Below are positions 1 to 64,000 of a DNA stretch of 64,000 bases, in pieces. The DNA is from Eubacteriaceae bacterium. Its GTDB lineage: Bacteria > Bacillota > Clostridia > Lachnospirales > Lachnospiraceae. The position numbers were made by a program, and so were the translations under genes. The notes under the pieces are model-generated. The model saw only the letters and a program-made list of their open reading frames with translations. It made no database searches and was not told where the DNA came from. Each line of letters starts with the position of its first letter. The stretch's first letter is position 1. The stretch lies in assembly GCA_902362455.1 (NCBI GenBank), contig CABIWJ010000005.1, positions 62,001-126,000 on the forward strand. Reading direction: 5' to 3'.

Positions 1-2
1 TA

Positions 3-728
3 GAAACAGGATTTTCGGCAATAGGAAATATGACACAGAACTTCATTGGAATGGCAACCTGGTTAGATCCACTTCGTGAGAATTCATTTCCACAGAACTG
101 GACAATCTATTATTGGGCATACTGGATGGTATGGTGTGTGGCTACTCCATTCTTTATTGGTAAAATTAGTAAGGGAAGAACAGTTAAAAATACGGTACTT
201 GGTGGCTATGGATGGGGTCTTGCAGGAACGTTTACATCATTTATTATTCTTGGTAACTATGGTCTGGCACAGCAGATGAAGCATGGCCTTGATGTAAGTG
301 GAAGTATTGCAGCAAATGGCGATTATTCAGCAGCTATTATGAAAATATTTGATACGTTGCCATTGTCAAGCATAGGACTTATTCTTCTGGTAATAACCAT
401 GATAGCTTTCTATTCAACAACTTTTGATGCACTTACAATGGTAATATCATCATACTCATATAAGAAATTAAAAGTTGATGAAGAACCTGATAAGAAAGTC
501 AGAACATTCTGGGCGATTATGTTTATATTATTCCCGATAGCATTAATTTTCTCAGAGAATTCAATGTATAGCCTGCAATCGGTATCGATTATTGCAGCAT
601 TTCCAATTGGAATAATAGTAATAATGATAGTAGCAAGTTTCTTTAAAGATGCTAAGAAATATTTAGAGGAGAAAGAAAAACCAGTGATTTGCGAAGAAGA
701 TAAAAAAGAGACTGAAGCTAATAAGTAG
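3..728 (+). CDS. BCCT-family transporter, C-terminal part (cut by window edge)
   Basis: The reading frame is open from base 3, so the gene starts outside the window; an ATG at 30 is internal. About 241 residues are visible. The segment NWTIYYWAYWMVW followed by the GKISKGRT loop matches the conserved central helix of the betaine/carnitine/choline transporter (BCCT) family, in which tryptophans line the substrate site. Four further hydrophobic stretches follow (around GWGLAGTFTSFIILG, IGLILLVITMIAFY, FWAIMFILFPIALIF and IIAAFPIGIIVIMIVASFF), then a charged cytoplasmic tail rich in Lys and Glu. The protein would import a quaternary ammonium compound, but the exact substrate cannot be read from this part. 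A stem-loop terminator lies about 160 bases downstream, separating it from the surface-protein array. Confidence 0.85.
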   Translation, partial: ETGFSAIGNMTQNFIGMATWLDPLRENSFPQNWTIYYWAYWMVWCVATPFFIGKISKGRTVKNTVLGGYGWGLAGTFTSFIILGNYGLAQQMKHGLDVSGSIAANGDYSAAIMKIFDTLPLSSIGLILLVITMIAFYSTTFDALTMVISSYSYKKLKVDEEPDKKVRTFWAIMFILFPIALIFSENSMYSLQSVSIIAAFPIGIIVIMIVASFFKDAKKYLEEKEKPVICEEDKKETEANK

Positions 729-888
729 AAATATTATAATATTAATATTCATAAAAACATTATCGATATAGTAGTAAATACTAATAAATATTGTTTAATA
801 AATTAGTACTGAACTAATTGAACTTTGAAAATTAATATGGTAAAAAATAATTTTATATGCTAGTATATAAATATAGCTAGTAGTAAAG

Positions 889-928
889 GCGGTAAGAAGT
901 GTTGGGTGCAGATTTCTTACCGCTTTTT
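889..928 (+). terminator. Rho-independent terminator after the BCCT gene
   Basis: A perfect 10-bp stem (GCGGTAAGAA at 889-898 pairing with TTCTTACCGC at 914-923) with a 15-base loop is followed by TTTTT. It lies in the 367-base gap between the transporter and the first surface-protein gene. I see no other clear signal in that gap apart from AT-rich sequence. Confidence 0.85.
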
Positions 929-1095
929 GATAACTAATGATTTGAATGATTCATAAATGTACGCAGGTTATATAAAAATATGAAATAACAGATTCTATAT
1001 TTTGGAAACAGTGGATAATTTATGATGAGGTACACAGGAAAGATATAAAAAAGCAGATTTTGTATTAAGAAAAACAATGGAAATGGAGAGAAGTT

Positions 1096-2736
1096 ATGAA
1101 AAAGTCAGAGAAAGCTATGGTATGTCAAATAAGACGTAGACATATATGCACAATTATGATTGCAATTATGGCTATGATTGTATTCAACATATGGTTTAAC
1201 AGTGTAGAAACTATTGCGGCAGAAACTACAGATATTGTAACGTTTAGCCGGCAGAAATTTACTGAATCTACGTATTCGTTAAAAATAATAGAAATTCATT
1301 TTGTTTCGAAGAAGGATTTGCGGGGAAATGTATTAACAGAAATTAATAAGCAGTCAGGACAGGACATAAGTGTTAAGCAGGATGGCTCTGTAAAGGTATT
1401 TTTGATAGATACAAATAAAGCATATGTGGTAAGTATGAATAATAAGACGATGCAGCCGGATACATGTGCATATATGTTTTCTGATTACATGAGACTTTTA
1501 AAAATCGATTTTACGAATTTCTATACAGGAAATGTAACCAGTATGAAATATATGTTCAGGAGATGTTATGACATAACAAGTATAGATGTAAGTAAGTTTG
1601 ATACACGTAATGTAACTGACATGCAATATATGTTTGCAGATTGTGAGAGTTTGAATTTTCTTAATCTGTCGAATTTTAATACTAAGAAAGTAACATATAT
1701 GCAGTATATGTTTATGGGCTGTACACATTTGAAAGATGTCAATGTATCAAGCTTTAATACGCGCAATGTAACAGATATGAGATATATGTTTGAAGGCTGT
1801 GGTCTTACAAGTATAGATGTAAGTAACTTCGACACATCTAAAGTAACTGACATGGCATCTATGTTTGCAAGCTGTGGTAACTTAAGACACTTAGATGTGA
1901 GTAACTTTGATACATCCAAAGTTACTAATATGTCGGTTATGTTTGGTAGCTGTAGGAATTTAGCAGAATTAGACGTGAGCAACTTTGATACATCTAAAGT
2001 AACCAATATGGGAGGAATGTTTCGAAATATCTATGAAATAAGAGAGTTAGATTTGTCTAATTTCAATACTTCTAATGTTAAGAGTATGTATCAGATGTTT
2101 TATGGCTGTGATAAATTAAAAAGTTTAGATCTGGCTAATTTTGATACATCTAAAGTTACGGACATGACGAAAATGTTCTGGTTTTGTGATGAGCTAAAAA
2201 AAATCGGTGCAAGCAGCAGTTTTAAAGTAAATGTGGAAGCACCGGAAATGTTCGAATATTGTTATGACCTTGAAGGAGGAAGTGGAACAAAATATGTAAT
2301 TGGCGGGAACAACATCGGTTCAGAATTTGCACACATAGATGGAGGAAGCAGTAATCCCGGATATTTTACAAGGACAGGCTGGAAGAAGCAGGGCAATAGC
2401 TGGACTTACATTAAAATTGACGGAAAAAAGACAAAAGGCTGGAAACAGGTTAAGCATAAGTGGTATTATTTTAATGGTTCAGGAATAATGCAGACAGGCT
2501 GGAAGCAGATTAATGGCAACTGGTTCTATTTTAATACTTCAGGTGAGATGAAGACAGGCTGGGGTAAGATTAATAATAAATGGTATTATTTTAATTCAGC
2601 AGGTCATATGCAGACTTCCAAGTGGATAGGTGGAACATATTATGTGAAAGCTGACGGAACAATGGCTATATCTCAATGGGTAGATAATGGCAGATATTAT
2701 GTCGGCGCAGACGGAAAATGGGTAAAGAAAGGTTAA
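1096..2736 (+). CDS. Secreted BspA-like (DUF285) repeat protein with wall-binding repeats
   Basis: A 546-residue exported protein. A basic N-terminus and hydrophobic core (residues about 1-43, ending IAAET) form a Sec signal peptide. Residues about 45-140 are a small domain shared by all five paralogs here (FVSKKDL, GQDIS, YVVSMNN motifs). From residue 141 there are nine 26-residue DUF285 / TIGR02167-type repeats of the pattern NFDTSKVTDM..MF..C..L..LDVS, then a cap ending in HIDGGSSNPGYF. Residues about 429-546 are Gly-Trp/aromatic CW_binding_1-type repeats ending in the module YYVKADGTMA...YYVGADGKWVK. The family is known for adhesive surface proteins; the ligand here is unknown. ATG has an upstream AATGGAGAGAAG ribosome site. 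The next gene starts 4 bases after its stop, so the two are probably translationally coupled. Confidence 0.9.
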   Translation: MKKSEKAMVCQIRRRHICTIMIAIMAMIVFNIWFNSVETIAAETTDIVTFSRQKFTESTYSLKIIEIHFVSKKDLRGNVLTEINKQSGQDISVKQDGSVKVFLIDTNKAYVVSMNNKTMQPDTCAYMFSDYMRLLKIDFTNFYTGNVTSMKYMFRRCYDITSIDVSKFDTRNVTDMQYMFADCESLNFLNLSNFNTKKVTYMQYMFMGCTHLKDVNVSSFNTRNVTDMRYMFEGCGLTSIDVSNFDTSKVTDMASMFASCGNLRHLDVSNFDTSKVTNMSVMFGSCRNLAELDVSNFDTSKVTNMGGMFRNIYEIRELDLSNFNTSNVKSMYQMFYGCDKLKSLDLANFDTSKVTDMTKMFWFCDELKKIGASSSFKVNVEAPEMFEYCYDLEGGSGTKYVIGGNNIGSEFAHIDGGSSNPGYFTRTGWKKQGNSWTYIKIDGKKTKGWKQVKHKWYYFNGSGIMQTGWKQINGNWFYFNTSGEMKTGWGKINNKWYYFNSAGHMQTSKWIGGTYYVKADGTMAISQWVDNGRYYVGADGKWVKKG

Positions 2737-2740
2737 GTTT

Positions 2741-4984
2741 ATGAATATTTTAAAGAAGTTAAAAGTTAATAATAAGAAATATGGTAAGCATATTATGGCA
2801 TTGGTGATTATGGCATTAATGCTGGTTGTATCCGGATTTATTACAGATATGAAGGAAGTTCAGGCAGCAGATAATGCTAAAGTTATCATGTTAAAGAAAT
2901 CTAAATTAAAGGCTGCAGTTCCTGACAGTGCTAAAAATATTGTATTTATTTCGAAAAAGGATATTAGGTCAGATATATCTGCAAAGATAGATAAATTAAC
3001 AGGTACAGATATAAGCATTGATGGTGACAGTTCCATATGTGTGTATTTGGTTGGTGATACATATTATGTAGTAAGCATGAATAATGCAATAATGGCTATA
3101 GATGAATGTGATATGCTTTTTAAATATTATTCACAATTAGAAACGGTTGAATTTCGCAACTTTGATATACGTTATGTAGAAAGTATGAGTTATATGTTTG
3201 AAAGATGTCAAAGCCTTAAGAAAATAGATTTAAGTGGACTTGATGCGCGATATGTAACAGATATGTATGGGATGTTTAGTAACTGCTATGACCTCACAGA
3301 GGTTAACCTGAGCGGACTTAATACGGAAAATGTGACTAATATGGGAGATATGTTTGAAAAGTGCAGGGAACTTACAAAAGTTAATTTAAGCGGAATTAAT
3401 ACTAAAAATGTGGACAGTTTTGTTGGCATGTTTAGTGAGTGTAGTAATCTCAAGGAACTTGATCTTAGCAGTTTCAATACGGGTAGTGCGAGAAAAATGG
3501 ATCAAATGTTTGCAGAATGTTCTATGCTTGAAAAACTGGATGTAAGCAGTTTTAATACGGAATATGTTACCAGTATGAGATATATGTTTAAAAATTGTGA
3601 CTCTCTAACAAGTCTTGATTTAAGAGGATTTAATACGCGATATGTCATAGATATGGGAGCCATGTTTATGAATTGTGGGAAACTTACAACACTTAATTTA
3701 AAAGCATTCAGAACTGATAATGCCAGTAATATGGGCTGCATGTTTTCAGGCTGCACATCACTTAAAAGTATAGACGTAAGTCATTTTAATACGGAATATG
3801 TATCAAATTTTAACGGAATGTTTGAAAATTGCAGTTCATTAACCTCAATAGATGTAAGCAAATTTAAAACATCAAGGGCTGGAATGTGGGGGATGTTTAT
3901 GGGTTGTAGTTCATTACAAAGCATAGACATAAGTAATTTTGAATTCAACGAGGCAGAATGGCTTGAGAGTATGTTTGAAGGATGCTCGTCACTCAAAAGC
4001 ATAAAGATGCCTAAAGCCAAGGCTGCGAATGTTACAAGAATGGCAAAGATGTTTCAAGGCTGTAAGCAGCTAAAAAGTATAGATGTAAGCTGGATAACAT
4101 CAGATTCTATATACACAATTGAGAATATGTTTAACGGGTGTACATCATTACAGAGTGTTAATCTTGGCAATCTTAATACGAAGAAAATAAGTGATTTCAG
4201 CTATATGTTTGGTGATTGTACATCATTGCAGGGAGTCAATTTAAGTTCATTTGATACAAGAAATGGAAGTAAATTTGATGGAATGTTTAAAAATTGCAGA
4301 GCTTTAACAAGTGTTAGCTTAAGAAGCTTCTCTACTGCAAAAGCTACATCATTTGACAGCATGTTTGAAAATTGTAATGCACTCAAATCGGTATATGTTA
4401 ATAAATTTGATGTAGGAAGCGCAACTGTGAATAATATGTTTAGAAATTGTTATAGCATTACAGGAGGCAATGGCACAAAGTATTCAGGTTCAAAGAGTGC
4501 ATATGTGCGTATAGACGGTGGAAGTGCGAAACCGGGCTATTTAAATAAAGTTGGTTGGATTAAAAAAGGAAACAAGTGGACATATAAAAAACTTGATGGA
4601 AGTCTTCAGACAGGCTGGATGAATCTTGATAAAAAATGGTATGCATTTAATGCTAATGGTGAAATGTATTCTGCTTGCTGGGTTAAATCAAGTGGAAAAT
4701 GGTATTATGTTAATGAGTCAGGCGAAATGCAGACGTCAAAATGGCTGAAATTAAGCAATAAATGGTATTATGTAGGTAAAGATGGAATAATGCAGACAGG
4801 TTGGCAGCAGATAAATAAAAAGTGGTATTGTTTTGATGCCAGTGGTGTAATGCAGACATCTAAGTGGATAAGCAATACTTATTATGTAAAAGCTGATGGA
4901 ACCATGGCAGTATCTGAATGGGTAGATGGTGGCAAATATTATGTCGGAGCTGACGGCAAGTGGGTTAAAGGGGCAAAGAAGTAG
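2741..4984 (+). CDS. Secreted BspA-like (DUF285) repeat protein with wall-binding repeats
   Basis: A 747-residue paralog of the preceding gene. The signal peptide covers residues about 1-43 (ending VQAADN), the shared N-terminal domain follows, and sixteen 26-residue repeats plus a cap run from about residue 140 to 567. The repeats are more degenerate than in the neighbours (for example FRTDNASNMGCMF and ITSDSIYTIENMF). Wall-binding aromatic repeats fill about 604-747. The start lies 4 bases after the previous stop, and its ribosome site (AAAGAAAGG) sits inside the previous gene. The last 170 bases of coding repeat are almost identical to the 3' end of the gene at 6123-8216, which points to recent gene conversion. 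Function beyond surface display or adhesion is not readable. Confidence 0.9.
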   Translation: MNILKKLKVNNKKYGKHIMALVIMALMLVVSGFITDMKEVQAADNAKVIMLKKSKLKAAVPDSAKNIVFISKKDIRSDISAKIDKLTGTDISIDGDSSICVYLVGDTYYVVSMNNAIMAIDECDMLFKYYSQLETVEFRNFDIRYVESMSYMFERCQSLKKIDLSGLDARYVTDMYGMFSNCYDLTEVNLSGLNTENVTNMGDMFEKCRELTKVNLSGINTKNVDSFVGMFSECSNLKELDLSSFNTGSARKMDQMFAECSMLEKLDVSSFNTEYVTSMRYMFKNCDSLTSLDLRGFNTRYVIDMGAMFMNCGKLTTLNLKAFRTDNASNMGCMFSGCTSLKSIDVSHFNTEYVSNFNGMFENCSSLTSIDVSKFKTSRAGMWGMFMGCSSLQSIDISNFEFNEAEWLESMFEGCSSLKSIKMPKAKAANVTRMAKMFQGCKQLKSIDVSWITSDSIYTIENMFNGCTSLQSVNLGNLNTKKISDFSYMFGDCTSLQGVNLSSFDTRNGSKFDGMFKNCRALTSVSLRSFSTAKATSFDSMFENCNALKSVYVNKFDVGSATVNNMFRNCYSITGGNGTKYSGSKSAYVRIDGGSAKPGYLNKVGWIKKGNKWTYKKLDGSLQTGWMNLDKKWYAFNANGEMYSACWVKSSGKWYYVNESGEMQTSKWLKLSNKWYYVGKDGIMQTGWQQINKKWYCFDASGVMQTSKWISNTYYVKADGTMAVSEWVDGGKYYVGADGKWVKGAKK

Positions 4985-5031
4985 AATGAAAAACAAGAAT
5001 ATAGAATAAGTTAAGTGAATGTATAAAATAA

Positions 5032-5066
5032 AGTGGTTGCTGTGAGAATTATAGTAACAACTTTTT
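5032..5066 (+). terminator. Probable terminator after the first two DUF285 genes
   Basis: AGTGGTTGCT (5032-5041) pairs with AGTAACAACT (5053-5062) with one mismatch and one G-U pair, and is followed by a run of T. It lies just upstream of the XRE cassette promoter and would insulate it. Confidence 0.6.
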
Positions 5067-5101
5067 ACAAAATAATATAAATTTATATAGACAAAAATTA
5101 A

Positions 5102-5131
5102 TTGACATTTTATCGGTATACCGATAAAATG
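5102..5131 (+). promoter_or_regulatory. Sigma-A promoter with embedded 26-bp palindromic operator
   Basis: TTGACA (5102-5107) and TAAAAT (5125-5130) are separated by exactly 17 bases. A perfect 26-base palindrome runs from 5106 to 5131, centred on CGGTATACCG, and therefore fills the whole spacer and the -10 box. The predicted transcript start (about 5137) leaves a leader of only about 14 bases. This is the layout expected for a tightly autoregulated HTH gene; the binding protein is inferred to be the product of the next gene. Confidence 0.85.
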
Positions 5132-5150
5132 GTTTTAAGAGGTGAAGACT

Positions 5151-5669
5151 ATGGATTTTGTTGCAGAATTAAAAAAGCAAAATATGAATATTAGAGTATG
5201 TTCACAAAAGAGTTGTATTCCATATGCAACGCTTTATCCAATAATAAAAGGACAGGTTGATTTGGGAACATGCACGTATTACACTGTAGAAAAACTTGCT
5301 AAAGTTTTAGGATATCGTCCGGATCAGATAGTTTATCATAAGGAAGATTTCCAGACATTTAGAAACAATCTTCATCATGATATAAAGAGAAATGATTTAC
5401 AAACAGTGTTAGGAATTATTGAATGTGAAGATGTAGAATATTATCGATTTCATAGCGACTATATTAAAATGTTATATCTTGTTGCTACAGTTGACTACAT
5501 CAGTAAGAAATATGATATTCCTTTGTGTGACAAATATAATGACATGCGAAATATGAAACTTGAAAAACCATTTTATGTGGGGGATTCTATGATTACAAAT
5601 AAAAAATCCGGTATTAAAGAATTTGCTAAATATAACATTATAGAAGGGGATTTGTACGATGCAGTATAA
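5151..5669 (+). CDS. XRE-type HTH regulator, probable autorepressor/antitoxin-like
   Basis: A protein of about 172 residues. Residues 1-60 look like a Cro/CI-type helix-turn-helix: an inter-helix segment CIPYATLYPIIKGQVDL followed by VEKLAKVLGYRPDQI. The C-terminal half (about 65-172) is a helical domain that I do not recognise. The start is set at ATG 5151 because AAGAGGTG lies 6 bases upstream; a GTG at 5142 would leave no room for a ribosome site after the predicted transcript start near 5137. The gene overlaps the next reading frame by 11 bases, as in toxin-antitoxin or two-gene immunity cassettes. The palindrome covering its promoter suggests autorepression. Antitoxin identity is an inference from layout only. 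Confidence 0.6.
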   Translation: MDFVAELKKQNMNIRVCSQKSCIPYATLYPIIKGQVDLGTCTYYTVEKLAKVLGYRPDQIVYHKEDFQTFRNNLHHDIKRNDLQTVLGIIECEDVEYYRFHSDYIKMLYLVATVDYISKKYDIPLCDKYNDMRNMKLEKPFYVGDSMITNKKSGIKEFAKYNIIEGDLYDAV

Positions 5670-6071
5670 AGGGAGAATTACAAGAGAAAATGCATTTGAG
5701 ATAATAAAACAGTTTGCAAAGGAATATCGAAAAGAACTGGGAAAAGTTCCGGGAGAGATTATGATATTTCTGATGCTATTGGTGTAATGATTAGTGAGAT
5801 GGAAATAGGTAATGTAATTACTTTTGAAGATATTCAAAATGCATATACAAAATTGTATAATGATAAATTATCTGAAGAATTAATGAATCAAATGAAGCTG
5901 ATTTGTAATATGAATTTGGAAGAGTTAAAATCATATTATGGTAAACAAAATACATCTGAGCAGGAAATGGGTGAAAAAATTGTTACTTATATTGATGAAG
6001 GTGCTAATATCAATACGCATAATGTAGATGAAGTAATTGCAAAAATCAAAGAAAAATTAATAAAACAATAG
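5659..6071 (+). pseudogene. Partner of the XRE regulator, broken by a frameshift
   Basis: ATG 5659 overlaps the end of the XRE gene and opens a frame that stops after 42 codons. The neighbouring frame continues sensibly (DISDAIGVMISEMEIGNVITFEDIQNAYTKL and onward) to the stop at 6071. One inserted or deleted base around 5742-5757 would restore a single protein of about 136 residues. That protein is helical and charged, with no domain that I recognise. An ATG at 5787 could start the C-terminal 94 residues alone, but no good ribosome site precedes it. If this was the toxin of the pair, the cassette is now inactive. A sequencing error cannot be excluded. Confidence 0.6.
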
Positions 6072-6122
6072 TAAAGATAAAGATTGAAAATATATATTAT
6101 TTCAGAGAAAATGGAGGAACTT

Positions 6123-8216
6123 ATGAAAATGAATAAGAAAAAGATCACTAAAAGTATAAGATGTGTAATTACAACATTGGTTGTGATTATGACAATTCTT
6201 ATTGGAAGTATGTATGTTAATTATGTAAAGGCTGATGCGGCAGAGAATATAGAAATATTTAATGATCGCGTGATGCGTAAAGCCATTGATGCTGACTGCG
6301 AAGAAATCATATTTATTTCTAAAAAGGATCTTCCTAAAACTGTGGCAGATAAGATAAACAAAATGAATGGAATAGACCTAAGTGAAAAAATGAATGGTTC
6401 AATAAAGCTATTTAAAATTGATAATTCATACTATATTGTCAGTATGAATAATGCCATAATGTCAATATCGGCTGGTGACTTTATCTTTTCGTATTATAAA
6501 GAATTAAAAAGCATAAAGTTTAATAATTTTGATACACGATATGTAACTGATATGAAATATATGTTTGCAGAAAGCGGGAAGCTTAAAGAACTTGATTTAA
6601 GTGGCTTCAATACAAGTAAAGTTACAGATATGTCTAGAATGTTCCAAGGCTGTAGTAGTCTTGAGAAAGTAAATATAAGCTCATTTAATACTAAAAATGT
6701 AACAAGTATGTATGGAATGTTCGATGGATGTAAGGTGCTTAAGAATATTGATGTTAAGGGATTTGATTCCCGGAATGTAACAAATATGGGCACGATGTTT
6801 CTTGGGTGTAATGCACTTGAGAATATCAATGTTAAGGGATTTGACACTCGAAATGTAACAGAGATGGGCTATATGTTCAGCGGCTGTGAATTATTAACCG
6901 GTATTGATGTAAGCTCATTTAATACATCTAAGACAACTAGTGTTGTTGGAATGTTTTATGGATGTACATCATTAAAAAGTATAGATGTAAGTAATTTTGA
7001 TACGCGTAATATACAATATATGACAGCAATGTTTGCTGATTGCAGTTCATTAACACAGATAGATGTAAGTAATTTCAGAACTCCAAAACTTATTACGATA
7101 GCGGGGATGTTTAATAATTGCAGCAAATTAAGAAGCATAGATATAAGTAATTTTGATACAAGTAATGTAGAAACAATTTATAGAATGTTTGCTGGCTGCA
7201 AATTGCTTACTAATCTTAAGCTGCCCAAAACTAAGATTACTAAAGTAGATGATATGGAAGAATTATTTAATGACTGTTCGTCTTTAAGAAGTGTAGACTT
7301 AAGTATATTTGATACGAAGAATGTAAAATACTTTGACAAAATGTTTAGAAATTGTTATTCACTAACCAGTCTGGACCTGACAACTTTTACAACAACAAAC
7401 GCAATAAAAATGAACAATATGTTTGAAAGCTGTATTGCATTGAAATCTGTATATGTGAAGAATTTTGATACAGCAAATGCTCAGAGAAAAAATATATTTA
7501 AGAATTGTTATAGTATTGTAGGTGGCGAAGGAACAAAATATTCAGTGGATAAAGATGAATATGCAAGAATAGATGGTGGAAGTTCTAAGCCGGGCTACCT
7601 TAGACAAGTTGGCTGGATTAAAAAGGGGGCAAAATGGAGTTATAAGAATTATGATGGAAGTCTTAAGACAGGCTGGCAGCAGATAAATAAAAGGTGGTAT
7701 TATTTCAATGCAAATGGAGTAATGCAGACAGGCTGGCAACAGATAAATAAGAAGTGGTATCATTTCAATGCAAGCGGAGAGATGCAGACAGGCTGGCAGC
7801 AGATAAATAAAAAGTGGTATTATTTCAATGCAAATGGAGTAATGCAGACAGGCTGGCAACAGATAAATAAGAAGTGGTATCATTTCAATGCAAGCGGAGA
7901 GATGCAGACAGGTTGGCAGCAGATAAATAAAAAGTGGTATTATTTCAATGCAAATGGAGTAATGCAGACAGGCTGGCAGCAGATAAATAAAAAGTGGTAT
8001 TATTTCAATGCAAGTGGAGAGATGCAGACAGGTTGGCAGCAGATAAATAAAAAGTGGTATTGTTTTGATGCCAGTGGTGTAATGCAGACATCTAAGTGGA
8101 TAAGCAATACTTATTATGTAAAAGCTGATGGAATCATGGCAGTATCTGAATGGGTAGATGGTGGCAAATATTATGTCGGAGCTGACGGCAAGTGGGTTAA
8201 GAGTGCTAAAAAATAA
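6123..8216 (+). CDS. Secreted BspA-like (DUF285) repeat protein with amplified wall-binding repeats
   Basis: A 697-residue paralog. The start at ATG 6123 is chosen because GGAGG (6113-6117) sits 5 bases upstream; an in-frame ATG further up lies before the ribosome site. The signal peptide covers residues about 1-39 (VKADAAEN), then comes the shared N-domain, twelve 26-residue DUF285 repeats plus cap (about 134-460), and wall-binding repeats (about 496-697). Seven of the wall repeats (7671-8090) are near-identical 60-base units arranged as alternating 120-base pairs, a recent tandem amplification. It follows the broken XRE cassette by about 50 bases and precedes another DUF285 gene by about 50 bases, with no terminator seen between the two. 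Confidence 0.9.
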   Translation: MKMNKKKITKSIRCVITTLVVIMTILIGSMYVNYVKADAAENIEIFNDRVMRKAIDADCEEIIFISKKDLPKTVADKINKMNGIDLSEKMNGSIKLFKIDNSYYIVSMNNAIMSISAGDFIFSYYKELKSIKFNNFDTRYVTDMKYMFAESGKLKELDLSGFNTSKVTDMSRMFQGCSSLEKVNISSFNTKNVTSMYGMFDGCKVLKNIDVKGFDSRNVTNMGTMFLGCNALENINVKGFDTRNVTEMGYMFSGCELLTGIDVSSFNTSKTTSVVGMFYGCTSLKSIDVSNFDTRNIQYMTAMFADCSSLTQIDVSNFRTPKLITIAGMFNNCSKLRSIDISNFDTSNVETIYRMFAGCKLLTNLKLPKTKITKVDDMEELFNDCSSLRSVDLSIFDTKNVKYFDKMFRNCYSLTSLDLTTFTTTNAIKMNNMFESCIALKSVYVKNFDTANAQRKNIFKNCYSIVGGEGTKYSVDKDEYARIDGGSSKPGYLRQVGWIKKGAKWSYKNYDGSLKTGWQQINKRWYYFNANGVMQTGWQQINKKWYHFNASGEMQTGWQQINKKWYYFNANGVMQTGWQQINKKWYHFNASGEMQTGWQQINKKWYYFNANGVMQTGWQQINKKWYYFNASGEMQTGWQQINKKWYCFDASGVMQTSKWISNTYYVKADGIMAVSEWVDGGKYYVGADGKWVKSAKK
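7671..8090 (+). repeat. Seven tandem 60-bp repeats in a 120-bp higher-order pattern
   Basis: The sequence repeats with exact 60-base periodicity, each unit encoding a 20-residue wall-binding repeat (GWQQINKKWYYFNANGVMQT type). Alternate units are more alike than adjacent ones (NANGV versus NASGE versions), so 120-base blocks were copied. Differences between matching blocks are one or two bases, consistent with recent slippage or unequal crossing over. Confidence 0.9.
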
Positions 8217-8265
8217 GTAGAAAGCTAATGTAACATCTGCTTTGCAAAACGGAGGAATTAAAAGA

Positions 8266-10785
8266 ATGCACAAAGAAAAAGCAATTAAAAAAATAAGATA
8301 CGTGATTACGACGTTAGTAGTGTTTATGGCTGCCATCATGGGAAAATCGTATTTTAGTGTGGTGGAAGCGAATGCAGAAGAAACGGAACATAGTGCAGTA
8401 TATGTCGAATCTAAAGGTGAAGATTCAATAAGTGCTGTACAGGTGACATCTAATAATGTAGCTGCATCTGAAGATAAAAGCAGTAATGTGAAAACAGGTT
8501 GGCAGAAAATAGACGGTAAATGGTATTATTATGATTCTAATTCAGTATTGCAGAAGTCGAAGTGGATAAACACAAATAGTAAATGGTACTATGTAGATAA
8601 AACAGGCGAAATGCAGACATCAAAGTGGATAAATGCAAAAAACAAGTGGTACTATGTAAGCAAAACAGGTGAAATGCAGACATCGAAATGGATAAACGTA
8701 AAAAACAAGTGGTACTATGTAGGCAAAACAGGTGAAATGCAGACATCAAAGTGGATAAATGTAAAAAACAAGTGGTACTATGTAAGCAAAACAGGTGAAA
8801 TGCAGACATCGAAATGGATAAACGTAAATAGCAAGTGGTACTATGTAAATAAAACAGGTGAAATGCAGACATCAAAATGGATAAGCAGTACATACTACGT
8901 AAAAACTGATGGAAGTATGGCAGTGTCTGAATGGGTAGACAATAACAAATATTATGTTGGTGAAGATGGAAAATGGATAAAAACAGTCGTAAAAGGTCAG
9001 ACAATTAAGTTTGGCATAGAGCCATTCAAAAAAGCAGTCCCATCTACTGCTACAAAGATACATTTCATAAGTAAAAAAGATATGCCGGCTGATGTGGCAG
9101 CTAAGTTAAATTCGCAGAAAGGCACAGACATCAGTTCGGATAATAATGGTGTAATAAAAGTATATGCAATAGGTACAGAATATTATGTTGTAAGCATAAC
9201 TGATGAAAAAATGGGACCTAACAATTGTCCGTATATGTTTATGGATTATAAAATATCGGATATAGAATTTAAAAATTTTGATACGTCAAATGTAACGAAT
9301 ATGTCCTGCATGTTTGCAGGTTGTAGTGAATTAAAAGAGTTAAACATAAGCAATTTTGATACATCAAAAGTAAGAGATATGTCAGACATGTTTTACTCAT
9401 GCAGTGAATTAATTGAATTGTATTTAGGTAACTTTAATACATCAAATGTAACAAATATGCGTAACATGTTTGAGAAGTGCAGCAAATTAAAAGAGTTAAA
9501 TTTAAGCAATTTTAATACATCGAAAGTAACAGATATGTCAGATATGTTTTTTGGATGTGGTAATTTAAGTGAATTAAATATAAGTAATTTTAATACGTCG
9601 AAAGTAATAGATATGTCATATATGTTTGCCTGCTGTAGATCGTTGAGCCGGTTAAATGTAGATAACTTTAATACATCTAATGTAAAAACCACGAGCTTTA
9701 TGTTTAAAGAATGTAGCAAATTAAATGAATTAAATTTAAGCAGTTTTAATACATCTAATGTAACAGATATGAAGTATATGTTTATGGGATGTAGTGGGTT
9801 GAAACAGTTAAACGTAAGCAGTTTTAATACATCTAATGTATATGACATGAGATATATGTTTATAGATTGTGGTGAATTAAATCAATTGGATTTAAGCAAC
9901 TTTTATACATCGAAAGTAACAGATATGTCACATATGTTTAGTGGTTGCAGCGGATTAAATAAACTGGATATAAGCAATTTTGATACATCAAGAGTTATAG
10001 AGATGCAATATATGTTTAGTGAATGTAGTGGGTTGACCAGTCTGGATTTGAAAAACTTTAATACACAATATGTAACAAATATGCATATGATGTTTAAAAA
10101 CTGTAGCAAATTAACACGATTGAATGTAAGCAGCTTTGATACTTCAAATGTAGTAAGCATGTATCATATGTTTAGTGGCTGCAGTTCATTAAGGAGTCTG
10201 GAATTGAGCAGATTTGATACTTCGTCAGTAACAATGATGGATAACATGTTTGATGGCTGCAGCAATTTAAGTAATCTGGATTTAAGTAACTTTAATACAT
10301 CAAGAGTTATAGAGATGCAATATATGTTCAGGGACTGCAGTAAATTGGAACAATTGGATATAAGCAGATTTAAAACATCTAAAGTAACTAATATGCGATA
10401 TATGTTTAGTGGCTGCAGTTCATTAAATAAATTAGATATAAGTAGTTTTGATACATCTAAAGTAACAGATATGTCACATATGTTTGCATATTGCAGTGGA
10501 TTAAGCCAATTGGACATAAGTAGCTTTAATACGTCCGAAGTAACGCATATGGGAGGTATGTTCTATACTTGTTTAAATATCAGCACAATATATGCAAACA
10601 ATAAATTTAATGTTGATAATGTCATAGAAGGTGATAACATATTTTATGGATGTAATAAACTTACAGGTGCAAAAGGAACGAAGTATGGAATGTATAAAAG
10701 TGATATAAAATATGCACATATAGATGGAGGTTCATCTAATCCGGGATACTTTACACAGACAGGCTTTATGAAAGACGGCAATTAA
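8266..10785 (+). CDS. Secreted DUF285 protein with reversed domain order, C-terminus lost
   Basis: An 839-residue protein starting at ATG 8266 (GGAGG at 8251-8255; an in-frame TTG further up is not favoured). After the signal peptide (about 1-40, ending ANAEE), wall-binding repeats come first (about 77-240, including five 63-base units), then the shared N-domain (about 241-330). Seventeen very regular 26-residue DUF285 repeats follow (about 335-778), then the cap with HIDGGSSNPGYF. The other paralogs carry wall repeats only at the C-terminus. Here the frame ends at TAA 10783 right where a C-terminal wall-binding segment would begin, and remnants of that segment follow in 10786-10970. The protein may still bind the wall through its N-terminal repeats. 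Confidence 0.85.
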   Translation: MHKEKAIKKIRYVITTLVVFMAAIMGKSYFSVVEANAEETEHSAVYVESKGEDSISAVQVTSNNVAASEDKSSNVKTGWQKIDGKWYYYDSNSVLQKSKWINTNSKWYYVDKTGEMQTSKWINAKNKWYYVSKTGEMQTSKWINVKNKWYYVGKTGEMQTSKWINVKNKWYYVSKTGEMQTSKWINVNSKWYYVNKTGEMQTSKWISSTYYVKTDGSMAVSEWVDNNKYYVGEDGKWIKTVVKGQTIKFGIEPFKKAVPSTATKIHFISKKDMPADVAAKLNSQKGTDISSDNNGVIKVYAIGTEYYVVSITDEKMGPNNCPYMFMDYKISDIEFKNFDTSNVTNMSCMFAGCSELKELNISNFDTSKVRDMSDMFYSCSELIELYLGNFNTSNVTNMRNMFEKCSKLKELNLSNFNTSKVTDMSDMFFGCGNLSELNISNFNTSKVIDMSYMFACCRSLSRLNVDNFNTSNVKTTSFMFKECSKLNELNLSSFNTSNVTDMKYMFMGCSGLKQLNVSSFNTSNVYDMRYMFIDCGELNQLDLSNFYTSKVTDMSHMFSGCSGLNKLDISNFDTSRVIEMQYMFSECSGLTSLDLKNFNTQYVTNMHMMFKNCSKLTRLNVSSFDTSNVVSMYHMFSGCSSLRSLELSRFDTSSVTMMDNMFDGCSNLSNLDLSNFNTSRVIEMQYMFRDCSKLEQLDISRFKTSKVTNMRYMFSGCSSLNKLDISSFDTSKVTDMSHMFAYCSGLSQLDISSFNTSEVTHMGGMFYTCLNISTIYANNKFNVDNVIEGDNIFYGCNKLTGAKGTKYGMYKSDIKYAHIDGGSSNPGYFTQTGFMKDGN

Positions 10786-10970
10786 ATTGTATACAGAAAT
10801 GTAGATAGAAACAATGCAAGAGGAGTAAAGCAGACAGGCTTGCAGGATATCGACAGTAAATGGTACTATTTTACAAAGATGGAATTATTGAGAAATCAAA
10901 ATGGACTGGCAATACCTATTACGTGAAGACTGACGGAAATATGCCGAAATCTGAAAAAACCTTAAAATAA
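10786..10970 (+). pseudogene. Decayed C-terminal wall-binding segment of the preceding gene
   Basis: Directly after the stop codon the same frame continues with VKQTGLQDIDSKWYYF, and the next frame with DGIIEKSKWTGNTYYVKTDG, both recognisable wall-binding repeat text. Loss of one A in the run at 10875-10877 explains the shift. The segment ends at TAA 10968. The former gene therefore had wall repeats at both ends and was cut by a nonsense change plus a frameshift. Confidence 0.8.
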
Positions 10971-11055
10971 TTATCAAAATAACAATACATATATCATATT
11001 TTAGTGTTATAATAAGCATATATAGATTTCGGAAAAGCAAAGGCGGTTAAAATAC

Positions 11056-12666
11056 ATGAGAAACAGATTTAAGAAAATTATTTCTACAGTTCTGGCATTA
11101 GTATTGTCCGGCACGATGCTGATATCAGCACCTATATCAGTAAGAGCAGATTCTTCAATTGTAGACAAAGCGATAACATGGGCGATGAAAATTGCAAATG
11201 ACAATTCGCATGGATATAGTCAGGTAAACAGATGGGGACCTGATTACGACTGTTCATCTTTTATAATCCAGGCATTTAAAAATGCAGGAGCAGATATTGA
11301 TACAAGTAAAGTGAGTTATACCGGAAATATGCGTTCATATTTTACAACGCATGGTTTTATATGGATACCTTGGAGCCAGATAGGAGACAAGTCTAAATTA
11401 ATAAGAGGCGATATACTTTTGTGTGAAGGAGTACATACTGAATTATACATAGGAAATGGGCAACTTGTAGGTGCACATACAGATTATGGATATCCACAAC
11501 CCGGGGATCAGACAGGCAAAGAGATTTCAGTTACATCATATTATTACAGCTCATCACAGCCGTGGGGTGGTGTTTTAAGGTATTCAGGAAATGTTGCATC
11601 AAATTCCTGTGATTGTTCAACATCATACGCAGGGACATATGTTGTTAATACTGACGACTCATCATTGATAATGAGAAGTGGACATGGTACCGGATATTCG
11701 ATAATTACAACTATTCCTGAGGCGACTGAAGTAAAGGTAACCAAAGGAAATGGTTCATGGGCTCATGTAGAATGGAATGGCTATAGCGGATATTGTTCTA
11801 TGGAATATCTTAAGAAAAAATACAATAATCCAAAAGGAACAATTGACAGTATCAGTGGTGGTGTCGGAAGCGTAGATGTACGTGGCTGGGCATTTGATTC
11901 AGATGACATATCAACCTCGATATATATAGATGTTTATATAGGTGGTCCGGCGGGTTCGGGAGTACCATGTCATACTATAGTCGCAAACGGATACAGACCA
12001 GATGTTAATAAAGTATATAGTGTGGGTGATAACCATGGTTATTCCGAGAAAATATATACAGATTATACAGGACTACAATCAGTATACGTCTATGCAATTA
12101 ATATTGGCGGCGGAGAGAATGTATTCTTAGGAACAAAACAGGTGAATATCGAAGAAAATACAGAGATAACAGATGGATGGCATGAAGAATCAGGCTCAAA
12201 ATATTATTATGAAAATGGTAATAAGATAACGGGATGGAAGAAAATTGACAATAAATGGTATTATTTTGAAAATAATGGTATCCTGCAGAACTCAAAATGG
12301 ATAAAAACAAGTAACAAATGGTACTATGTAGATGGCAGTGGCGTAATGCAGACCGCAAAATGGTTGAAGCTTAATGATAAATGGTATTATGTAGATGGCA
12401 ATGGAGTAATGCAGACAGGCTGGCAGAAACTGAGTAATAAATGGTATTACTTTAATACATCAGGAGTGATGCAGTTATCAAAATGGTTATACATAAATAA
12501 CAAATGGTATCATTTAGATGCAAATGGAGTTATGGAAACCTCTAAGTGGATAAGCGGTACGTATTACGTTAAAGCCAATGGAACAATGGCAGTATCGGAG
12601 TGGGTAGATAATGGCAAATACTATGTAGATGCTGATGGTAAATGGGTTAAAGGTGCTAAAAAATAG
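11056..12666 (+). CDS. Secreted NlpC/P60-like cell-wall peptidase with SH3 and wall-binding repeats
   Basis: A 536-residue protein with a signal peptide (1-32, cleavage near VRADSS). Residues about 33-185 form an NlpC/P60 (C40) or Amidase_5-like peptidoglycan hydrolase domain. The catalytic Cys66 is in YDCSSF, His127 in GVHTELYIG, and GAHTDYG and WGGVLRY motifs follow. Residues about 192-253 are a bacterial SH3 domain (SLIMRSGHGTGYSII). Residues about 254-370 are a beta-rich domain (GWAFDSDD, RPDVNKVY, NHGYSEKI) of a kind found in clostridial wall hydrolases. Residues 375-536 are wall-binding aromatic repeats. It probably cleaves peptide stems of peptidoglycan for wall remodelling. It sits alone among surface-protein genes and has its own ribosome site AAAGGCGG. 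Confidence 0.88.
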   Translation: MRNRFKKIISTVLALVLSGTMLISAPISVRADSSIVDKAITWAMKIANDNSHGYSQVNRWGPDYDCSSFIIQAFKNAGADIDTSKVSYTGNMRSYFTTHGFIWIPWSQIGDKSKLIRGDILLCEGVHTELYIGNGQLVGAHTDYGYPQPGDQTGKEISVTSYYYSSSQPWGGVLRYSGNVASNSCDCSTSYAGTYVVNTDDSSLIMRSGHGTGYSIITTIPEATEVKVTKGNGSWAHVEWNGYSGYCSMEYLKKKYNNPKGTIDSISGGVGSVDVRGWAFDSDDISTSIYIDVYIGGPAGSGVPCHTIVANGYRPDVNKVYSVGDNHGYSEKIYTDYTGLQSVYVYAINIGGGENVFLGTKQVNIEENTEITDGWHEESGSKYYYENGNKITGWKKIDNKWYYFENNGILQNSKWIKTSNKWYYVDGSGVMQTAKWLKLNDKWYYVDGNGVMQTGWQKLSNKWYYFNTSGVMQLSKWLYINNKWYHLDANGVMETSKWISGTYYVKANGTMAVSEWVDNGKYYVDADGKWVKGAKK

Positions 12667-12701
12667 AATATAACAAATGAGAAAGAATGGAGGACTTATA
12701 T

Positions 12702-14603
12702 ATGAATAAGAAGATCATTAAAAGTATAAGGAACACAATTATGGCGGTTATTGCAATTGCAATCGTATTTGTTGGAATAGCGTTTTTAAACGATATGGAG
12801 GTAAGTGCAGCAGAAGAACAGATGGCAACTTTTGATAAATGGGTATTTAGAACTTCAATTTCAAATGATGCTACAGAGATATATTTTATGTCTAAAAAAG
12901 AGCTGCCTACAGACGTTGCTTCTAAGATTAATACTCTGAAAGGTACAGATATTAGTGTAGGTACAGATGGTTCAGTACAGTTATTTAGAATAGGAACAAG
13001 ATATTATGTAGTAAGCATGAATAATGTGAAAATGCAGCCGGATACATGTAAGGCTATGTTTTCTAATCTGGATTCTTTAACAAAAGTAGAGTTTAAAAAT
13101 TTTGAAACGAAAAATGTGATAGATATGTCAAATATGTTTATTGGTTGTAGTTCATTAAGCAACGTAGATGTAAGTAGTTTTGATACTTGTAAAGTAACAA
13201 GTATGGCGGCTATGTTTAAATGGTGTGAGAAAATAAGCAGCCTTGATTTAAGTGGATTTAACACAAGCAATGTAATAGATATGAATGATATGTTTAGAGC
13301 ATGTAAAGGCTTAACAAATTTGAATTTATCAGGATTTGACACAAGTAAAGTAACCGATATGAATGGTATATTTGAAGCATGTGAAGGTCTGACAAAATTA
13401 AATGTATCAGGATTTAATACAAATAATGTAACAGATATGAGTTATATGTTTGATAATTGTATAAATCTTACAGAGTTAAATGTATCAGGATTTAATACAA
13501 GCAAAGTAATCGATATGAGTGGAATGTTTCAAAAATGCCAAAGCCTGACAAATATAGATGTAAGTAATTTTGATACAAGTAAAGTAACAGACATGAGTTA
13601 TATGTTTAATATGTGCAAAGGATTGACTAACATAAACGTAGCTGGATTTGATACAAGTAGTGTAATCAATATGAATGCTATGTTTCAGATGTGTAATAAC
13701 TTAAAAAATGTAGATGTAAGCAATTTTGATACAAGCAAAGTAACAAACATGAGTTATATGTTTAGTGGTTGTATGAATCTTACAGAGTTAAATCTTATGG
13801 GATTTAATACAGACAAAGTAACAAATATGAGTTATATGTTTAAAGAGTGCATTAATTTACAGAAAATAATTGTTAGTAATAAATTTAATGTAAATAATGT
13901 AACAGATGATGCAAAAATGTTTTTGCGAGCAAGAAAGCTTGTGGGTGAAAAAGGTACAGAGTATTCAGAAGATAAGGTATCAAAAGAATATGCCCATATA
14001 GATGGTGGTTCAACTAATCCGGGATATTTTACGCTTGCAGGAGTTAGTAAAGCAGGCTGGAAGAAAGTTGATAACAAACAGTATTATTATAACAGCAATG
14101 GTGTTTTACAGAAATTAAAATGGATAAAAACAAATAATAAATGGTACTATGTAGATAAATTAGGTGTAATGCAGACATCTAAATGGATAAAAGGTACATA
14201 TTATGTGAAAGCTGATGGAACTATGGCAATTTCTGAAATAGTAGAAGGTAAATATTATGTAGGCACTGATGGTAAATGGCAGAAACTGAAAGGCTGGCAG
14301 AAGATTAATGACAAATGGTATTATTTTAATTCTAAATCAGTAATTCAGAAGTTAAAATGGATAAAAATAAACAATAAATGGTACTATGTAGATAAATCAG
14401 GAGTAATGCAGTCATCAAAATGGGTAAGTATCAACAAAAAATGGTATTATTTCGATAAATCCGGAGTAATGCAGACCTCTAAGTGGATAAGCGGTACATA
14501 TTACGTTAAAGCTGATGGAACAATGGCAGTATCGGAGTGGGTAGATAATGGCAAATACTATGTAGATGCTGATGGTAAATGGGTTAAAGGTGCAAAGAAA
14601 TAA
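12702..14603 (+). CDS. Secreted BspA-like (DUF285) repeat protein with wall-binding repeats
   Basis: A 633-residue paralog starting at ATG 12702 (GGAGG at 12689-12693, spacing 8). The signal peptide covers about 1-38 (VSAAEEQ), then the shared N-domain, and ten regular 26-residue DUF285 repeats (about 133-393) ending with the cap and HIDGGSTNPGYF. Wall-binding repeats run about 451-633 in two blocks, each ending in the YYVKADGTMA...DGKW module. Its last 120 coding bases match the end of the preceding peptidase gene almost exactly, another sign of exchange between neighbouring 3' ends. It starts 35 bases after the peptidase gene, with no terminator between. Confidence 0.9.
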   Translation: MNKKIIKSIRNTIMAVIAIAIVFVGIAFLNDMEVSAAEEQMATFDKWVFRTSISNDATEIYFMSKKELPTDVASKINTLKGTDISVGTDGSVQLFRIGTRYYVVSMNNVKMQPDTCKAMFSNLDSLTKVEFKNFETKNVIDMSNMFIGCSSLSNVDVSSFDTCKVTSMAAMFKWCEKISSLDLSGFNTSNVIDMNDMFRACKGLTNLNLSGFDTSKVTDMNGIFEACEGLTKLNVSGFNTNNVTDMSYMFDNCINLTELNVSGFNTSKVIDMSGMFQKCQSLTNIDVSNFDTSKVTDMSYMFNMCKGLTNINVAGFDTSSVINMNAMFQMCNNLKNVDVSNFDTSKVTNMSYMFSGCMNLTELNLMGFNTDKVTNMSYMFKECINLQKIIVSNKFNVNNVTDDAKMFLRARKLVGEKGTEYSEDKVSKEYAHIDGGSTNPGYFTLAGVSKAGWKKVDNKQYYYNSNGVLQKLKWIKTNNKWYYVDKLGVMQTSKWIKGTYYVKADGTMAISEIVEGKYYVGTDGKWQKLKGWQKINDKWYYFNSKSVIQKLKWIKINNKWYYVDKSGVMQSSKWVSINKKWYYFDKSGVMQTSKWISGTYYVKADGTMAVSEWVDNGKYYVDADGKWVKGAKK

Positions 14604-14697
14604 AATAGAACATAGTTGATATCAACTGGATAAGGGGTATGAAAGAGTGTGTCATATATATCCTGCACATTTCATTTCATTTTCTATCAAAATTATA

Positions 14698-14753
14698 TAG
14701 ACAATCTACTTTTTGCGTGTTATTATGGAAATGTAGCACAAAAAAAGTAGATT
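14698..14753 (+). promoter_or_regulatory. Promoter of the first amylase gene with inverted repeat around the -10
   Basis: TAGACA (14698-14703) and TATTAT (14721-14726) are 17 bases apart. A perfect 12-base inverted repeat, AATCTACTTTTT (14703-14714) and AAAAAGTAGATT (14742-14753), flanks the -10 box. The left arm lies upstream of the predicted transcript start, so it cannot act as an RNA hairpin with the right arm; a protein binding site is more likely. Confidence 0.55.
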
Positions 14754-14863
14754 TATAATAAAAAAATTGTGAATAAAACACATAAGATTGATTGTGTATT
14801 GAGTTTGCATTTTTTTTAATTATAAAATTTGTGAAAATTATGTTAAAAGGAGGACATTATTTT

Positions 14864-17800
14864 ATGAAAAAGTTAAAAAATTTAACTTTGAAATGCGCAT
14901 CATTTATGATGGCAACGGTGATGGTCGGAACAGGGTTCCTAGATAGTCTGACATTATCATCAAAGAGAATAACAGGCAACATATCGAATGGTATCGTTGC
15001 AGAAGCGGCAGAAACAGGGACGGTAAATGCAGATACGTTTTCGTGGGACAATGCATCTGTATACTTCTTGCTTACAGACAGATTTAGAAATGGTGATACA
15101 TCAAATGACCATTCATACAATAGAGGACTGGATAAAAACGGAAATGTAATTAACGTTTCTGATGACAGGGGAACATTCCATGGTGGAGACTTTAAAGGTG
15201 TAACACAGTCAATCAAAGAGGGATATTTCAATAATCTTGGTGTTAATGCAATCTGGATTAGTGCACCATACGAACAGATTCATGGTTACATAGTAGGTGG
15301 TGATGGTTCACCAAGTTTTGCACATTATTCATATCATGGATATTATGTACTTGATTATACTAATTCTGATGCTAACTTTGGTACAATGGACGAGTTCAAA
15401 GAATTAGTAGATACAGCACATGAACATGGAATAAGAGTCGTAATGGATATCGTTCTTAACCATGCAGGTTATAACAGCTTATACGATATGAATGAATATG
15501 GCTTTGGTAGTGTTAAAAGTGGCTGGGAAGACTACTACTATTCAATGACTAATGTTAATAATAAAGATTACCATAGTTACATTGATTACGAGGCAGATGC
15601 TGTGGCATGGGGAAAATGGTGGGGCTCTGACTGGGTAAGAGCAGGACTTCCAGGCTACACAGCGGGTGGCGGAGATAGCTACACAATGTCGCTTGCCGGC
15701 TTACCTGACTTCAGAACAGAATCAACAGCAACAGTTGGTATCCCTGCATTCCTTGAGAAGAAATGGAAATCAGAGGGACGTTATGATTCAGAAGTAGCAG
15801 AACTTAAGAGCTATCTTAGTTCACATGGCTATGATATGACGGTTACAAACTGCATTTCTTACTGGTTATCAACATGGGTACGTGAGTATGGTGTTGATGG
15901 TTTCAGATGTGATACAGCTAAACACGTTGAATTTGCATCATGGAAGAGACTTAATGATATGTGTACAGAGGCTCTTAAGACATGGAAAGCGAATAACCCT
16001 GATAAGAAATTAGATGACCTTGATTTCTGGATGACTGGTGAATGTTGGGATCATGGTGTAGATAATGACGCATATTATTCAAAGGGTGGTTTCGACTCTA
16101 TGATTAACTTCGAGACAACAGGCGGCGGAATGTTGGCTGAAGGTAGAATAGAATCAGTATATGCAAGATATGCAACAGCAATTAATGACACACCTGACTT
16201 TAATGTATTATCATATATGTCATCACACGACTCTACATTAGCTCGTGGTAATATGGTATACCTTGGTTCGGCACTTTTATTATTACCAGGTGGAATACAG
16301 ATTTACTATGGTGATGAGACAAACAGAGGATTAGTTGATAGCATCCCATTTGATGGAAATGGTGGTGCAGGCCATTCACTCAGAAGTGATATGAACTGGG
16401 ATTCAATTGATGAAACCGTTTTATCACATTGGCAGAAAGTCGGAACATTCAGAAATAGCCATATTGCAGTAGGTGCTGGTCAGAATACTACTATAACAAC
16501 AAGTTCAGGACATGCATTTACAAGAACATATGAAAGTGGAAATATTAAAGACAGAGTTGCATTCTGTATCGCTGCAGCAGCTAATACAGAAGTTACAATG
16601 GATGTCAGCAATGTATGGAAAGATGGCGACAGAGTTGTTAACTACTATGATTCATCATCGGCAGTAGTTACAGACGGAAAAGTTACATTTAACAGTGGTG
16701 CAAATGGAACAGTTCTTGTTCAGGACCCTGATGGAAAACCATTAGTTACAATTAATGGTGAAGCTAAATTCAAAGGAACACAGAAGGTTACAGTAAGCCT
16801 TAAAGATACAAAACAGGCAGTTATATCTGTAGATGGAGCTAAGAAATTTATTGTTAAAGATGGTGATTCATTTACAATTGGTGCGACAGCTTATGAAGGC
16901 GACACAGTAACAGTTTCGTATACAGCCGAGAATGAAAAGGGCGTAGTCAATGGTAAGGCTACATTCTATAAAGCTTATGGAAATGAAGACGTAGGCGGCG
17001 GTGGAGAAGAAGAAAAAGAAGATAATATTATAAGAATTAAGATGGCAAATGGTTCAGCACCATATCTCTATGCATGGACTGGCGCCTCAACAGCATTAAC
17101 AGATGCATGGCCAGGAACTAAGTTAACAGAGAAAGATTCGGATGGTTACTATACATTTGAATTTGCTAAGGATATATCAACATATAATGTAATTATTAAT
17201 GATGGTGGCTCTGGACAGACATCAGATATAACAGGATTAAAGGGAAAAGTTACAGTTAATGTAGCTTCTGACTTTACAACAAAGATCAATGGTGGATCAG
17301 TTGAAGTTGTAGAGAATACAGTAACAATTCATATTAAACCATATTCAGATGTTGCACCTTTCTTATATGTTTGGGACAATTCAGGCAGCTACAATGGTGG
17401 TTTCCCTGGTAAGCAGTTAAGTAATCCTGATGCGGATGGCTGGTATACATTTGTTAAAGAGGGTGTGTCATCACTTAACTGTATAGTTGGCGATGGTGGA
17501 AGCTCAAACAGAACAGGTGATATTACTGGAATTACAAGTGAGGCATGGATAACAATTAAGAGCGCCGATAATACTAAGTATGATATAGAGAAGACTCCTG
17601 TAATTGAATCAAAATATACTTTATTAAGAAAAGAAGCAAGAGCTGTTAAGAATCTTACAGTATCAGATTATACACAGGCTTCATATAAGAAATTATATAG
17701 CTATATTGCACAGGCAGACAAGTTAGTGGCATTAGGTGAGAAAGAAGCAGATATTACTGAAGTAGAGACTACATATAATAATATAATAAATGCTAAGAAA

Positions 17801-18721
17801 GCATTGGTACTTGCAACACCATCTATTAGTTCGGCATCTGCAGGTTCTAAAGCAATAACAGGTAAGGCAGCTTATGGCTCAAAAGTAACAGTTAAATTAA
17901 ATAATAAGACTTATACAGCTGTAACAGATGAGATAACAGGTGTATGGAAAGTCAATGTAGCAACTGCATTAAAGAGTACAGATGTACTTTACGTATCAGC
18001 TAATAGAGATGACTTGAAATCTGGCGAGCTTACATATAAGATGTCAGGCGGAGATGTTATAACAGTTGGCTGGAAAGAGATAGACAGTGAGTGGTATTAC
18101 TTCGATGCATCAGGTGTTATGCAGACATCAAAATGGATAAATGGCACATATTATGTACAGGCAGATGGAACAATGGCAAAATCACAGTTAGTAGATAATA
18201 ACAAATACTATGTAGATGCCAATGGTAAATGGGTTAAGACAACAAAATGGCTCAAGATTAATAACAAATGGTACTACAATGTATCTGGCAATATTCAGAA
18301 ATCTAAATGGGTTAAGATAAATAGTAAATGGTACCATTTTGATGCATCAGGTGTTATGGAGACATCTAAGTGGATAAATGGAACATATTATGTACAGGCA
18401 GATGGAACAATGGCTAAATCAAAACTTGTAGATAATAACAAATACTATGTAGATGCCAATGGTAAATGGGTTAAGACAACAAAATGGCTCAAGATTAATA
18501 ACAAATGGTACTACAATGTATCTGGCAATATCCAGAAATCTAAATGGGTTAAGATAAATAGTAAATGGTACTATTTTGATGCATCAGGTGCTATGCAGAC
18601 ATCTAAGTGGATAAATGGAACATATTATGTACAGGCAGATGGAACAATGGCAGTTTCTAAATGGGTTGATGGTGGTAAATACTACGTTGGCGCAGATGGA
18701 AAATGGGTTAAAAACAAATAA
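14864..18721 (+). CDS. Secreted GH13 alpha-amylase with two CBM26 modules and wall-binding repeats
   Basis: A 1285-residue exported enzyme. ATG 14864 follows AAAAGGAGG; upstream in-frame ATGs precede that site. Residues 1-49 are the signal. Residues about 58-640 form a GH13 (beta/alpha)8 barrel with the classic regions: DIVLNH, then GFRCDTAKH with nucleophile Asp350, MTGECW with acid/base Glu393, and SSHDS with Asp456. The long loops around GWEDYYYSM and SLAGLPDF resemble the MalS-like (GH13_19) group. Residues about 719-795 and 820-900 are CBM26-type starch-binding modules (YLYAWTG, FLYVWDNSG). A helical FIVAR-like spacer (about 905-980), an Ig-like domain (about 985-1060) and wall-binding repeats (1066-1285) follow. 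It likely hydrolyses starch at the cell surface. Subfamily assignment is by eye. Confidence 0.9.
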   Translation: MKKLKNLTLKCASFMMATVMVGTGFLDSLTLSSKRITGNISNGIVAEAAETGTVNADTFSWDNASVYFLLTDRFRNGDTSNDHSYNRGLDKNGNVINVSDDRGTFHGGDFKGVTQSIKEGYFNNLGVNAIWISAPYEQIHGYIVGGDGSPSFAHYSYHGYYVLDYTNSDANFGTMDEFKELVDTAHEHGIRVVMDIVLNHAGYNSLYDMNEYGFGSVKSGWEDYYYSMTNVNNKDYHSYIDYEADAVAWGKWWGSDWVRAGLPGYTAGGGDSYTMSLAGLPDFRTESTATVGIPAFLEKKWKSEGRYDSEVAELKSYLSSHGYDMTVTNCISYWLSTWVREYGVDGFRCDTAKHVEFASWKRLNDMCTEALKTWKANNPDKKLDDLDFWMTGECWDHGVDNDAYYSKGGFDSMINFETTGGGMLAEGRIESVYARYATAINDTPDFNVLSYMSSHDSTLARGNMVYLGSALLLLPGGIQIYYGDETNRGLVDSIPFDGNGGAGHSLRSDMNWDSIDETVLSHWQKVGTFRNSHIAVGAGQNTTITTSSGHAFTRTYESGNIKDRVAFCIAAAANTEVTMDVSNVWKDGDRVVNYYDSSSAVVTDGKVTFNSGANGTVLVQDPDGKPLVTINGEAKFKGTQKVTVSLKDTKQAVISVDGAKKFIVKDGDSFTIGATAYEGDTVTVSYTAENEKGVVNGKATFYKAYGNEDVGGGGEEEKEDNIIRIKMANGSAPYLYAWTGASTALTDAWPGTKLTEKDSDGYYTFEFAKDISTYNVIINDGGSGQTSDITGLKGKVTVNVASDFTTKINGGSVEVVENTVTIHIKPYSDVAPFLYVWDNSGSYNGGFPGKQLSNPDADGWYTFVKEGVSSLNCIVGDGGSSNRTGDITGITSEAWITIKSADNTKYDIEKTPVIESKYTLLRKEARAVKNLTVSDYTQASYKKLYSYIAQADKLVALGEKEADITEVETTYNNIINAKKALVLATPSISSASAGSKAITGKAAYGSKVTVKLNNKTYTAVTDEITGVWKVNVATALKSTDVLYVSANRDDLKSGELTYKMSGGDVITVGWKEIDSEWYYFDASGVMQTSKWINGTYYVQADGTMAKSQLVDNNKYYVDANGKWVKTTKWLKINNKWYYNVSGNIQKSKWVKINSKWYHFDASGVMETSKWINGTYYVQADGTMAKSKLVDNNKYYVDANGKWVKTTKWLKINNKWYYNVSGNIQKSKWVKINSKWYYFDASGAMQTSKWINGTYYVQADGTMAVSKWVDGGKYYVGADGKWVKNK

Positions 18722-18745
18722 TATCCGTCTAATGACTTAAACAAT

Positions 18746-18809
18746 AATATCCTCTATATTAATAAGAATTAATTAGCAAGTTAATTCTATAATATAGAGG
18801 ATATTTTAT
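18746..18809 (+). terminator. Strong terminator after the first amylase gene
   Basis: A 16-bp perfect stem (AATATCCTCTATATTA at 18746-18761 with 18790-18805) has an inner second stem (AGAATTAA with TTAATTCT) and is followed by a short T-rich stretch. Its symmetry would also allow termination on the other strand. Confidence 0.8.
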
Positions 18810-18939
18810 TATCTAAAAGGTTATAAAAATAATCCTATACATTTATGAAATACATACAAAATTCTAAAAATTTACTAAAAAGGCACCATTATATGCCAAA
18901 AAACAACTCGCATACATGTTCCAGAAACTTAAAATCTTG

Positions 18940-19021
18940 TTGAAATTTAATATACCAGCATATATAATAGTCCCTATCGAGACGTATCGATCCTAGAACG
19001 TGACAAAGGAGGGTGGACTAT
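18940..19021 (+). promoter_or_regulatory. Promoter and structured start region of the second amylase gene
   Basis: TTGAAA (18940-18945) and TATAAT (18963-18968) are exactly 17 bases apart. The predicted transcript start (about 18975) coincides with ATCGA-N6-TCGAT (18976-18991). An outer inverted repeat, ATAGTCC (18967-18973) and GGACTAT (19015-19021), wraps this region. The inner repeat could be a repressor site just downstream of the start, or a 5'-terminal RNA hairpin. The rest of the 372-base gap before the gene holds the preceding terminator and AT-rich sequence with nothing else recognised. Confidence 0.65.
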
Positions 19022-19093
19022 GTAGAGAATGTTAAGTGCATTTTAATGAAAAGTTGTTAAGTAAACATTATTAATTAAGAAATGGAGATTATC

Positions 19094-22000
19094 ATGAAGA
19101 AGAGATTTATGAAATCATTTCTGGCGGTAGTTACATCAGTATCGATGTTAATGACAGGTATAACTATACCGGAAATGAAAAGTTATGCATCAGAAGCAGT
19201 AATAGCACAGACTTCTGAGACAGTAGCGGCTTCGTCAAACAAATATGGTTTATTGGATAAAGCCTGTGATGGTTTGATACTTCATTGTTGGAACTGGTCG
19301 TACAATGAGATAAAGAACAGTATGGCTGAGATTGCAAAAGCAGGTTATACATCATTACAGACATCACCTGTGCAGATGCCTAAGGATGCAGGTTCTGGTG
19401 ATACACAGGGAACATGGTGGAAAGTATATCAGCCTACAACACTTAGTATGGTTAATAACCATCCTTGGTTTGGTACGAAAGAGGAATTCAAGGCTATGTG
19501 TGATGAAGCTGAGAAATACGGAATCAAGGTTATTGTAGATATTGTTGCTAACCATATGGCTAACAATACAGGTAGTATTGGTAACTCAAGAGGAGATATC
19601 TGTAGTCAGAATGATCCGACATTCAGAGATGATGACAGTTGCTGGCATTTAAATGGTTCTACAAGAATCGATTATGGCAATCAGCACCGTAATGGAGACA
19701 CAACAAGTTTAACCTGGGGATTTGGTGGTTGGCCAGATCTTAATACAGGAAGTAAAAAGGTACAGAATGCAATTGTTTCTTTATTAAAAGAATGTGTTGA
19801 TCTTGGTGCAGACGGATTCAGATTCGATGCAGCTAAGCATATCGAACTTCCAAGTGATCCGGGTGGAGCATCAGATTTCTGGCCTTATGTTACAAGTGCT
19901 ATTAAGGAATATAAACCTGATGTTTATCTCTATGGTGAGATTCTTGATGATTCTGCAACAGCTATTTCAAATTATACGAAATATATTGCTGTTACAGATA
20001 ACAGAGCAGGTAATGCAACATCATGGGGCGTAAATAATCATGATATTGGAGCAGCAGCAAATTCTTCCCTTACATATAAAGGAGAGTTAGGAGATAATAT
20101 TGTTCTCTGGGCTGAGTCTCACGATACATATGCCAATGATGGCTTTACAGGTCCTTCAACAAAGCTTTCACAGAGTGTTATAAACAGATCATGGGCTATT
20201 CAGGCTGCAAGAGATTTTGCAGTACTCTATTATATCCGTCCGGGCGACACTGGAGCTAAGATGGGTTCAAAAAGTACAAATACAGCTTGGAAAGATTCAG
20301 AAGTAGTTGAAGTTAATAAATTCCATAACTACTTTAGTGGAAAATCAGAATATATGTCATCATATGACGGTTCAGTAGTATTAGTAGAAAGAGGTTCGAA
20401 TACTGTACAAGGTGGTGTTGTTCTTGTAAACATTGGTGGTGGTTCTAAGAATGTTGCAGGTGCTGAAACACATTTATTAGCAGATGGCACATATAAGGAC
20501 CAGGTATCAGGAAATGAGTTCAAGGTATCAGGTGGTAAGATTACAGGTAATATAGGTAGCACAGGCGTTGCAGTAGTCTATAATAAGAAACCAATTACAT
20601 TAGATCCTGAAGCAACTATATCGCAGGAAGGCGGAGAGTTTACAAGTGATACATTAACACTTAAGCTTGACTTAGTTAATGCAATATCAGGTACATATAA
20701 GATTGGTTCACAGTCAGTTAAGACATTTACATCAGCTAAATCAATTACAATTGGTGCAGATATGGCATATGGCGAAAGTGTTGATATAGTTCTTACTGCA
20801 ACAGATGGTAAGACAACATCAGACCCTGTTACATACACATTTACTAAAGTAGAGAAGACTGATAATATTGCATACATAAAAGTACCATCAGGCTGGACTG
20901 GAGATATATATTGTTATGCATATGATTCAGCAACAGAGATGGTTAATAATGGAGAATGGCCTGGCGAGAAGATGACATATGATTCAACAACAGGTTATTA
21001 TAAATATACAATTCCTGAAAATATTAAGGCTCCAAGAGTTGTCTTCTATAATTCAATAGCTAACCGTTATCCGGATGACCGGGAACCGGGACTTCTGTTT
21101 GAATCATCAGGTTCGTGGTTATATGCTGATGGCAAATGGTCTAAGATGACATCTACAACAGAGAACGGAACAGTAATAGTTAAATACGTAGATGAATCAG
21201 GTAATGAAATAGCTACATCTAAGAAATTAACAGGTAAAGTAGGAGCTTCTTATACAACTTCTGCTGCAACAGTAAGTGGATATAAATTAAAGACAACACC
21301 TTCTAATGCAACAGGAAAGTATACAGCTTCAACAATCACAGTAAAATATATTTATTCAAAAGTTACAAGTAGTGATCCTACAGTCACAACATCATTTGCA
21401 AATGGTTCTACATTTAAGACAGAGACACAGACAATTAAGCTTACATTAAGTAATGCAACATCAGGTACATATTCAGTAGATAATGGTCCTGTTAAGACAT
21501 TTACAGGTTCAGCAAATGTTGTACTTGGACAAGGTAAAGTAGCAGATTCTACAGTTACAGTTAAAGCTACAGCTACTAATGCGAGTGGTAAGACAAAGAG
21601 TTATACATTTACATATAATAAGAAATTTAATGGAACTGTTAATGAAGAAACAAGTAAATTATCAGTAACAAATGAGACTGCAAGTGTTGTAACAGCAGGA
21701 CAGAAACTTGCAAGCAACATTTATGCAACTAACCCTGATGGAAAGAAGGGTGTTGAGAAGACAATCACAATCGATGGTGATGCATCTGATTGGGATGAAA
21801 GCATGCTTATAGCTAAAGGCGGTGCATGGGATGTAGCAAACCACTATAAGGGTGGACACGAAAACTGTGTGCTTGATACTACAGCATTATATGCAGCTTA
21901 TGATGATGAAAACCTTTACGTTGCATGGCAGATGGTTAATACAACAGATACATGGGCAAGATCAGGTGATGGTCCATTAAGTGATGGCGGACGAGTACTC

Positions 22001-23650
22001 GATGTACCACTTATTCTTGCACTCAGCGTAGATGAGAACTCAGTTTCAATGTCGAACAAGAACACTGAAGGAGGACCTATTTGGGGTCGGAAGATGGGAC
22101 TAGAGTTTAATCAGCACGTAGATAGATTACTCTATATGAGTGGTAAACCAGGTTTAGGAAAACCATCTATATTCAAGGCAGTAGATGCAAATGGTAATAC
22201 AGACTATGAAGATGGCTGCGTTGGATTTGCTGATGGTGGAATTGAATACAAGATGGCTACAACTAACATAAGTTCAAAGATTATGGGACTTAATGGATCA
22301 GATTCAACAGATGATATATTCAATAATGGAGCAGACTGGGTTGATTATAAGACATTTGTTGGTTCAGAGGGAAAACATAATATAACATATGACTCATTCT
22401 ATGAGATTAAGATTCCATATTCAACTCTTGGAATTACAAAGAGTACAATTACATCAAAAGGTATTAAAGCAATGTTAGTTGCTACAAGAGGTGAATCAGC
22501 CCTTGACTGTATACCATATGATGCATCAATGCTTGACAATGCTATGAAGGATTACTCAAGTGATCCAAGTACATCGGCAGAGAAAGATGATACCGACATC
22601 ATTACAGCTGATTTTGCACAGATTGGCGGAGGCGGTATTGTACCACCATCAGACGATCTTGAATTAAATTTTGGTGCTGACCGTTCAGCTCCACAGACAG
22701 CAGGAACAGCTCTTACATTAAAAGGTATTGCACAGGGTGGTTCAGCCAACTATACATATAAATACTATGTAAATAATAAGTTAGTAGCTACTAAGACAGG
22801 AAGTGGTGAAACATCAACATCCTGGACACCACAGACAGCGGGTACTTACACAATTAAATGTGTCGTAACAGACTCAAAGAATAACACAGTAACAAGTGCT
22901 AAGAAGTATACAGTAGAAAGTTCAGGAAGTGTTACTACAGGCTGGAAGAAAGTTGGTTCATCTTGGTATTATTACAGCAATGGTAAGAAGGTAACAGGCT
23001 GGAAACAGATTAATGGTAAATATTATTACTTCAATACATCAGGCGTTATGCAGGCATCTAAATGGATAAGCAGTACATATTATGTAAAAGCTGATGGTTC
23101 AATGGCAGTTTCAGAACTCGTTGATAATAATAAGTATTATGTGGATGCCGATGGTAAATGGGTTAAGACAACAAAATGGCTTAAGATTAATAACAAATGG
23201 TATTACAATATATCAGGAAATATCCAGCAGTCTAAATGGGTTAAGATAAATAATAAATGGTATTATTTCAACGGCTCAGGCGTAATGCAGACATCTAAAT
23301 GGATAAACAAGACATATTATGTACAGGCAGATGGAACGATGGCTAAATCAAAACTTGTAGATAATAATAAATACTATGTAGATGCCGATGGTAAATGGGT
23401 TAAGACAACAAAATGGCTTAAGATTAATAACAAATGGTACTACAATGTATCAGGAAATATCCAGCAGTCTAAATGGGTTAAGATAAATAATAAATGGTAT
23501 TATTTCAACGGCTCAGGCGTAATGCAGACATCTAAATGGATAGATGGAACATATTATGTACAGGCAGATGGAACGATGGCAGTTTCTAAATGGGTTGATG
23601 GTGGTAAATACTACGTTGGCTCAGATGGAAAATGGATAAAGAACAAATAG
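19094..23650 (+). CDS. Very large secreted GH13 alpha-amylase with CBM26, MucBP-like and CBM9-like modules
   Basis: A 1518-residue enzyme starting at ATG 19094 (GGAG 7 bases before). Signal 1-37. Residues about 50-495 are a GH13 barrel resembling the Bacillus AmyE-type (GH13_28) enzymes: DIVANHM, GFRFDAAKH with Asp245, LYGEIL with Glu282, AESHDTYAND with Asp344. Then come a chitobiase/FN3-associated-type domain (about 500-590), a CBM26/CBM25-like starch-binding module (about 595-690), a MucBP-like domain (about 693-757) and a second FN3-associated-like domain (about 760-840). A large DOMON/CBM9-like beta-sandwich follows (about 880-1175; ITIDGDASDWDES, LYAAYDDENLYVAWQM), then an Ig/PKD-like domain (about 1190-1275) and wall-binding repeats (about 1280-1518). 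It probably acts as a multivalent starch-binding surface amylase. Domain names after the barrel are by motif recognition. Confidence 0.9.
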   Translation: MKKRFMKSFLAVVTSVSMLMTGITIPEMKSYASEAVIAQTSETVAASSNKYGLLDKACDGLILHCWNWSYNEIKNSMAEIAKAGYTSLQTSPVQMPKDAGSGDTQGTWWKVYQPTTLSMVNNHPWFGTKEEFKAMCDEAEKYGIKVIVDIVANHMANNTGSIGNSRGDICSQNDPTFRDDDSCWHLNGSTRIDYGNQHRNGDTTSLTWGFGGWPDLNTGSKKVQNAIVSLLKECVDLGADGFRFDAAKHIELPSDPGGASDFWPYVTSAIKEYKPDVYLYGEILDDSATAISNYTKYIAVTDNRAGNATSWGVNNHDIGAAANSSLTYKGELGDNIVLWAESHDTYANDGFTGPSTKLSQSVINRSWAIQAARDFAVLYYIRPGDTGAKMGSKSTNTAWKDSEVVEVNKFHNYFSGKSEYMSSYDGSVVLVERGSNTVQGGVVLVNIGGGSKNVAGAETHLLADGTYKDQVSGNEFKVSGGKITGNIGSTGVAVVYNKKPITLDPEATISQEGGEFTSDTLTLKLDLVNAISGTYKIGSQSVKTFTSAKSITIGADMAYGESVDIVLTATDGKTTSDPVTYTFTKVEKTDNIAYIKVPSGWTGDIYCYAYDSATEMVNNGEWPGEKMTYDSTTGYYKYTIPENIKAPRVVFYNSIANRYPDDREPGLLFESSGSWLYADGKWSKMTSTTENGTVIVKYVDESGNEIATSKKLTGKVGASYTTSAATVSGYKLKTTPSNATGKYTASTITVKYIYSKVTSSDPTVTTSFANGSTFKTETQTIKLTLSNATSGTYSVDNGPVKTFTGSANVVLGQGKVADSTVTVKATATNASGKTKSYTFTYNKKFNGTVNEETSKLSVTNETASVVTAGQKLASNIYATNPDGKKGVEKTITIDGDASDWDESMLIAKGGAWDVANHYKGGHENCVLDTTALYAAYDDENLYVAWQMVNTTDTWARSGDGPLSDGGRVLDVPLILALSVDENSVSMSNKNTEGGPIWGRKMGLEFNQHVDRLLYMSGKPGLGKPSIFKAVDANGNTDYEDGCVGFADGGIEYKMATTNISSKIMGLNGSDSTDDIFNNGADWVDYKTFVGSEGKHNITYDSFYEIKIPYSTLGITKSTITSKGIKAMLVATRGESALDCIPYDASMLDNAMKDYSSDPSTSAEKDDTDIITADFAQIGGGGIVPPSDDLELNFGADRSAPQTAGTALTLKGIAQGGSANYTYKYYVNNKLVATKTGSGETSTSWTPQTAGTYTIKCVVTDSKNNTVTSAKKYTVESSGSVTTGWKKVGSSWYYYSNGKKVTGWKQINGKYYYFNTSGVMQASKWISSTYYVKADGSMAVSELVDNNKYYVDADGKWVKTTKWLKINNKWYYNISGNIQQSKWVKINNKWYYFNGSGVMQTSKWINKTYYVQADGTMAKSKLVDNNKYYVDADGKWVKTTKWLKINNKWYYNVSGNIQQSKWVKINNKWYYFNGSGVMQTSKWIDGTYYVQADGTMAVSKWVDGGKYYVGSDGKWIKNK

Positions 23651-23684
23651 TATATTGAAGTCTTAAATATATAAAAAATGAAAA

Positions 23685-23720
23685 TAGCATAAAGTAATCT
23701 TTAAGGATTGCTTTATGCTA
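23685..23720 (+). terminator. Stem-loop between the second and third amylase genes
   Basis: TAGCATAAAGTAATC (23685-23699) pairs with GATTGCTTTATGCTA (23706-23720) over 15 positions with one G-U pair and a 6-base loop. No T tract follows, and the next start is 24 bases on, so it may be an attenuator, a processing site or a weak terminator rather than a full stop. I saw no separate promoter between it and the next gene. Confidence 0.55.
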
Positions 23721-23744
23721 TATTAGAGTGAAAGGAATGAAGGC

Positions 23745-26700
23745 ATGTTAAAGAAGAAAAGAATCGCATCTTTGACAAAAAAAGTCTTGGCGGTTACACT
23801 TGCAGTAGCAACGGTAATGACGAATGGCTATGGATTGCAGATGTTTAGGGATTCAGAAGTTAAAGCAGAAGCGTCTACAACAGAAGTGCTGTCAAATGAA
23901 GACAGAGGAGTTATATATTCCAATTCAAGAACAGATTTTCGTGATGAAACAATTTATTTTCTTATTGTAACAAGATTCTATGATGGTGATTCAAGTAACA
24001 ATGCGCGTACTTCAGAAGATGCAAAAGCACAGAATCCTGAAAATGATCCATCATGGCGAGGTGATTTCAAGGGACTTATTGATAAGTTAGATTATATCAA
24101 GGCGTTAGGCTTTACTGCTGTATGGATTACTCCGGTAGTACAGAATAAGTCAGGTTATGATTATCATGGATATCATGCATATGATTTCAGCGCAGTAGAT
24201 ACGAGATATGAATCAAATGGTGTTACATATCAGGACCTTATCGATGCAGTACATGCCAAAGGTATGAAGCTTATACAGGACGTGGTATTAAATCATACAT
24301 GTAACTGGGGTGAGAAGAACCTTCTTCAGTTAACAAGTGACATATATAAAGAGAGAAATCAAACGGTTATGATAGGTTCTAATGATCCTGAAAACATTTA
24401 TCATCATAATGGTTTCTGTGGTGGTGGTGACTGGGATAACTATGAAGCACAGGACAGAACGATTGCAGATGACTGCTTCGACCTAGAGACGGAGAATCCG
24501 AAAGTATATAATTATCTGATAAATTGTTACAATAAATATATCAACATGGGTGTTGATGGTTTCCGAGTTGATACAGTTAAACATATTTCAAGGCTTACAT
24601 TAAATTCAGTATTTTTACCTGCATTTAAGAAAACAGGTGGCGATAACTTCTATATGTTTGGTGAAGTTTGTACTAAAGGACATGATGTATGGTATCGTGA
24701 ACATCCCCCTATTTCCACGAGTTTCTATACATGGAATGATCCTGTAGAATGGACAGGTAAGTGGAGTAATGATTTGGCATCAAATGAAGCGTTGGTTAAA
24801 AAACATTATAATGAACACAATGATATGAATAATCAGCCAACAAGTACAAATGCATTCCTTAATGGTAATAATTATCATACACCTGATTATTCAGAAAAAT
24901 CAGGATTAGATGTAATTGATTTCCAGATGCACTGGAGTTTCAATACAGCAAGCAGTGCTTTTCAGACAGCATTGAAAGAGGATAGATATTTTAACGATTC
25001 AACATGGAATGTTGTATATGTAGATTCACATGACTACGGTCCTGATGAATGTCAGACACAGAGATATAATGGTGGTACAGATGCATGGGCAGAAAACCTT
25101 TCATTAATGTTTACATTCAGAGGTATTCCATGTCTTTACTATGGTAGTGAAATAGAATTTATGGCAGGTTCACCAATCGATGTTGGACCTAATATGCCAT
25201 TATCTAAAACAGGTAGAGCATATTATGGTGATAATATCGAGGGTAATATTGATACGTCTGATTTCACAGTATTTGGTAATTTAAGTGGTACGGTTAAGGA
25301 CACACTTAATTCTACTCTTTCACAGCATATTATGAGACTTAACAGACTTCGTCAGGCAATACCTGCTCTTAGAAAAGGTCAGTATTCAACAGATGGCTGT
25401 TCAGGATCAATGGCATTCAAGAGACGCTATACAGATGATAAGACGGACAGTTTCTGCCTTGTAACTATCTCAGGTGGTGCAACATTTACAGGGATACCTA
25501 ATGGTAAATATGTAGATGCAGTTACAGGTGATGTTAAAAATGTAACAAATGGAACACTTACGGCTAATGTATCAGGTAAAGGTAATATGAGAGTATATGT
25601 GCTTGATACAGCAAAGACTCCTGCTCCTGGAAGAGTAATTACAAATGGCGATTACTTAACAGATGGTGGTAAAGCTGAATTGATTGGCGAGGAAAATATT
25701 AATGTTATTAATCCAACAAGCATTACATTAAATAAAACTTCAATTTCGCTCTTAGAGGGCAATTCAGAAACAATTACAGCCACAGTTGCTCCTAAAGATG
25801 CTACAAATAAGACAGTTTCATGGACAACAAGTGACAGTACAGTAGCCACAGTAAGTGGTGGAAAGATTACAGCAGTAGGAAAAGGCTCGGCAGTAATTAC
25901 TGCTAGGACAGTCAATGGACTTACTACAACTGTTAAGGTTAAAGTGTCTGAAAATCCTAATATAATTAAACCGACTTCTGTTACATTAAACAAGAAATCC
26001 ATAACTCTGACAGAAGGGGATACAGAGACAGTTACAGCAACAGTACTTCCTGCAACAGCTTCTAATAAGACAGTAATATGGAGTTCTAATGATGCAGGAG
26101 TTGCCACAGTAAGTGGCGGAAAAATCACAGCAGTATCAGAGGGTACAGCAGTTATTACGGTTACTACATATAATGGCTGCAAGGCTACATTAACAGTTAA
26201 AGTAGAAGCTAAAGAGATTCCTGTTATTAAGAATGGTATATACTTTAAGAAACCTGATGCCTGGGGAAGAAATATAAATATTTATTTCTACAGTAACGAT
26301 ACAACAGTTGGTAAGGACTGGCCTGGTGCAGCTATGACAGACTTAGGTGATGGATTATATGTATATGAACACTCTATAACAGATAGCAATACGAAGGTTA
26401 TATTCAATGATGGAATTAATCAGACTGATGACCTTGATTTTCATAATAATGGATATTATGAGTTAAGCGGATTTATCAAAGTAATTGAAGTTAAAGGTGA
26501 AGTAAATGTTAAGTATAAAGACACAGATGGAAATGTACTTGGTACAGACAAATTAACAGGTACAATCGGCTCATCTTATACAACAGAAGCTAAGACAATC
26601 AGTGGTTATACATTAAAGACAACACCGGCTAATGCAAAGGGAACATATACAGAAAATACAATTGAAGTTATATATGTGTATACAAAGAATACAATTGATG

Positions 26701-27191
26701 TAGCTAATGGCTGGAAGAAAGTAGGCTCATCATGGTATTATTATACTAATGGAAAAGTTGTAACAGGCTGGAAATCAATAAATGGCAAAAAGTATTACTT
26801 CAATACATCCGGAGTAATGCAGACCTCAAAATGGATAGGTGGACAATACTATGTTAAAGCCGATGGAACAATGGCAACATCACAGTTAGTAGATAATAAT
26901 GAATATTATGTGGATAGTAATGGTAAATGGGTTAAGACAACAAAATGGCTTAAGATTAATAACAAATGGTACTACAATATATCAGGAAATATCCAGCAGT
27001 CTAAATGGGTTAAGATAAATAATAAATGGTATTATTTCAACGGCTCAGGCGTAATGCAGACATCTAAATGGATAAACAAGACATATTATGTGCAGGCAGA
27101 TGGAACAATGGCTAAATCAAAACTTGTAGATAATAATAAATACTATGTAGATGCCGATGGTAAATGGATAAAGAACAAATATAAAAAATAA
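23745..27191 (+). CDS. Secreted GH13 amylase with two Big_2, a CBM26 and wall-binding repeats
   Basis: A 1148-residue enzyme; signal 1-42 (ending VKAEAST). The GH13 barrel (about 50-625) has DVVLNHT, GFRVDTVKH with Asp276, MFGEVC with Glu307 and VDSHDY with Asp430, and the GIPCLYYGSE motif. Two bacterial Ig-like Big_2 domains follow (about 653-738 and 741-822; SITLNKTSISLLEG, SVTLNKKSITLTEG). Then come a CBM26-type starch-binding module (about 826-912; KKPDAWGRNINIYFYS), a MucBP-like domain (about 918-982) and wall-binding repeats (about 985-1148). It is a close paralog of the next gene in both sequence and domain order. The barrel type is near the maltogenic or neopullulanase-like secreted amylases of gut Firmicutes; substrate preference is not readable. 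Confidence 0.9.
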   Translation: MLKKKRIASLTKKVLAVTLAVATVMTNGYGLQMFRDSEVKAEASTTEVLSNEDRGVIYSNSRTDFRDETIYFLIVTRFYDGDSSNNARTSEDAKAQNPENDPSWRGDFKGLIDKLDYIKALGFTAVWITPVVQNKSGYDYHGYHAYDFSAVDTRYESNGVTYQDLIDAVHAKGMKLIQDVVLNHTCNWGEKNLLQLTSDIYKERNQTVMIGSNDPENIYHHNGFCGGGDWDNYEAQDRTIADDCFDLETENPKVYNYLINCYNKYINMGVDGFRVDTVKHISRLTLNSVFLPAFKKTGGDNFYMFGEVCTKGHDVWYREHPPISTSFYTWNDPVEWTGKWSNDLASNEALVKKHYNEHNDMNNQPTSTNAFLNGNNYHTPDYSEKSGLDVIDFQMHWSFNTASSAFQTALKEDRYFNDSTWNVVYVDSHDYGPDECQTQRYNGGTDAWAENLSLMFTFRGIPCLYYGSEIEFMAGSPIDVGPNMPLSKTGRAYYGDNIEGNIDTSDFTVFGNLSGTVKDTLNSTLSQHIMRLNRLRQAIPALRKGQYSTDGCSGSMAFKRRYTDDKTDSFCLVTISGGATFTGIPNGKYVDAVTGDVKNVTNGTLTANVSGKGNMRVYVLDTAKTPAPGRVITNGDYLTDGGKAELIGEENINVINPTSITLNKTSISLLEGNSETITATVAPKDATNKTVSWTTSDSTVATVSGGKITAVGKGSAVITARTVNGLTTTVKVKVSENPNIIKPTSVTLNKKSITLTEGDTETVTATVLPATASNKTVIWSSNDAGVATVSGGKITAVSEGTAVITVTTYNGCKATLTVKVEAKEIPVIKNGIYFKKPDAWGRNINIYFYSNDTTVGKDWPGAAMTDLGDGLYVYEHSITDSNTKVIFNDGINQTDDLDFHNNGYYELSGFIKVIEVKGEVNVKYKDTDGNVLGTDKLTGTIGSSYTTEAKTISGYTLKTTPANAKGTYTENTIEVIYVYTKNTIDVANGWKKVGSSWYYYTNGKVVTGWKSINGKKYYFNTSGVMQTSKWIGGQYYVKADGTMATSQLVDNNEYYVDSNGKWVKTTKWLKINNKWYYNISGNIQQSKWVKINNKWYYFNGSGVMQTSKWINKTYYVQADGTMAKSKLVDNNKYYVDADGKWIKNKYKK

Positions 27192-27225
27192 TAATCACAG
27201 ATAAATAAAATAATTATTACATAGG

Positions 27226-27271
27226 AATCACCTTGAATTTATGCTTTATGCATAGATTCAGGGTGATTTTT
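27226..27271 (+). terminator. Terminator after the third amylase gene
   Basis: AATCACC at 27226-27232 pairs with GGGTGATT near 27261-27268, with an extended inner stem (TGAAT/ATTCA and TATGC/GCATA) and a T run (27267-27271). Confidence 0.85.
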
Positions 27272-27354
27272 GTATAAAATGTATTACACATTAATAGAAT
27301 GTTAAAAAATAACAAGTAAATTTAAAAAAAGTTAACAAAATTTTAAAACAATGC

Positions 27355-27383
27355 TTGATTTTATTGTGCAACATCGATATAAT
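27355..27383 (+). promoter_or_regulatory. Promoter of the fourth amylase gene
   Basis: TTGATT (27355-27360) and TATAAT (27378-27383) have a 17-base spacer. The hexamer ATCGAT overlaps the -10, and the same core occurs at the transcript start of the 19094 amylase gene; this could be a shared regulatory motif or chance. A clear AAAGGAAA ribosome site precedes ATG 27426. Confidence 0.65.
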
Positions 27384-27425
27384 TGAAATGAAGGTATATA
27401 AAAATATAAAGAAAGGAAAAAATTA

Positions 27426-30400
27426 ATGAAAAAGAAAAAGATTTTTTTTAAAACCGCTAAAAAAACAATAGCATTTATGTTAGCGGTGTCTACCTTTGTA
27501 TTAAATGGTTATGGGTTAGACTTTTACAAGCAGAAAGCTAATGTAGTTAAGGCTGAGGCAGCATCGACAGATGTACTGTCAGGTAAAGACAGAAATGTTA
27601 TATTTGCAAATTCAAGAACGGATTTTCGTGATGAATCCATTTATTTTGCAATGGTTACCAGATATTATAATGGTGATGAAAGTAATGACGTTCAGTGCTG
27701 GGATGGAACACAGTATAATTTGAACGATCCAGCCTGGAGGGGCGATTTTAAGGGACTTATTGAAAAACTGGATTATATTAAAGCGTTAGGCTTTACAGCA
27801 ATATGGATTACACCAGTTGTAGAGAATTGCAGTGGTTATGATTATCATGGTTATCATGCAATTAACTTCAGCAAAGTTGATCCAAGATATGAATCAGATG
27901 ATTGTACATATCAGGATTTGATAGATGCAGTACATGCAAGAGGAATGAAGATTATTCAGGACGTTGTATTTAACCATACAGGTAACTTTGGTGAAGCAAA
28001 TCTGATACCAATGTTTAACAAAGAGGGTGATTTAAGTTCACCTGATTGTTTACAGGTTATTGAAGGTTCAGGCTTACCAAGTAATTATAATAGCTTAACA
28101 CCTGCAGCTCAATACGCAGCAAGACTTGCGCTTATGAAGAATACTGATGGTGTGAATCATGATGTTAATAATCTATATCACCATTATGGTAATTTTAACT
28201 GGGATGATTATACATGTCAGATAGCACAGATAGCCGGTGACTGTGTAGATTTAAATACAGAGAATCCGATAGTATATAATTATCTTGTAGATGCATATTC
28301 TAAATATATTGATATGGGTGTTGATGGCTTCAGAGTAGATACAGTAAGACATATCAGCCGACTTACATTCAATAAAGTATTTAATGATGCATTTATGAAG
28401 GCAGGAAAGAGAAACGGTAAAGACTTCTATATGTTTGGAGAGGTATGTACAAGAGATAATGGTAATTATTGGTACAGACAGTCTCCATCTATGTCAACAC
28501 CATACTATACATGGAAGGAATCAAAGGATTATGAATGGAGTGATACCGATTGGGAGGTAAACTACAATTCAGCAATTCAGGCAACAAAGGATAATGCAGA
28601 TAATATAGACGAACAGCCAACAAGCCAGAATGCATTATTAAATGGAAATACATATCATACACCTGATTATAGCGAATTTTCAGGATTAAATGTTATTGAC
28701 TTCCCAATGCATTGGTCATTTAAAACAGCACAAAATGCTTTCTCAGTAGCTGTAAATGGTGATAAATACTATAATGATGCTACATGGAATGTTACATATG
28801 TAGATTCACATGATTATGCCCCTGACGGAGCTCCAGAGGATAAAAGATTTGATCAGCCTCAGGATACATGGGCAGAAAACCTTTCATTAATGTTTACATT
28901 CAGAGGTATTCCTTGTATTTACTATGGTACAGAGACAGAATTCCAGAAAGGCGCAGTTATTGATAAAGGTCCAAATATTGCACTTGCAGAAACAGGACGT
29001 GCATATTATGGAGATAATATTGAAGGAACAGTTACATCAGTTGGATTTGGTGAATATGGTAATGTAAGTGGTGCAGTAGGTGATACATTAAAGCATCCAT
29101 TATCACAGCACATCCAGAGATTAAACAGACTTCGTCAGGCAATACCTGCTCTTAGAAAAGGTCAGTATTCAACAGAAGGATGTTCAGGTGAATTATCATT
29201 CAAGAGAAGATATACAGACGATAAAACAGATAGTTTTTGTCTTGTAAGTATTTCAGGGGATTCAACATTTACAGGAATTCCTAATGGTAAATATGTAGAC
29301 GCTGTTACAGGAACTGTTAAAAATGTAACTGATGGAACATTAACAGCTACTGTATCTGGAAAAGGTAATCTTGCAGTATATGTATTAGATACGAAAAAAA
29401 CTCCAGCACCAGGAAGAGTAATTACAAATGGTAAATATCTTACAGATGGTGGAAAAGAGGAATTAATTGAGCCAATTGAAATAAATGTAGTAAACCCTAC
29501 AAGCATAAAATTAAATAAAACTTCAGTATCATTATTAGAAGGAAATGTTGAGGCTGTTACAGCAACTGTAAGTCCAGCAGATGCAACATACAAGACAGTT
29601 TCATGGTCATCAAGTAATAATTCAGTAGCAACTGTTAGTGGTGGACGAATTACTGGTGTGGGAAAAGGTTCAGCAGTAATAACTGCTAAAACAGTTAACG
29701 GATTGACTGCAACGGTGAATGTTACAGTTTCAGAAAATCCTAATATAATTAAACCAACGGGAATTTCTGTGGATAAGACTTCTGTAATATTAGAGGAAGG
29801 AAACACAGAGAAGATAACAGCAACGGTTAGTCCGGCTAATGCAACAAATAAGACTGTTAAGTGGTCTTCGGATAATACACAGGTAGCAACTGTAAGTAAT
29901 GCAGGAATTATTACTGCTGTAAGAGATGGTTCAGCAAATATTACAGTAACTACATTTAATGGATATAAAGCTACGATAAAAGTATATGTAACAGCAAAGC
30001 AGATTCCGGTAATAACCAACGGCATATATTTCAAGAAGCCTGATGGATGGGGTTCTGATATTAATATATACATGTTTAGTGGTGACAAAGCAGTAGGTAA
30101 GGCGTGGCCAGGAAGTAAGATGTTAGATTTAGGCGATGGAATATATGGCTATGAATATACATCAACAGATAAAGAATTGATGATCATCTTTAATGATGGT
30201 AATGGAAATCAGACAGCAGATTTTGAATTTGTAAACAGTGGTTACTATGATGTAAGTGGATATATTAAGACGGTAGACACGAATGGTGTAGTATATGTCA
30301 AGTATGTGGATACCGAAGGTAATATATTAGATATTCAGAAATTGTCAGGAAAAACTGGTGAAAAATATTCATCAGAGGCAAAGACATTTAATGGATATAA

Positions 30401-31214
30401 ATTGCAGACAAAACCAGATAATGCAAGTGGAACATTCGGTGATAATACAATAGAAGTTATATACGTATATACAAAAACAACTTCAGATACAAAATCTGGC
30501 TGGGTAAATAAAGGAGATTATTGGTATTATTACGAAGATGGAAAAGTTGTAACTGGCTGGAAATCAATAAATGGCAAAAAGTATTACTTTAATACATCCG
30601 GAGTAATGCAGACCTCAAAATGGATAAGTGGACAATACTATGTTAATGCCGATGGAACAATGGCAATATCACAGTTAGTAGATAATAATAAATACTATGT
30701 AGATGCCAGTGGTAAATGGGTTAAGACAACAAAATGGCTTACAATTAACGGAAAATGGCATTATATAATATCAGGAAAAGTCCAGCAGTCTAAATGGGTT
30801 GAGATAAATAGCAAATGGTATTATTTCGATGCATCCGGAGTAATGCAGACTTCAAAATGGATTGGTGGAAAATATTATGTAAAAGCCGATGGAACAATGG
30901 CAGTTTCAACACTTGTTGACGGTGGAAAATATTATGTCGGTTCTGATGGTAAATGGATTAAATCTACAAAGTGGCTCAAGATAAATAGCAAATGGTATTA
31001 TATGATATCAGGAAAAATCCAGCAGTCTAAATGGGTTAACATAAACAGCAAATGGTATTATTTCGATGCATCTGGAGTAATGCAGACCTCAAAATGGATT
31101 GGCGGAAAATATTATGTAAAAGCCGATGGAACAATGGCAGTTTCACAGTGGGTTGACGGTGGAAAATATTATGTCGGTTCTGATGGTAAATGGATTAAAG
31201 GATATAAGAAATAG
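27426..31214 (+). CDS. Secreted GH13 amylase, paralog of the preceding gene
   Basis: A 1262-residue enzyme; signal 1-45 (VVKAEAAS). The GH13 barrel (about 55-660) has DVVFNHT, GFRVDTVRH with Asp305, MFGEVC with Glu339, VDSHDY with Asp463 and GIPCIYYGTE. Compared with the preceding paralog it has an insertion after DVVFNHTGNFGE (residues about 195-245). Two Big_2 domains (about 689-772 and 774-857), a CBM26-type module (about 860-948; KKPDGWGSDINIYMFS) and a MucBP-like domain (about 952-1017) follow. The wall-binding region (about 1025-1262) is longer, with three YYV.ADG modules. Same domain order and strong sequence identity indicate a local duplication that later diverged, with its own promoter and terminators on both sides. 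Confidence 0.9.
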   Translation: MKKKKIFFKTAKKTIAFMLAVSTFVLNGYGLDFYKQKANVVKAEAASTDVLSGKDRNVIFANSRTDFRDESIYFAMVTRYYNGDESNDVQCWDGTQYNLNDPAWRGDFKGLIEKLDYIKALGFTAIWITPVVENCSGYDYHGYHAINFSKVDPRYESDDCTYQDLIDAVHARGMKIIQDVVFNHTGNFGEANLIPMFNKEGDLSSPDCLQVIEGSGLPSNYNSLTPAAQYAARLALMKNTDGVNHDVNNLYHHYGNFNWDDYTCQIAQIAGDCVDLNTENPIVYNYLVDAYSKYIDMGVDGFRVDTVRHISRLTFNKVFNDAFMKAGKRNGKDFYMFGEVCTRDNGNYWYRQSPSMSTPYYTWKESKDYEWSDTDWEVNYNSAIQATKDNADNIDEQPTSQNALLNGNTYHTPDYSEFSGLNVIDFPMHWSFKTAQNAFSVAVNGDKYYNDATWNVTYVDSHDYAPDGAPEDKRFDQPQDTWAENLSLMFTFRGIPCIYYGTETEFQKGAVIDKGPNIALAETGRAYYGDNIEGTVTSVGFGEYGNVSGAVGDTLKHPLSQHIQRLNRLRQAIPALRKGQYSTEGCSGELSFKRRYTDDKTDSFCLVSISGDSTFTGIPNGKYVDAVTGTVKNVTDGTLTATVSGKGNLAVYVLDTKKTPAPGRVITNGKYLTDGGKEELIEPIEINVVNPTSIKLNKTSVSLLEGNVEAVTATVSPADATYKTVSWSSSNNSVATVSGGRITGVGKGSAVITAKTVNGLTATVNVTVSENPNIIKPTGISVDKTSVILEEGNTEKITATVSPANATNKTVKWSSDNTQVATVSNAGIITAVRDGSANITVTTFNGYKATIKVYVTAKQIPVITNGIYFKKPDGWGSDINIYMFSGDKAVGKAWPGSKMLDLGDGIYGYEYTSTDKELMIIFNDGNGNQTADFEFVNSGYYDVSGYIKTVDTNGVVYVKYVDTEGNILDIQKLSGKTGEKYSSEAKTFNGYKLQTKPDNASGTFGDNTIEVIYVYTKTTSDTKSGWVNKGDYWYYYEDGKVVTGWKSINGKKYYFNTSGVMQTSKWISGQYYVNADGTMAISQLVDNNKYYVDASGKWVKTTKWLTINGKWHYIISGKVQQSKWVEINSKWYYFDASGVMQTSKWIGGKYYVKADGTMAVSTLVDGGKYYVGSDGKWIKSTKWLKINSKWYYMISGKIQQSKWVNINSKWYYFDASGVMQTSKWIGGKYYVKADGTMAVSQWVDGGKYYVGSDGKWIKGYKK

Positions 31215-31300
31215 TCTGATAATTTTAGCAAGGTGATTTAGAAACTGTTAGTATCAACTGACATAGACTAAGTAACAATAAAGCAAAATTAGAAATAATA

Positions 31301-31345
31301 AAGGCGATGAGAAGTCTGGTATATAGATTTTTCATCGCTTTTATG
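31301..31345 (+). terminator. Terminator after the fourth amylase gene
   Basis: GCGATGAGAA (31304-31313 region) pairs with TTTTCATCGC (31329-31338) with G-U pairing at the base, followed by TTTTA. It separates the amylase block from the A/B-module protein genes. Confidence 0.8.
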
Positions 31346-31425
31346 GTATAAAAGTATATAAGTATATAGATTGATATATAACTTAAAAATAGTAATACAT
31401 TTGGAAGATATGGGAGATGAAAAAT

Positions 31426-33309
31426 ATGAGAAACACAGTAGTGAGAATTATGAAATACATATTTATGGCAGCTATATTTGCGGGTACGTTATCAGTAAGC
31501 TTTTATAGTGGAAAATATGTGTGCGAAGCAGCAGAAGTTAATGATAATGAATTAGATAACAATGAAACCGGTATACAGGAGAAGCAATACATAAAAGATT
31601 TTACAATCAATACAGTTGATGCACCAAGGGTTGGTAATATTGCTCCGACTATTATTAGTAATTATAACAATATGTTTAAGATAACTGATGTGGAGTGGAA
31701 GTGCGAAGAAGATTCGGAATTCAAAGCAGGTGATGTATTTAATGGAAATTCTACATATACACTCATATTAAGACTTACCCCTAATGATAATTATGAATTC
31801 ACAACAGAAATGACAGATGGTGGATTAAAATATAATGGAAGCTATTTCGTATGGGTAAAGTACGACAATGTATCAGACAGAATGGAAGATAACAGTCTGG
31901 TTTTAGAAATAACATTTAAGACTGATAATGTAATCAAAGATTTATACTTTACACTTGATAAAGAAGTATGGACCAAATATATAATTGGACAATATGCAAC
32001 TAAGGCAAGTAAGCAGTTTGCTGATGAAGTAATTAATGTAGATAGCAAAGATAGTGACAGATATTGTATTGACAGGAATAATTCATTTCTTGGACAATTA
32101 AATAATTCATATATAAACTATAATCTGAAAGGAAGAATACTATTAGATGCGCAGTATGTGATGTGCATAACAGTTTTAAGAACAGGAGATTATACATTTG
32201 ACAGCATTACATCAGAGATGAATATTTATCTGAATGGTGAAAAAGTGGCAGTTAGAGATATCTCATATAATAGTAATTGGGATATGTATTACATATATAT
32301 CGATGCACCGGCTCCGGGAACAGGTGTCGTCGATTATGATATAAAAGTGAATAATGGAACAACTTATGATGATTTGAATAATGCAATATCCGTATCTGAA
32401 AAGGATAAATTAATTACATTGGTTGCAGATAATCCGGCAAAGGGTAAAGTGTTTGATAAATGGGTATGTTCAGATGGAAACGTGGTATTTAATGATGAAA
32501 ATAATGCAACAACTACATTTGTAATGCCTGATAATGATGTTGAGATAACAGCTGAATATAGATATGTTGATGAATCTATGATAATCGGATGGAAAGAGAT
32601 TGATGGTAAGATGTATCATTTTAACGAAGAAGGAATTATGGATACATCAAAGTGGATAGATAATAAATATTATGTCAAAGAAGATGGAGCGATGGCGGTT
32701 TCAGAAATAGTCGATAATGGAAACCATTATGTGGATTCACAGGGAAGATTTGTATATACTACAAAATGGGTTATGGCAGATAATGTGTGGTATTATGTGA
32801 TAACAGGTACAGTTCAGAAGAATAAATGGTTGGTGCAAGGTAAAAAGTGGTATTATTTTGGTTCAGATGGAGCAATGTTAACATCACAATGGCAAAAGAT
32901 AAATGGCAAATGGTACTATTTTGATGCAGATGGAGTAATGCAGACATCAAAATGGATTAGTGGCAAATATTATGTTAAATCTGATGGCACAATGGCGGTT
33001 TCAGGTTTTGTTGACTCTGGTAAATATTATGTAGATGCGAATGGCAGATGGATAAAGACTACAAAGTGGCTTAAAGTAAACAACAAGTGGCACTATATAG
33101 TTTCTGGCAGAGTCCAGATGTCTAAATGGCTTAATATAAATGGCAAATGGTACTATTTTGATGCAGATGGAGTAATGCAGACATCAAAATGGATTAGTGG
33201 AAAATATTATGTTAAGGCCGATGGAACAATGGCAATTTCTGAATGGGTTGATACAGGAAAATATTATGTCGGTGCCGATGGCAAATGGATTAAGGAATAT
33301 GGCAGATAA
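31426..33309 (+). CDS. Secreted protein of two unrecognised modules (B-A) plus wall-binding repeats
   Basis: About 627 residues from ATG 31426 (GGGAG 9 bases before; ATG 31417 is an alternative). Signal about 1-37. Residues about 55-165 are module B (WKCEEDSEFKAGDVFNGNST, LRLTPNDNYEF). Residues about 170-305 are module A (DLYFTLDKEVWTKY, MNIYLNGEKV, DISYNSNWDMYYIYI). Both also occur in the gene at 35631-37616 and match no family that I can name. Residues about 304-382 resemble a divergent InlB B-repeat (GKVFDKWVCSDGNVVF, FVMPDNDVEITAEYRY). Wall-binding repeats fill about 388-627. The frame overlaps the start of the broken sensor kinase by about 11 bases, so the two were once coupled. The role is probably surface binding, which is inference. 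Confidence 0.8.
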   Translation: MRNTVVRIMKYIFMAAIFAGTLSVSFYSGKYVCEAAEVNDNELDNNETGIQEKQYIKDFTINTVDAPRVGNIAPTIISNYNNMFKITDVEWKCEEDSEFKAGDVFNGNSTYTLILRLTPNDNYEFTTEMTDGGLKYNGSYFVWVKYDNVSDRMEDNSLVLEITFKTDNVIKDLYFTLDKEVWTKYIIGQYATKASKQFADEVINVDSKDSDRYCIDRNNSFLGQLNNSYINYNLKGRILLDAQYVMCITVLRTGDYTFDSITSEMNIYLNGEKVAVRDISYNSNWDMYYIYIDAPAPGTGVVDYDIKVNNGTTYDDLNNAISVSEKDKLITLVADNPAKGKVFDKWVCSDGNVVFNDENNATTTFVMPDNDVEITAEYRYVDESMIIGWKEIDGKMYHFNEEGIMDTSKWIDNKYYVKEDGAMAVSEIVDNGNHYVDSQGRFVYTTKWVMADNVWYYVITGTVQKNKWLVQGKKWYYFGSDGAMLTSQWQKINGKWYYFDADGVMQTSKWISGKYYVKSDGTMAVSGFVDSGKYYVDANGRWIKTTKWLKVNNKWHYIVSGRVQMSKWLNINGKWYYFDADGVMQTSKWISGKYYVKADGTMAISEWVDTGKYYVGADGKWIKEYGR

Positions 33310-35241
33310 AACGAATATAATCCACAAAAAGAAAATGCTTCTTCTTGGACTTGCCGTTTTTATGGCCTATTTGTGCAGAATGTGTGATTTTGAATTTGAA
33401 ATATTCCAGTTAGCAGGATCTTTAAGAACATACATATACATCACAATATTTTATCTATGGGGCAGGTCTATTAAGAGAAGAATAATTCAGAAACAGGTTC
33501 AACACTATCTTATAAGTATAGCTGGACTTATGATATTCTGGATTATGATAAGAACAATAAAATATTTCATTGTAGACAATATAAATGCGTCAAGGTATCT
33601 GTGGTATATGTACCATATACCACTTTTAGGCATACCATTTTTAGGGCTTTTAACAGCAATGTCATTAGGTAAAGCTGAGGATTATAAATTGCCTGAATGG
33701 ACAGGAGCCCTATATATCCCGACTATTATAGCGATAGTATTTGTCCTGACAAATGACCTTCATCAGAAGATGTTTGCATTTCCGGAGAATGGAAGTGTAT
33801 GGTCGGATTCAAAGTATAGTTAAGCAACAGGATACGGAGTGGTAATGATATGGTGTATTGGTTGTGCTATAAGTGCATTAGTAATTATTGTGATAAAGTC
33901 CAGAGTCCCAAATACAAGAAAAATAATGTGGAGACCAATATTGCCACTTGTAATTTTATTTGTATATATGGGATTGTACATTTCGGAAGTTAATGGATTA
34001 AGAATAGTTTTAGGCGATATGACAGTATTTTGCTGCCTGTTCTTTACTGCAATATTTGAGAGCTGCATACAATGCGGGCTTATACAGTCAAATTCCAGAT
34101 ATGATAAATTATTTGAAATATCAACTATAGAGGCTAAGATTGTTGATAACGAAGGAAACGTATGTTATAAGTCAGATAATAACATTCATTACAACAGCGA
34201 TAATATAGAATTCAAAGTGAAATACCTGCCATTGTAAGTGGACAACTATACGATATATTTGAAGAGCTAGATTATTACAGACATTTACATTTGACATATA
34301 AATTGTTTGCAAAAATAATAATTTTAATGATTAATTTTTTAATGGTCACATTATTAGGTGGGTTAAAAGCAAATGATAATATAACAATGAAGGGATGCAT
34401 GAGATATAAAAATAGAATTTTATTAAGCAGCACAGGATTATCCTGCTTATATGCGGCAACCATAATATGGTATGGCGTTAATCTGATTTATGGCATATAT
34501 AGATTATATAAGATACATAATATTAATAATAATCAGATAAATTCTAATTCTATAAAGGAAGGATTAGACAATCTGCCAAGTGGCATATGTTTTTTTGACA
34601 AATATGGAAAGGTAGTATTATGCAATCGTAAAATGCATGAATTAGGTAGAAGACTTATAGGGAGTAACGTTCAAAATCTTATGGAATTAGAAAATGCTTT
34701 AAATAATCCTCCAAATGATATTAAGTTAAAGAGAACTTCAAAAGATGAGTCAGGCGAAATGCAATTAACTATGCAGTATAATTCAGCGGATAATTCGGCA
34801 GAAGCGATATATGGAGAGAATATTTACATATTTTCTGAAAATGAAATATGGATTTTCGCAAAAGAAGAACTCGCGATAAAATGTAATGAAAAATATAGTC
34901 AGATTTTGGCAACAAATGTTACAGAAATCTATAAATCTATGATACAATTAGATGCAGATAATGAAAAACTTAAAGAAGACGTAAAAGCAAATCGTTTAAC
35001 TGTTGAAGTAACGAAGGACATTGTAAATGATGAGTCATTATATAGAAAAAATGCTATATGTTATTATAATATCCGTATTAGAAATAATGGTAAACAGCCT
35101 GATAAAAACATAATTGAAGGTGGAGGGTTATCGAATATAAGGCAGAAGCTAGAAGAAGCTGGTGGATATATGAAGATACAGAGTATACCGGAATTAATTA
35201 TAAATATTGGTTTGAAAACTTCTGATATGGGAAATGCATAA
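33299..35241 (+). pseudogene. Sensor histidine kinase remnant (nonsense, frameshift, deleted core)
   Basis: ATG 33299 opens a multi-pass membrane sensor (about seven hydrophobic segments, WSDSKYS). It is interrupted by TAA at 33821, after which the same frame resumes (YGVVMIWCIGCAISALVIIV) to 34237. The next frame takes over near 34216 (SEIPAIVSGQLYDIFEELD) and runs to 35241. That part has a PAS-like stretch (DNLPSGICFFDKYGKVVLCN). It ends in the C-terminal motif of an HATPase (IRNNGKQPDKN, EGGGLSNIRQKLEEAGG). The region that should hold the phosphoacceptor His and N-box is missing, so catalysis is impossible. The organisation matches the membrane sensor kinases of Lachnospiraceae that pair with a response regulator directly downstream. 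It follows and overlaps the 31426 gene. Confidence 0.75.
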
Positions 35242-35371
35242 AAATGACAGAGCAGTAATTATAATGTGTTTTGCACGTAGTAAAACCGGCATAAACCTTA
35301 GATATAAATATTCAATGAAATTGTTTAAAGCAGAAATGAATAAAAAGCAATAATTTCAGAATGGAGACCGA

Positions 35372-35455
35372 ATGAAAAGAGTGCTTATAGTAGAAGACCA
35401 GAGATTTGCAAGAGACCACTTGGAAAATTGTGTAATTAAGAATAAAGACTATTAA
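35372..35455 (+). pseudogene. Response regulator remnant (first 27 residues only)
   Basis: After AATGGAGACCGA, ATG 35372 encodes MKRVLIVEDQRFARDHLENC before ending at TAA 35453. This is the start of a receiver domain (beta-1 strand, then the acidic pair ED). Nothing of the rest, including the phosphoacceptor Asp or an output domain, is seen before the next gene. Its position right after the kinase remnant fits a two-component pair lost by deletion. Confidence 0.7.
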
Positions 35456-35630
35456 AACTGATAGGGTATTAATAGACTTTTTCTTATATAATACTCTATA
35501 TAGCATATACATTTGACAGGATAAGAGTAAATGGTATGAAAATTAATTGAGTTGAAGTTTTTTCGTGGAACTGTATGCATGAAACATGCAGGTTTATATG
35601 AATAATCGTTCGAAGACGAGGAGGAATTAT

Positions 35631-37616
35631 ATGAAAAAAAGATTAAGCAAATTAATGAGTTTTTTTCTGGCGTTAGCGATGATAATCGGGATATTACCGG
35701 CAATTGCACACGCAGAAGAAACAGAGAACGTGATTCTTAATGAAATTTATCTGACAATTGACAAATCAGCATGGACGCTATATCAGGTCGGACAGGATGC
35801 CATGGCAGCAGAAAGACAGCTGTTATGCGATGCATTGGATGTTGGAGAAGCAAATAAAGACATGTATAGTGTAGATATTCTTAATACAGCGTTAAAGTAT
35901 GTGGACGGTTCAAGTTCAGAGGCTGTGAAGGAAGGAGATGCGATTGAAGAAGGGAAAAAATACAGATGTCATTTTATAGTAGATCCTAAAAATCAATATA
36001 ATTTTAACAGGAATAAGAATAATATAACTGTATATTTAAATGGTGTAAAGGTGACACCTATTTTATTGAGTTACAACGAATACTGGAAATGTTACCGTAT
36101 TGAATTAGATATTCCTTTCGCACCGGCTGCACGTCCGGAAGCTATAAATATTACAGATTTTGAAATTGCTACAGGTAAAGTAAAAGCCGGTCGTACTTCT
36201 AAAACATCTATTGAGAGTAAAAACGTAGCATTTGAGATAAGCAAGTTAGAGTGGACTTGTGATAATGATTCAGAATTTAAAGCCGGAGATGTATTTAAAG
36301 AGAATTCTACATATAAACTGGCATTAACACTTACACCAAATAAAGGTTATAAATTTTCGGTTGATGATAAAACTAAAGAGTACAATGGTAAATATATAGT
36401 AAATGATACAAATTATAGTACTAGCAGCTGCAGAATGGATGGCTCTGATTTGATTCTTGAATATAAATTTAAAACGAATGCAATAACCAGAGATATTTAC
36501 CTGACGGTTGATTATTCTGCATGGAGTAAATTTAAGGAGGGTGCAGATGGTGGAGAAGCAGCTGACCAGTTTAAAAATGAGATAACAGGTGTAATTGCGA
36601 ATGATATTTATTATCTGAACATAGTGAACACACATTTAATTTATGTAGGAGATGGCAATTCATGGTATTTAGTTAAAGCCGGACATGTTATATCAAAAGA
36701 TGTGTGTTATATGATGAGATTTAGTGTAAGTCCAAGAAATGGACAGGTATTTGATGATAATTCGGAAAATATGAATGTGTACATCAACGGAACAAAAGTT
36801 GAAACGGAAGAACTTACGTATAATGAATACTGGGGCAACTATGTTATAGTAAAAGAAGTTCCGGTTAAACCAATGGAAGATGTCATACTTACCGGCTGGC
36901 AGAAAGTAGATGATAACTGGTATTATTATGATAAGACAGGTGTTAAACAGGTATCTAAATGGATTAAATCAGGAACAAAATGGTACTATGTAGATGCAAA
37001 CGGCGTAATGCAGACATCTAAATGGATAAATGGAAACTACTATGTGAAAGCCGACGGAACAATGGCAATCTCAGAATTTGTCGACAAAGGTAATTATTAT
37101 GTTGGTAAAGACGGCAAATGGGATAAAGGAACTAAGTGGATTAAGTCAGGTGGTAAATGGTATTATATAGTATCAGGTAAAGTTCAGAAGTCAAAATGGA
37201 TGCAGATAGGCAAGAAATGGTACCACTTTAATAAAGACGGCATAATGGAGACATCTAAATGGATAGGCGGAAACTATTACGTAAAAGCTGATGGAACAAT
37301 GGCAATCTCAGAATTTGTCGACAAAGGTAATTATTATGTTGGTAAAGATGGCAAATGGGATAAAGGAACTAAGTGGCTTAAGTCAGGCGATAAATGGTAT
37401 TATATAGTATCAGGTAAAGTTCAGAAGTCAAAATGGGTACAGATAAGTAAGAAATGGTATCATTTTGATAAAGACGGCATAATGGAGACATCTAAATGGA
37501 TAAGCGGAACATATTATGTAAAAGCTGACGGAACGATGGCAATTTCGGAATGGGTTGACGGTGGTAAATACTATGTTGGCTCTGATGGAAAATGGATTAA
37601 AGGATATAAGAAATAG
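35631..37616 (+). CDS. Secreted protein of modules A-B-A plus wall-binding repeats
   Basis: A 661-residue protein from ATG 35631 (AGGAGG at 35619-35624). Signal 1-28 (AIAHAEE). Module A occurs at about 30-163 and again at about 284-415 (DIYLTVDYSAWSKFKEG, MNVYINGTKVETEELTYNEYW), with module B between (about 166-283; LEWTCDNDSEFKAGDVF, LTLTPNKGYKF). The A copies share NEIYLT/RDIYLT, a Trp in SAW, INTxLxYV and the YNEYW ending. No catalytic signature is visible, and I do not recognise the family. Wall-binding repeats (about 420-661) contain three YYVKADGTMAISE modules. It is a paralog of the 31426 gene, on the other side of the dead two-component genes. Confidence 0.8.
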   Translation: MKKRLSKLMSFFLALAMIIGILPAIAHAEETENVILNEIYLTIDKSAWTLYQVGQDAMAAERQLLCDALDVGEANKDMYSVDILNTALKYVDGSSSEAVKEGDAIEEGKKYRCHFIVDPKNQYNFNRNKNNITVYLNGVKVTPILLSYNEYWKCYRIELDIPFAPAARPEAINITDFEIATGKVKAGRTSKTSIESKNVAFEISKLEWTCDNDSEFKAGDVFKENSTYKLALTLTPNKGYKFSVDDKTKEYNGKYIVNDTNYSTSSCRMDGSDLILEYKFKTNAITRDIYLTVDYSAWSKFKEGADGGEAADQFKNEITGVIANDIYYLNIVNTHLIYVGDGNSWYLVKAGHVISKDVCYMMRFSVSPRNGQVFDDNSENMNVYINGTKVETEELTYNEYWGNYVIVKEVPVKPMEDVILTGWQKVDDNWYYYDKTGVKQVSKWIKSGTKWYYVDANGVMQTSKWINGNYYVKADGTMAISEFVDKGNYYVGKDGKWDKGTKWIKSGGKWYYIVSGKVQKSKWMQIGKKWYHFNKDGIMETSKWIGGNYYVKADGTMAISEFVDKGNYYVGKDGKWDKGTKWLKSGDKWYYIVSGKVQKSKWVQISKKWYHFDKDGIMETSKWISGTYYVKADGTMAISEWVDGGKYYVGSDGKWIKGYKK

Positions 37617-37648
37617 ACAAAAGATATTAATATAATTATTAAAATATC

Positions 37649-37691
37649 AAAGGACTATTAACATATTTTAAATGATATGTTAATGGTCCTT
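37649..37691 (+). terminator. Stem-loop after the A-B-A protein gene
   Basis: AAGGACTATTAACATAT (37649-37665) pairs with ATATGTTAATGGTCCTT (37675-37691), nearly perfect over 17 positions. The T tract is weak, so this is called on the stem. Confidence 0.65.
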
Positions 37692-37811
37692 GTCAGTTAT
37701 ATAAGGTTACGTTGCTGAAAGAATAATTTATACTAAAGTTTGACTTGAATTATTTGTTAATCCCAGTAAAATATATTATGAATAACATTGAGTTAAAGGA
37801 GAATTAGAAAC

Positions 37812-39596
37812 ATGGCATGGTATGACGAGGCAATATTTTATCACATTTATCCGTTAGGATTAGCAAATGCTCCAAAACAGAACGAATATAAGGAGCCGGA
37901 ACATAGATTAAACAATTTGATTCCATGGATTAAACATATCAGGGAAATTGGATGTAATGCATTGTATATAGGACCTCTTTTTGAATCAGTTGGACATGGT
38001 TATGAGACAACGGATTATAAGAAGTTAGATTCAAGACTTGGAACAAATGAAGACTTAAAAAAATATGTTAAGGAATGTCATAAACAGGGCATAAGAGTAA
38101 TATTTGATGGTGTATTCAACCACACAGGAAGAGATTTTTTCGCATTTAAAGATATTCAGAAGAATAGAGAAAATTCACAATATAAAAATTGGTATTGTAA
38201 CGTGAATTTCTGGGGAAATAATGAGTATAATGACGGATTCTCCTATGATAACTGGGGAGGATATAACCTCCTGGTTAAACTGAATCAGCAAAATCCTGCA
38301 GTTCAGGATTATATCTGTGATGTAATCAGATACTGGGTATCAGAATTTGATGTTGATGGTATCAGATTAGATGCGGCAGATGTACTCGATTTTGGATTTA
38401 TGCATCAGCTTAGAAGGGTTGCAAATGAAGTAAAACCGGAATTCTGGCTGATGGGCGAAGTAATTCATGGAGATTATAATAGATGGGTTAATGAAGGAAC
38501 ACTTCATTCAGTAACTAACTACCAGTTACACAAAGCACTTTTTTCGGGACATAATGACCATAACTATTTCGAGATTGCACATACAGTAAGACGTTTATAT
38601 AGTATGGGTGGAAACAGCCCCGAGGGACTTAAATTATATAATTTTGTAGATAATCATGATGTTGAGAGAATATATACAAAGCTTAATAATAAGGCACAGT
38701 TTTCGCCTGTACATGTTCTTCTGTATACACTTCCAGGTATTCCATCAATTTATTATGGTTCAGAATTTGGAATTGAAGGACGTAAAGAGAAGTCTTCTGA
38801 TGATTCATTGAGGCCGGCAATTAATCTGGATGATTATAAAGATGCAATTAAGAAAAACAGTTGTACAAGTCTTGTTGCAGCACTTGGTAAAATAAGACAG
38901 AATGTAAAGGCATTATCATATGGTGATTATCAGGAGAGACTGCTTACAAATGAACAGTATGCATTTGCAAGAAACCTGGATGGAGACACAGTTGTGATAA
39001 CAGTTAATAATGCAGACCATGAGGCGGATATTACAGTTGGTGCAGGCAGCGCTGATGAGTATTATGGTGCACTTACAGGCCAGAGAGTTAAAGTCGAGAA
39101 TGGTTGTATTAATATTAAACTCGAAGCTAATTCAGGGGAAATATGGCTTCCGGATTATATGAAGATAGCCGACCTCAAACCTGTAGCTGTAAAGACTGCG
39201 AAGAAGGTGGATGTAAAGAAGTCAGAAGGTAAACAGGTTCCTGGATTAGATAATACGAATTACACAAAGTCAGACGTTAAGCCAGATTATGAGTCAGATA
39301 ATAATACTAAGTCAGAGAATAAAGCAGATAGTGAAAGTAAAGAGCAATCGGTTAAGATGAATAAAGATAAGACAGATTCAACAGAAGCAGGCTCTAATAA
39401 TCTGAATTCTGATAAAATCGAAGTTGTAGAAGTTGATATGAGCAAGCCTTATGAAGATATGACAGTAACAGAACTTCAGAATGTCATTTTAGGTAAATTA
39501 GCAAGTAATGGTCCGGTAACAGATCAGATGAAGAAGGATGTTGCAGAAAATATTTATCATGATTCATTGGTTAACTGGGCTAAGAGTTTTAGATAA
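37812..39596 (+). CDS. Cytoplasmic GH13 cyclomaltodextrinase/neopullulanase-like enzyme with odd C-terminal tail
   Basis: 594 residues, no signal peptide; ATG 37812 follows AAAGGAG. The GH13 barrel (about 1-370) starts directly at WYDEAIFYHIYPLG. It has DGVFNHTG, DGIRLDAADVL with Asp187, LMGEVI with Glu216 and VDNHDVER with Asp283, and GIPSIYYGSEFG. A beta-sandwich domain C ends at about 450 (NSGEIWLPDYM). It would hydrolyse cyclodextrins, short maltodextrins or pullulan fragments imported after surface digestion. Unusual for such enzymes is a Lys/Asp/Asn/Ser-rich linker (about 460-540) followed by a small predicted helical domain (about 540-594; YEDMTVTELQNVILGKLASNG, MKKDVAENIYHDSLVNWAKSFR). 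It is the only non-secreted enzyme among the glycan genes. Confidence 0.88.
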   Translation: MAWYDEAIFYHIYPLGLANAPKQNEYKEPEHRLNNLIPWIKHIREIGCNALYIGPLFESVGHGYETTDYKKLDSRLGTNEDLKKYVKECHKQGIRVIFDGVFNHTGRDFFAFKDIQKNRENSQYKNWYCNVNFWGNNEYNDGFSYDNWGGYNLLVKLNQQNPAVQDYICDVIRYWVSEFDVDGIRLDAADVLDFGFMHQLRRVANEVKPEFWLMGEVIHGDYNRWVNEGTLHSVTNYQLHKALFSGHNDHNYFEIAHTVRRLYSMGGNSPEGLKLYNFVDNHDVERIYTKLNNKAQFSPVHVLLYTLPGIPSIYYGSEFGIEGRKEKSSDDSLRPAINLDDYKDAIKKNSCTSLVAALGKIRQNVKALSYGDYQERLLTNEQYAFARNLDGDTVVITVNNADHEADITVGAGSADEYYGALTGQRVKVENGCINIKLEANSGEIWLPDYMKIADLKPVAVKTAKKVDVKKSEGKQVPGLDNTNYTKSDVKPDYESDNNTKSENKADSESKEQSVKMNKDKTDSTEAGSNNLNSDKIEVVEVDMSKPYEDMTVTELQNVILGKLASNGPVTDQMKKDVAENIYHDSLVNWAKSFR

Positions 39597-39600
39597 AGAT

Positions 39601-39735
39601 ATGGATATAAGTGAGATTAATCAGAACGTTAAATGGCTTATTGACTATGGATTTAGTTTAAAGGTTTTTACTAAAAATAGTTTGGCAAAATATGAAATAA
39701 TTAGAGATTATTGGCACCAGATATGGTATAATTAA
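39601..39735 (+). CDS. Possible 44-residue small ORF after the GH13 gene
   Basis: ATG 39601 lies 5 bases after the preceding stop and encodes 44 residues (MDISEINQNVKWLIDYGFSL at the start) ending at TAA 39733. Composition looks protein-like (aromatic and charged residues, WLIDYGFSL, IIRDYWHQIWYN), but I see no ribosome site and no family. It may be a relic of a lost gene or a short conserved tail gene. Confidence 0.3.
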   Translation: MDISEINQNVKWLIDYGFSLKVFTKNSLAKYEIIRDYWHQIWYN

Positions 39736-39792
39736 AGAAGTTGAATTGGAACGAAATCAGACTGAACTATATCATTAAAGAGAGGTGCTCAT

Positions 39793-42327
39793 ATGGTAAA
39801 ACGAAAGTATTTTAAGCGATTTTTTGCAATAACCCTGGCAACAATGACATTTATATCGACAGTTAATTTTCAGGGTATGATTGCGAAGGCAACAGACGAT
39901 GATAATGAATATGTAACTTATGATAAAGCATATGGTTACATAGACAATGGTTATGTTGCACCAAGATTAGATGTCACAGAAAGCAATGAAGGACTATGTC
40001 AGGCGGCAGCTATTCCTGCTAAATATGACTCAAGGGATTATGGATATGTAACGCCTGTAAGGAATCAGGGAAGATGGGGAACATGTTGGGCTTTTGCGGC
40101 AATTGCAGCCATGGAATCTACAGCATTAAGCCATGGTGTAGCTGATAATAAAGACACACTTGATATGTCAGAATATAATGTTGTATATATGGCATTTGAT
40201 GACAGAACATTTGTTGACCCATTAGGTGGAACGGATGGCGATAATACATATACTGATGATATGACTGCCGCATTAAGCAGAGGTGGTAATCAGACTATGG
40301 TATTCAGAGCTATGAGTAAGTGGGCAGGTATGGTAAATGAAAGCGACTGTGTTTATCCGGGTGCAACAGCTACAACATATAGCTATGATGCATCAAAATT
40401 GCAATATATATTAACTGGTGTCAGACAGATAAACATGCAGGACAGAGATTACGTTAAGAAAGCTGTTATGGAAAATGGTGCAGCAAGTATGTATTATTAT
40501 GATTCTGACAATTATGCTAATAACGAATATTATTATAATTATGAGATTAAATCTACCAATCATGCAGTAACGATTGTGGGTTGGGACGACACAATCAGTA
40601 GGGATAATTTCAAATCCACAGATTCAAATGGAAAAGTGTATGTGCCTGAGGGAGATGGTGCATGGCTGATTAAGAATAGCTGGGGTTCATACAATTACAG
40701 AACTAATGGCGGATATATGTGGATATCTTACTATGATTTAAGTGCTAAATCAGGAAATGCAACATATTATGAAGTCGCTAAGAAGGATTCATATGATTAT
40801 AATTACCAGTATGATGGTAATACAGAAATTGGTTATGGTCTTATGGGTTCTACAGGAGCAGATTTTATATTAGCCAATAAATATGCAAATGTATTTACTG
40901 TAAAGAAGGGCACAGGAACACAGAAACTTGATGCTGTAGCATTTAGTGTTAAGGATGCAAATACATCTTATTCAATCCAGATTTATAAGAATCCTGCACT
41001 TAATGTTGAAGATGCTAATGGTACAATAACAGGAAATACAGATAATCCTGAGAGTGGAACACCGTTACTTGATACACCGGTTACAGGAAAGACAACATTT
41101 GCAGGTTATTATACAGTAAATATGCCGAGCACAGTTAAACTAGATGAGGGTGATACATTTGCTATCGTGATTACATTTGATGATGAGACATCAATGGATT
41201 ACTCATATATATATTCTGCTACTGCTGGAATTACCAGTGTATCACGTAATAATGAAAGTTATTATGCACCATCAGGAAAATTAGTGGATATGTATGAAAC
41301 ATATTTAAAAAAATACAGCATAAATATGTGCATAAAGGCATTCACAAGCAAAGTATCAGACAAATTATCTGTGCCACAGATAACTAAAGCTGAATCAACG
41401 GATAATAACAGTGCAAGGCTTGAATGGCAGAATGTAGATGGAGCAGAAGGATATGAACTGTTCAGAAGTACTGAGAAAAATGGAACATACAATATGTTAG
41501 GAAGCTTTACTGACAATTCATATGTGGACAATTCGGTCAGATGCGGAAAAAAATACTATTATAAAGTAAGAGCATACAAGACTTTTTCGGGTGAAAGAAT
41601 TTATTCTGATTATTCAACAGTACAGGTTGTAGTTATCGACATTCCAATAAAAGGATGGCAGAAAATAAATAATGTATGGTATTATTATAATTCAAATGGT
41701 GAGCTGCAGACATCAAAGTGGATTAAATCCGGAGCAAAATGGTATTACGTGGACCAGACCGGAGCAATGCAGACTTCTAAATGGGTTAAAATCAGTACAA
41801 AATATTATTATTTTGATAAATCCGGAGTAATGCAGACTTCAAAGTGGATAGGCAGCAGATATTATGTAAAAGCAGATGGTAGTATGGCAACATCTGAGAT
41901 AGTAGATAATGGCAGATACTATGTTGATGGTAAAGGTATCTGGGTAAAGGATACAAAATGGCTGAAATTATCAGGAAAATGGTACTATCTTAAGAATGGA
42001 ACAGTACAGACTTCAAAATGGCTTAAGATAGGAAATAAAAGTTATTATTTTGATAAAAAAGGAGTAATGCTGACATCTAGGTGGATAAAAACCAATGGTA
42101 AATGGTATTATGTAAATGCCAATGGAATAATGCAGGTTTCAAAATGGCTTAAAATTGGAAGCAAATGGTATTATGTAAATGCTGATGGAATAATGCAGAC
42201 ATCAAAATGGATAAGTGGTACATATTACGTAAAGGCAGATGGAACAATGGCGATTTCTGAATGGGTAGATGGTGGAAAGTATTACGTTGGCTCAGATGGA
42301 AAATGGATTAAAAATTATAAAAAATAA
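39793..42327 (+). CDS. Secreted papain-family (C1A) protease with lectin-like, FN3 and wall-binding modules
   Basis: An 844-residue protein; signal about 1-34 (IAKATDDD), short pro-region, then a C1A cysteine-protease domain (about 77-335). Gln92 and catalytic Cys98 are in RNQGRWGTCWAF, His257 in TNHAVTIVGW and Asn295 in IKNSWGS. Residues about 336-520 form a beta-rich lectin-like domain often attached to bacterial C1 peptidases. About 530-615 is an FN3 domain (ARLEWQNVDGAEGYELFRS, KYYYKVRAYKT), and 618-844 are wall-binding repeats. All catalytic residues are present, so it should be active on the cell surface. It might process surface proteins or dietary protein. AGAGAGGTG precedes the ATG. 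Confidence 0.92.
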   Translation: MVKRKYFKRFFAITLATMTFISTVNFQGMIAKATDDDNEYVTYDKAYGYIDNGYVAPRLDVTESNEGLCQAAAIPAKYDSRDYGYVTPVRNQGRWGTCWAFAAIAAMESTALSHGVADNKDTLDMSEYNVVYMAFDDRTFVDPLGGTDGDNTYTDDMTAALSRGGNQTMVFRAMSKWAGMVNESDCVYPGATATTYSYDASKLQYILTGVRQINMQDRDYVKKAVMENGAASMYYYDSDNYANNEYYYNYEIKSTNHAVTIVGWDDTISRDNFKSTDSNGKVYVPEGDGAWLIKNSWGSYNYRTNGGYMWISYYDLSAKSGNATYYEVAKKDSYDYNYQYDGNTEIGYGLMGSTGADFILANKYANVFTVKKGTGTQKLDAVAFSVKDANTSYSIQIYKNPALNVEDANGTITGNTDNPESGTPLLDTPVTGKTTFAGYYTVNMPSTVKLDEGDTFAIVITFDDETSMDYSYIYSATAGITSVSRNNESYYAPSGKLVDMYETYLKKYSINMCIKAFTSKVSDKLSVPQITKAESTDNNSARLEWQNVDGAEGYELFRSTEKNGTYNMLGSFTDNSYVDNSVRCGKKYYYKVRAYKTFSGERIYSDYSTVQVVVIDIPIKGWQKINNVWYYYNSNGELQTSKWIKSGAKWYYVDQTGAMQTSKWVKISTKYYYFDKSGVMQTSKWIGSRYYVKADGSMATSEIVDNGRYYVDGKGIWVKDTKWLKLSGKWYYLKNGTVQTSKWLKIGNKSYYFDKKGVMLTSRWIKTNGKWYYVNANGIMQVSKWLKIGSKWYYVNADGIMQTSKWISGTYYVKADGTMAISEWVDGGKYYVGSDGKWIKNYKK

Positions 42328-42371
42328 TAATTCAAAGTATATAAATAGCAATTGATGTATACATGAATAGG

Positions 42372-42408
42372 AAAGGCTTATAGATAATCGTTTATCAATA
42401 AGCCTTTT
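42372..42408 (+). terminator. Terminator after the C1A protease gene
   Basis: AAAGGCTTAT (42372-42381) pairs with ATAAGCCTTT (42398-42407), with an inner GATAA/TTATC stem and TTTT at the end. It marks the right border of the surface-protein region. Confidence 0.8.
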
Positions 42409-42481
42409 GATAAATTCTATAACAGGCTAATTTCTTTGAAAAATAAGCAAATTCAACAATTCAGTAATAATCTTTTGATAC

Positions 42482-42540
42482 TTGACAAATACTGTAAGTG
42501 GATATATGATATTTCATATCATAGTAATACAATATGAAAT
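42482..42540 (+). promoter_or_regulatory. nifS promoter with overlapping inverted repeats
   Basis: TTGACA (42482-42487) and TATGAT (42505-42510) are 17 bases apart. TATGATA-N5-TATCATA (42505-42523) covers the -10 and predicted start (about 42517). A second pairing, ATTTCATAT (42511-42519) with ATATGAAAT (42532-42540), extends downstream. This is operator-like; the Rrf2 protein encoded at the end of this operon is the natural candidate to bind it. Confidence 0.65.
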
Positions 42541-42627
42541 ACTGTAAAAGTAGGTATAAGCCTAAGAAGTTCATATTATTTACTAGTCTTTGAATTCTTA
42601 TACTTCAGAATGGAGGTTTATTTTATT

Positions 42628-43815
42628 ATGGATAAAAAAATTATTTATATGGATAATGCAGCAACTACACCTGTTAAACCAGAAGTTTTAGATGCAATGT
42701 TACCTTATTTCACAGAGAAATTTGGTAATCCATCAAGTATTTACAGTATATCTTCACAGAATAAGAAGGATATTACTACAGCCAGAGAGACAATTGCGAA
42801 AGCAATTAATACAGATACAGCAAACATTTACTTTACAGCGGGCGGTTCAGAGAGTGATAACTGGGCTTTGAAAGCAACTGCTGAGGCTTATGCTAATAAA
42901 GGCCGCCATATTATTACATCGAAGATTGAACATCATGCAATTCTTCATACATGTGATTATCTTGAGAAACGTGGATATGAGATAACATATATTGATGTAG
43001 ATGAGAATGGTATCGTTGATTTGAAACAATTAGAAGAAGCTATCAGACCTGATACAATTCTTATTTCAATAATGTTTGCAAATAATGAGATAGGAACAAT
43101 TGAGCCTATAGCAGAAATTGGCAAGATTGCTAAAGAGCATGGCGTGTTATTCCATACAGATGCAGTTCAGGCATTTACACAGGTTCCAATTGATGTAGAA
43201 GAAATGAACATAGATATGCTATCAGTAAGTGGTCATAAGATAAATGGACCAAAGGGAATAGGTTTTCTTTATATAAGAAAAGGTGTTAAGATAAGATCGT
43301 TTGTACATGGTGGTGCACAGGAGAGAAGCAGAAGAGCCGGAACAGAAAATGTACCTGGAATAATCGGTCTCGCTAAAGCAACTGAAATCGCAGTTGGAAA
43401 TATGAAAGAGAGAACAGCAAAGGAAATAGAAGTAAGAAATCATATTATCGAAAGAGTAATGAATGAGATACCTTACACAAGACTTAATGGAGACAGAGAA
43501 AGACGTCTGCCTAATAATATTAACTTCAGTTTTCAGTTTATTGAGGGAGAATCAATGCTTATAATGTTAGATTCTTTTGGAATATGTGCATCAAGTGGTT
43601 CTGCCTGTACATCAGGAGCATTAGATCCGTCGCATGTATTACTTGCAATCGGACTTCCTCATGAAATAGCACATGGTTCATTAAGACTTACAATTTCTGA
43701 GGATACTACTATGGAAGATGCAGATTTTGTAGTGGACAAGTTAAAAGGTATCGTAGAGAGACTTAGAAGTATGTCACCTCTTTACGAAGATTTTGTAAAG
43801 AAACAGGCAAGATAA
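42628..43815 (+). CDS. nifS: Cysteine desulfurase (NifS/IscS type)
   Basis: 395 residues from ATG 42628 (GGAGG at 42612-42616; an upstream in-frame ATG overlaps that site). The enzyme removes sulfur from cysteine with PLP and passes a persulfide to the NifU scaffold. It shows MDNAATTPV at the N-terminus, [17 protein letters not shown], the PLP lysine Lys204 in [10 protein letters not shown], and the persulfide loop Cys327 in [17 protein letters not shown]. nifU and rrf2 follow closely, so Fe-S cluster assembly is the likely main job. Confidence 0.95.
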
Positions 43816-43846
43816 CAGATAATATAAGAAGAAAGAAGGATAGAAT

Positions 43847-44284
43847 ATGTATAGCGAAAAGGTTATGGATCATTTTCAACACCCAAGAAATGTAGGTGAG
43901 ATAGAGAATGCAAGTGGAGTCGGTACAGTTGGTAATGCAAAATGTGGTGACATTATGAGAATATATTTAGATATTGATGAAAATCAAATTATAAGAGATT
44001 GTAAATTCAAAACATTTGGTTGTGGTGCAGCAGTAGCAACAAGTAGTATGGCAACAGAGCTTGTTAAAGGTAAAAATATTAATGAAGCATTACAGATAAC
44101 TAATAAAGCTGTAATGGAGGCACTTGATGGACTTCCACCTGTAAAGGTGCATTGTTCACTCTTAGCTGAAGAAGCAATTCATGCAGCACTCTGGGATTAC
44201 GCAGAGAAAAATAATATTAAAATAGAGGGACTTGAGAAGCCTAAGACAGATATTAGCGAGGGCGAAGAGGAAGAAGATTATTAA
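43847..44284 (+). CDS. nifU: Fe-S cluster scaffold (NifU/IscU type)
   Basis: 145 residues, 31 bases after nifS. The three conserved cluster-ligand cysteines are Cys33 (GNAKCGD), Cys59 (FGCGAA) and Cys103 (VHCSLLAEEA). The N-terminal MYSEKVMDHFQHPRNVG is typical of the family. It accepts sulfur from NifS and builds clusters for transfer to client proteins. The acidic tail (EGEEEEDY) is as in clostridial homologs. The downstream regulator starts 22 bases after its stop. Confidence 0.94.
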   Translation: MYSEKVMDHFQHPRNVGEIENASGVGTVGNAKCGDIMRIYLDIDENQIIRDCKFKTFGCGAAVATSSMATELVKGKNINEALQITNKAVMEALDGLPPVKVHCSLLAEEAIHAALWDYAEKNNIKIEGLEKPKTDISEGEEEEDY

Positions 44285-44306
44285 AAGCTTTAGAAATGAG
44301 GATAAT

Positions 44307-44747
44307 ATGAAGATTTCAACAAGAGGAAGATATGCGCTGAGGCTTATGCTTCAATTAGCGCTTTGTGAACCAAACAAACCAATAAGTATAAAAGATATAG
44401 CTGCAAAACAGAATATATCAGGTAAATATCTTGAACAGATTATATCAGTATTAAATAAAGCCGGCTTTGTGAAGAGTGAAAGAGGTCCACAGGGTGGATA
44501 TTCATTAAAAATGAAACCTGAGAAGTACACAGTTGGCATGATTCTTAGACTTACAGAGGGAAGTCTTTCACCGGTAGCCTGTCTTGATGATGAGAATGGT
44601 GTATGTGAGAGAGAACCCCAATGTGCAACGTTAGAGGTATGGAAGAAATTAAATGATGCGATTAACAGTGTGGTTGATGGAATAACACTTGCAGATTTAG
44701 TGGAGATACAGAAGAAAAAGAACGGAGATGTTGAGTATTATATATAA
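44307..44747 (+). CDS. Rrf2-family regulator with three-cysteine cluster (IscR-like or CymR-like)
   Basis: 146 residues from ATG 44307 (GAGGATAAT before it). Rrf2 winged helix-turn-helix at the N-terminus (RGRYALRLMLQLA, ISIKDIAAKQNISGKYLEQII, GPQGGYSL). Three cysteines, Cys92, Cys100 and Cys106, lie in VACLDDENGVC..EPQCATL, the position where IscR binds an Fe-S cluster, though the spacing is C-x7-C-x5-C instead of C-x5-C-x5-C. CymR-type sulfur regulators lack this set. The gene closes the nifS-nifU operon and sits just upstream of metY-cysK, so it may sense cluster or sulfur status and control one or both promoters; this is inference. Confidence 0.88.
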   Translation: MKISTRGRYALRLMLQLALCEPNKPISIKDIAAKQNISGKYLEQIISVLNKAGFVKSERGPQGGYSLKMKPEKYTVGMILRLTEGSLSPVACLDDENGVCEREPQCATLEVWKKLNDAINSVVDGITLADLVEIQKKKNGDVEYYI

Positions 44748-44770
44748 CTAAATATATAATAAAGTAAGGT

Positions 44771-44840
44771 AACACCTGCATAATACATATTTTTAAAATA
44801 TTTGAGGATATTTTGGAAAGAGTGTTGGCAGGTGTTTTTT
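44771..44840 (+). terminator. Terminator after the nifS-nifU-rrf2 operon
   Basis: AACACCTGC (44771-44779) pairs with GCAGGTGTT (44828-44836), followed by T run. The loop is unusually long (about 48 bases), leaving room for an alternative fold. Confidence 0.65.
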
Positions 44841-44884
44841 AGTATAGAAATTTATAAGGTGTAAAAAATTAAATAAATATCCAA

Positions 44885-44957
44885 TTTCCTATTGACAAAC
44901 TAGGAATTGAGCTGTATTATATCTTCAACAGTTAATCCTAGTAATCAAATAGGAATT
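44885..44957 (+). promoter_or_regulatory. metY-cysK promoter with two identical-architecture operator boxes
   Basis: TTGACA (44892-44897) and TATTAT (44915-44920) have a 17-base spacer. Box 1 is TTTCCTA-N9-TAGGAATT (44885-44908) and overlaps the -35. Box 2 is AATCCTA-N9-TAGGAATT (44934-44957), just downstream of the predicted start. The repeated half-sites and equal N9 spacing strongly suggest a dimeric repressor, with a motif reminiscent of CymR/Rrf2 sulfur-control sites. Confidence 0.8.
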
Positions 44958-45005
44958 ACACATTATAACAACACCAACAAAAAATAAGGAAACGAGGTAG
45001 AAGAT

Positions 45006-46313
45006 ATGAGTAAAAAAACTTACGCTGAAAGAAATTTTAAATTCGAAACATTACAGTTGCACGTTGGTCAGGAATCACCAGATCCAGTTACAGATGCAAG
45101 AGCAGTTCCAATTTATCTTACATCATCATATGTATTCCATAACAGCGAACATGCAGCAGACAGATTTGGCCTTAGAGATGCAGGAAATATTTACGGACGA
45201 CTTACTAATCCTACACAGGGGGTATTTGAAGCAAGAATAGCAGCACTTGAGGGTGGCGTGGCAGCATTAGCAGTTGGTTCAGGAGCGGCAGCACTTGCTT
45301 ATGCATTTCAGGCAATTGCACATGCAGGTGACCACATCGTAGCAGCTAAGAACATTTATGGTGGAACATATAACTTATTAGCACATACACTTCCTGATTA
45401 TGGAATTGAGACAACATTCGTAGATCCATTTGATTATGATGGAATAAAGGCAGCTATTAAAGAGAATACAAAAGCAATCGAGATTGAAACATTGGGTAAT
45501 CCTAATTCAGAAGTTGTTGATATCGAGAGAATAGCAGCAATTGCTCATGAAGCAGAAATTCCACTTATCGTTGACAATACATTTGCAACACCATATCTGG
45601 TAAGACCAATTGAACATGGCGCAGATATAGTAATTCACTCAGCTACTAAATTCATCGGTGGACATGGTACAACAATCGGTGGTGTAATCGTAGATGGTGG
45701 TAAATTCGACTGGACTAAGAGTGATAAATGGCCATGGTTAGTAGAACCAAATGTATCTTATCATGGAGTAAGCTTTGCAAAAGACTGCGCACCTGCAGCA
45801 TTTGTAACATATATCAGAGCTATACTTCTTCGTGATACAGGCGCAACACTTTCACCTGTTCATGCATTTATCTTCTTACAGGGACTTGAGACACTTTCAC
45901 TTCGTGTTGAGAGACATGTTGAAAATGCATTAAAGGTAGTTGAATATCTTAAGAATCAGCCATTAGTTGAGAAAGTAAATCACCCATCAATCTCAGAAGA
46001 CAAAGAACAGCAGGAACTTTATAAGAAATATTTCCCAAATGGTGGTGGTTCAATATTTACATTTGAAATCAAAGGAGATGCTAAGACAGCACAGAAATTC
46101 ATTGATAATCTCGAGCTGTTCTCACTTCTTGCAAATGTAGCAGATGTTAAGTCATTAGCCATACACCCTGCTTCAACAACTCATTCAGAGTGCAACGAGG
46201 CTGAATTATTAGATCAGGGAATTAAACCAAATACAATTAGATTATCAATTGGTACAGAAAACATTGATGATATTATTGAAGATTTAGATGAAGCATTTAA
46301 GAGTTTAAACTAA
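45006..46313 (+). CDS. metY: O-acetylhomoserine sulfhydrylase (MetY-type Cys/Met metabolism PLP enzyme)
   Basis: 435 residues, the usual length for O-acetylhomoserine aminocarboxypropyltransferases, which are longer than MetB/MetC. It starts FKFETLQLHVGQ and has YGRLTNPTQGVFEARIAALEGG, GGTYNLLAHTLP and the PLP lysine Lys215 in HSATKFIGGHGTTIGG. It combines O-acetylhomoserine with sulfide to give homocysteine. cysK follows 18 bases later, so both would respond to the two operator boxes upstream. An O-acetylserine sulfhydrylase activity is also possible for this family. Confidence 0.93.
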   Translation: MSKKTYAERNFKFETLQLHVGQESPDPVTDARAVPIYLTSSYVFHNSEHAADRFGLRDAGNIYGRLTNPTQGVFEARIAALEGGVAALAVGSGAAALAYAFQAIAHAGDHIVAAKNIYGGTYNLLAHTLPDYGIETTFVDPFDYDGIKAAIKENTKAIEIETLGNPNSEVVDIERIAAIAHEAEIPLIVDNTFATPYLVRPIEHGADIVIHSATKFIGGHGTTIGGVIVDGGKFDWTKSDKWPWLVEPNVSYHGVSFAKDCAPAAFVTYIRAILLRDTGATLSPVHAFIFLQGLETLSLRVERHVENALKVVEYLKNQPLVEKVNHPSISEDKEQQELYKKYFPNGGGSIFTFEIKGDAKTAQKFIDNLELFSLLANVADVKSLAIHPASTTHSECNEAELLDQGIKPNTIRLSIGTENIDDIIEDLDEAFKSLN

Positions 46314-46331
46314 GAAAGGAAGGTATAGAAT

Positions 46332-47261
46332 ATGAGTAAAATATATAAAAGTGCATTAGAATTAATAGGTAATACACCATTAGTTGAATTTACAGGAATA
46401 GAAAAGAAATACAATCTTCAGGCAAGACTACTTGCTAAATTAGAGTATTTTAATCCGGCAGGAAGTGTTAAGGACAGAATTGCGAGAGAAATGATAGAAG
46501 ATGCTGAAAACAAGGGACTTCTTAAAGAGGGTTCTACAATTATTGAGCCTACATCAGGAAATACAGGAATCGGCTTAGCAGCTATTTCAGCAGCGAAAGG
46601 ATACAGACTCATAATTGTTCTTCCGGAGACAATGAGTGTTGAGAGAAGAAATATTATTAAAGCATATGGTGCTGAATTAGTTCTTACAGAGGGTTCAAAA
46701 GGTATGAAAGGTGCAATTGCTAAGGCTGAAGAGCTGGCTAAGGAGATTCCTAATAGCTTCATACCAGGCCAGTTTGTTAATCCTGCCAATCCAACAGCAC
46801 ATAAGAAGACAACAGGTCCTGAAATATGGAATGATACAGATGGCGAAATCGATGCATTTATAGCTGGTGTAGGTACTGGTGGTACAGTAAGTGGTGTCGG
46901 TGAATATTTAAAATCTAAGAAATCAGATGTTGAAGTTATTGCAGTAGAGCCTGCAACTTCACCTGTATTATCACAGGGTGTATCAGGAGCACATAAGATT
47001 CAGGGTATTGGAGCAGGTTTCGTACCTGATACATTGAATACAAAAATATATGACAAAGTCGTTACAGTTGAGAATGAAGATGCATTTGCATTCGGTAAAG
47101 AAATAGCTAAAACAGAGGGTATTCTTGTAGGTATTTCATCAGGAGCAGCATTAAAGGCAGCAGTTGACTGGGCTTCACAGCCTGAGAATAAAGGCAAAAC
47201 AGTTGTTACTTTATTACCTGACAGCGGTGACAGATATTACTCAACAGCATTATTTGAATAA
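46332..47261 (+). CDS. cysK: Cysteine synthase (O-acetylserine sulfhydrylase)
   Basis: 309 residues. PLP fold type II enzyme making cysteine from O-acetylserine and sulfide. Lys47 in NPAGSVKDRIA binds PLP; TSGNTGIGLA binds substrate; GVGTGGTVSGVGEYL binds the phosphate; PVLSQGVSGAHKIQGIGAGFVP is the conserved CysK segment. It is the second gene of the sulfur-assimilation operon with metY and ends at a short palindrome. Confidence 0.95.
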   Translation: MSKIYKSALELIGNTPLVEFTGIEKKYNLQARLLAKLEYFNPAGSVKDRIAREMIEDAENKGLLKEGSTIIEPTSGNTGIGLAAISAAKGYRLIIVLPETMSVERRNIIKAYGAELVLTEGSKGMKGAIAKAEELAKEIPNSFIPGQFVNPANPTAHKKTTGPEIWNDTDGEIDAFIAGVGTGGTVSGVGEYLKSKKSDVEVIAVEPATSPVLSQGVSGAHKIQGIGAGFVPDTLNTKIYDKVVTVENEDAFAFGKEIAKTEGILVGISSGAALKAAVDWASQPENKGKTVVTLLPDSGDRYYSTALFE

Positions 47262-47264
47262 AAA

Positions 47265-47290
47265 TTAGTTTAATTTCTATATTAAACTAA
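47265..47290. terminator. Palindromic stem after cysK
   Basis: TTAGTTTAAT (47265-47274) and ATTAAACTAA (47281-47290) form a perfect 10-bp stem with a 6-base loop. It is AT-rich and lacks a strong T tract on the plus strand, so termination is tentative. Confidence 0.45.
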
Positions 47291-47391
47291 GTAAAACATT
47301 AATTTGGTTATAATGTGGTAATTCTTTTATCATATTAACGTAAATGCCCTAATATAATTTAAGTAATCGAAAGCTTTTAAAACGGTGAAAG

Positions 47392-47982
47392 ATGTTAAAT
47401 TATATATGGGCATTTATGATTTTAATCGGGATATTATATGGGGCATTTACAGGAAATATTTCTGAGGTCTCAAATGGTTTTCTGACATCATCTAAGGAAG
47501 CGGTCACATTATGTATAACTATGCTTGGAGTATTAAGTTTCTGGTCCGGCATAATGGAGATAGGTAAAAGAGCAGGTATTATAAGACAAATGACGAAATT
47601 AATAATGCCATTTGTTAATTTCCTATTTCCTGATATCCCTAAAAATCATGAATCCAGAGAATACATAACTACAAATATAATTGCTAATATCTTAGGACTG
47701 GGCTGGGCCGCAACCCCTCCGGGACTTAAGGCAATGGAAAGTCTATCAAAGTTAAATGAAGAGAAAAATGGAAGAGAAAAAGTACACATCTCAAGTGATG
47801 AAATGTGTACTTTTCTTGTTATAAATATTTCCTCTTTACAAATAATTCCGATGAATATAATTGCATACCGAAGCCAATATGGAAGTATTAATCCTGCATC
47901 TATTGTTGTGCCGGCTATTATTGCGACATCTGCAAGTACAATGGCAGCTATTATTTTCTGTAAGTTAATGACCCGCCACTAA
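47392..47982 (+). CDS. spmA: Spore maturation protein A
   Basis: 196 residues, a membrane protein with several hydrophobic helices. Family motifs are the N-terminal WAFMILIGILYGAFTGN, KEAVTLCITMLGVLSFWSGIM, LGLGWAATPPGLKAM and the C-terminal NISSLQIIPMNIIAYR. SpmA works with SpmB in dehydration of the spore core in Bacillus and is widely kept in Clostridia. GGTGA precedes the ATG. In most genomes spmB follows immediately; here an opposite-strand gene lies in between and overlaps the spmA end by 18 bases. Confidence 0.93.
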   Translation: MLNYIWAFMILIGILYGAFTGNISEVSNGFLTSSKEAVTLCITMLGVLSFWSGIMEIGKRAGIIRQMTKLIMPFVNFLFPDIPKNHESREYITTNIIANILGLGWAATPPGLKAMESLSKLNEEKNGREKVHISSDEMCTFLVINISSLQIIPMNIIAYRSQYGSINPASIVVPAIIATSASTMAAIIFCKLMTRH

Positions 47983-49041
47983 TTCATTCCAGAAGCTTTG
48001 GACTTGTGATTGTGAGTTGTATTGTGTACTGTTTATAGAAACACTTGTAATGCTGTATGAATCAAGGGATTTAGATAGTGTAAAGCCAATTTTTACTTTA
48101 TAAATGACCTCTTCGCCATTTACTTTATCATGAGCATCTCCCTGTACTGAAATACTATAAGAGCCATCATCATTAGTTTTAGCATCCCATGAGGTATTAC
48201 GAAAATAATCCTTGATAACATCATTGACAGTTTTCTTTGATGTGCTGCTTGCTTTCATAGCATTTAATTTCTTTACCGGTTTATCATATTTTGAGTCATA
48301 ATGATCGGCTGATGATTTCGTATATTCAGGATTAGTAGTCAAAATATGATACTGATTACTTATAAATTTACCTGTAAAGGAAATGCTTAATATAATCCAT
48401 AGTAATGGAATAGCCTTAGATAATCCACGTTTTGAAAAAGAGATAAGTGGATAAAAGATATAAAGAAAAACAGCAACTATTATAGGAGATGTTTTTCCGG
48501 TTTTGGCCTTCAATACAATTGCATCAGATATAAATGCAACTTCTGTAATCAAATTGATTGCCCATAAATAATATTGGGAAGCAGTAAATGGATTTTTACT
48601 AAATGCTAAATATGCCAAGTGTGCAATAATTGCAATCATTGCTACGATTACTAATTTAAAGGTAATATTAAGATCATTTTTGTAGGTATTGTTAATAACT
48701 TTTTCAGCATTATTGCTAAGTGATAAATCCCGATTAGGGTTGTAAGCACCATAGGGATCATAATTGCCAGAAAAGTTGTCATATCCGGAACTATAATCGG
48801 AATTGAAATCGGAATTATAGTTGTTAGTATTGTAACTATTAGAATTGTAATTAGAATTATAATTATTCGAATTATAAGACCCGGAATTGTAGCTATCAGA
48901 ATTGTAGCTATTAGAAATGTTACTGTTATAGGAATTTGTATTTTTACGATTTGAATCTGTTAAATCTACTACGTCATCATCGAAATCGAGTACAAATTCT
49001 TCGTTGGAATTATTATTGGTATTTGTGTTATCGTTATTCAT
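47965..49041 (-). CDS. Membrane protein with Asn/Ser/Tyr-rich N-terminus, inserted between spmA and spmB
   Basis: 358 residues; ATG at 49041 with AAAGGAGG upstream. Residues 1-35 are acidic and Asn-rich (LDFDDDVVDLTD). Residues about 36-95 are low-complexity NSYNSN-type repeats of Asn, Ser and Tyr. Residues about 120-240 carry about four transmembrane helices. The C-terminal 110 residues (from TSSADHYDSKYD) are a probably extracytoplasmic alpha/beta domain (DYFRNTSWDAKTNDDGSYSISVQG, VIYKVKIGFTLSKS). I do not recognise a family. It runs against the spm genes and overlaps spmA tail to tail. Function unknown. Confidence 0.8.
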   Translation of the reverse strand: MNNDNTNTNNNSNEEFVLDFDDDVVDLTDSNRKNTNSYNSNISNSYNSDSYNSGSYNSNNYNSNYNSNSYNTNNYNSDFNSDYSSGYDNFSGNYDPYGAYNPNRDLSLSNNAEKVINNTYKNDLNITFKLVIVAMIAIIAHLAYLAFSKNPFTASQYYLWAINLITEVAFISDAIVLKAKTGKTSPIIVAVFLYIFYPLISFSKRGLSKAIPLLWIILSISFTGKFISNQYHILTTNPEYTKSSADHYDSKYDKPVKKLNAMKASSTSKKTVNDVIKDYFRNTSWDAKTNDDGSYSISVQGDAHDKVNGEEVIYKVKIGFTLSKSLDSYSITSVSINSTQYNSQSQVQSFWNELVAGH

Positions 49042-49158
49042 AACTCGTGCCTCCTTTTAACATATTATCATAACGGATAAATTTTATCATAACGGAATAA
49101 ATACTTCAAGAAAAATGTGAAATAATGTAAATAAATGTTATCAGAAATGAGGGGTAGT

Positions 49159-49686
49159 ATGAAAGTTATTCTATATCTGTCTGATATGATGATTCCATTT
49201 GTCGTATTCTACATTGTAGGAATTGGAATTATTCAGAAAAATAAAGTGTATGATGATTTTATTGAGGGAGCAAAAGATGGTTTAAAAACAGTCGCAGGTG
49301 TGATGCCTACAATGGTAGGGCTGATGATTGGTGTTGGTGTGTTAAGCTCATCTGGTTTTTTGAATTTTTTTACCAAACAGATAGCTAAGATGACATTGAA
49401 AATTGGTCTGCCACCGGCGGTCGTGCCAGCAATGATTGTAAGGATGTTTTCATCATCAGCGGCCACCGGACTTGTATTAGATGTTTTCAAACAATTTGGA
49501 ACAGATTCATATGAGGGACTGCTTTCATCTATAATGATGAGCAGCACCGAAACAATATTTTATACAATGTCGGTATATTTTATGACAGCCAAAGTCACCA
49601 AGACAAGGTGGACTTTGGCAGGAGCATTAATATCTACTTTAGCCGGAATTATTGCAAGTGTAATAATGACTAAAATGATGATTTGA
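49159..49686 (+). CDS. spmB: Spore maturation protein B
   Basis: 175 residues from ATG 49159 (GAGGGG at 49149-49154); the longer frame from 49135 has no ribosome site. Family motifs: MKVILYLSDMMIPFVVFYI, DDFIEGAKDGLKTVAGVMPTMVGLM, PPAVVPAMIVRMFSSSAATGLV and SSTETIFYTMSVYF. It is a polytopic membrane partner of SpmA. Because the opposite-strand gene separates it from spmA, it must have its own promoter or rely on long read-through. Confidence 0.93.
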   Translation: MKVILYLSDMMIPFVVFYIVGIGIIQKNKVYDDFIEGAKDGLKTVAGVMPTMVGLMIGVGVLSSSGFLNFFTKQIAKMTLKIGLPPAVVPAMIVRMFSSSAATGLVLDVFKQFGTDSYEGLLSSIMMSSTETIFYTMSVYFMTAKVTKTRWTLAGALISTLAGIIASVIMTKMMI

Positions 49687-49806
49687 TTAACTTGCTTAAT
49701 AACATAAAATTATAGTATCAAAATCTATACCTTATTATGGTTTTCAAAAGACCTATAGAGAGTTATACGATATATTGAGTGTAATGATGAAACTTAACTT
49801 TTACAT

Positions 49807-50565
49807 CTATACAAGCAAAACATTTTCGGAATCTTTATAGATATCAGGTGCAGCTGTAGTTGTAATAATAGTTGCATCTGAATATCCGGCAAAAGATACA
49901 TTAGATACTTTATTGAATTTAGATGAATCACATAGAATATAGCGTTCTGTACATTGGTATAGGGCGCATTTTTTTATCATAGCTTCCGATGGGTCAGGTG
50001 TTGAAAAACCATTTGCTTTATTGATAGCATTTGTTCCGAAAAAACCTTTGGTAAAATGATATTTAGTAAGATTAATAACTGCTTCTTCGCCAACCATAGC
50101 CTCAGTAGTTGCCTTATATAATCCACCAGGCAGATATACATTAAAGCCCTTTGTGGCAAGCCTTTTGGCATGCATAATGCCGTTTGTTACAATAATTATA
50201 TTTGAATCAGGTGAAATATTATCAATAATAAATCCAGTTGAGGTACCGGCATCTAAATAAATCATTTCTTTATTATTAATAAGTGAGGCAGCGTATTGTG
50301 CAATTAATACTTTCTCATTACGATTAATATTTTCGCGTTCTAAAACAGCAGAGTCATATGAAATTGTATAGGGGTTCTGGTTCGGAGTTAAGGCTATTGC
50401 ACCACCATGAACCTTGGTTAAAAGCTTCTTTGCAGCCATATCGTTTAAATCTCTTCGGATAGTTGATTCAGAAGCATCAAATAATTGCATTAACTCATGT
50501 ACACTTATTGAGCCTTTTTCATTTACTGCCTTTTCGATTTCATTTTTTCGTTCCTCGTTTAACAT
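49807..50565 (-). CDS. fruR: DeoR-family repressor, probable fructose-operon regulator
   Basis: About 252 residues, starting at ATG 50565 with GGAG just upstream (that GGAG lies within an earlier in-frame ATG). N-terminal DeoR helix-turn-helix (ERKNEIEKAVNEKGSISVHELMQLF, SESTIRRDLNDMAAKKLLTKVHGGA). The C-terminal effector domain has the conserved LDAGTSTGF, VTNG, GGLYKATTEAMVG and SDSS-like DSSKFNKV motifs that bind sugar phosphates. It is divergent from fruK-fruA, so it very likely represses that operon and responds to fructose 1-phosphate, as known for this arrangement in Firmicutes. Confidence 0.88.
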   Translation of the reverse strand: MLNEERKNEIEKAVNEKGSISVHELMQLFDASESTIRRDLNDMAAKKLLTKVHGGAIALTPNQNPYTISYDSAVLERENINRNEKVLIAQYAASLINNKEMIYLDAGTSTGFIIDNISPDSNIIIVTNGIMHAKRLATKGFNVYLPGGLYKATTEAMVGEEAVINLTKYHFTKGFFGTNAINKANGFSTPDPSEAMIKKCALYQCTERYILCDSSKFNKVSNVSFAGYSDATIITTTAAPDIYKDSENVLLV

Positions 50566-50681
50566 AATAATCTCCATTTCTTATTCAGCTTATTCACAAA
50601 CGGTCAAAATCATTCAATACAGATAGTATAATGAAATGTGGGAAAATTGTCAAAATAATTATTATATTTTTGAAAGAAAAC

Positions 50682-50722
50682 GAATGAAAATGCTTGACTA
50701 TGAATGGAAATGGTGGTATATA
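50682..50722 (+). promoter_or_regulatory. fruK promoter with repeated GAATG-type operator half-sites
   Basis: TTGACT (50694-50699) and TATATA (50717-50722) have a 17-base spacer. Two direct repeats, GAATGAAAATG (50682-50692) and GAATGGAAATG (50702-50712), sit 20 bases apart on either side of the -35. Related GAATG sequences in the other direction occur near 50604-50620 and 50753. These are candidate FruR sites. Confidence 0.6.
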
Positions 50723-50843
50723 TAATATACAAAGATATAAAACGTTTAAAAACATTCAAAAATACGAAAGATAATGAAAAAATTAATAAAATTATGAAGA
50801 AAGGCTCATATTAGTAAAATAAGGAAATGGAGGTTTGGAAGAT

Positions 50844-51764
50844 ATGATTTATACAGTTACATTTAACCCGTCACTGGATTACATCGTAAGTGTCAGAAAT
50901 TTTGAAGAAGGCAGTGTCAATAGAGTGTCTGATGAAATGATATTGCCAGGTGGAAAAGGCATAAATGTTTCGATAGTACTTAATAATCTGGGAATGGAAA
51001 GTCATCTTTTGGGCTTCATCGCCGGCTTCACAGGTAAAGAAATTGAGAGAATGGTAAGTGATGATGGTTGCATATCAGAATTTATCAAGGTTGACAATGG
51101 ATTCTCAAGAATCAACGTTAAGATGAGATCAGAAAAAGAGAGTGAAATTAACGGAATCGGACCTGCAATATCTAATAGTGAAATGACTCAGTTATTAGAC
51201 AAGCTTGATAAGCTTAAAGAAGGCGATGTTCTGGTACTGGCAGGAAGTATTCCGGCATCTATACCGGACACAATCTATTACGATATTATGAAGATGTTGT
51301 CTGACAGAAAGATAATGATAGTAGTAGATGCAACCAAAGATTTATTATTAAATGTATTGCCTTTACACCCATTTTTAATCAAACCGAACAAGCAGGAGCT
51401 TGCTGAAATGATGAATCTTGAGAATTTATCGAAAGAGGATATTGTAAAAAATGCATTTGAATTACAGAAGCGTGGGGCTAGAAATGTTTTAGTATCGATG
51501 GCGGGAGAAGGAGCCATTCTTGTTACTGAAGACGGAAATGTATATTCGAGTGCGGCACATAAAGGCAATGTTGTTAATTCTGTCGGGGCAGGTGATTCGA
51601 TGGTAGCAGGCTTTATATATGGATATCTTAAGAATAAAGATTATAAAGAAGCATTTGAAACAGGTCTGTGTGCAGGAAGTGCAAGTGCATTTTCGGAAAA
51701 TCTTGCAACAAAGGAGCAGGTCGAAGAATTACTTATTAAACAAAGAGAAATGACTGTAGAATAA
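50844..51764 (+). CDS. fruK: 1-phosphofructokinase
   Basis: 306 residues from ATG 50844 (GGAGG at 50829-50833; an upstream TTG is less likely). PfkB-family kinase: N-terminal MIYTVTFNPSLDYIV, substrate loop PGGKGINVS, and the C-terminal anion-hole motif NSVGAGDSMVAGF with catalytic Asp251. It phosphorylates fructose 1-phosphate made by the PTS to fructose 1,6-bisphosphate. fruA starts 30 bases after its stop. Confidence 0.93.
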   Translation: MIYTVTFNPSLDYIVSVRNFEEGSVNRVSDEMILPGGKGINVSIVLNNLGMESHLLGFIAGFTGKEIERMVSDDGCISEFIKVDNGFSRINVKMRSEKESEINGIGPAISNSEMTQLLDKLDKLKEGDVLVLAGSIPASIPDTIYYDIMKMLSDRKIMIVVDATKDLLLNVLPLHPFLIKPNKQELAEMMNLENLSKEDIVKNAFELQKRGARNVLVSMAGEGAILVTEDGNVYSSAAHKGNVVNSVGAGDSMVAGFIYGYLKNKDYKEAFETGLCAGSASAFSENLATKEQVEELLIKQREMTVE

Positions 51765-51794
51765 CAATATATGTAGAAAGGAATGGTGGTTTTT

Positions 51795-53756
51795 ATGAAG
51801 ATTACAGATTTATTAGGAAATTCAGTGAGTCTTAATCAGAAAGCAGCATCGAAAGATGAAGTGCTTGAAAAAGTAGTAGATTTAATGTATGAAAAAGGGA
51901 ATATCACAGATAAGGCAGAGTATCTGCAGGCAGTAAGAGCAAGAGAAGAAGAGGGAACCACAGGAGTTGGTGAAGGAATAGCAATTCCTCATGGTCGTTG
52001 TATGGCAGTAAATGCTCCGGGACTTGCAGCAATGGTGCTTCCAGAGGGTGTAGATTACGAGGCACTTGATGATGAGCCAGTACATTTGATATTTCTTATA
52101 GCCGCACCTGCTAATGGTGGAGATGCTCATATCGAAATGCTAAGTAAATTATCAACAATGTTAATGGATGAAGAATTCACAGCTAATTTAAGAAATGCAA
52201 AGAGCAAAGAAGAATTTATAAGCATTATTGATAAAGCCGAAAATGAGAGAGATAAGTCAGATAGTAAAAAAGCTTCCGAAGAAAATGCAGTTAATGCCGG
52301 AACAGAAAATGTTGTAAGTGAATCAGAAAAATCTGATAAGAATGCCAAATTCATAGTTGCAGTTACAGCATGCCCTACAGGAATTGCACATACCTATATG
52401 GCAGCAGAATCATTAGAGAAGAAAGCTAAGGAAATTGGCTGTAAGATTAAGGTTGAGACAAGAGGCTCAGGTGGTGCTAAAAATGTACTTACTGAATCAG
52501 AAATAGATAGAGCTGAGGCAGTAATCGTAGCAGCAGATACCAAAGTTCCAATGTCACGTTTTAATGGTAAGAAGGTAATTGAAGTTCAGGTATCTGATGG
52601 TATCAGTAAGGCTGATAAATTGATTAATCGTGCATTAAATGGTGATGCACCTATATACAAGAGTAATGGTGGAAGTGAAGAGGGCGGTTCTTCTAAAAGT
52701 TCAGGTTCAGACAGTATAGGTCACCGGATATATAAACATCTTATGAATGGTGTTTCACATATGCTTCCATTTGTAGTCGGTGGTGGTTTACTTATAGCCA
52801 TAGCCTTTTTAATAGATGGTTTATCAGTCGATATTAATTCATTAAGTGCGGCTGAAAGAGGAAATTTTGGTACAATTACCCCTATCGCAGCTATGTTTAA
52901 ATCTATCGGTGGAACAGCATTCAACTTTATGTTACCAATACTTGCGGGCTTTATAGCTATGAGTATAGCAGACAGACCGGGACTTGCGGTTGGTTTCGTC
53001 GGAGGTTCAATAGCAGCAACAGGCTCATCGGGTTTCTTAGGTGCGTTAGCAGCAGGTTTTATAGCAGGGTATCTTGTTAAATTACTTATTAAATTAACAG
53101 AGAAGTTACCAAAGAGTCTAGACGGTATAAGACCTATTCTTATCTATCCTTTTGTTGGAATACTTACGTGTGGATTAATAATGAATTATATAATTGAGCC
53201 GGTTGTAGGTATGATTAATACAGGGCTCAATAACGGACTTGGACATCTTAATGGTGTAAGCAGTGTATTACTTGGAATTATCGTAGCTGGTATGATGGCC
53301 ATAGATATGGGTGGTCCATTTAATAAGGCAGCATATGTATTTGGTACAGCATCAATAGCAGCAGGAAATTATAACATTATGGCAGCAGTTATGATAGGCG
53401 GAATGGTTCCACCTTGCGCAATAGCATTAGCCACCTTATTATTCAAGAACAGATTTACAGAAGATGAGCGTAAAGCAGGACCAACTAACTTCATTATGGG
53501 CTTATCATTTATTACAGAGGGAGCGATTCCGTTTGCAGCAGCAGATCCACTTCATGTTATACCGGCATGCGTAATTGGCTCAGGAATAGCAGGTGCATTA
53601 TCAATGGCATTCAAATGTACACTTATGGCACCACATGGTGGAATCTTCGTATTCCCAGTAGTCGGTAATGGATTATTCTATTTCCTTGCATTAGTTATAG
53701 GAACAGTCGTAAGCACATTTATGTTAGGTTTACTAAAGAAACCAATTACAAAATAA
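51795..53756 (+). CDS. fruA: PTS fructose transporter, fused IIA-IIB-IIC
   Basis: 653 residues from ATG 51795 (GGTGG 5 bases before). Order IIA (about 1-150, phospho-His66 in GIAIPHGRC), a charged Ser/Lys/Glu linker, IIB (about 180-285, Cys193 in VTACPTGIAHTYMAAE) and IIC (about 310-653, multiple membrane helices; PFVVGGGLLIAIAF, MAIDMGGPFNKAAY, ITEGAIPFAAADP). It takes up and phosphorylates fructose to fructose 1-phosphate. Operon with fruK; its stop lies 7 bases before a 521-base palindromic element. Confidence 0.94.
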   Translation: MKITDLLGNSVSLNQKAASKDEVLEKVVDLMYEKGNITDKAEYLQAVRAREEEGTTGVGEGIAIPHGRCMAVNAPGLAAMVLPEGVDYEALDDEPVHLIFLIAAPANGGDAHIEMLSKLSTMLMDEEFTANLRNAKSKEEFISIIDKAENERDKSDSKKASEENAVNAGTENVVSESEKSDKNAKFIVAVTACPTGIAHTYMAAESLEKKAKEIGCKIKVETRGSGGAKNVLTESEIDRAEAVIVAADTKVPMSRFNGKKVIEVQVSDGISKADKLINRALNGDAPIYKSNGGSEEGGSSKSSGSDSIGHRIYKHLMNGVSHMLPFVVGGGLLIAIAFLIDGLSVDINSLSAAERGNFGTITPIAAMFKSIGGTAFNFMLPILAGFIAMSIADRPGLAVGFVGGSIAATGSSGFLGALAAGFIAGYLVKLLIKLTEKLPKSLDGIRPILIYPFVGILTCGLIMNYIIEPVVGMINTGLNNGLGHLNGVSSVLLGIIVAGMMAIDMGGPFNKAAYVFGTASIAAGNYNIMAAVMIGGMVPPCAIALATLLFKNRFTEDERKAGPTNFIMGLSFITEGAIPFAAADPLHVIPACVIGSGIAGALSMAFKCTLMAPHGGIFVFPVVGNGLFYFLALVIGTVVSTFMLGLLKKPITK

Positions 53757-53762
53757 ATTTAA

Positions 53763-54283
53763 TAACTCAAACTACGCACATATATAATAGAATCAAATCA
53801 TTTGTATTAAGTGAATTTGCATATATAAATATCGAAACTTTTGTAAGAATTGCTAATTTGTAGATATCTTTTTCGGCTCTTTTGATTATTTGAGTTCATT
53901 CAATGCCATACACTTAAAACGTTGTGTTCGTCTATGCTACACACTTGATTTATGACGTATCGTGTGCAAGTTAATGCCGTCAGATGCAAAAGGGCGGTGC
54001 AGTAAATCACCATTCAAGCGAAGCGCGTTTGATTAGCTGCACCGTAATAAACTTTGCAGATGACGGCATTTACTTGCACTAGATAAAGGAATTATGAAAG
54101 TGTGTAGCATAGACGGACATCTCGCCTTAAGTGTATGTCTGTTGAATGTACACAAAATTTGAGCCGAAAAAGATATCTTGCAAATTTACGCAATTCTTAC
54201 AAGGTATTTCGATATTTATATCTGTCAAATTTACTTTAACAGATGGATATATGCTACGATATATATGTGCGAAGTTTGAGTTA
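53763..54283. repeat. 521-bp imperfect palindrome, candidate mobile (MITE-like) element
   Basis: Both ends read TAACTCAAACT and its complement, and the two arms (about 255 bases each) match over most of their length. Matching landmarks are CGCACATATATA, AAATATCGAAA, TGTAAGAATTGC, GATATCTTTTTCGGCTC, ATACACTTAA, GTCTATGCTACACACTT, GTGCAAGT-AATGCCGTCA and CGGTGCAG. The centre is near 54023 (CAAGCG-AAG-CGCGTTTG). It fills the gap between fruA and the next gene and has no convincing ORF. The element may be a non-autonomous transposon, or a large folded RNA or terminator. No obvious target duplication is seen. Confidence 0.75.
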
Positions 54284-54366
54284 ATAATAGTGTATAAATG
54301 TATTGCAATTATGTTATAATATGGCAAGGAAAATAAATATGCAATGCATAAAAATGGAGACTAAAA

Positions 54367-55482
54367 ATGGATGAAAGAATTAAGAAATTAGCATACAATC
54401 TTGTGAATTATTCTGTAAAGGTTAAAGAGGGCGAAAAGGTCTATGTGCATTATATAGGAAATGACACAACTGACCTTGCAAGAGCAGTCATTAAAGAAGT
54501 GTATAAGGCAAAAGGTATTCCATTTGCACATTTTACTGATAATAGGGTTCTTCGTGAGATATTATTAGAATGTAGTGAAGAACAGTTAAAAATAATGTCT
54601 GAAATTGACTGTATGGAAATGGATAAAATGGATTGTTATATAGGTATCCGCGGTACTGATAATATTGCCGAATTATCTGATGTTCCGGCAGACAAGATGA
54701 ATATGTATGAGACTTTATACGGAACTCCGGTTCATAGTGACAGACGTGTAGCCCATACTAAATGGGTTGTATTAAGATATCCTAATCCGGCGATGGCACA
54801 GCTTAGTAATATGAGCCTTGAAGCATTTGAGGATTATTATTTTAATGTATGTAATCTGGATTATTCTAAGATGGATAAAGCAATGGACTCATTACAGAAG
54901 CTTATGAATAAAACAGACAAGGTCAGACTTACAGGTCCGGGAACAGACATAGAATTTTCGATAAAAGATATTCCTGCAATCAAATGCGCAGGCGAAATGA
55001 ATATACCTGATGGAGAAGTGTATACAGCACCTGTAAAGAATTCAATAAACGGAACAATTACGTATAATACGCCATCAGTATATCAGGGCTTTACCTATGA
55101 AAATGTAAGCCTTACATTTGAAAACGGTAAGATAATCAAAGCTACTGCAAATGATAATGACAGAATTAACAAAGTATTTGATACTGATGAGGGTGCAAGA
55201 TATGTGGGTGAGTTTGCGATTGGTGTCAATCCATATATAACAAGCCCTATGAAAGACATTTTATTTGACGAGAAAATAATGGGTTCAATACATTTTACAC
55301 CGGGCTGCTGTTATGATGATGCACCAAACGGCAATAAATCATCAATCCATTGGGACTTGGTATTTATCCAGACTAAAGAATATGGTGGCGGAGAAATATA
55401 TTTTGATGATGTTCTTATAAGAAAAGACGGTGTATTTGTTCTGCCTGAATTAGAATGTTTAAATCCGGAGAATTTAAAGTAG
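54367..55482 (+). CDS. M29-family metallo-aminopeptidase
   Basis: 371 residues, cytoplasmic, start ATG 54367 with GGAG 7 bases before. The family (aminopeptidase T / AmpS-like) removes N-terminal residues from peptides using two metal ions. Visible signatures: KVYVHYIGNDTTDLARAV near the N-terminus, GPGTDIEFSI, the metal-ligand segment CAGEMNIPDGEVYTAPVKNSINGTI (two parts), GARYVGEFAIGVNP, GSIHFTPGCCY and IHWDLVFI. Length and motif order are normal. It follows the palindromic element and stands alone. Confidence 0.88.
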   Translation: MDERIKKLAYNLVNYSVKVKEGEKVYVHYIGNDTTDLARAVIKEVYKAKGIPFAHFTDNRVLREILLECSEEQLKIMSEIDCMEMDKMDCYIGIRGTDNIAELSDVPADKMNMYETLYGTPVHSDRRVAHTKWVVLRYPNPAMAQLSNMSLEAFEDYYFNVCNLDYSKMDKAMDSLQKLMNKTDKVRLTGPGTDIEFSIKDIPAIKCAGEMNIPDGEVYTAPVKNSINGTITYNTPSVYQGFTYENVSLTFENGKIIKATANDNDRINKVFDTDEGARYVGEFAIGVNPYITSPMKDILFDEKIMGSIHFTPGCCYDDAPNGNKSSIHWDLVFIQTKEYGGGEIYFDDVLIRKDGVFVLPELECLNPENLK

Positions 55483-55633
55483 ATGGTCTTGTTAAAAAAA
55501 TACATCTGTATTATAATAGAAAAGTGTTTTGAAATTTGATGTATGATTAAAGAGTTTATATAACTTAGGGATTGTACATTCTAATACACTATATGTTATT
55601 TGTGTAAAAATGTGTTTAAGTGAGGAAAAAGAA

Positions 55634-57025
55634 ATGGAACTAACAATTATTAAAGACTTATATCGTGATACTGACAAGTATATTGGCAAAGAAATCGAAG
55701 TAGGTGGTTGGATCAGAAGTATCAGAGATTCTAAAACATTTGGTTTTATCGTATTAAATGATGGTACTTTTTTTGAAACATTACAGATAGTTTACCATGA
55801 TGAGATGGAGAATTTCGCAGAGATTTCTAAATTAAATGTTGGTGCAGCGATTATTGTTAAAGGTACATTGGTTGCAACTCCTGAAGCTAAGCAGCCATTT
55901 GAGATACAGGCAAGTGAAATAGTAGTAGAGGGAACATCAGCACCTGATTATCCTTTACAGAAGAAACGTCACAGTTTTGAATATCTTCGTACAATTTCAC
56001 ATTTACGACCAAGAACAAATACATTCCAGGCAGTATTCAGAGTACGTTCGTTAATAGCCTATGCTATACACCAGTTTTTCCAGGAGCGAGATTTCGTATA
56101 TGTTCATACTCCACTTATTACAGGAAGTGACTGCGAGGGCGCAGGTGAAATGTTCAGGGTAACAACACTTGATATGAATGATTTACCTAAGACAGATGAT
56201 GGAAAAGTAGATTATACCAAGGATTTCTTCGGTAAAGAGACAAATCTTACAGTATCAGGTCAGTTAAATGGCGAAACATATGCTATGGCATTCAGAAATA
56301 TATATACATTTGGACCAACTTTCAGAGCAGAGAATTCTAATACTACAAGACATGCAGCAGAGTTCTGGATGATAGAACCTGAGATGGCATTTGCAGACCT
56401 TAAAGATGATATGATGCTTGCAGAAGCAATGCTTAAATATGTTATCAAATATGTAATGGATAATGCACCTGAAGAGATGAAGTTCTTTAATAATTTTGTA
56501 GATAAAGGTTTAATAGACAGATTAAATGGTGTGCTTAATTCGGATTTTGGACACGTAACATATACAGAAGCAATCGAGATTCTTGAAAAACATAATGATA
56601 AATTTGATTATAAAGTTTCATGGGGATGTGATTTACAGACAGAGCATGAGAGATATCTTACAGAAGAGATATTCAAACGTCCTGTATTTGTAACAGATTA
56701 TCCAAAGGAAATCAAAGCATTCTATATGAAATTAAATGATGATAATAAGACAGTTGCGGCTATGGACTGTTTAGTTCCTGGAATCGGCGAAATCATCGGA
56801 GGAAGCCAGAGAGAAGATGATTATGATAAACTTCTTGGCAGAATGAAAGAATTAGGCCTTAAAGAAGAGGATTATGGCTTCTATCTTGATTTAAGAAAAT
56901 ATGGTTCAACAAGACATGCAGGTTTTGGTTTAGGTTTCGAAAGATGTGTAATGTACCTTACAGGTATGGCTAACATCAGAGATGTAATTCCATTTCCAAG
57001 AACAGTTAATAACTGTGAATTATAA
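55634..57025 (+). CDS. asnS: Asparaginyl-tRNA synthetase
   Basis: 463 residues from ATG 55634 (GTGAGGAAA before). Class IIb synthetase: N-terminal OB-fold ([21 protein letters not shown]), motif 2 region ([25 protein letters not shown]) and motif 3 ([28 protein letters not shown]). The insertion and CEGAGEMF mark AsnRS rather than AspRS. I find no T-box leader upstream. Confidence 0.96.
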
Positions 57026-57111
57026 TCTGTATTTAATAATTTTATTAAATTATGATTATTAAGAGTGCGTGGCACGAAAAAGTAATTTAGATTTAAAATA
57101 AGCAGATATAG

Positions 57112-57178
57112 AAGGCGGCTCAATTTACAGATAACATCTATAAATTTCTTTAGATAACATCGATGAATTGGGCCGCTT
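57112..57178 (+). terminator. Imperfect stem-loop after asnS
   Basis: GCGGCTCAATT (57115-57125) pairs with AATTGGGCCGC (57166-57176) with one G-U pair, enclosing a 40-base loop that contains two copies of GATAACATC. There is no T tract, so it is a structured element of uncertain role. Confidence 0.45.
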
Positions 57179-57274
57179 ATGTTAATAAGATTTTTAAGAT
57201 AAGGTCAGGTTGGTCATTTAATAATAAATAATACGATTTCTCAGACAGATAATGCCAGAGAAAAGGAGTGTACG

Positions 57275-59608
57275 ATGGCTAAAAGAAGAAAGAGAAATAA
57301 TAGAAAAAATAATAATAGATATAAGAATAGGAATAAGAACAGAAAAGTAATTAAGAAGATTTTACTTGGTCTGTTTTTTGTAATTATAGCAGCTATATTA
57401 TTTATTGGAGTAAAATATGGCGTGAAATTATATGAGTATGATAAAGAAGCGAAGAGACTCGTTAAAGAGGGTGGCGAGGAAATATTTAAAGCAAACCAGA
57501 CGAGTATTATATATGATGCAGACGGTAATGTTATAACGGAACTGATAGGAGAAAGAGATTCATATTATCTTGATTATAAAGATATTCCATATTTCGTTAA
57601 AGCAGCGCTTATTACATCTGAGGACAGAAATTTTTATTCACATTCAGGTGTAGATTACAAAGCGATAACCAGAGCATTTTTAGTGTTACTACAGAATAAA
57701 GGTGAAATAACGCAAGGAGGAAGTACGATAACACAACAGCTTGCAAGAAATGTTTTTCTGTCACATAAAGTTACAATGGGACGAAAAATAAAGGAAATGT
57801 TTATTGCAAAAGAGATTGAGAAAAAGTTCTCTAAGGATAAAATATTAGAGTTTTATATAAATAACATATATTTTGGTAACGGATATTATGGAATTGAGGC
57901 GGCTGCCAGAGGATATTTTAGTAAATCAGTAACGGAGCTTTCGCTAGGTGAGATAGCATTTATATGTGCAATTCCGAATAATCCTACTTTATATGATCCG
58001 TATACGAATAGTGATGAGACTACCTTGCGAAAGAACAGAATCTTAAAGCAGATGTATGAAAATGATGACATTGACAAGCAGATGTACGAAGCTGCATTGT
58101 ATACCACAATTGTCTTATATCCATCAGAAAATAAAACCAATAATTACATAGAAACATATGTTAGATATTGTGCAACAATTTCTCTTATGTCTAATTCTGG
58201 ATTTGAATTTAAGTATTATTTCGATTCAGATGAGGAAAAAGAGAAGTATGAGAAAGAATATGAGGTCCTATATAATGATATTTCGGCTAAATTATATACG
58301 GGTGGTTACAAAATATATACATCAATTGATTTGAATAAGCAGCAGGAATTACAAGATATAGTGGATAATAATTTAGCACATTATACAGATGTAAATAATG
58401 AGGGTATTTATGCGTTTCAGGGGGCTGCGACCTGCATTGACAATACTACTGGAAAGGTCGTGGCGATTGTAGGTGGAAGAACGCAGGACTATAAAGGATA
58501 TACACTCAACAGGGCATATCAGAGCTATAGACAGCCTGGTAGTACTATTAAGCCAATTCTCATTTATACACCTATATTTGAAAGAAATTATTATCCTGAC
58601 ACAAAGGTTGTAGATGAACCCATCGAAAATGGACCGGTTAACTCACCTAATGTCTACGAAGGTGAGATGACAGTAAGAAGTGCTGTAGAAAAATCAAAGA
58701 ATACAATAGCATGGAAACTATTTGATGAGCTATCAGCGGATACCTGCCTTGGATATCTTAAAAATATGAATTTTAATAAGATTGTGAATAAAGACTATGT
58801 ACCTGCTGTCTCAATTGGAGGAATGACCTACGGTGTATCGACACTTGAGATGGCTTCTGCATATGCTGCTATAGAAAATGATGGCGTATTCAGAACGCCA
58901 ACTTGTATATCAAAGATAACAGATGCAGATTACAATATAATAGTAGATAATATAGAGTATACAAAGTCGAAGAATACTTCCATACAAGTTAAACAGATTT
59001 ACCAGACAAATGCAGCAAGAATAATGACTGATGTCCTGAAAGGTGTTCTTACAGTAGGAACAGGAAGAAAATATAATATTTCAAATGCAATTTGTGCTGC
59101 AAAGACTGGAACTACTAATGATAATAAAGATGTATGGTTTGTAGGTTTTAGTAAATATTACACTACAGCAGTGTGGGTGGGATATGACATGCCTAAAGTT
59201 ATTAATGACGGCTATGGCAATACCTGTTCAGGAAATATATGGAAAGAATTTATGACTAAGATTCATGATGGGTTAGAGATTAAAGATTTCGTTCCGTATG
59301 TTACAGAAGACGGAATACTAAGTAATGGCGAAGAGATATCTGAATCACAGCCTGCTGAAGAAACCACTGAAGAAACCACTGAAGAAATCGCTGATGAGAC
59401 TACTGAAAATGAGGAAAATTCTATCTATACTAATGAAAGTGATGATGAAACAACAACTATAAGTACAGATAATAATTCTGATAATAGAGATAACAGAGAT
59501 AATACAGAGACAACTAATCCATATAATTCACAGGTTACAAAACCATCAAATGAGCAGGCACCGGGAGGTGCTGATGGTGGTGTATATCAGGAATATTGGG
59601 GTGATTAG
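57275..59608 (+). CDS. Class A penicillin-binding protein (transglycosylase/transpeptidase)
   Basis: 777 residues; AAAAGGAGTG precedes ATG 57275. A short very basic cytoplasmic tail (RRKRNNRKNNNRYKN), one membrane helix (about 29-48), then a GT51 glycosyltransferase domain. Catalytic Glu116 is in TSEDRNFYSHSGVD, followed by GGSTITQQLARNVFL and IEKKFSKDKILEFYINNIYFG. The transpeptidase domain has SxxK Ser423/Lys426 (PGSTIKP), the SxN motif EKSKNT and Lys610 in KTGTTNDNKD. A Thr/Glu/Asn-rich tail (about 690-777) ends the protein. It polymerises and cross-links peptidoglycan at the outer face of the membrane. Confidence 0.94.
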   Translation: MAKRRKRNNRKNNNRYKNRNKNRKVIKKILLGLFFVIIAAILFIGVKYGVKLYEYDKEAKRLVKEGGEEIFKANQTSIIYDADGNVITELIGERDSYYLDYKDIPYFVKAALITSEDRNFYSHSGVDYKAITRAFLVLLQNKGEITQGGSTITQQLARNVFLSHKVTMGRKIKEMFIAKEIEKKFSKDKILEFYINNIYFGNGYYGIEAAARGYFSKSVTELSLGEIAFICAIPNNPTLYDPYTNSDETTLRKNRILKQMYENDDIDKQMYEAALYTTIVLYPSENKTNNYIETYVRYCATISLMSNSGFEFKYYFDSDEEKEKYEKEYEVLYNDISAKLYTGGYKIYTSIDLNKQQELQDIVDNNLAHYTDVNNEGIYAFQGAATCIDNTTGKVVAIVGGRTQDYKGYTLNRAYQSYRQPGSTIKPILIYTPIFERNYYPDTKVVDEPIENGPVNSPNVYEGEMTVRSAVEKSKNTIAWKLFDELSADTCLGYLKNMNFNKIVNKDYVPAVSIGGMTYGVSTLEMASAYAAIENDGVFRTPTCISKITDADYNIIVDNIEYTKSKNTSIQVKQIYQTNAARIMTDVLKGVLTVGTGRKYNISNAICAAKTGTTNDNKDVWFVGFSKYYTTAVWVGYDMPKVINDGYGNTCSGNIWKEFMTKIHDGLEIKDFVPYVTEDGILSNGEEISESQPAEETTEETTEEIADETTENEENSIYTNESDDETTTISTDNNSDNRDNRDNTETTNPYNSQVTKPSNEQAPGGADGGVYQEYWGD

Positions 59609-59733
59609 TGCGATAGTAAATGTTTTTATTACAGATAAGAGATAAGAAATTGTCTGTGCGAATTCTTCGTCTGTGTCATCGCAACAATTCATTTAGAAAT
59701 GAGGATTGGCATAAAAATTGTGCTGATAAGATA

Positions 59734-59785
59734 AAAAGAGAGTTAATGTATGAAATTAATCGATACATTAACTCTCTTTTTAAAG
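59734..59785. terminator. Bidirectional terminator between the PBP and PRPP synthetase genes
   Basis: An 18-bp perfect stem (AAAAGAGAGTTAATGTAT at 59734-59751 with 59763-59780) has A on one side and T on the other, so it works for both converging genes. Confidence 0.9.
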
Positions 59786-59806
59786 TATTTTATTTGTGTA
59801 TAGAGC

Positions 59807-60991
59807 TTAGATAACCTCGCCGTTACGATATTTTTCAAGACATTTCTGTATACGTTTAACAGGGTCAAGTAAGCCGCTGATAGATGCATCATGATTTAAT
59901 GTATCTATTATTAAAGCGATATATTTGCTCATATCACAACTAATGTAATATGGTTTTGTTAATAATTCAGGAGTCTGATATGTTAAGTTAGTTGTAAGAA
60001 CTCTGTCAATGATTCCTTTTTCGTAAGCTTCATCAAATTTCTCAAGACCATTTGTAAATAAACCAAATGTAGCGGCTACAAATACTCTGCGGGCCTTTCT
60101 TCTCTTAAGCTCTGTAGCAACATCTATCATAGATTCGCCTGAAGAAATCATATCATCAATGATAAATACATCTTTTCCTTCTACGCTTGAACCAAGGAAT
60201 TCATGAGCTACAATAGGGTTTCTTCCGTTTACAACCTTACTGTAATCACGTCTCTTATAGAACATACCCATATCGATACCTAATACGTTAGCAAGGTATA
60301 CGGCACGTCCCATACCACCTTCGTCGGGGCTTATCATCATTAAATGGTCAGCATCAATTTGTAAATCTTTCTCATGACGTAAAAGACCTTTTACAAACTG
60401 GTATGCAGGCTGAACTGTCTCGAAACCTTTAAGAGGAATAGAGTTCTGAACTCTAGGGTCATGAGCATCAAAAGTGATAATATTTTCAACACCCATATTT
60501 GTTAATTCCTGAAGAGCCAATGCACAGTCAAGAGATTCTCTTCCAGTACGTTTATGCTGTCTGCTTTCATATAAGAAAGGCATAATAACAGTAAGACGTC
60601 TGCCTTTACCTGCTACGGCTGCAATAATACGTTTAAGATCCTGATAATGGTCATCTGGTGACATATGATTCTCATAACCACAAAGAGAATATTTAATGCT
60701 ATAGTTAGTAACGTCTACCATAAGGTATAAATCTTTACCTCTGACAGATTCGTTAATACTACCTTTTGCCTCACCTGAACCAAATCTCGAAATCTTTGAA
60801 TCAATAAGATAAGAATCTTTCTGATAACCTGAAAAAGCGATTGTGTTCTTGTGCTCGTGTTCTCTGTCATTTCTCCATGCTGAAATATAAGCATCGACTT
60901 TTTTGCCGATTGGCTCACAGCTATTTAAAGCTATAATTCCAAGAGGACCGACAGGGATAGTTGTTGCGAAATTGTTTTCATCTGCTGACAT
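59807..60991 (-). CDS. prs: Ribose-phosphate pyrophosphokinase, long divergent form
   Basis: 394 residues, starting at ATG 60991 (CGGAGGTTTGATT upstream). It makes PRPP from ribose 5-phosphate and ATP. Visible motifs are MPFLYESRQHKRTGRESLDCALALQEL (in two parts), ITFDAHDPRVQN, SPDEGGMGRAVYLAN, and the PRPP-binding loop VFIIDDMISSGESMIDVA. Usual bacterial Prs is about 315 residues; extra sequence lies at the N-terminus (about 1-60) and C-terminus. This may be a regulatory variant of the kind seen in Clostridia, not necessarily the only Prs of the cell. Confidence 0.88.
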   Translation of the reverse strand: MSADENNFATTIPVGPLGIIALNSCEPIGKKVDAYISAWRNDREHEHKNTIAFSGYQKDSYLIDSKISRFGSGEAKGSINESVRGKDLYLMVDVTNYSIKYSLCGYENHMSPDDHYQDLKRIIAAVAGKGRRLTVIMPFLYESRQHKRTGRESLDCALALQELTNMGVENIITFDAHDPRVQNSIPLKGFETVQPAYQFVKGLLRHEKDLQIDADHLMMISPDEGGMGRAVYLANVLGIDMGMFYKRRDYSKVVNGRNPIVAHEFLGSSVEGKDVFIIDDMISSGESMIDVATELKRRKARRVFVAATFGLFTNGLEKFDEAYEKGIIDRVLTTNLTYQTPELLTKPYYISCDMSKYIALIIDTLNHDASISGLLDPVKRIQKCLEKYRNGEVI

Positions 60992-61032
60992 AATCAAACC
61001 TCCGTTGTGTTTTCTGTGATAATCCACATAAT

Positions 61033-61061
61033 TTTATAACATTATGAATTGTTATAGTCAA
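61033..61061 (-). promoter_or_regulatory. Promoter of the PRPP synthetase gene
   Basis: On the minus strand TTGACT (61061-61056) and TATAAA (61038-61033) have a 17-base spacer, about 40 bases before the start codon. Confidence 0.65.
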
Positions 61062-61092
61062 GTTAATTAGTTAAAAAAAATGGTAGAATCTC

Positions 61093-62112
61093 TCAATTAG
61101 AGCTTTTTACCTTACGGTTGTGTCTCAAATCATCACCGTAAATCTTCATAAATGTATATTCCTTTGCAAGTCTTGATGTAAGTCTTTCGGAATAACGTTC
61201 CATTAGTTCAGGTAGACCAAGGTTTGTTGAAATAATGGTCGATTTTTTATTAATTAGTCTTTCATTTATCTTGTTAAATAATGCAGAATTAGTAAAAGAA
61301 TTAGATAATTCTGTTCCTAGATCATCGATAATCAGTAAATCGCAATCTGTAATCTGTTGTGATTTATTCTTTGCATCAATATCAGATTTATCAAAGCCGG
61401 CACTTGATAATATGTCAAACAAGCCAATTGCAGACAGATATATAACTGATATACTCTGGTCTAAAAGTTCTCTTGCAATACAGTTTGTAAGATAAGTTTT
61501 ACCTACTCCGGTCTTACCGAAGAACAAAAGATTATTGTATTTCCTGTCAGGAGAAGAGAAGTTGTCTACGAAGTTATGGCATATATTCAAGACACTATTC
61601 ATATTGTCCTTAGGGGACTTTCCGGTTACTGAATCTATATCACTGTCATTGAAATAATCAAGATTAAAGTTATCAAAGTTCTCGCTTTTAAGAATTTCAC
61701 GAATATTTGACTGGTTGTATAATATTTCAATCTCAGCTTTCTTGAAACAATGACATTTCTTATTATCTATATATCCTGTATCTTTACAGTCATTACAATG
61801 GTAGTGCATATCGAGATAATCGGGTTTATAGCCATTTTCAATAAGAAGTTTTATACGTTCTTCTTTGAGTAAAGTTAATTTCTTCTTAAATTCCTCTATA
61901 GGCTTATTGCTGTCTTCAGGAGAATTATTACTTAAAAGCATTGCCCTGGTCGTAGCAAGAGAAAGAGAGGAAATCTCATCATTAATCTCTTTGATACGTG
62001 GAATCTGACTATAGACGGTTGCAATTCTTTCGTTCTGAAGCCTCTTATTCTCTAATTGTATTCTGTTATATGAGCGAATTATCTCGTCATATTGCATATT
62101 TGTAAGTGACAT
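61093..62112 (-). CDS. dnaI: DnaI/DnaC-type replicative helicase loader
   Basis: About 339 residues from ATG 62112 (GGAGG immediately upstream). N-terminal coiled-coil region, then a four-cysteine zinc-binding cluster (HCNDCKDTGYIDNKKCHCFKK), then an AAA+ ATPase domain. The Walker A is FFGKTGVGKTYLTN, the Walker B LLIIDDLGTE, and ERLTSRL serves as sensor/arginine region. Such proteins deliver the replicative helicase to DNA. It is downstream of the DnaD-like gene, its usual partner in helicase loading in Firmicutes, separated by 256 bases of palindromic repeats. Confidence 0.9.
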   Translation of the reverse strand: MSLTNMQYDEIIRSYNRIQLENKRLQNERIATVYSQIPRIKEINDEISSLSLATTRAMLLSNNSPEDSNKPIEEFKKKLTLLKEERIKLLIENGYKPDYLDMHYHCNDCKDTGYIDNKKCHCFKKAEIEILYNQSNIREILKSENFDNFNLDYFNDSDIDSVTGKSPKDNMNSVLNICHNFVDNFSSPDRKYNNLLFFGKTGVGKTYLTNCIARELLDQSISVIYLSAIGLFDILSSAGFDKSDIDAKNKSQQITDCDLLIIDDLGTELSNSFTNSALFNKINERLINKKSTIISTNLGLPELMERYSERLTSRLAKEYTFMKIYGDDLRHNRKVKSSN

Positions 62113-62164
62113 TATATCCTCCATTGCGATGTGGTCTTAAGAAATTTAATATATCAGTATATTG

Positions 62165-62372
62165 TAAAGCCAGCACTTCCCTTTTATGCCAATATCAGGG
62201 AAATGATGCCATACGGATTGTTACGTGCGTTGCACTCTTAACAATCCTACCCGATATTCGCATAACGTGAAGCTAGCGCTTCCCTTTTATGCTCATATCG
62301 GGGCGGGTCATTAATTCTCAAAATATACTATGCAAGCATAGTATATTTTGAGAATTTTGACCCTGGCATCAT
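62165..62372. repeat. Compound palindromic repeat element between dnaD-like and dnaI genes
   Basis: The gap holds direct repeats AGCACTTCCCTTTTATGC (from 62172) and AGCGCTTCCCTTTTATGC (from 62276). It also has an inverted repeat GGATTGTTA/TAACAATCC near 62215-62248, and a second inverted pair (ATGCCAATATC with GATATTCGCAT). A perfect 20-bp hairpin (62313-62332 with 62337-62356, loop CAAG) follows. Outer GGGTCA/TGACCC and ATGATGCCA/TGGCATCAT pairs enclose it. The long hairpin would terminate or attenuate the dnaD-like transcript. Confidence 0.7.
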
Positions 62373-63661
62373 ACGTTATTAAGTAATTCTTTCTCTAAAG
62401 ATTCGTAGTTGTATGTTCTCTGGTTAAAATTATTAAATGAATTCTTAGGTCTGGCAGAAGTCTCATTATTATCGGTATGATTCTTCTTATAAGCAGCCTT
62501 GTTCTTCTGGTGCTCGCCGTCTAATAGTTTGACATCACTAAGAGTACGGATACCCTTTTCTTTCCATTTGGTAAGAATGGAATCGGCATATTCGAAACTT
62601 GGCTGGTGAATTGCATTCATCGTACGATTGCAGGCATCTAATACGATATCCATTGGAAAACCATAGGAATCTGTCCATTTTACAATAAGGGCTTTCTCGC
62701 CTGCTCCAGGATTACGTCCGCTTATTCCGAATGCCTTAAGCACAGGATAGCATCTTGAACTATATAATTCTGTACTTGCCTTAGCTTTATCAACAGTATC
62801 GATTCCTTCGTTTGCCCACGAAATAGCAGTTTTCTCTATGTAACGCATCTGCCTGTGGTTATTAGAAATAGCATATTCAAGCAGATATACAATGAGGTCT
62901 GAATCAAAACCAAGTACATCATAGAAGAATAATAAAGTATTTACATCGGATGCACTAAGAGTTTTACCGAGAAGTTTCTGTGCGATATACATAAATTCGA
63001 CAACTTCGCTTTTCTCATTAAATGAGCTGATTTCGTTAGCTGTATATACTTTCTTGGAGAAATCAGGCTGTGCCATATTGAATGGTTTAAGTGTGGCAGA
63101 AGCCTTGTCTGAAGGAATGTTGTCAGGTGCCACATTGTCAGTATTTATATTGTCAGTATTTATATTATCATTATCCATATGATTAACAGGCAATTCACTA
63201 TCCATGCGATTACTAGTTAATGCACTGTTTTTATGGTTGTCAGTTAATGTATTGTTTCTATGGCTATCAGTCATTTCATTATGTATATGGGCTACTGGTT
63301 GTGACTTAGGTGCTACAAATGTCGAAATCTCAATATTTGAGCCGTCAGTAGTCGTGTAGTCGGTAATAAGTGGTTTCATCTTAATATTTGTAAGTACCTT
63401 ATTAGAATCAAATTTAAGGTCAAGAAGACCAATCTGTTCCCAGTATCTAAGGGCACGGACAACATCCTTCTCAGTATGATTAAAGATGTCTGCGATATGG
63501 CATATCGAAATATCCATATCTGGAGAAGACAAAGCTCTTAGTAAATATAAATAAATTTTCACAAACTCTCCGTTAGCATTTGGCATATACTCATCTAAAA
63601 AATAATTAGATACTATGGTTGCCATAGTCTGTGAGCTGCCTTCTAATTTAATCGTACCCAT
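62369..63661 (-). CDS. DnaD-like primosome/helicase-loading protein
   Basis: About 430 residues from ATG 63661; a GTG at 63682 would add 7 residues, and neither has a clear ribosome site. N-terminal DnaD-type winged helix (DEYMPNANGEFVKIYLYLLRAL, HIADIFNHTEKDVVRALRYWEQIGLL). A low-complexity middle of His/Asn/Asp repeats (about 135-190) contains MTDSHRNN, LTDNHKNS and IPSDKAS. Then two DnaD/DnaB_2-type helical domains follow (LGFDSDLIVYLLEYAISNN, GFPMDIVLDACNRTMNAIHQPSFEYADSIL in parts, with the YxxxILxxW-like YADSILTKWKEKG). It would act with DnaI to load helicase at the origin or at restart forks. Confidence 0.85.
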   Translation of the reverse strand: MGTIKLEGSSQTMATIVSNYFLDEYMPNANGEFVKIYLYLLRALSSPDMDISICHIADIFNHTEKDVVRALRYWEQIGLLDLKFDSNKVLTNIKMKPLITDYTTTDGSNIEISTFVAPKSQPVAHIHNEMTDSHRNNTLTDNHKNSALTSNRMDSELPVNHMDNDNINTDNINTDNVAPDNIPSDKASATLKPFNMAQPDFSKKVYTANEISSFNEKSEVVEFMYIAQKLLGKTLSASDVNTLLFFYDVLGFDSDLIVYLLEYAISNNHRQMRYIEKTAISWANEGIDTVDKAKASTELYSSRCYPVLKAFGISGRNPGAGEKALIVKWTDSYGFPMDIVLDACNRTMNAIHQPSFEYADSILTKWKEKGIRTLSDVKLLDGEHQKNKAAYKKNHTDNNETSARPKNSFNNFNQRTYNYESLEKELLNNV

Positions 63662-63796
63662 TTCTGTATCAATACCTTTCACACTATAAATATTTCAAAT
63701 AAACAACTTTCTTTGAGTAGTCATTATAGCACAAAAAAAGGAAAATGAACACACCTATTTTTGCTGCAACCCTTGAAAATAAAGGGATTGAAGCAA

Positions 63797-63965
63797 TGTG
63801 GATAATGTGGACAATGTGGACAAGGTATAAAAAATAATATCGAAAATTGTTACATTCCGTAAAATACAAGCAAATCAATGTGGTTTACATAATTGTCGAA
63901 AAATAAAGAAATCCACATTTTTATCATGGAGTTTTTCACAATAAAAATGTGGATAATGTGGATAA
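63797..63965 (+). other. Cluster of DnaA boxes (possible chromosome origin edge)
   Basis: Five plus-strand 9-mers match the DnaA box TGTGGATAA: 63797-63805 (perfect), 63806-63814 and 63815-63823 (TGTGGACAA), 63948-63956 and 63957-63965 (both perfect). They are arranged head to tail with no spacing in blocks of three and two, in AT-rich sequence directly upstream of the DnaD-like gene. The 320-base stretch to the window end contains no other gene that I can support. Confidence 0.75.
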
Positions 63966-64000
63966 CTATTTCTCAACCAGATTTTCGCCAATTAATACAA

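Follow-up and report, generated by a model that had tools for sequence, protein, structure and literature searches.

Among the closest described counterparts of the locus reported here are the pneumococcal choline-binding proteins (LytA, PspA, CbpA) and the lic pathway (LicA, LicB, LicC, LicD, TacF), as set out in the accessible portion of PMC13385700. Our locus appears to resemble that system in its repeat type, its terminal module and its non-covalent anchor, and the associated cassette of a sister genome likewise holds homologues of LicA, LicC and LicD and a flippase gene. It differs in that a BCCT transporter gene stands in the cassette where the pneumococcus has LicB, in the fusion of LicC to LicA, preceded by a winged-helix segment, and in that the passengers of the repeats are amylases and PARCEL proteins.

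Repeats of this kind also occur in Butyrivibrio proteoclasticus B316, where large cell-associated polysaccharidases (Amy13A, Xyn10B and others) end in PF01473 repeats that are believed to attach them to the wall. Nine such proteins are given for B316, with the peptidoglycan wall as support, in the available parts of PMC2914790 and PMC5716241; the main text of the former never uses the word choline. A GH13 amylase with PF01473 repeats is common to B316 and the present locus, but here thirteen repeat proteins are packed within 41 kb, adjoining the end of a choline transporter gene. Other anchors have been described for related enzymes. In the accessible text of PMC5814915, Amy4 and Amy16 of R. 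bromii bear dockerins, Amy4 a cohesin as well, and MucBP modules are present in Amy10 and Amy12. The amylase of B. fibrisolvens 16/4 is held by an LPXTG-type signal (PMC2914790, in part). PARCEL (DUF285) proteins are the subject of PMC2996958, whose main text contains none of the terms choline, cell wall or PF01473; the TIGR02167 repeats treated in the available part of that source occur here too, but fused to choline-binding repeats. Repeat-anchored amylases are already known (Butyrivibrio), and choline has been given as what PF01473 repeats generally bind (review PMC5817068, in the part available). New here are the linkage of a repeat locus to a lic cassette, and a repeat anchor on relatives of R. 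bromii amylosome enzymes.

Results

We analysed a stretch of 64,000 nucleotides (the window) and scanned 34 of its 40 listed open reading frames (at least 150 residues) with Pfam; the other six are five antisense frames and an extended form of the BCCT end. Choline_bind_1, 2 or 3 (PF01473, PF19085, PF19127) scored above the curated cut-offs in all 13 proteins singled out by the preliminary description: five DUF285 proteins, one NlpC/P60-ELLD protein with SH3, four GH13 amylases, two A/B-module proteins and one papain-family C1 peptidase (Table 1). Each begins with a hydrophobic segment according to a home-made heuristic, which agrees with that description's thirteen secreted proteins of one repeat type. 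It had also stated that nearly all end in a common module, and a C-terminal module of the type YYV..DGTMA..V..YYV..DGKW does close 12 of the 13; the exception is DUF285 protein 4. The reported lack of an LPXTG signal held for the last 80 residues of every repeat protein, and dockerin and cohesin domains (PF00404, PF00963) were absent from all of them at E<=0.001. A single non-covalent type of anchor on hydrolases, adhesin-like proteins and proteases is supported.

Table 1. Features of the window at and around the repeat locus.
Feature	Position	Strand	Evidence or remark
BCCT choline/betaine/carnitine transporter gene, 3' end, cut by window edge	3..728	+	PF02028, 182.7 bits
DUF285/PARCEL protein 1, C-terminal choline-binding repeats	1096..2736	+	PF03382, PF01473, PF19085, TIGR02167
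DUF285 protein 2, C-terminal choline-binding repeats	2741..4984	+	Pfam; starts 4 bases past protein 1
DUF285 protein 3, C-terminal choline-binding repeats	6126..8216	+	TTG start possible at 6084
DUF285 protein 4, N-terminal repeats, broken C-terminal module remnant past stop	8266..10785	+	TTG start possible at 8242
NlpC/P60-type (ELLD) endopeptidase-like protein, SH3_3, choline-binding repeats	11056..12666	+	PF25309, PF08239, PF00877, PF01473
DUF285 protein 5, choline-binding repeats	12702..14603	+	Pfam; ATG also at 12687
Interrupted inverted repeat ATCTACTTTTT...AAAAAGTAGAT, upstream of amylase 1	14704..14752		Present in G522 too
Amylase 1: GH13, 2 CBM26, choline-binding repeats	14864..18721	+	TTG start possible at 14792
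Amylase 2: GH13, CBM26, MucBP, choline-binding repeats	19094..23650 (from 19082 as scanned)	+	Pfam
Amylase 3: GH13, 2 Big_2, CBM26, MucBP, choline-binding repeats	23745..27191	+	Pfam
Amylase 4: domains as amylase 3, its paralogue (64% identity)	27426..31214	+	Pfam
A/B-module protein 1 (InlB-like B-repeat domain), choline-binding repeats	31417..33309	+	PF18998, PF19085
Sensor kinase fragments	33197-35241		Pfam
A/B-module protein 2, choline-binding repeats	35628..37616	+	Pfam
GH13 cyclomaltodextrinase/neopullulanase-like enzyme, no repeats	37812..39596	+	PF00128, 180 bits
Papain-family C1 peptidase, Lectin_like domain, choline-binding repeats	39793..42327	+	PF00112, PF18560, PF19085

CBM26 was found by Pfam in all four amylases, as claimed beforehand; in amylase 2 it was unlisted in the full-length scan and emerged when the piece was scanned alone (48.3 bits, cut-off 28.1). 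Among solved structures, amylase 1 is closest to R. bromii Amy4 (668 bits) and amylase 2 to R. bromii Amy16 (232 bits), with Bacillus-type alpha-amylases close behind (224-226 bits); no R. bromii enzyme is among the matches listed for amylase 3. The proposed analogy to the amylosome stands for the kinship of amylases 1 and 2, for the combination of GH13 with CBM26 and for MucBP, but not for the means of attachment: choline-binding repeats take the place of dockerin and cohesin, which were absent from the 34 frames scanned. A fifth GH13 enzyme and the sensor kinase fragments had no place in the preliminary description. Lacking both repeats and a hydrophobic start, this enzyme is probably intracellular; it fits NF041090 best, though below cut-off.

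PF03382 is present in all five DUF285 proteins, and the one tested against TIGR02167 scored 295.7 bits, which identifies the DUF285 part as the PARCEL repeat. DUF285 was found in one of eight genus genomes, where a pattern search showed no repeats with it. The two A/B-module proteins are 37% alike, and the module of the second occurs in at least 13 proteins (one being its own identical match), every one of which carries the repeats.

G522, a 1.8 Mb draft of a sister genome, keeps the BCCT gene and amylases 1-2 at 96-98% DNA identity, but at the orthologous place it lacks the DUF285 block as well as amylase 3, and a repeat-tail remnant is found there. The DUF285 half of the locus is accessory, because it is absent there and DUF285 was found so seldom in the genus. 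Contig C70 of G522 runs from polymer-synthesis genes through a LicC-like gene, a LicC-LicA (LicCA) fusion, BCCT, flippase and LicD to amylases 1 and 2. Positions 1-673 of the window are 98% identical to the BCCT gene within this lic cassette, and identity returns (97%) 71 bases past LicD, directly upstream of amylase 1; the window has the DUF285 block at the place of the flippase and LicD. LicD, kinase and flippase were not seen in the window, which holds the BCCT end only. The best solved relatives of the fusion are the choline kinase 4r77 and the CTP:phosphocholine cytidylyltransferase 1jyk. G522 has one sortase match (31.1 bits, cut-off 26.6). P0020 and P0027, close relatives bearing repeats, are labelled Lachnospiraceae bacterium at source, so the family presumed beforehand probably fits.

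Across 397 genomes of the family, the fusion (counted as present at E<=1e-50) coincided with repeat richness in 57; 26 had the fusion only, 44 were repeat-rich only and 270 were neither, giving an odds ratio of 13.5 (p 1e-21, without correction for kinship). A choline kinase above cut-off was found in 10 of the 44 repeat-rich genomes lacking the fusion, and in 3 of 44 repeat-poor control genomes. None was found in 34 of all 101 repeat-rich genomes, so the ligand may differ in about a third of them, or their assembly may be incomplete. Among the 106 repeat matches listed for fusion-bearing genomes, 17 lay no more than 5 kb from the fusion, against an expectation of 0.32; these came from 15 of 41 genomes. 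BCCT adjoined the fusion in 12 of the 16 neighbourhoods read and repeat genes did so in nine, seven of those having been chosen for that feature. LicD was present in four of the eight genus genomes and, examined over 3.7 kb around each, lay within the cassette only in G522; one LicD in G717 adjoins a nucleotidyltransferase and a class-V aminotransferase, neighbours that hint at another decoration.

In a profile search started from A/B protein 2 and its family, the terminal module aligned with the C-terminal end of 4cnl, a pneumococcal surface protein of solved structure, and with the 7pl2 repeats, both ranking above toxin repeats. The canonical repeats of DUF285 protein 3 matched solved choline-binding proteins together with clostridial toxin and glucosyltransferase repeats, and the toxin repeats had better E-values than the choline-binding proteins. 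NCBIfam PspA/PspC choline-binding models outscored the glucan-binding repeat in all seven repeat proteins scanned, a weak comparison since every score was below cut-off and the models differ in length. The wall ligand had previously been called unknown; from the terminal-module alignment, the G522 cassette and the structure matches of the LicCA fusion we amend this to phosphocholine, which probably is the ligand of the repeats.

The search for operators gave no strict cre or LacI-type site; the one loose cre-like match (at 8363) is intragenic. The gaps between most genes measure 94-467 bases. Counts of promoter-like sites fell below those of shuffled sequence in one stretch (84 versus 111.6, sd 10.8) and exceeded them in the other (138 versus 110.6, sd 9.8), and so do not decide the matter. 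With no strict operator, no single operon seen and an accessory DUF285 half, the coordination ascribed to the apparatus is not upheld. Nor is the Sus-like label: several surface amylases and binding proteins do share one stretch, as in Sus-like and Gram-positive polysaccharide loci, but Pfam found no SusC/D, sugar ABC transporter or intact specific regulator in the locus among the 34 frames, and no sugar transporter lies inside 1096-42327. Nothing beyond a PfkB/PTS set, at 50.8-53.8 kb, and the sensor kinase fragments, at 33.2-35.2 kb, was seen. Over their final 110 residues, window amylases 1 and 2 share 92% identity, versus 68% for amylase 1 and its G522 orthologue, two proteins whose catalytic parts are 95% identical; by this pattern the amylase anchors look to have been exchanged inside a genome. 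The tails of DUF285 protein 5, the NlpC protein and the C1 peptidase are merely 56-66% alike to the amylase tails, so the anchors have not all been homogenised.

Discussion

We put at roughly three in four the probability that the 13 proteins are choline-binding proteins whose repeats grip phosphocholine on a surface polymer of their own cell. Choline would be imported by the BCCT transporter, phosphorylated and converted to CDP-choline by the LicC-LicA fusion and the second, LicC-like enzyme, and attached by LicD, as phosphocholine, to the repeating unit of a polymer of the wall or capsule; export would fall to the flippase, TacF-like only by analogy. The proteins would then dock through beta-hairpin repeats, C-terminal in all but one case, bringing CBM26 starch-binding amylases, PARCEL and A/B adhesin-like proteins, a wall endopeptidase and a papain-like protease to the surface. 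That the strain behind the window produces such a polymer, that binding depends on choline and that the proteins cooperate on starch are inferences.

The repeats might instead bind an alpha-glucan or other sugar, as in glucosyltransferases and clostridial toxins, and hold the proteins to their substrate or a capsule. The matches of DUF285 protein 3, the starch context and the 34 repeat-rich genomes without a choline kinase above cut-off speak for this, but the terminal module of 12 proteins best matches choline-binding proteins (as tested from A/B protein 2 and its family), CBM26 already binds starch, the peptidase and the protease have the same anchor, and the choline cassette repeatedly adjoins repeat genes, so that we regard sugar binding as very unlikely. 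Peptidoglycan or a non-choline polymer could also be the wall ligand, with the choline cassette working for some other surface glycan or for the metabolism of choline. The 26 of 83 fusion-bearing genomes that are not repeat-rich, the 44 of 101 repeat-rich ones without the fusion, the LicD genes elsewhere in three genus genomes (the G717 case among them) and the support named in the Butyrivibrio papers, as far as their accessible text goes, fit such a ligand. The association between fusion and repeats, both statistical and positional, the likeness of the terminal module to the end of a pneumococcal surface protein and the ligand given in the available part of PMC5817068 argue against it, and we hold it to be quite improbable.

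Phosphocholine binding is compatible with a different account of the locus itself, to which we give somewhat less than an even chance: that there is no starch or adhesion apparatus, only a choline-anchored gene cluster that grows and shrinks by repeat recombination and whose neighbours are independent. The divergence of the amylase tails relative to the catalytic parts, the remnant left at the G522 site, which has neither the DUF285 block nor amylase 3, and the lack of a shared operator or single operon point that way. Four CBM26 amylases and a fifth GH13 enzyme in one stretch look like a functional grouping, however; repeat-rich draft assemblies can be chimeric, and the limited likeness of the DUF285 protein 5, NlpC and C1 tails to those of the amylases also tells against it. 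More tentatively, and as a possibility we think doubtful on balance, the phosphocholine polymer of these gut Clostridia might act as a scaffoldin on which choline-binding repeats, rather than dockerin and cohesin, assemble relatives of R. bromii amylosome enzymes, adhesins and proteases, the anchors being exchanged by recombination; because assembly would then take place on that polymer, free or dietary choline could set how much of the surface starch machinery is retained.

If the phosphocholine reading is true, a repeat family widespread in gut Lachnospiraceae would gain a named small molecule as its wall ligand in these bacteria, and pneumococcal-type anchoring would carry starch-degrading enzymes in commensals. 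Related amylase cores would be held by different anchors: dockerin and cohesin in R. bromii (PMC5814915, in part), an LPXTG-type signal in B. fibrisolvens 16/4 (PMC2914790, in part) and choline-binding repeats here. Choline supply would then be linked to the display of amylases on the cell surface.

Repeat proteins of the locus

The thirteen genes of the locus lie on a single strand (window GC, 34%), and choline-binding-type repeats (PF01473, PF19085, PF19127) were found in all 13 products: five DUF285 proteins, one NlpC/P60-type protein with SH3, four GH13 amylases, two A/B-module proteins and one papain-family peptidase with a Lectin_like domain. DUF285 corresponds to the PARCEL repeat by TIGR02167 (one of the five proteins scanned). 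CBM26 is present in all four amylases, although that of amylase 2 appeared only on scanning its piece alone. The preliminary description proposed a shared end module and saw no LPXTG signal; both observations hold, with the module C-terminal in 12 of the 13 proteins and LPXTG in none. The exception is DUF285 protein 4, whose repeats are N-terminal and whose stop is followed by a broken module remnant. Domain scanning of the 13 proteins found no dockerin or cohesin, and a fifth GH13 gene lacks both a hydrophobic start and repeats. Gaps between genes suggest that DUF285 1-2, DUF285 3-4 and NlpC-DUF285 5 are co-transcribed pairs and that the others are separate units. No operator common to the amylases was found by pattern search; an inverted repeat upstream of amylase 1 is also present in the sister draft genome G522.

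Among solved structures, amylase 1 is closest to R. bromii Amy4 (668 bits; runner-up 426) and amylase 2 to R. bromii Amy16 (232 bits; runner-up 226), both described in PMC5814915 as dockerin-bearing amylosome enzymes. No R. bromii enzyme was among the matches listed for amylase 3, a paralogue of amylase 4 (64%). Of at least 7999 relatives of the amylase 3/4 kind at E ≤ 1e-50, the best 120 include six with repeats. By pattern, repeats occur in both related amylase frames of G522 and in 0 of 37 in the loci read from other relatives (five cut by contig ends). Hence, in some lineages, common enzyme cores have gained the repeats as an anchor. The A/B module presents the opposite picture: all 13 relatives listed, one an identical protein, carry repeats, in a search that is incomplete because A/B protein 1 (37% alike) is missing among them. 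The A/B modules have no Pfam family over cut-off; modelling suggests an Ig-like middle part and gave no clear fold match.

Features of the window and of related loci
Feature	Location	Position	Strand	Remarks
Thirteen repeat-protein genes	window	1096-42327		
175-aa protein	window	5108-6083 (region)		inside DUF285 block; perfect palindrome TTTTATCGGTATACCGATAAAA upstream, second short ORF downstream
C-terminal repeat module remnant	window	10786-11055		different frame, 3' of DUF285 protein 4 stop
Amylase repeat tails, putative exchange	window; also locus L036	18017-23650 (window)		
A/B modules	window	31417-37616		
Degenerate two-component system	window	33197-35627		between A/B genes; HisKA_7TM-like sensor fragment (PF16927), second fragment, short response-regulator-start-like stub
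Fifth GH13	window	37812		
Clostridiales-1 RNA	window	62204-62371	-	129.6 bits
LicC-LicA fusion	locus L035	13318-15186		N-terminal winged helix
LicD gene adjoining nucleotidyltransferase and class-V aminotransferase	locus L032 (genome G717)	1-3051	-	

The 175-aa protein has no Pfam or NCBIfam match, and its region looks like a small autoregulated cassette, conceivably toxin-antitoxin-like.

A choline cassette in the sister genome

A class search by asparaginyl-tRNA synthetase (291 genomes) led to the family, probably Lachnospiraceae judging by the source names of near relatives, and a DNA search of its 397 genomes led to G522, a 1.8 Mb draft. Identity to the window is 96-98% across the end of a choline/betaine/carnitine transporter (BCCT) gene and the corresponding stretches of amylases 1 and 2, and about 90% in parts of amylase 4, which would make the two the same or sister species. 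One G522 contig carries, in order, polymer-synthesis genes (sugar transferase, glycosyltransferase, Wzy), a LicC-like nucleotidyltransferase, a winged helix-nucleotidyltransferase-choline kinase fusion, BCCT, a Polysacc_synt flippase, LicD (145 bits) and amylases 1 and 2. The best solved relatives of the fusion are choline kinase 4r77 and CTP:phosphocholine cytidylyltransferase 1jyk. The first window gene is the end of this same BCCT. In the window, the DUF285 block and NlpC gene occupy the site of the G522 flippase and LicD. A short repeat-tail remnant between BCCT and flippase in G522 suggests a former repeat gene at that place as well.

Window amylases 1 and 2 share 92% identity across their final 110 residues; between window and G522, amylase 1 is 95% identical in its catalytic part and 68% in these residues. 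Tails of amylases 2 and 4 are 77% identical between the genomes, and the window amylase 4 tail is nearer to that of G522 amylase 2 (83%). The DUF285 5, NlpC and C1 tails are 56-66% alike to amylase tails. Amylase 2 of G522 is shorter, with no amylase 3 between it and amylase 4. These comparisons point to exchange between repeat tails within a genome, with signs of concerted evolution among the amylases. Draft-assembly error at the repeats may also explain the pattern.

The ligand of the repeats

A/B protein 2 ends in a module that aligns to the C-terminus of 4cnl (CbpL) and to repeats of 7pl2 (LytB). The canonical repeats alone are not decisive on the ligand because toxin and glucosyltransferase repeats match too. 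Choline residues are given as the PF01473 ligand in review PMC5817068, where one choline requires at least three repeats and Lachnospiraceae are among the groups in which these are frequent; choline is therefore the textbook guess.

We counted Choline_bind_3 matches (repeat-rich, at least 10) and the fusion (E ≤ 1e-50) in the 397 genomes. With kinship ignored, 57 had both, 26 the fusion only, 44 were repeat-rich only and 270 had neither; odds ratios were 10.6-23 at other repeat-rich thresholds and 2.8-9.1 when a single match sufficed, kinship again ignored. At E ≤ 1e-20, 116 of 397 genomes had fusion matches, some partial. Position is less prone to kinship bias than co-occurrence. From the best 150 repeat matches, with genome size set at 3.2 Mb for most, 17 of 106 listed lay within 5 kb of a fusion, in 15 of 41 fusion-bearing genomes (0.32 matches expected). 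In 16 fusion neighbourhoods, BCCT adjoins the fusion in 12, LicD-like genes occur in four, and repeat genes stand beside it in nine, seven chosen for that trait (2/9 among those chosen otherwise).

Other observations speak against choline as a general ligand. Choline kinase exceeded cut-off in only 10 of the 44 repeat-rich fusion-less genomes versus 3 of 44 repeat-poor controls. LicD is present in four of eight genomes of the G522 genus, and the LicD set of one of them, G717, could serve another decoration, e.g. aminoethylphosphonate. Its polymer is perhaps decorated otherwise than with choline, a possible repeat ligand in kinase-free genomes. In the window's bacterium the ligand is thus likely phosphocholine, which perhaps does not hold for every repeat-bearing relative.

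For B. proteoclasticus, PMC2914790 claims the first report (2010) of repeat-anchored polysaccharidases, an amylase among them, and assumes the peptidoglycan wall as support. Among the papers listed by our open-access literature searches, none connected repeat-anchored polysaccharidases with a choline cassette. Our analysis contributes genomic support for choline as the repeat ligand in this bacterial group.
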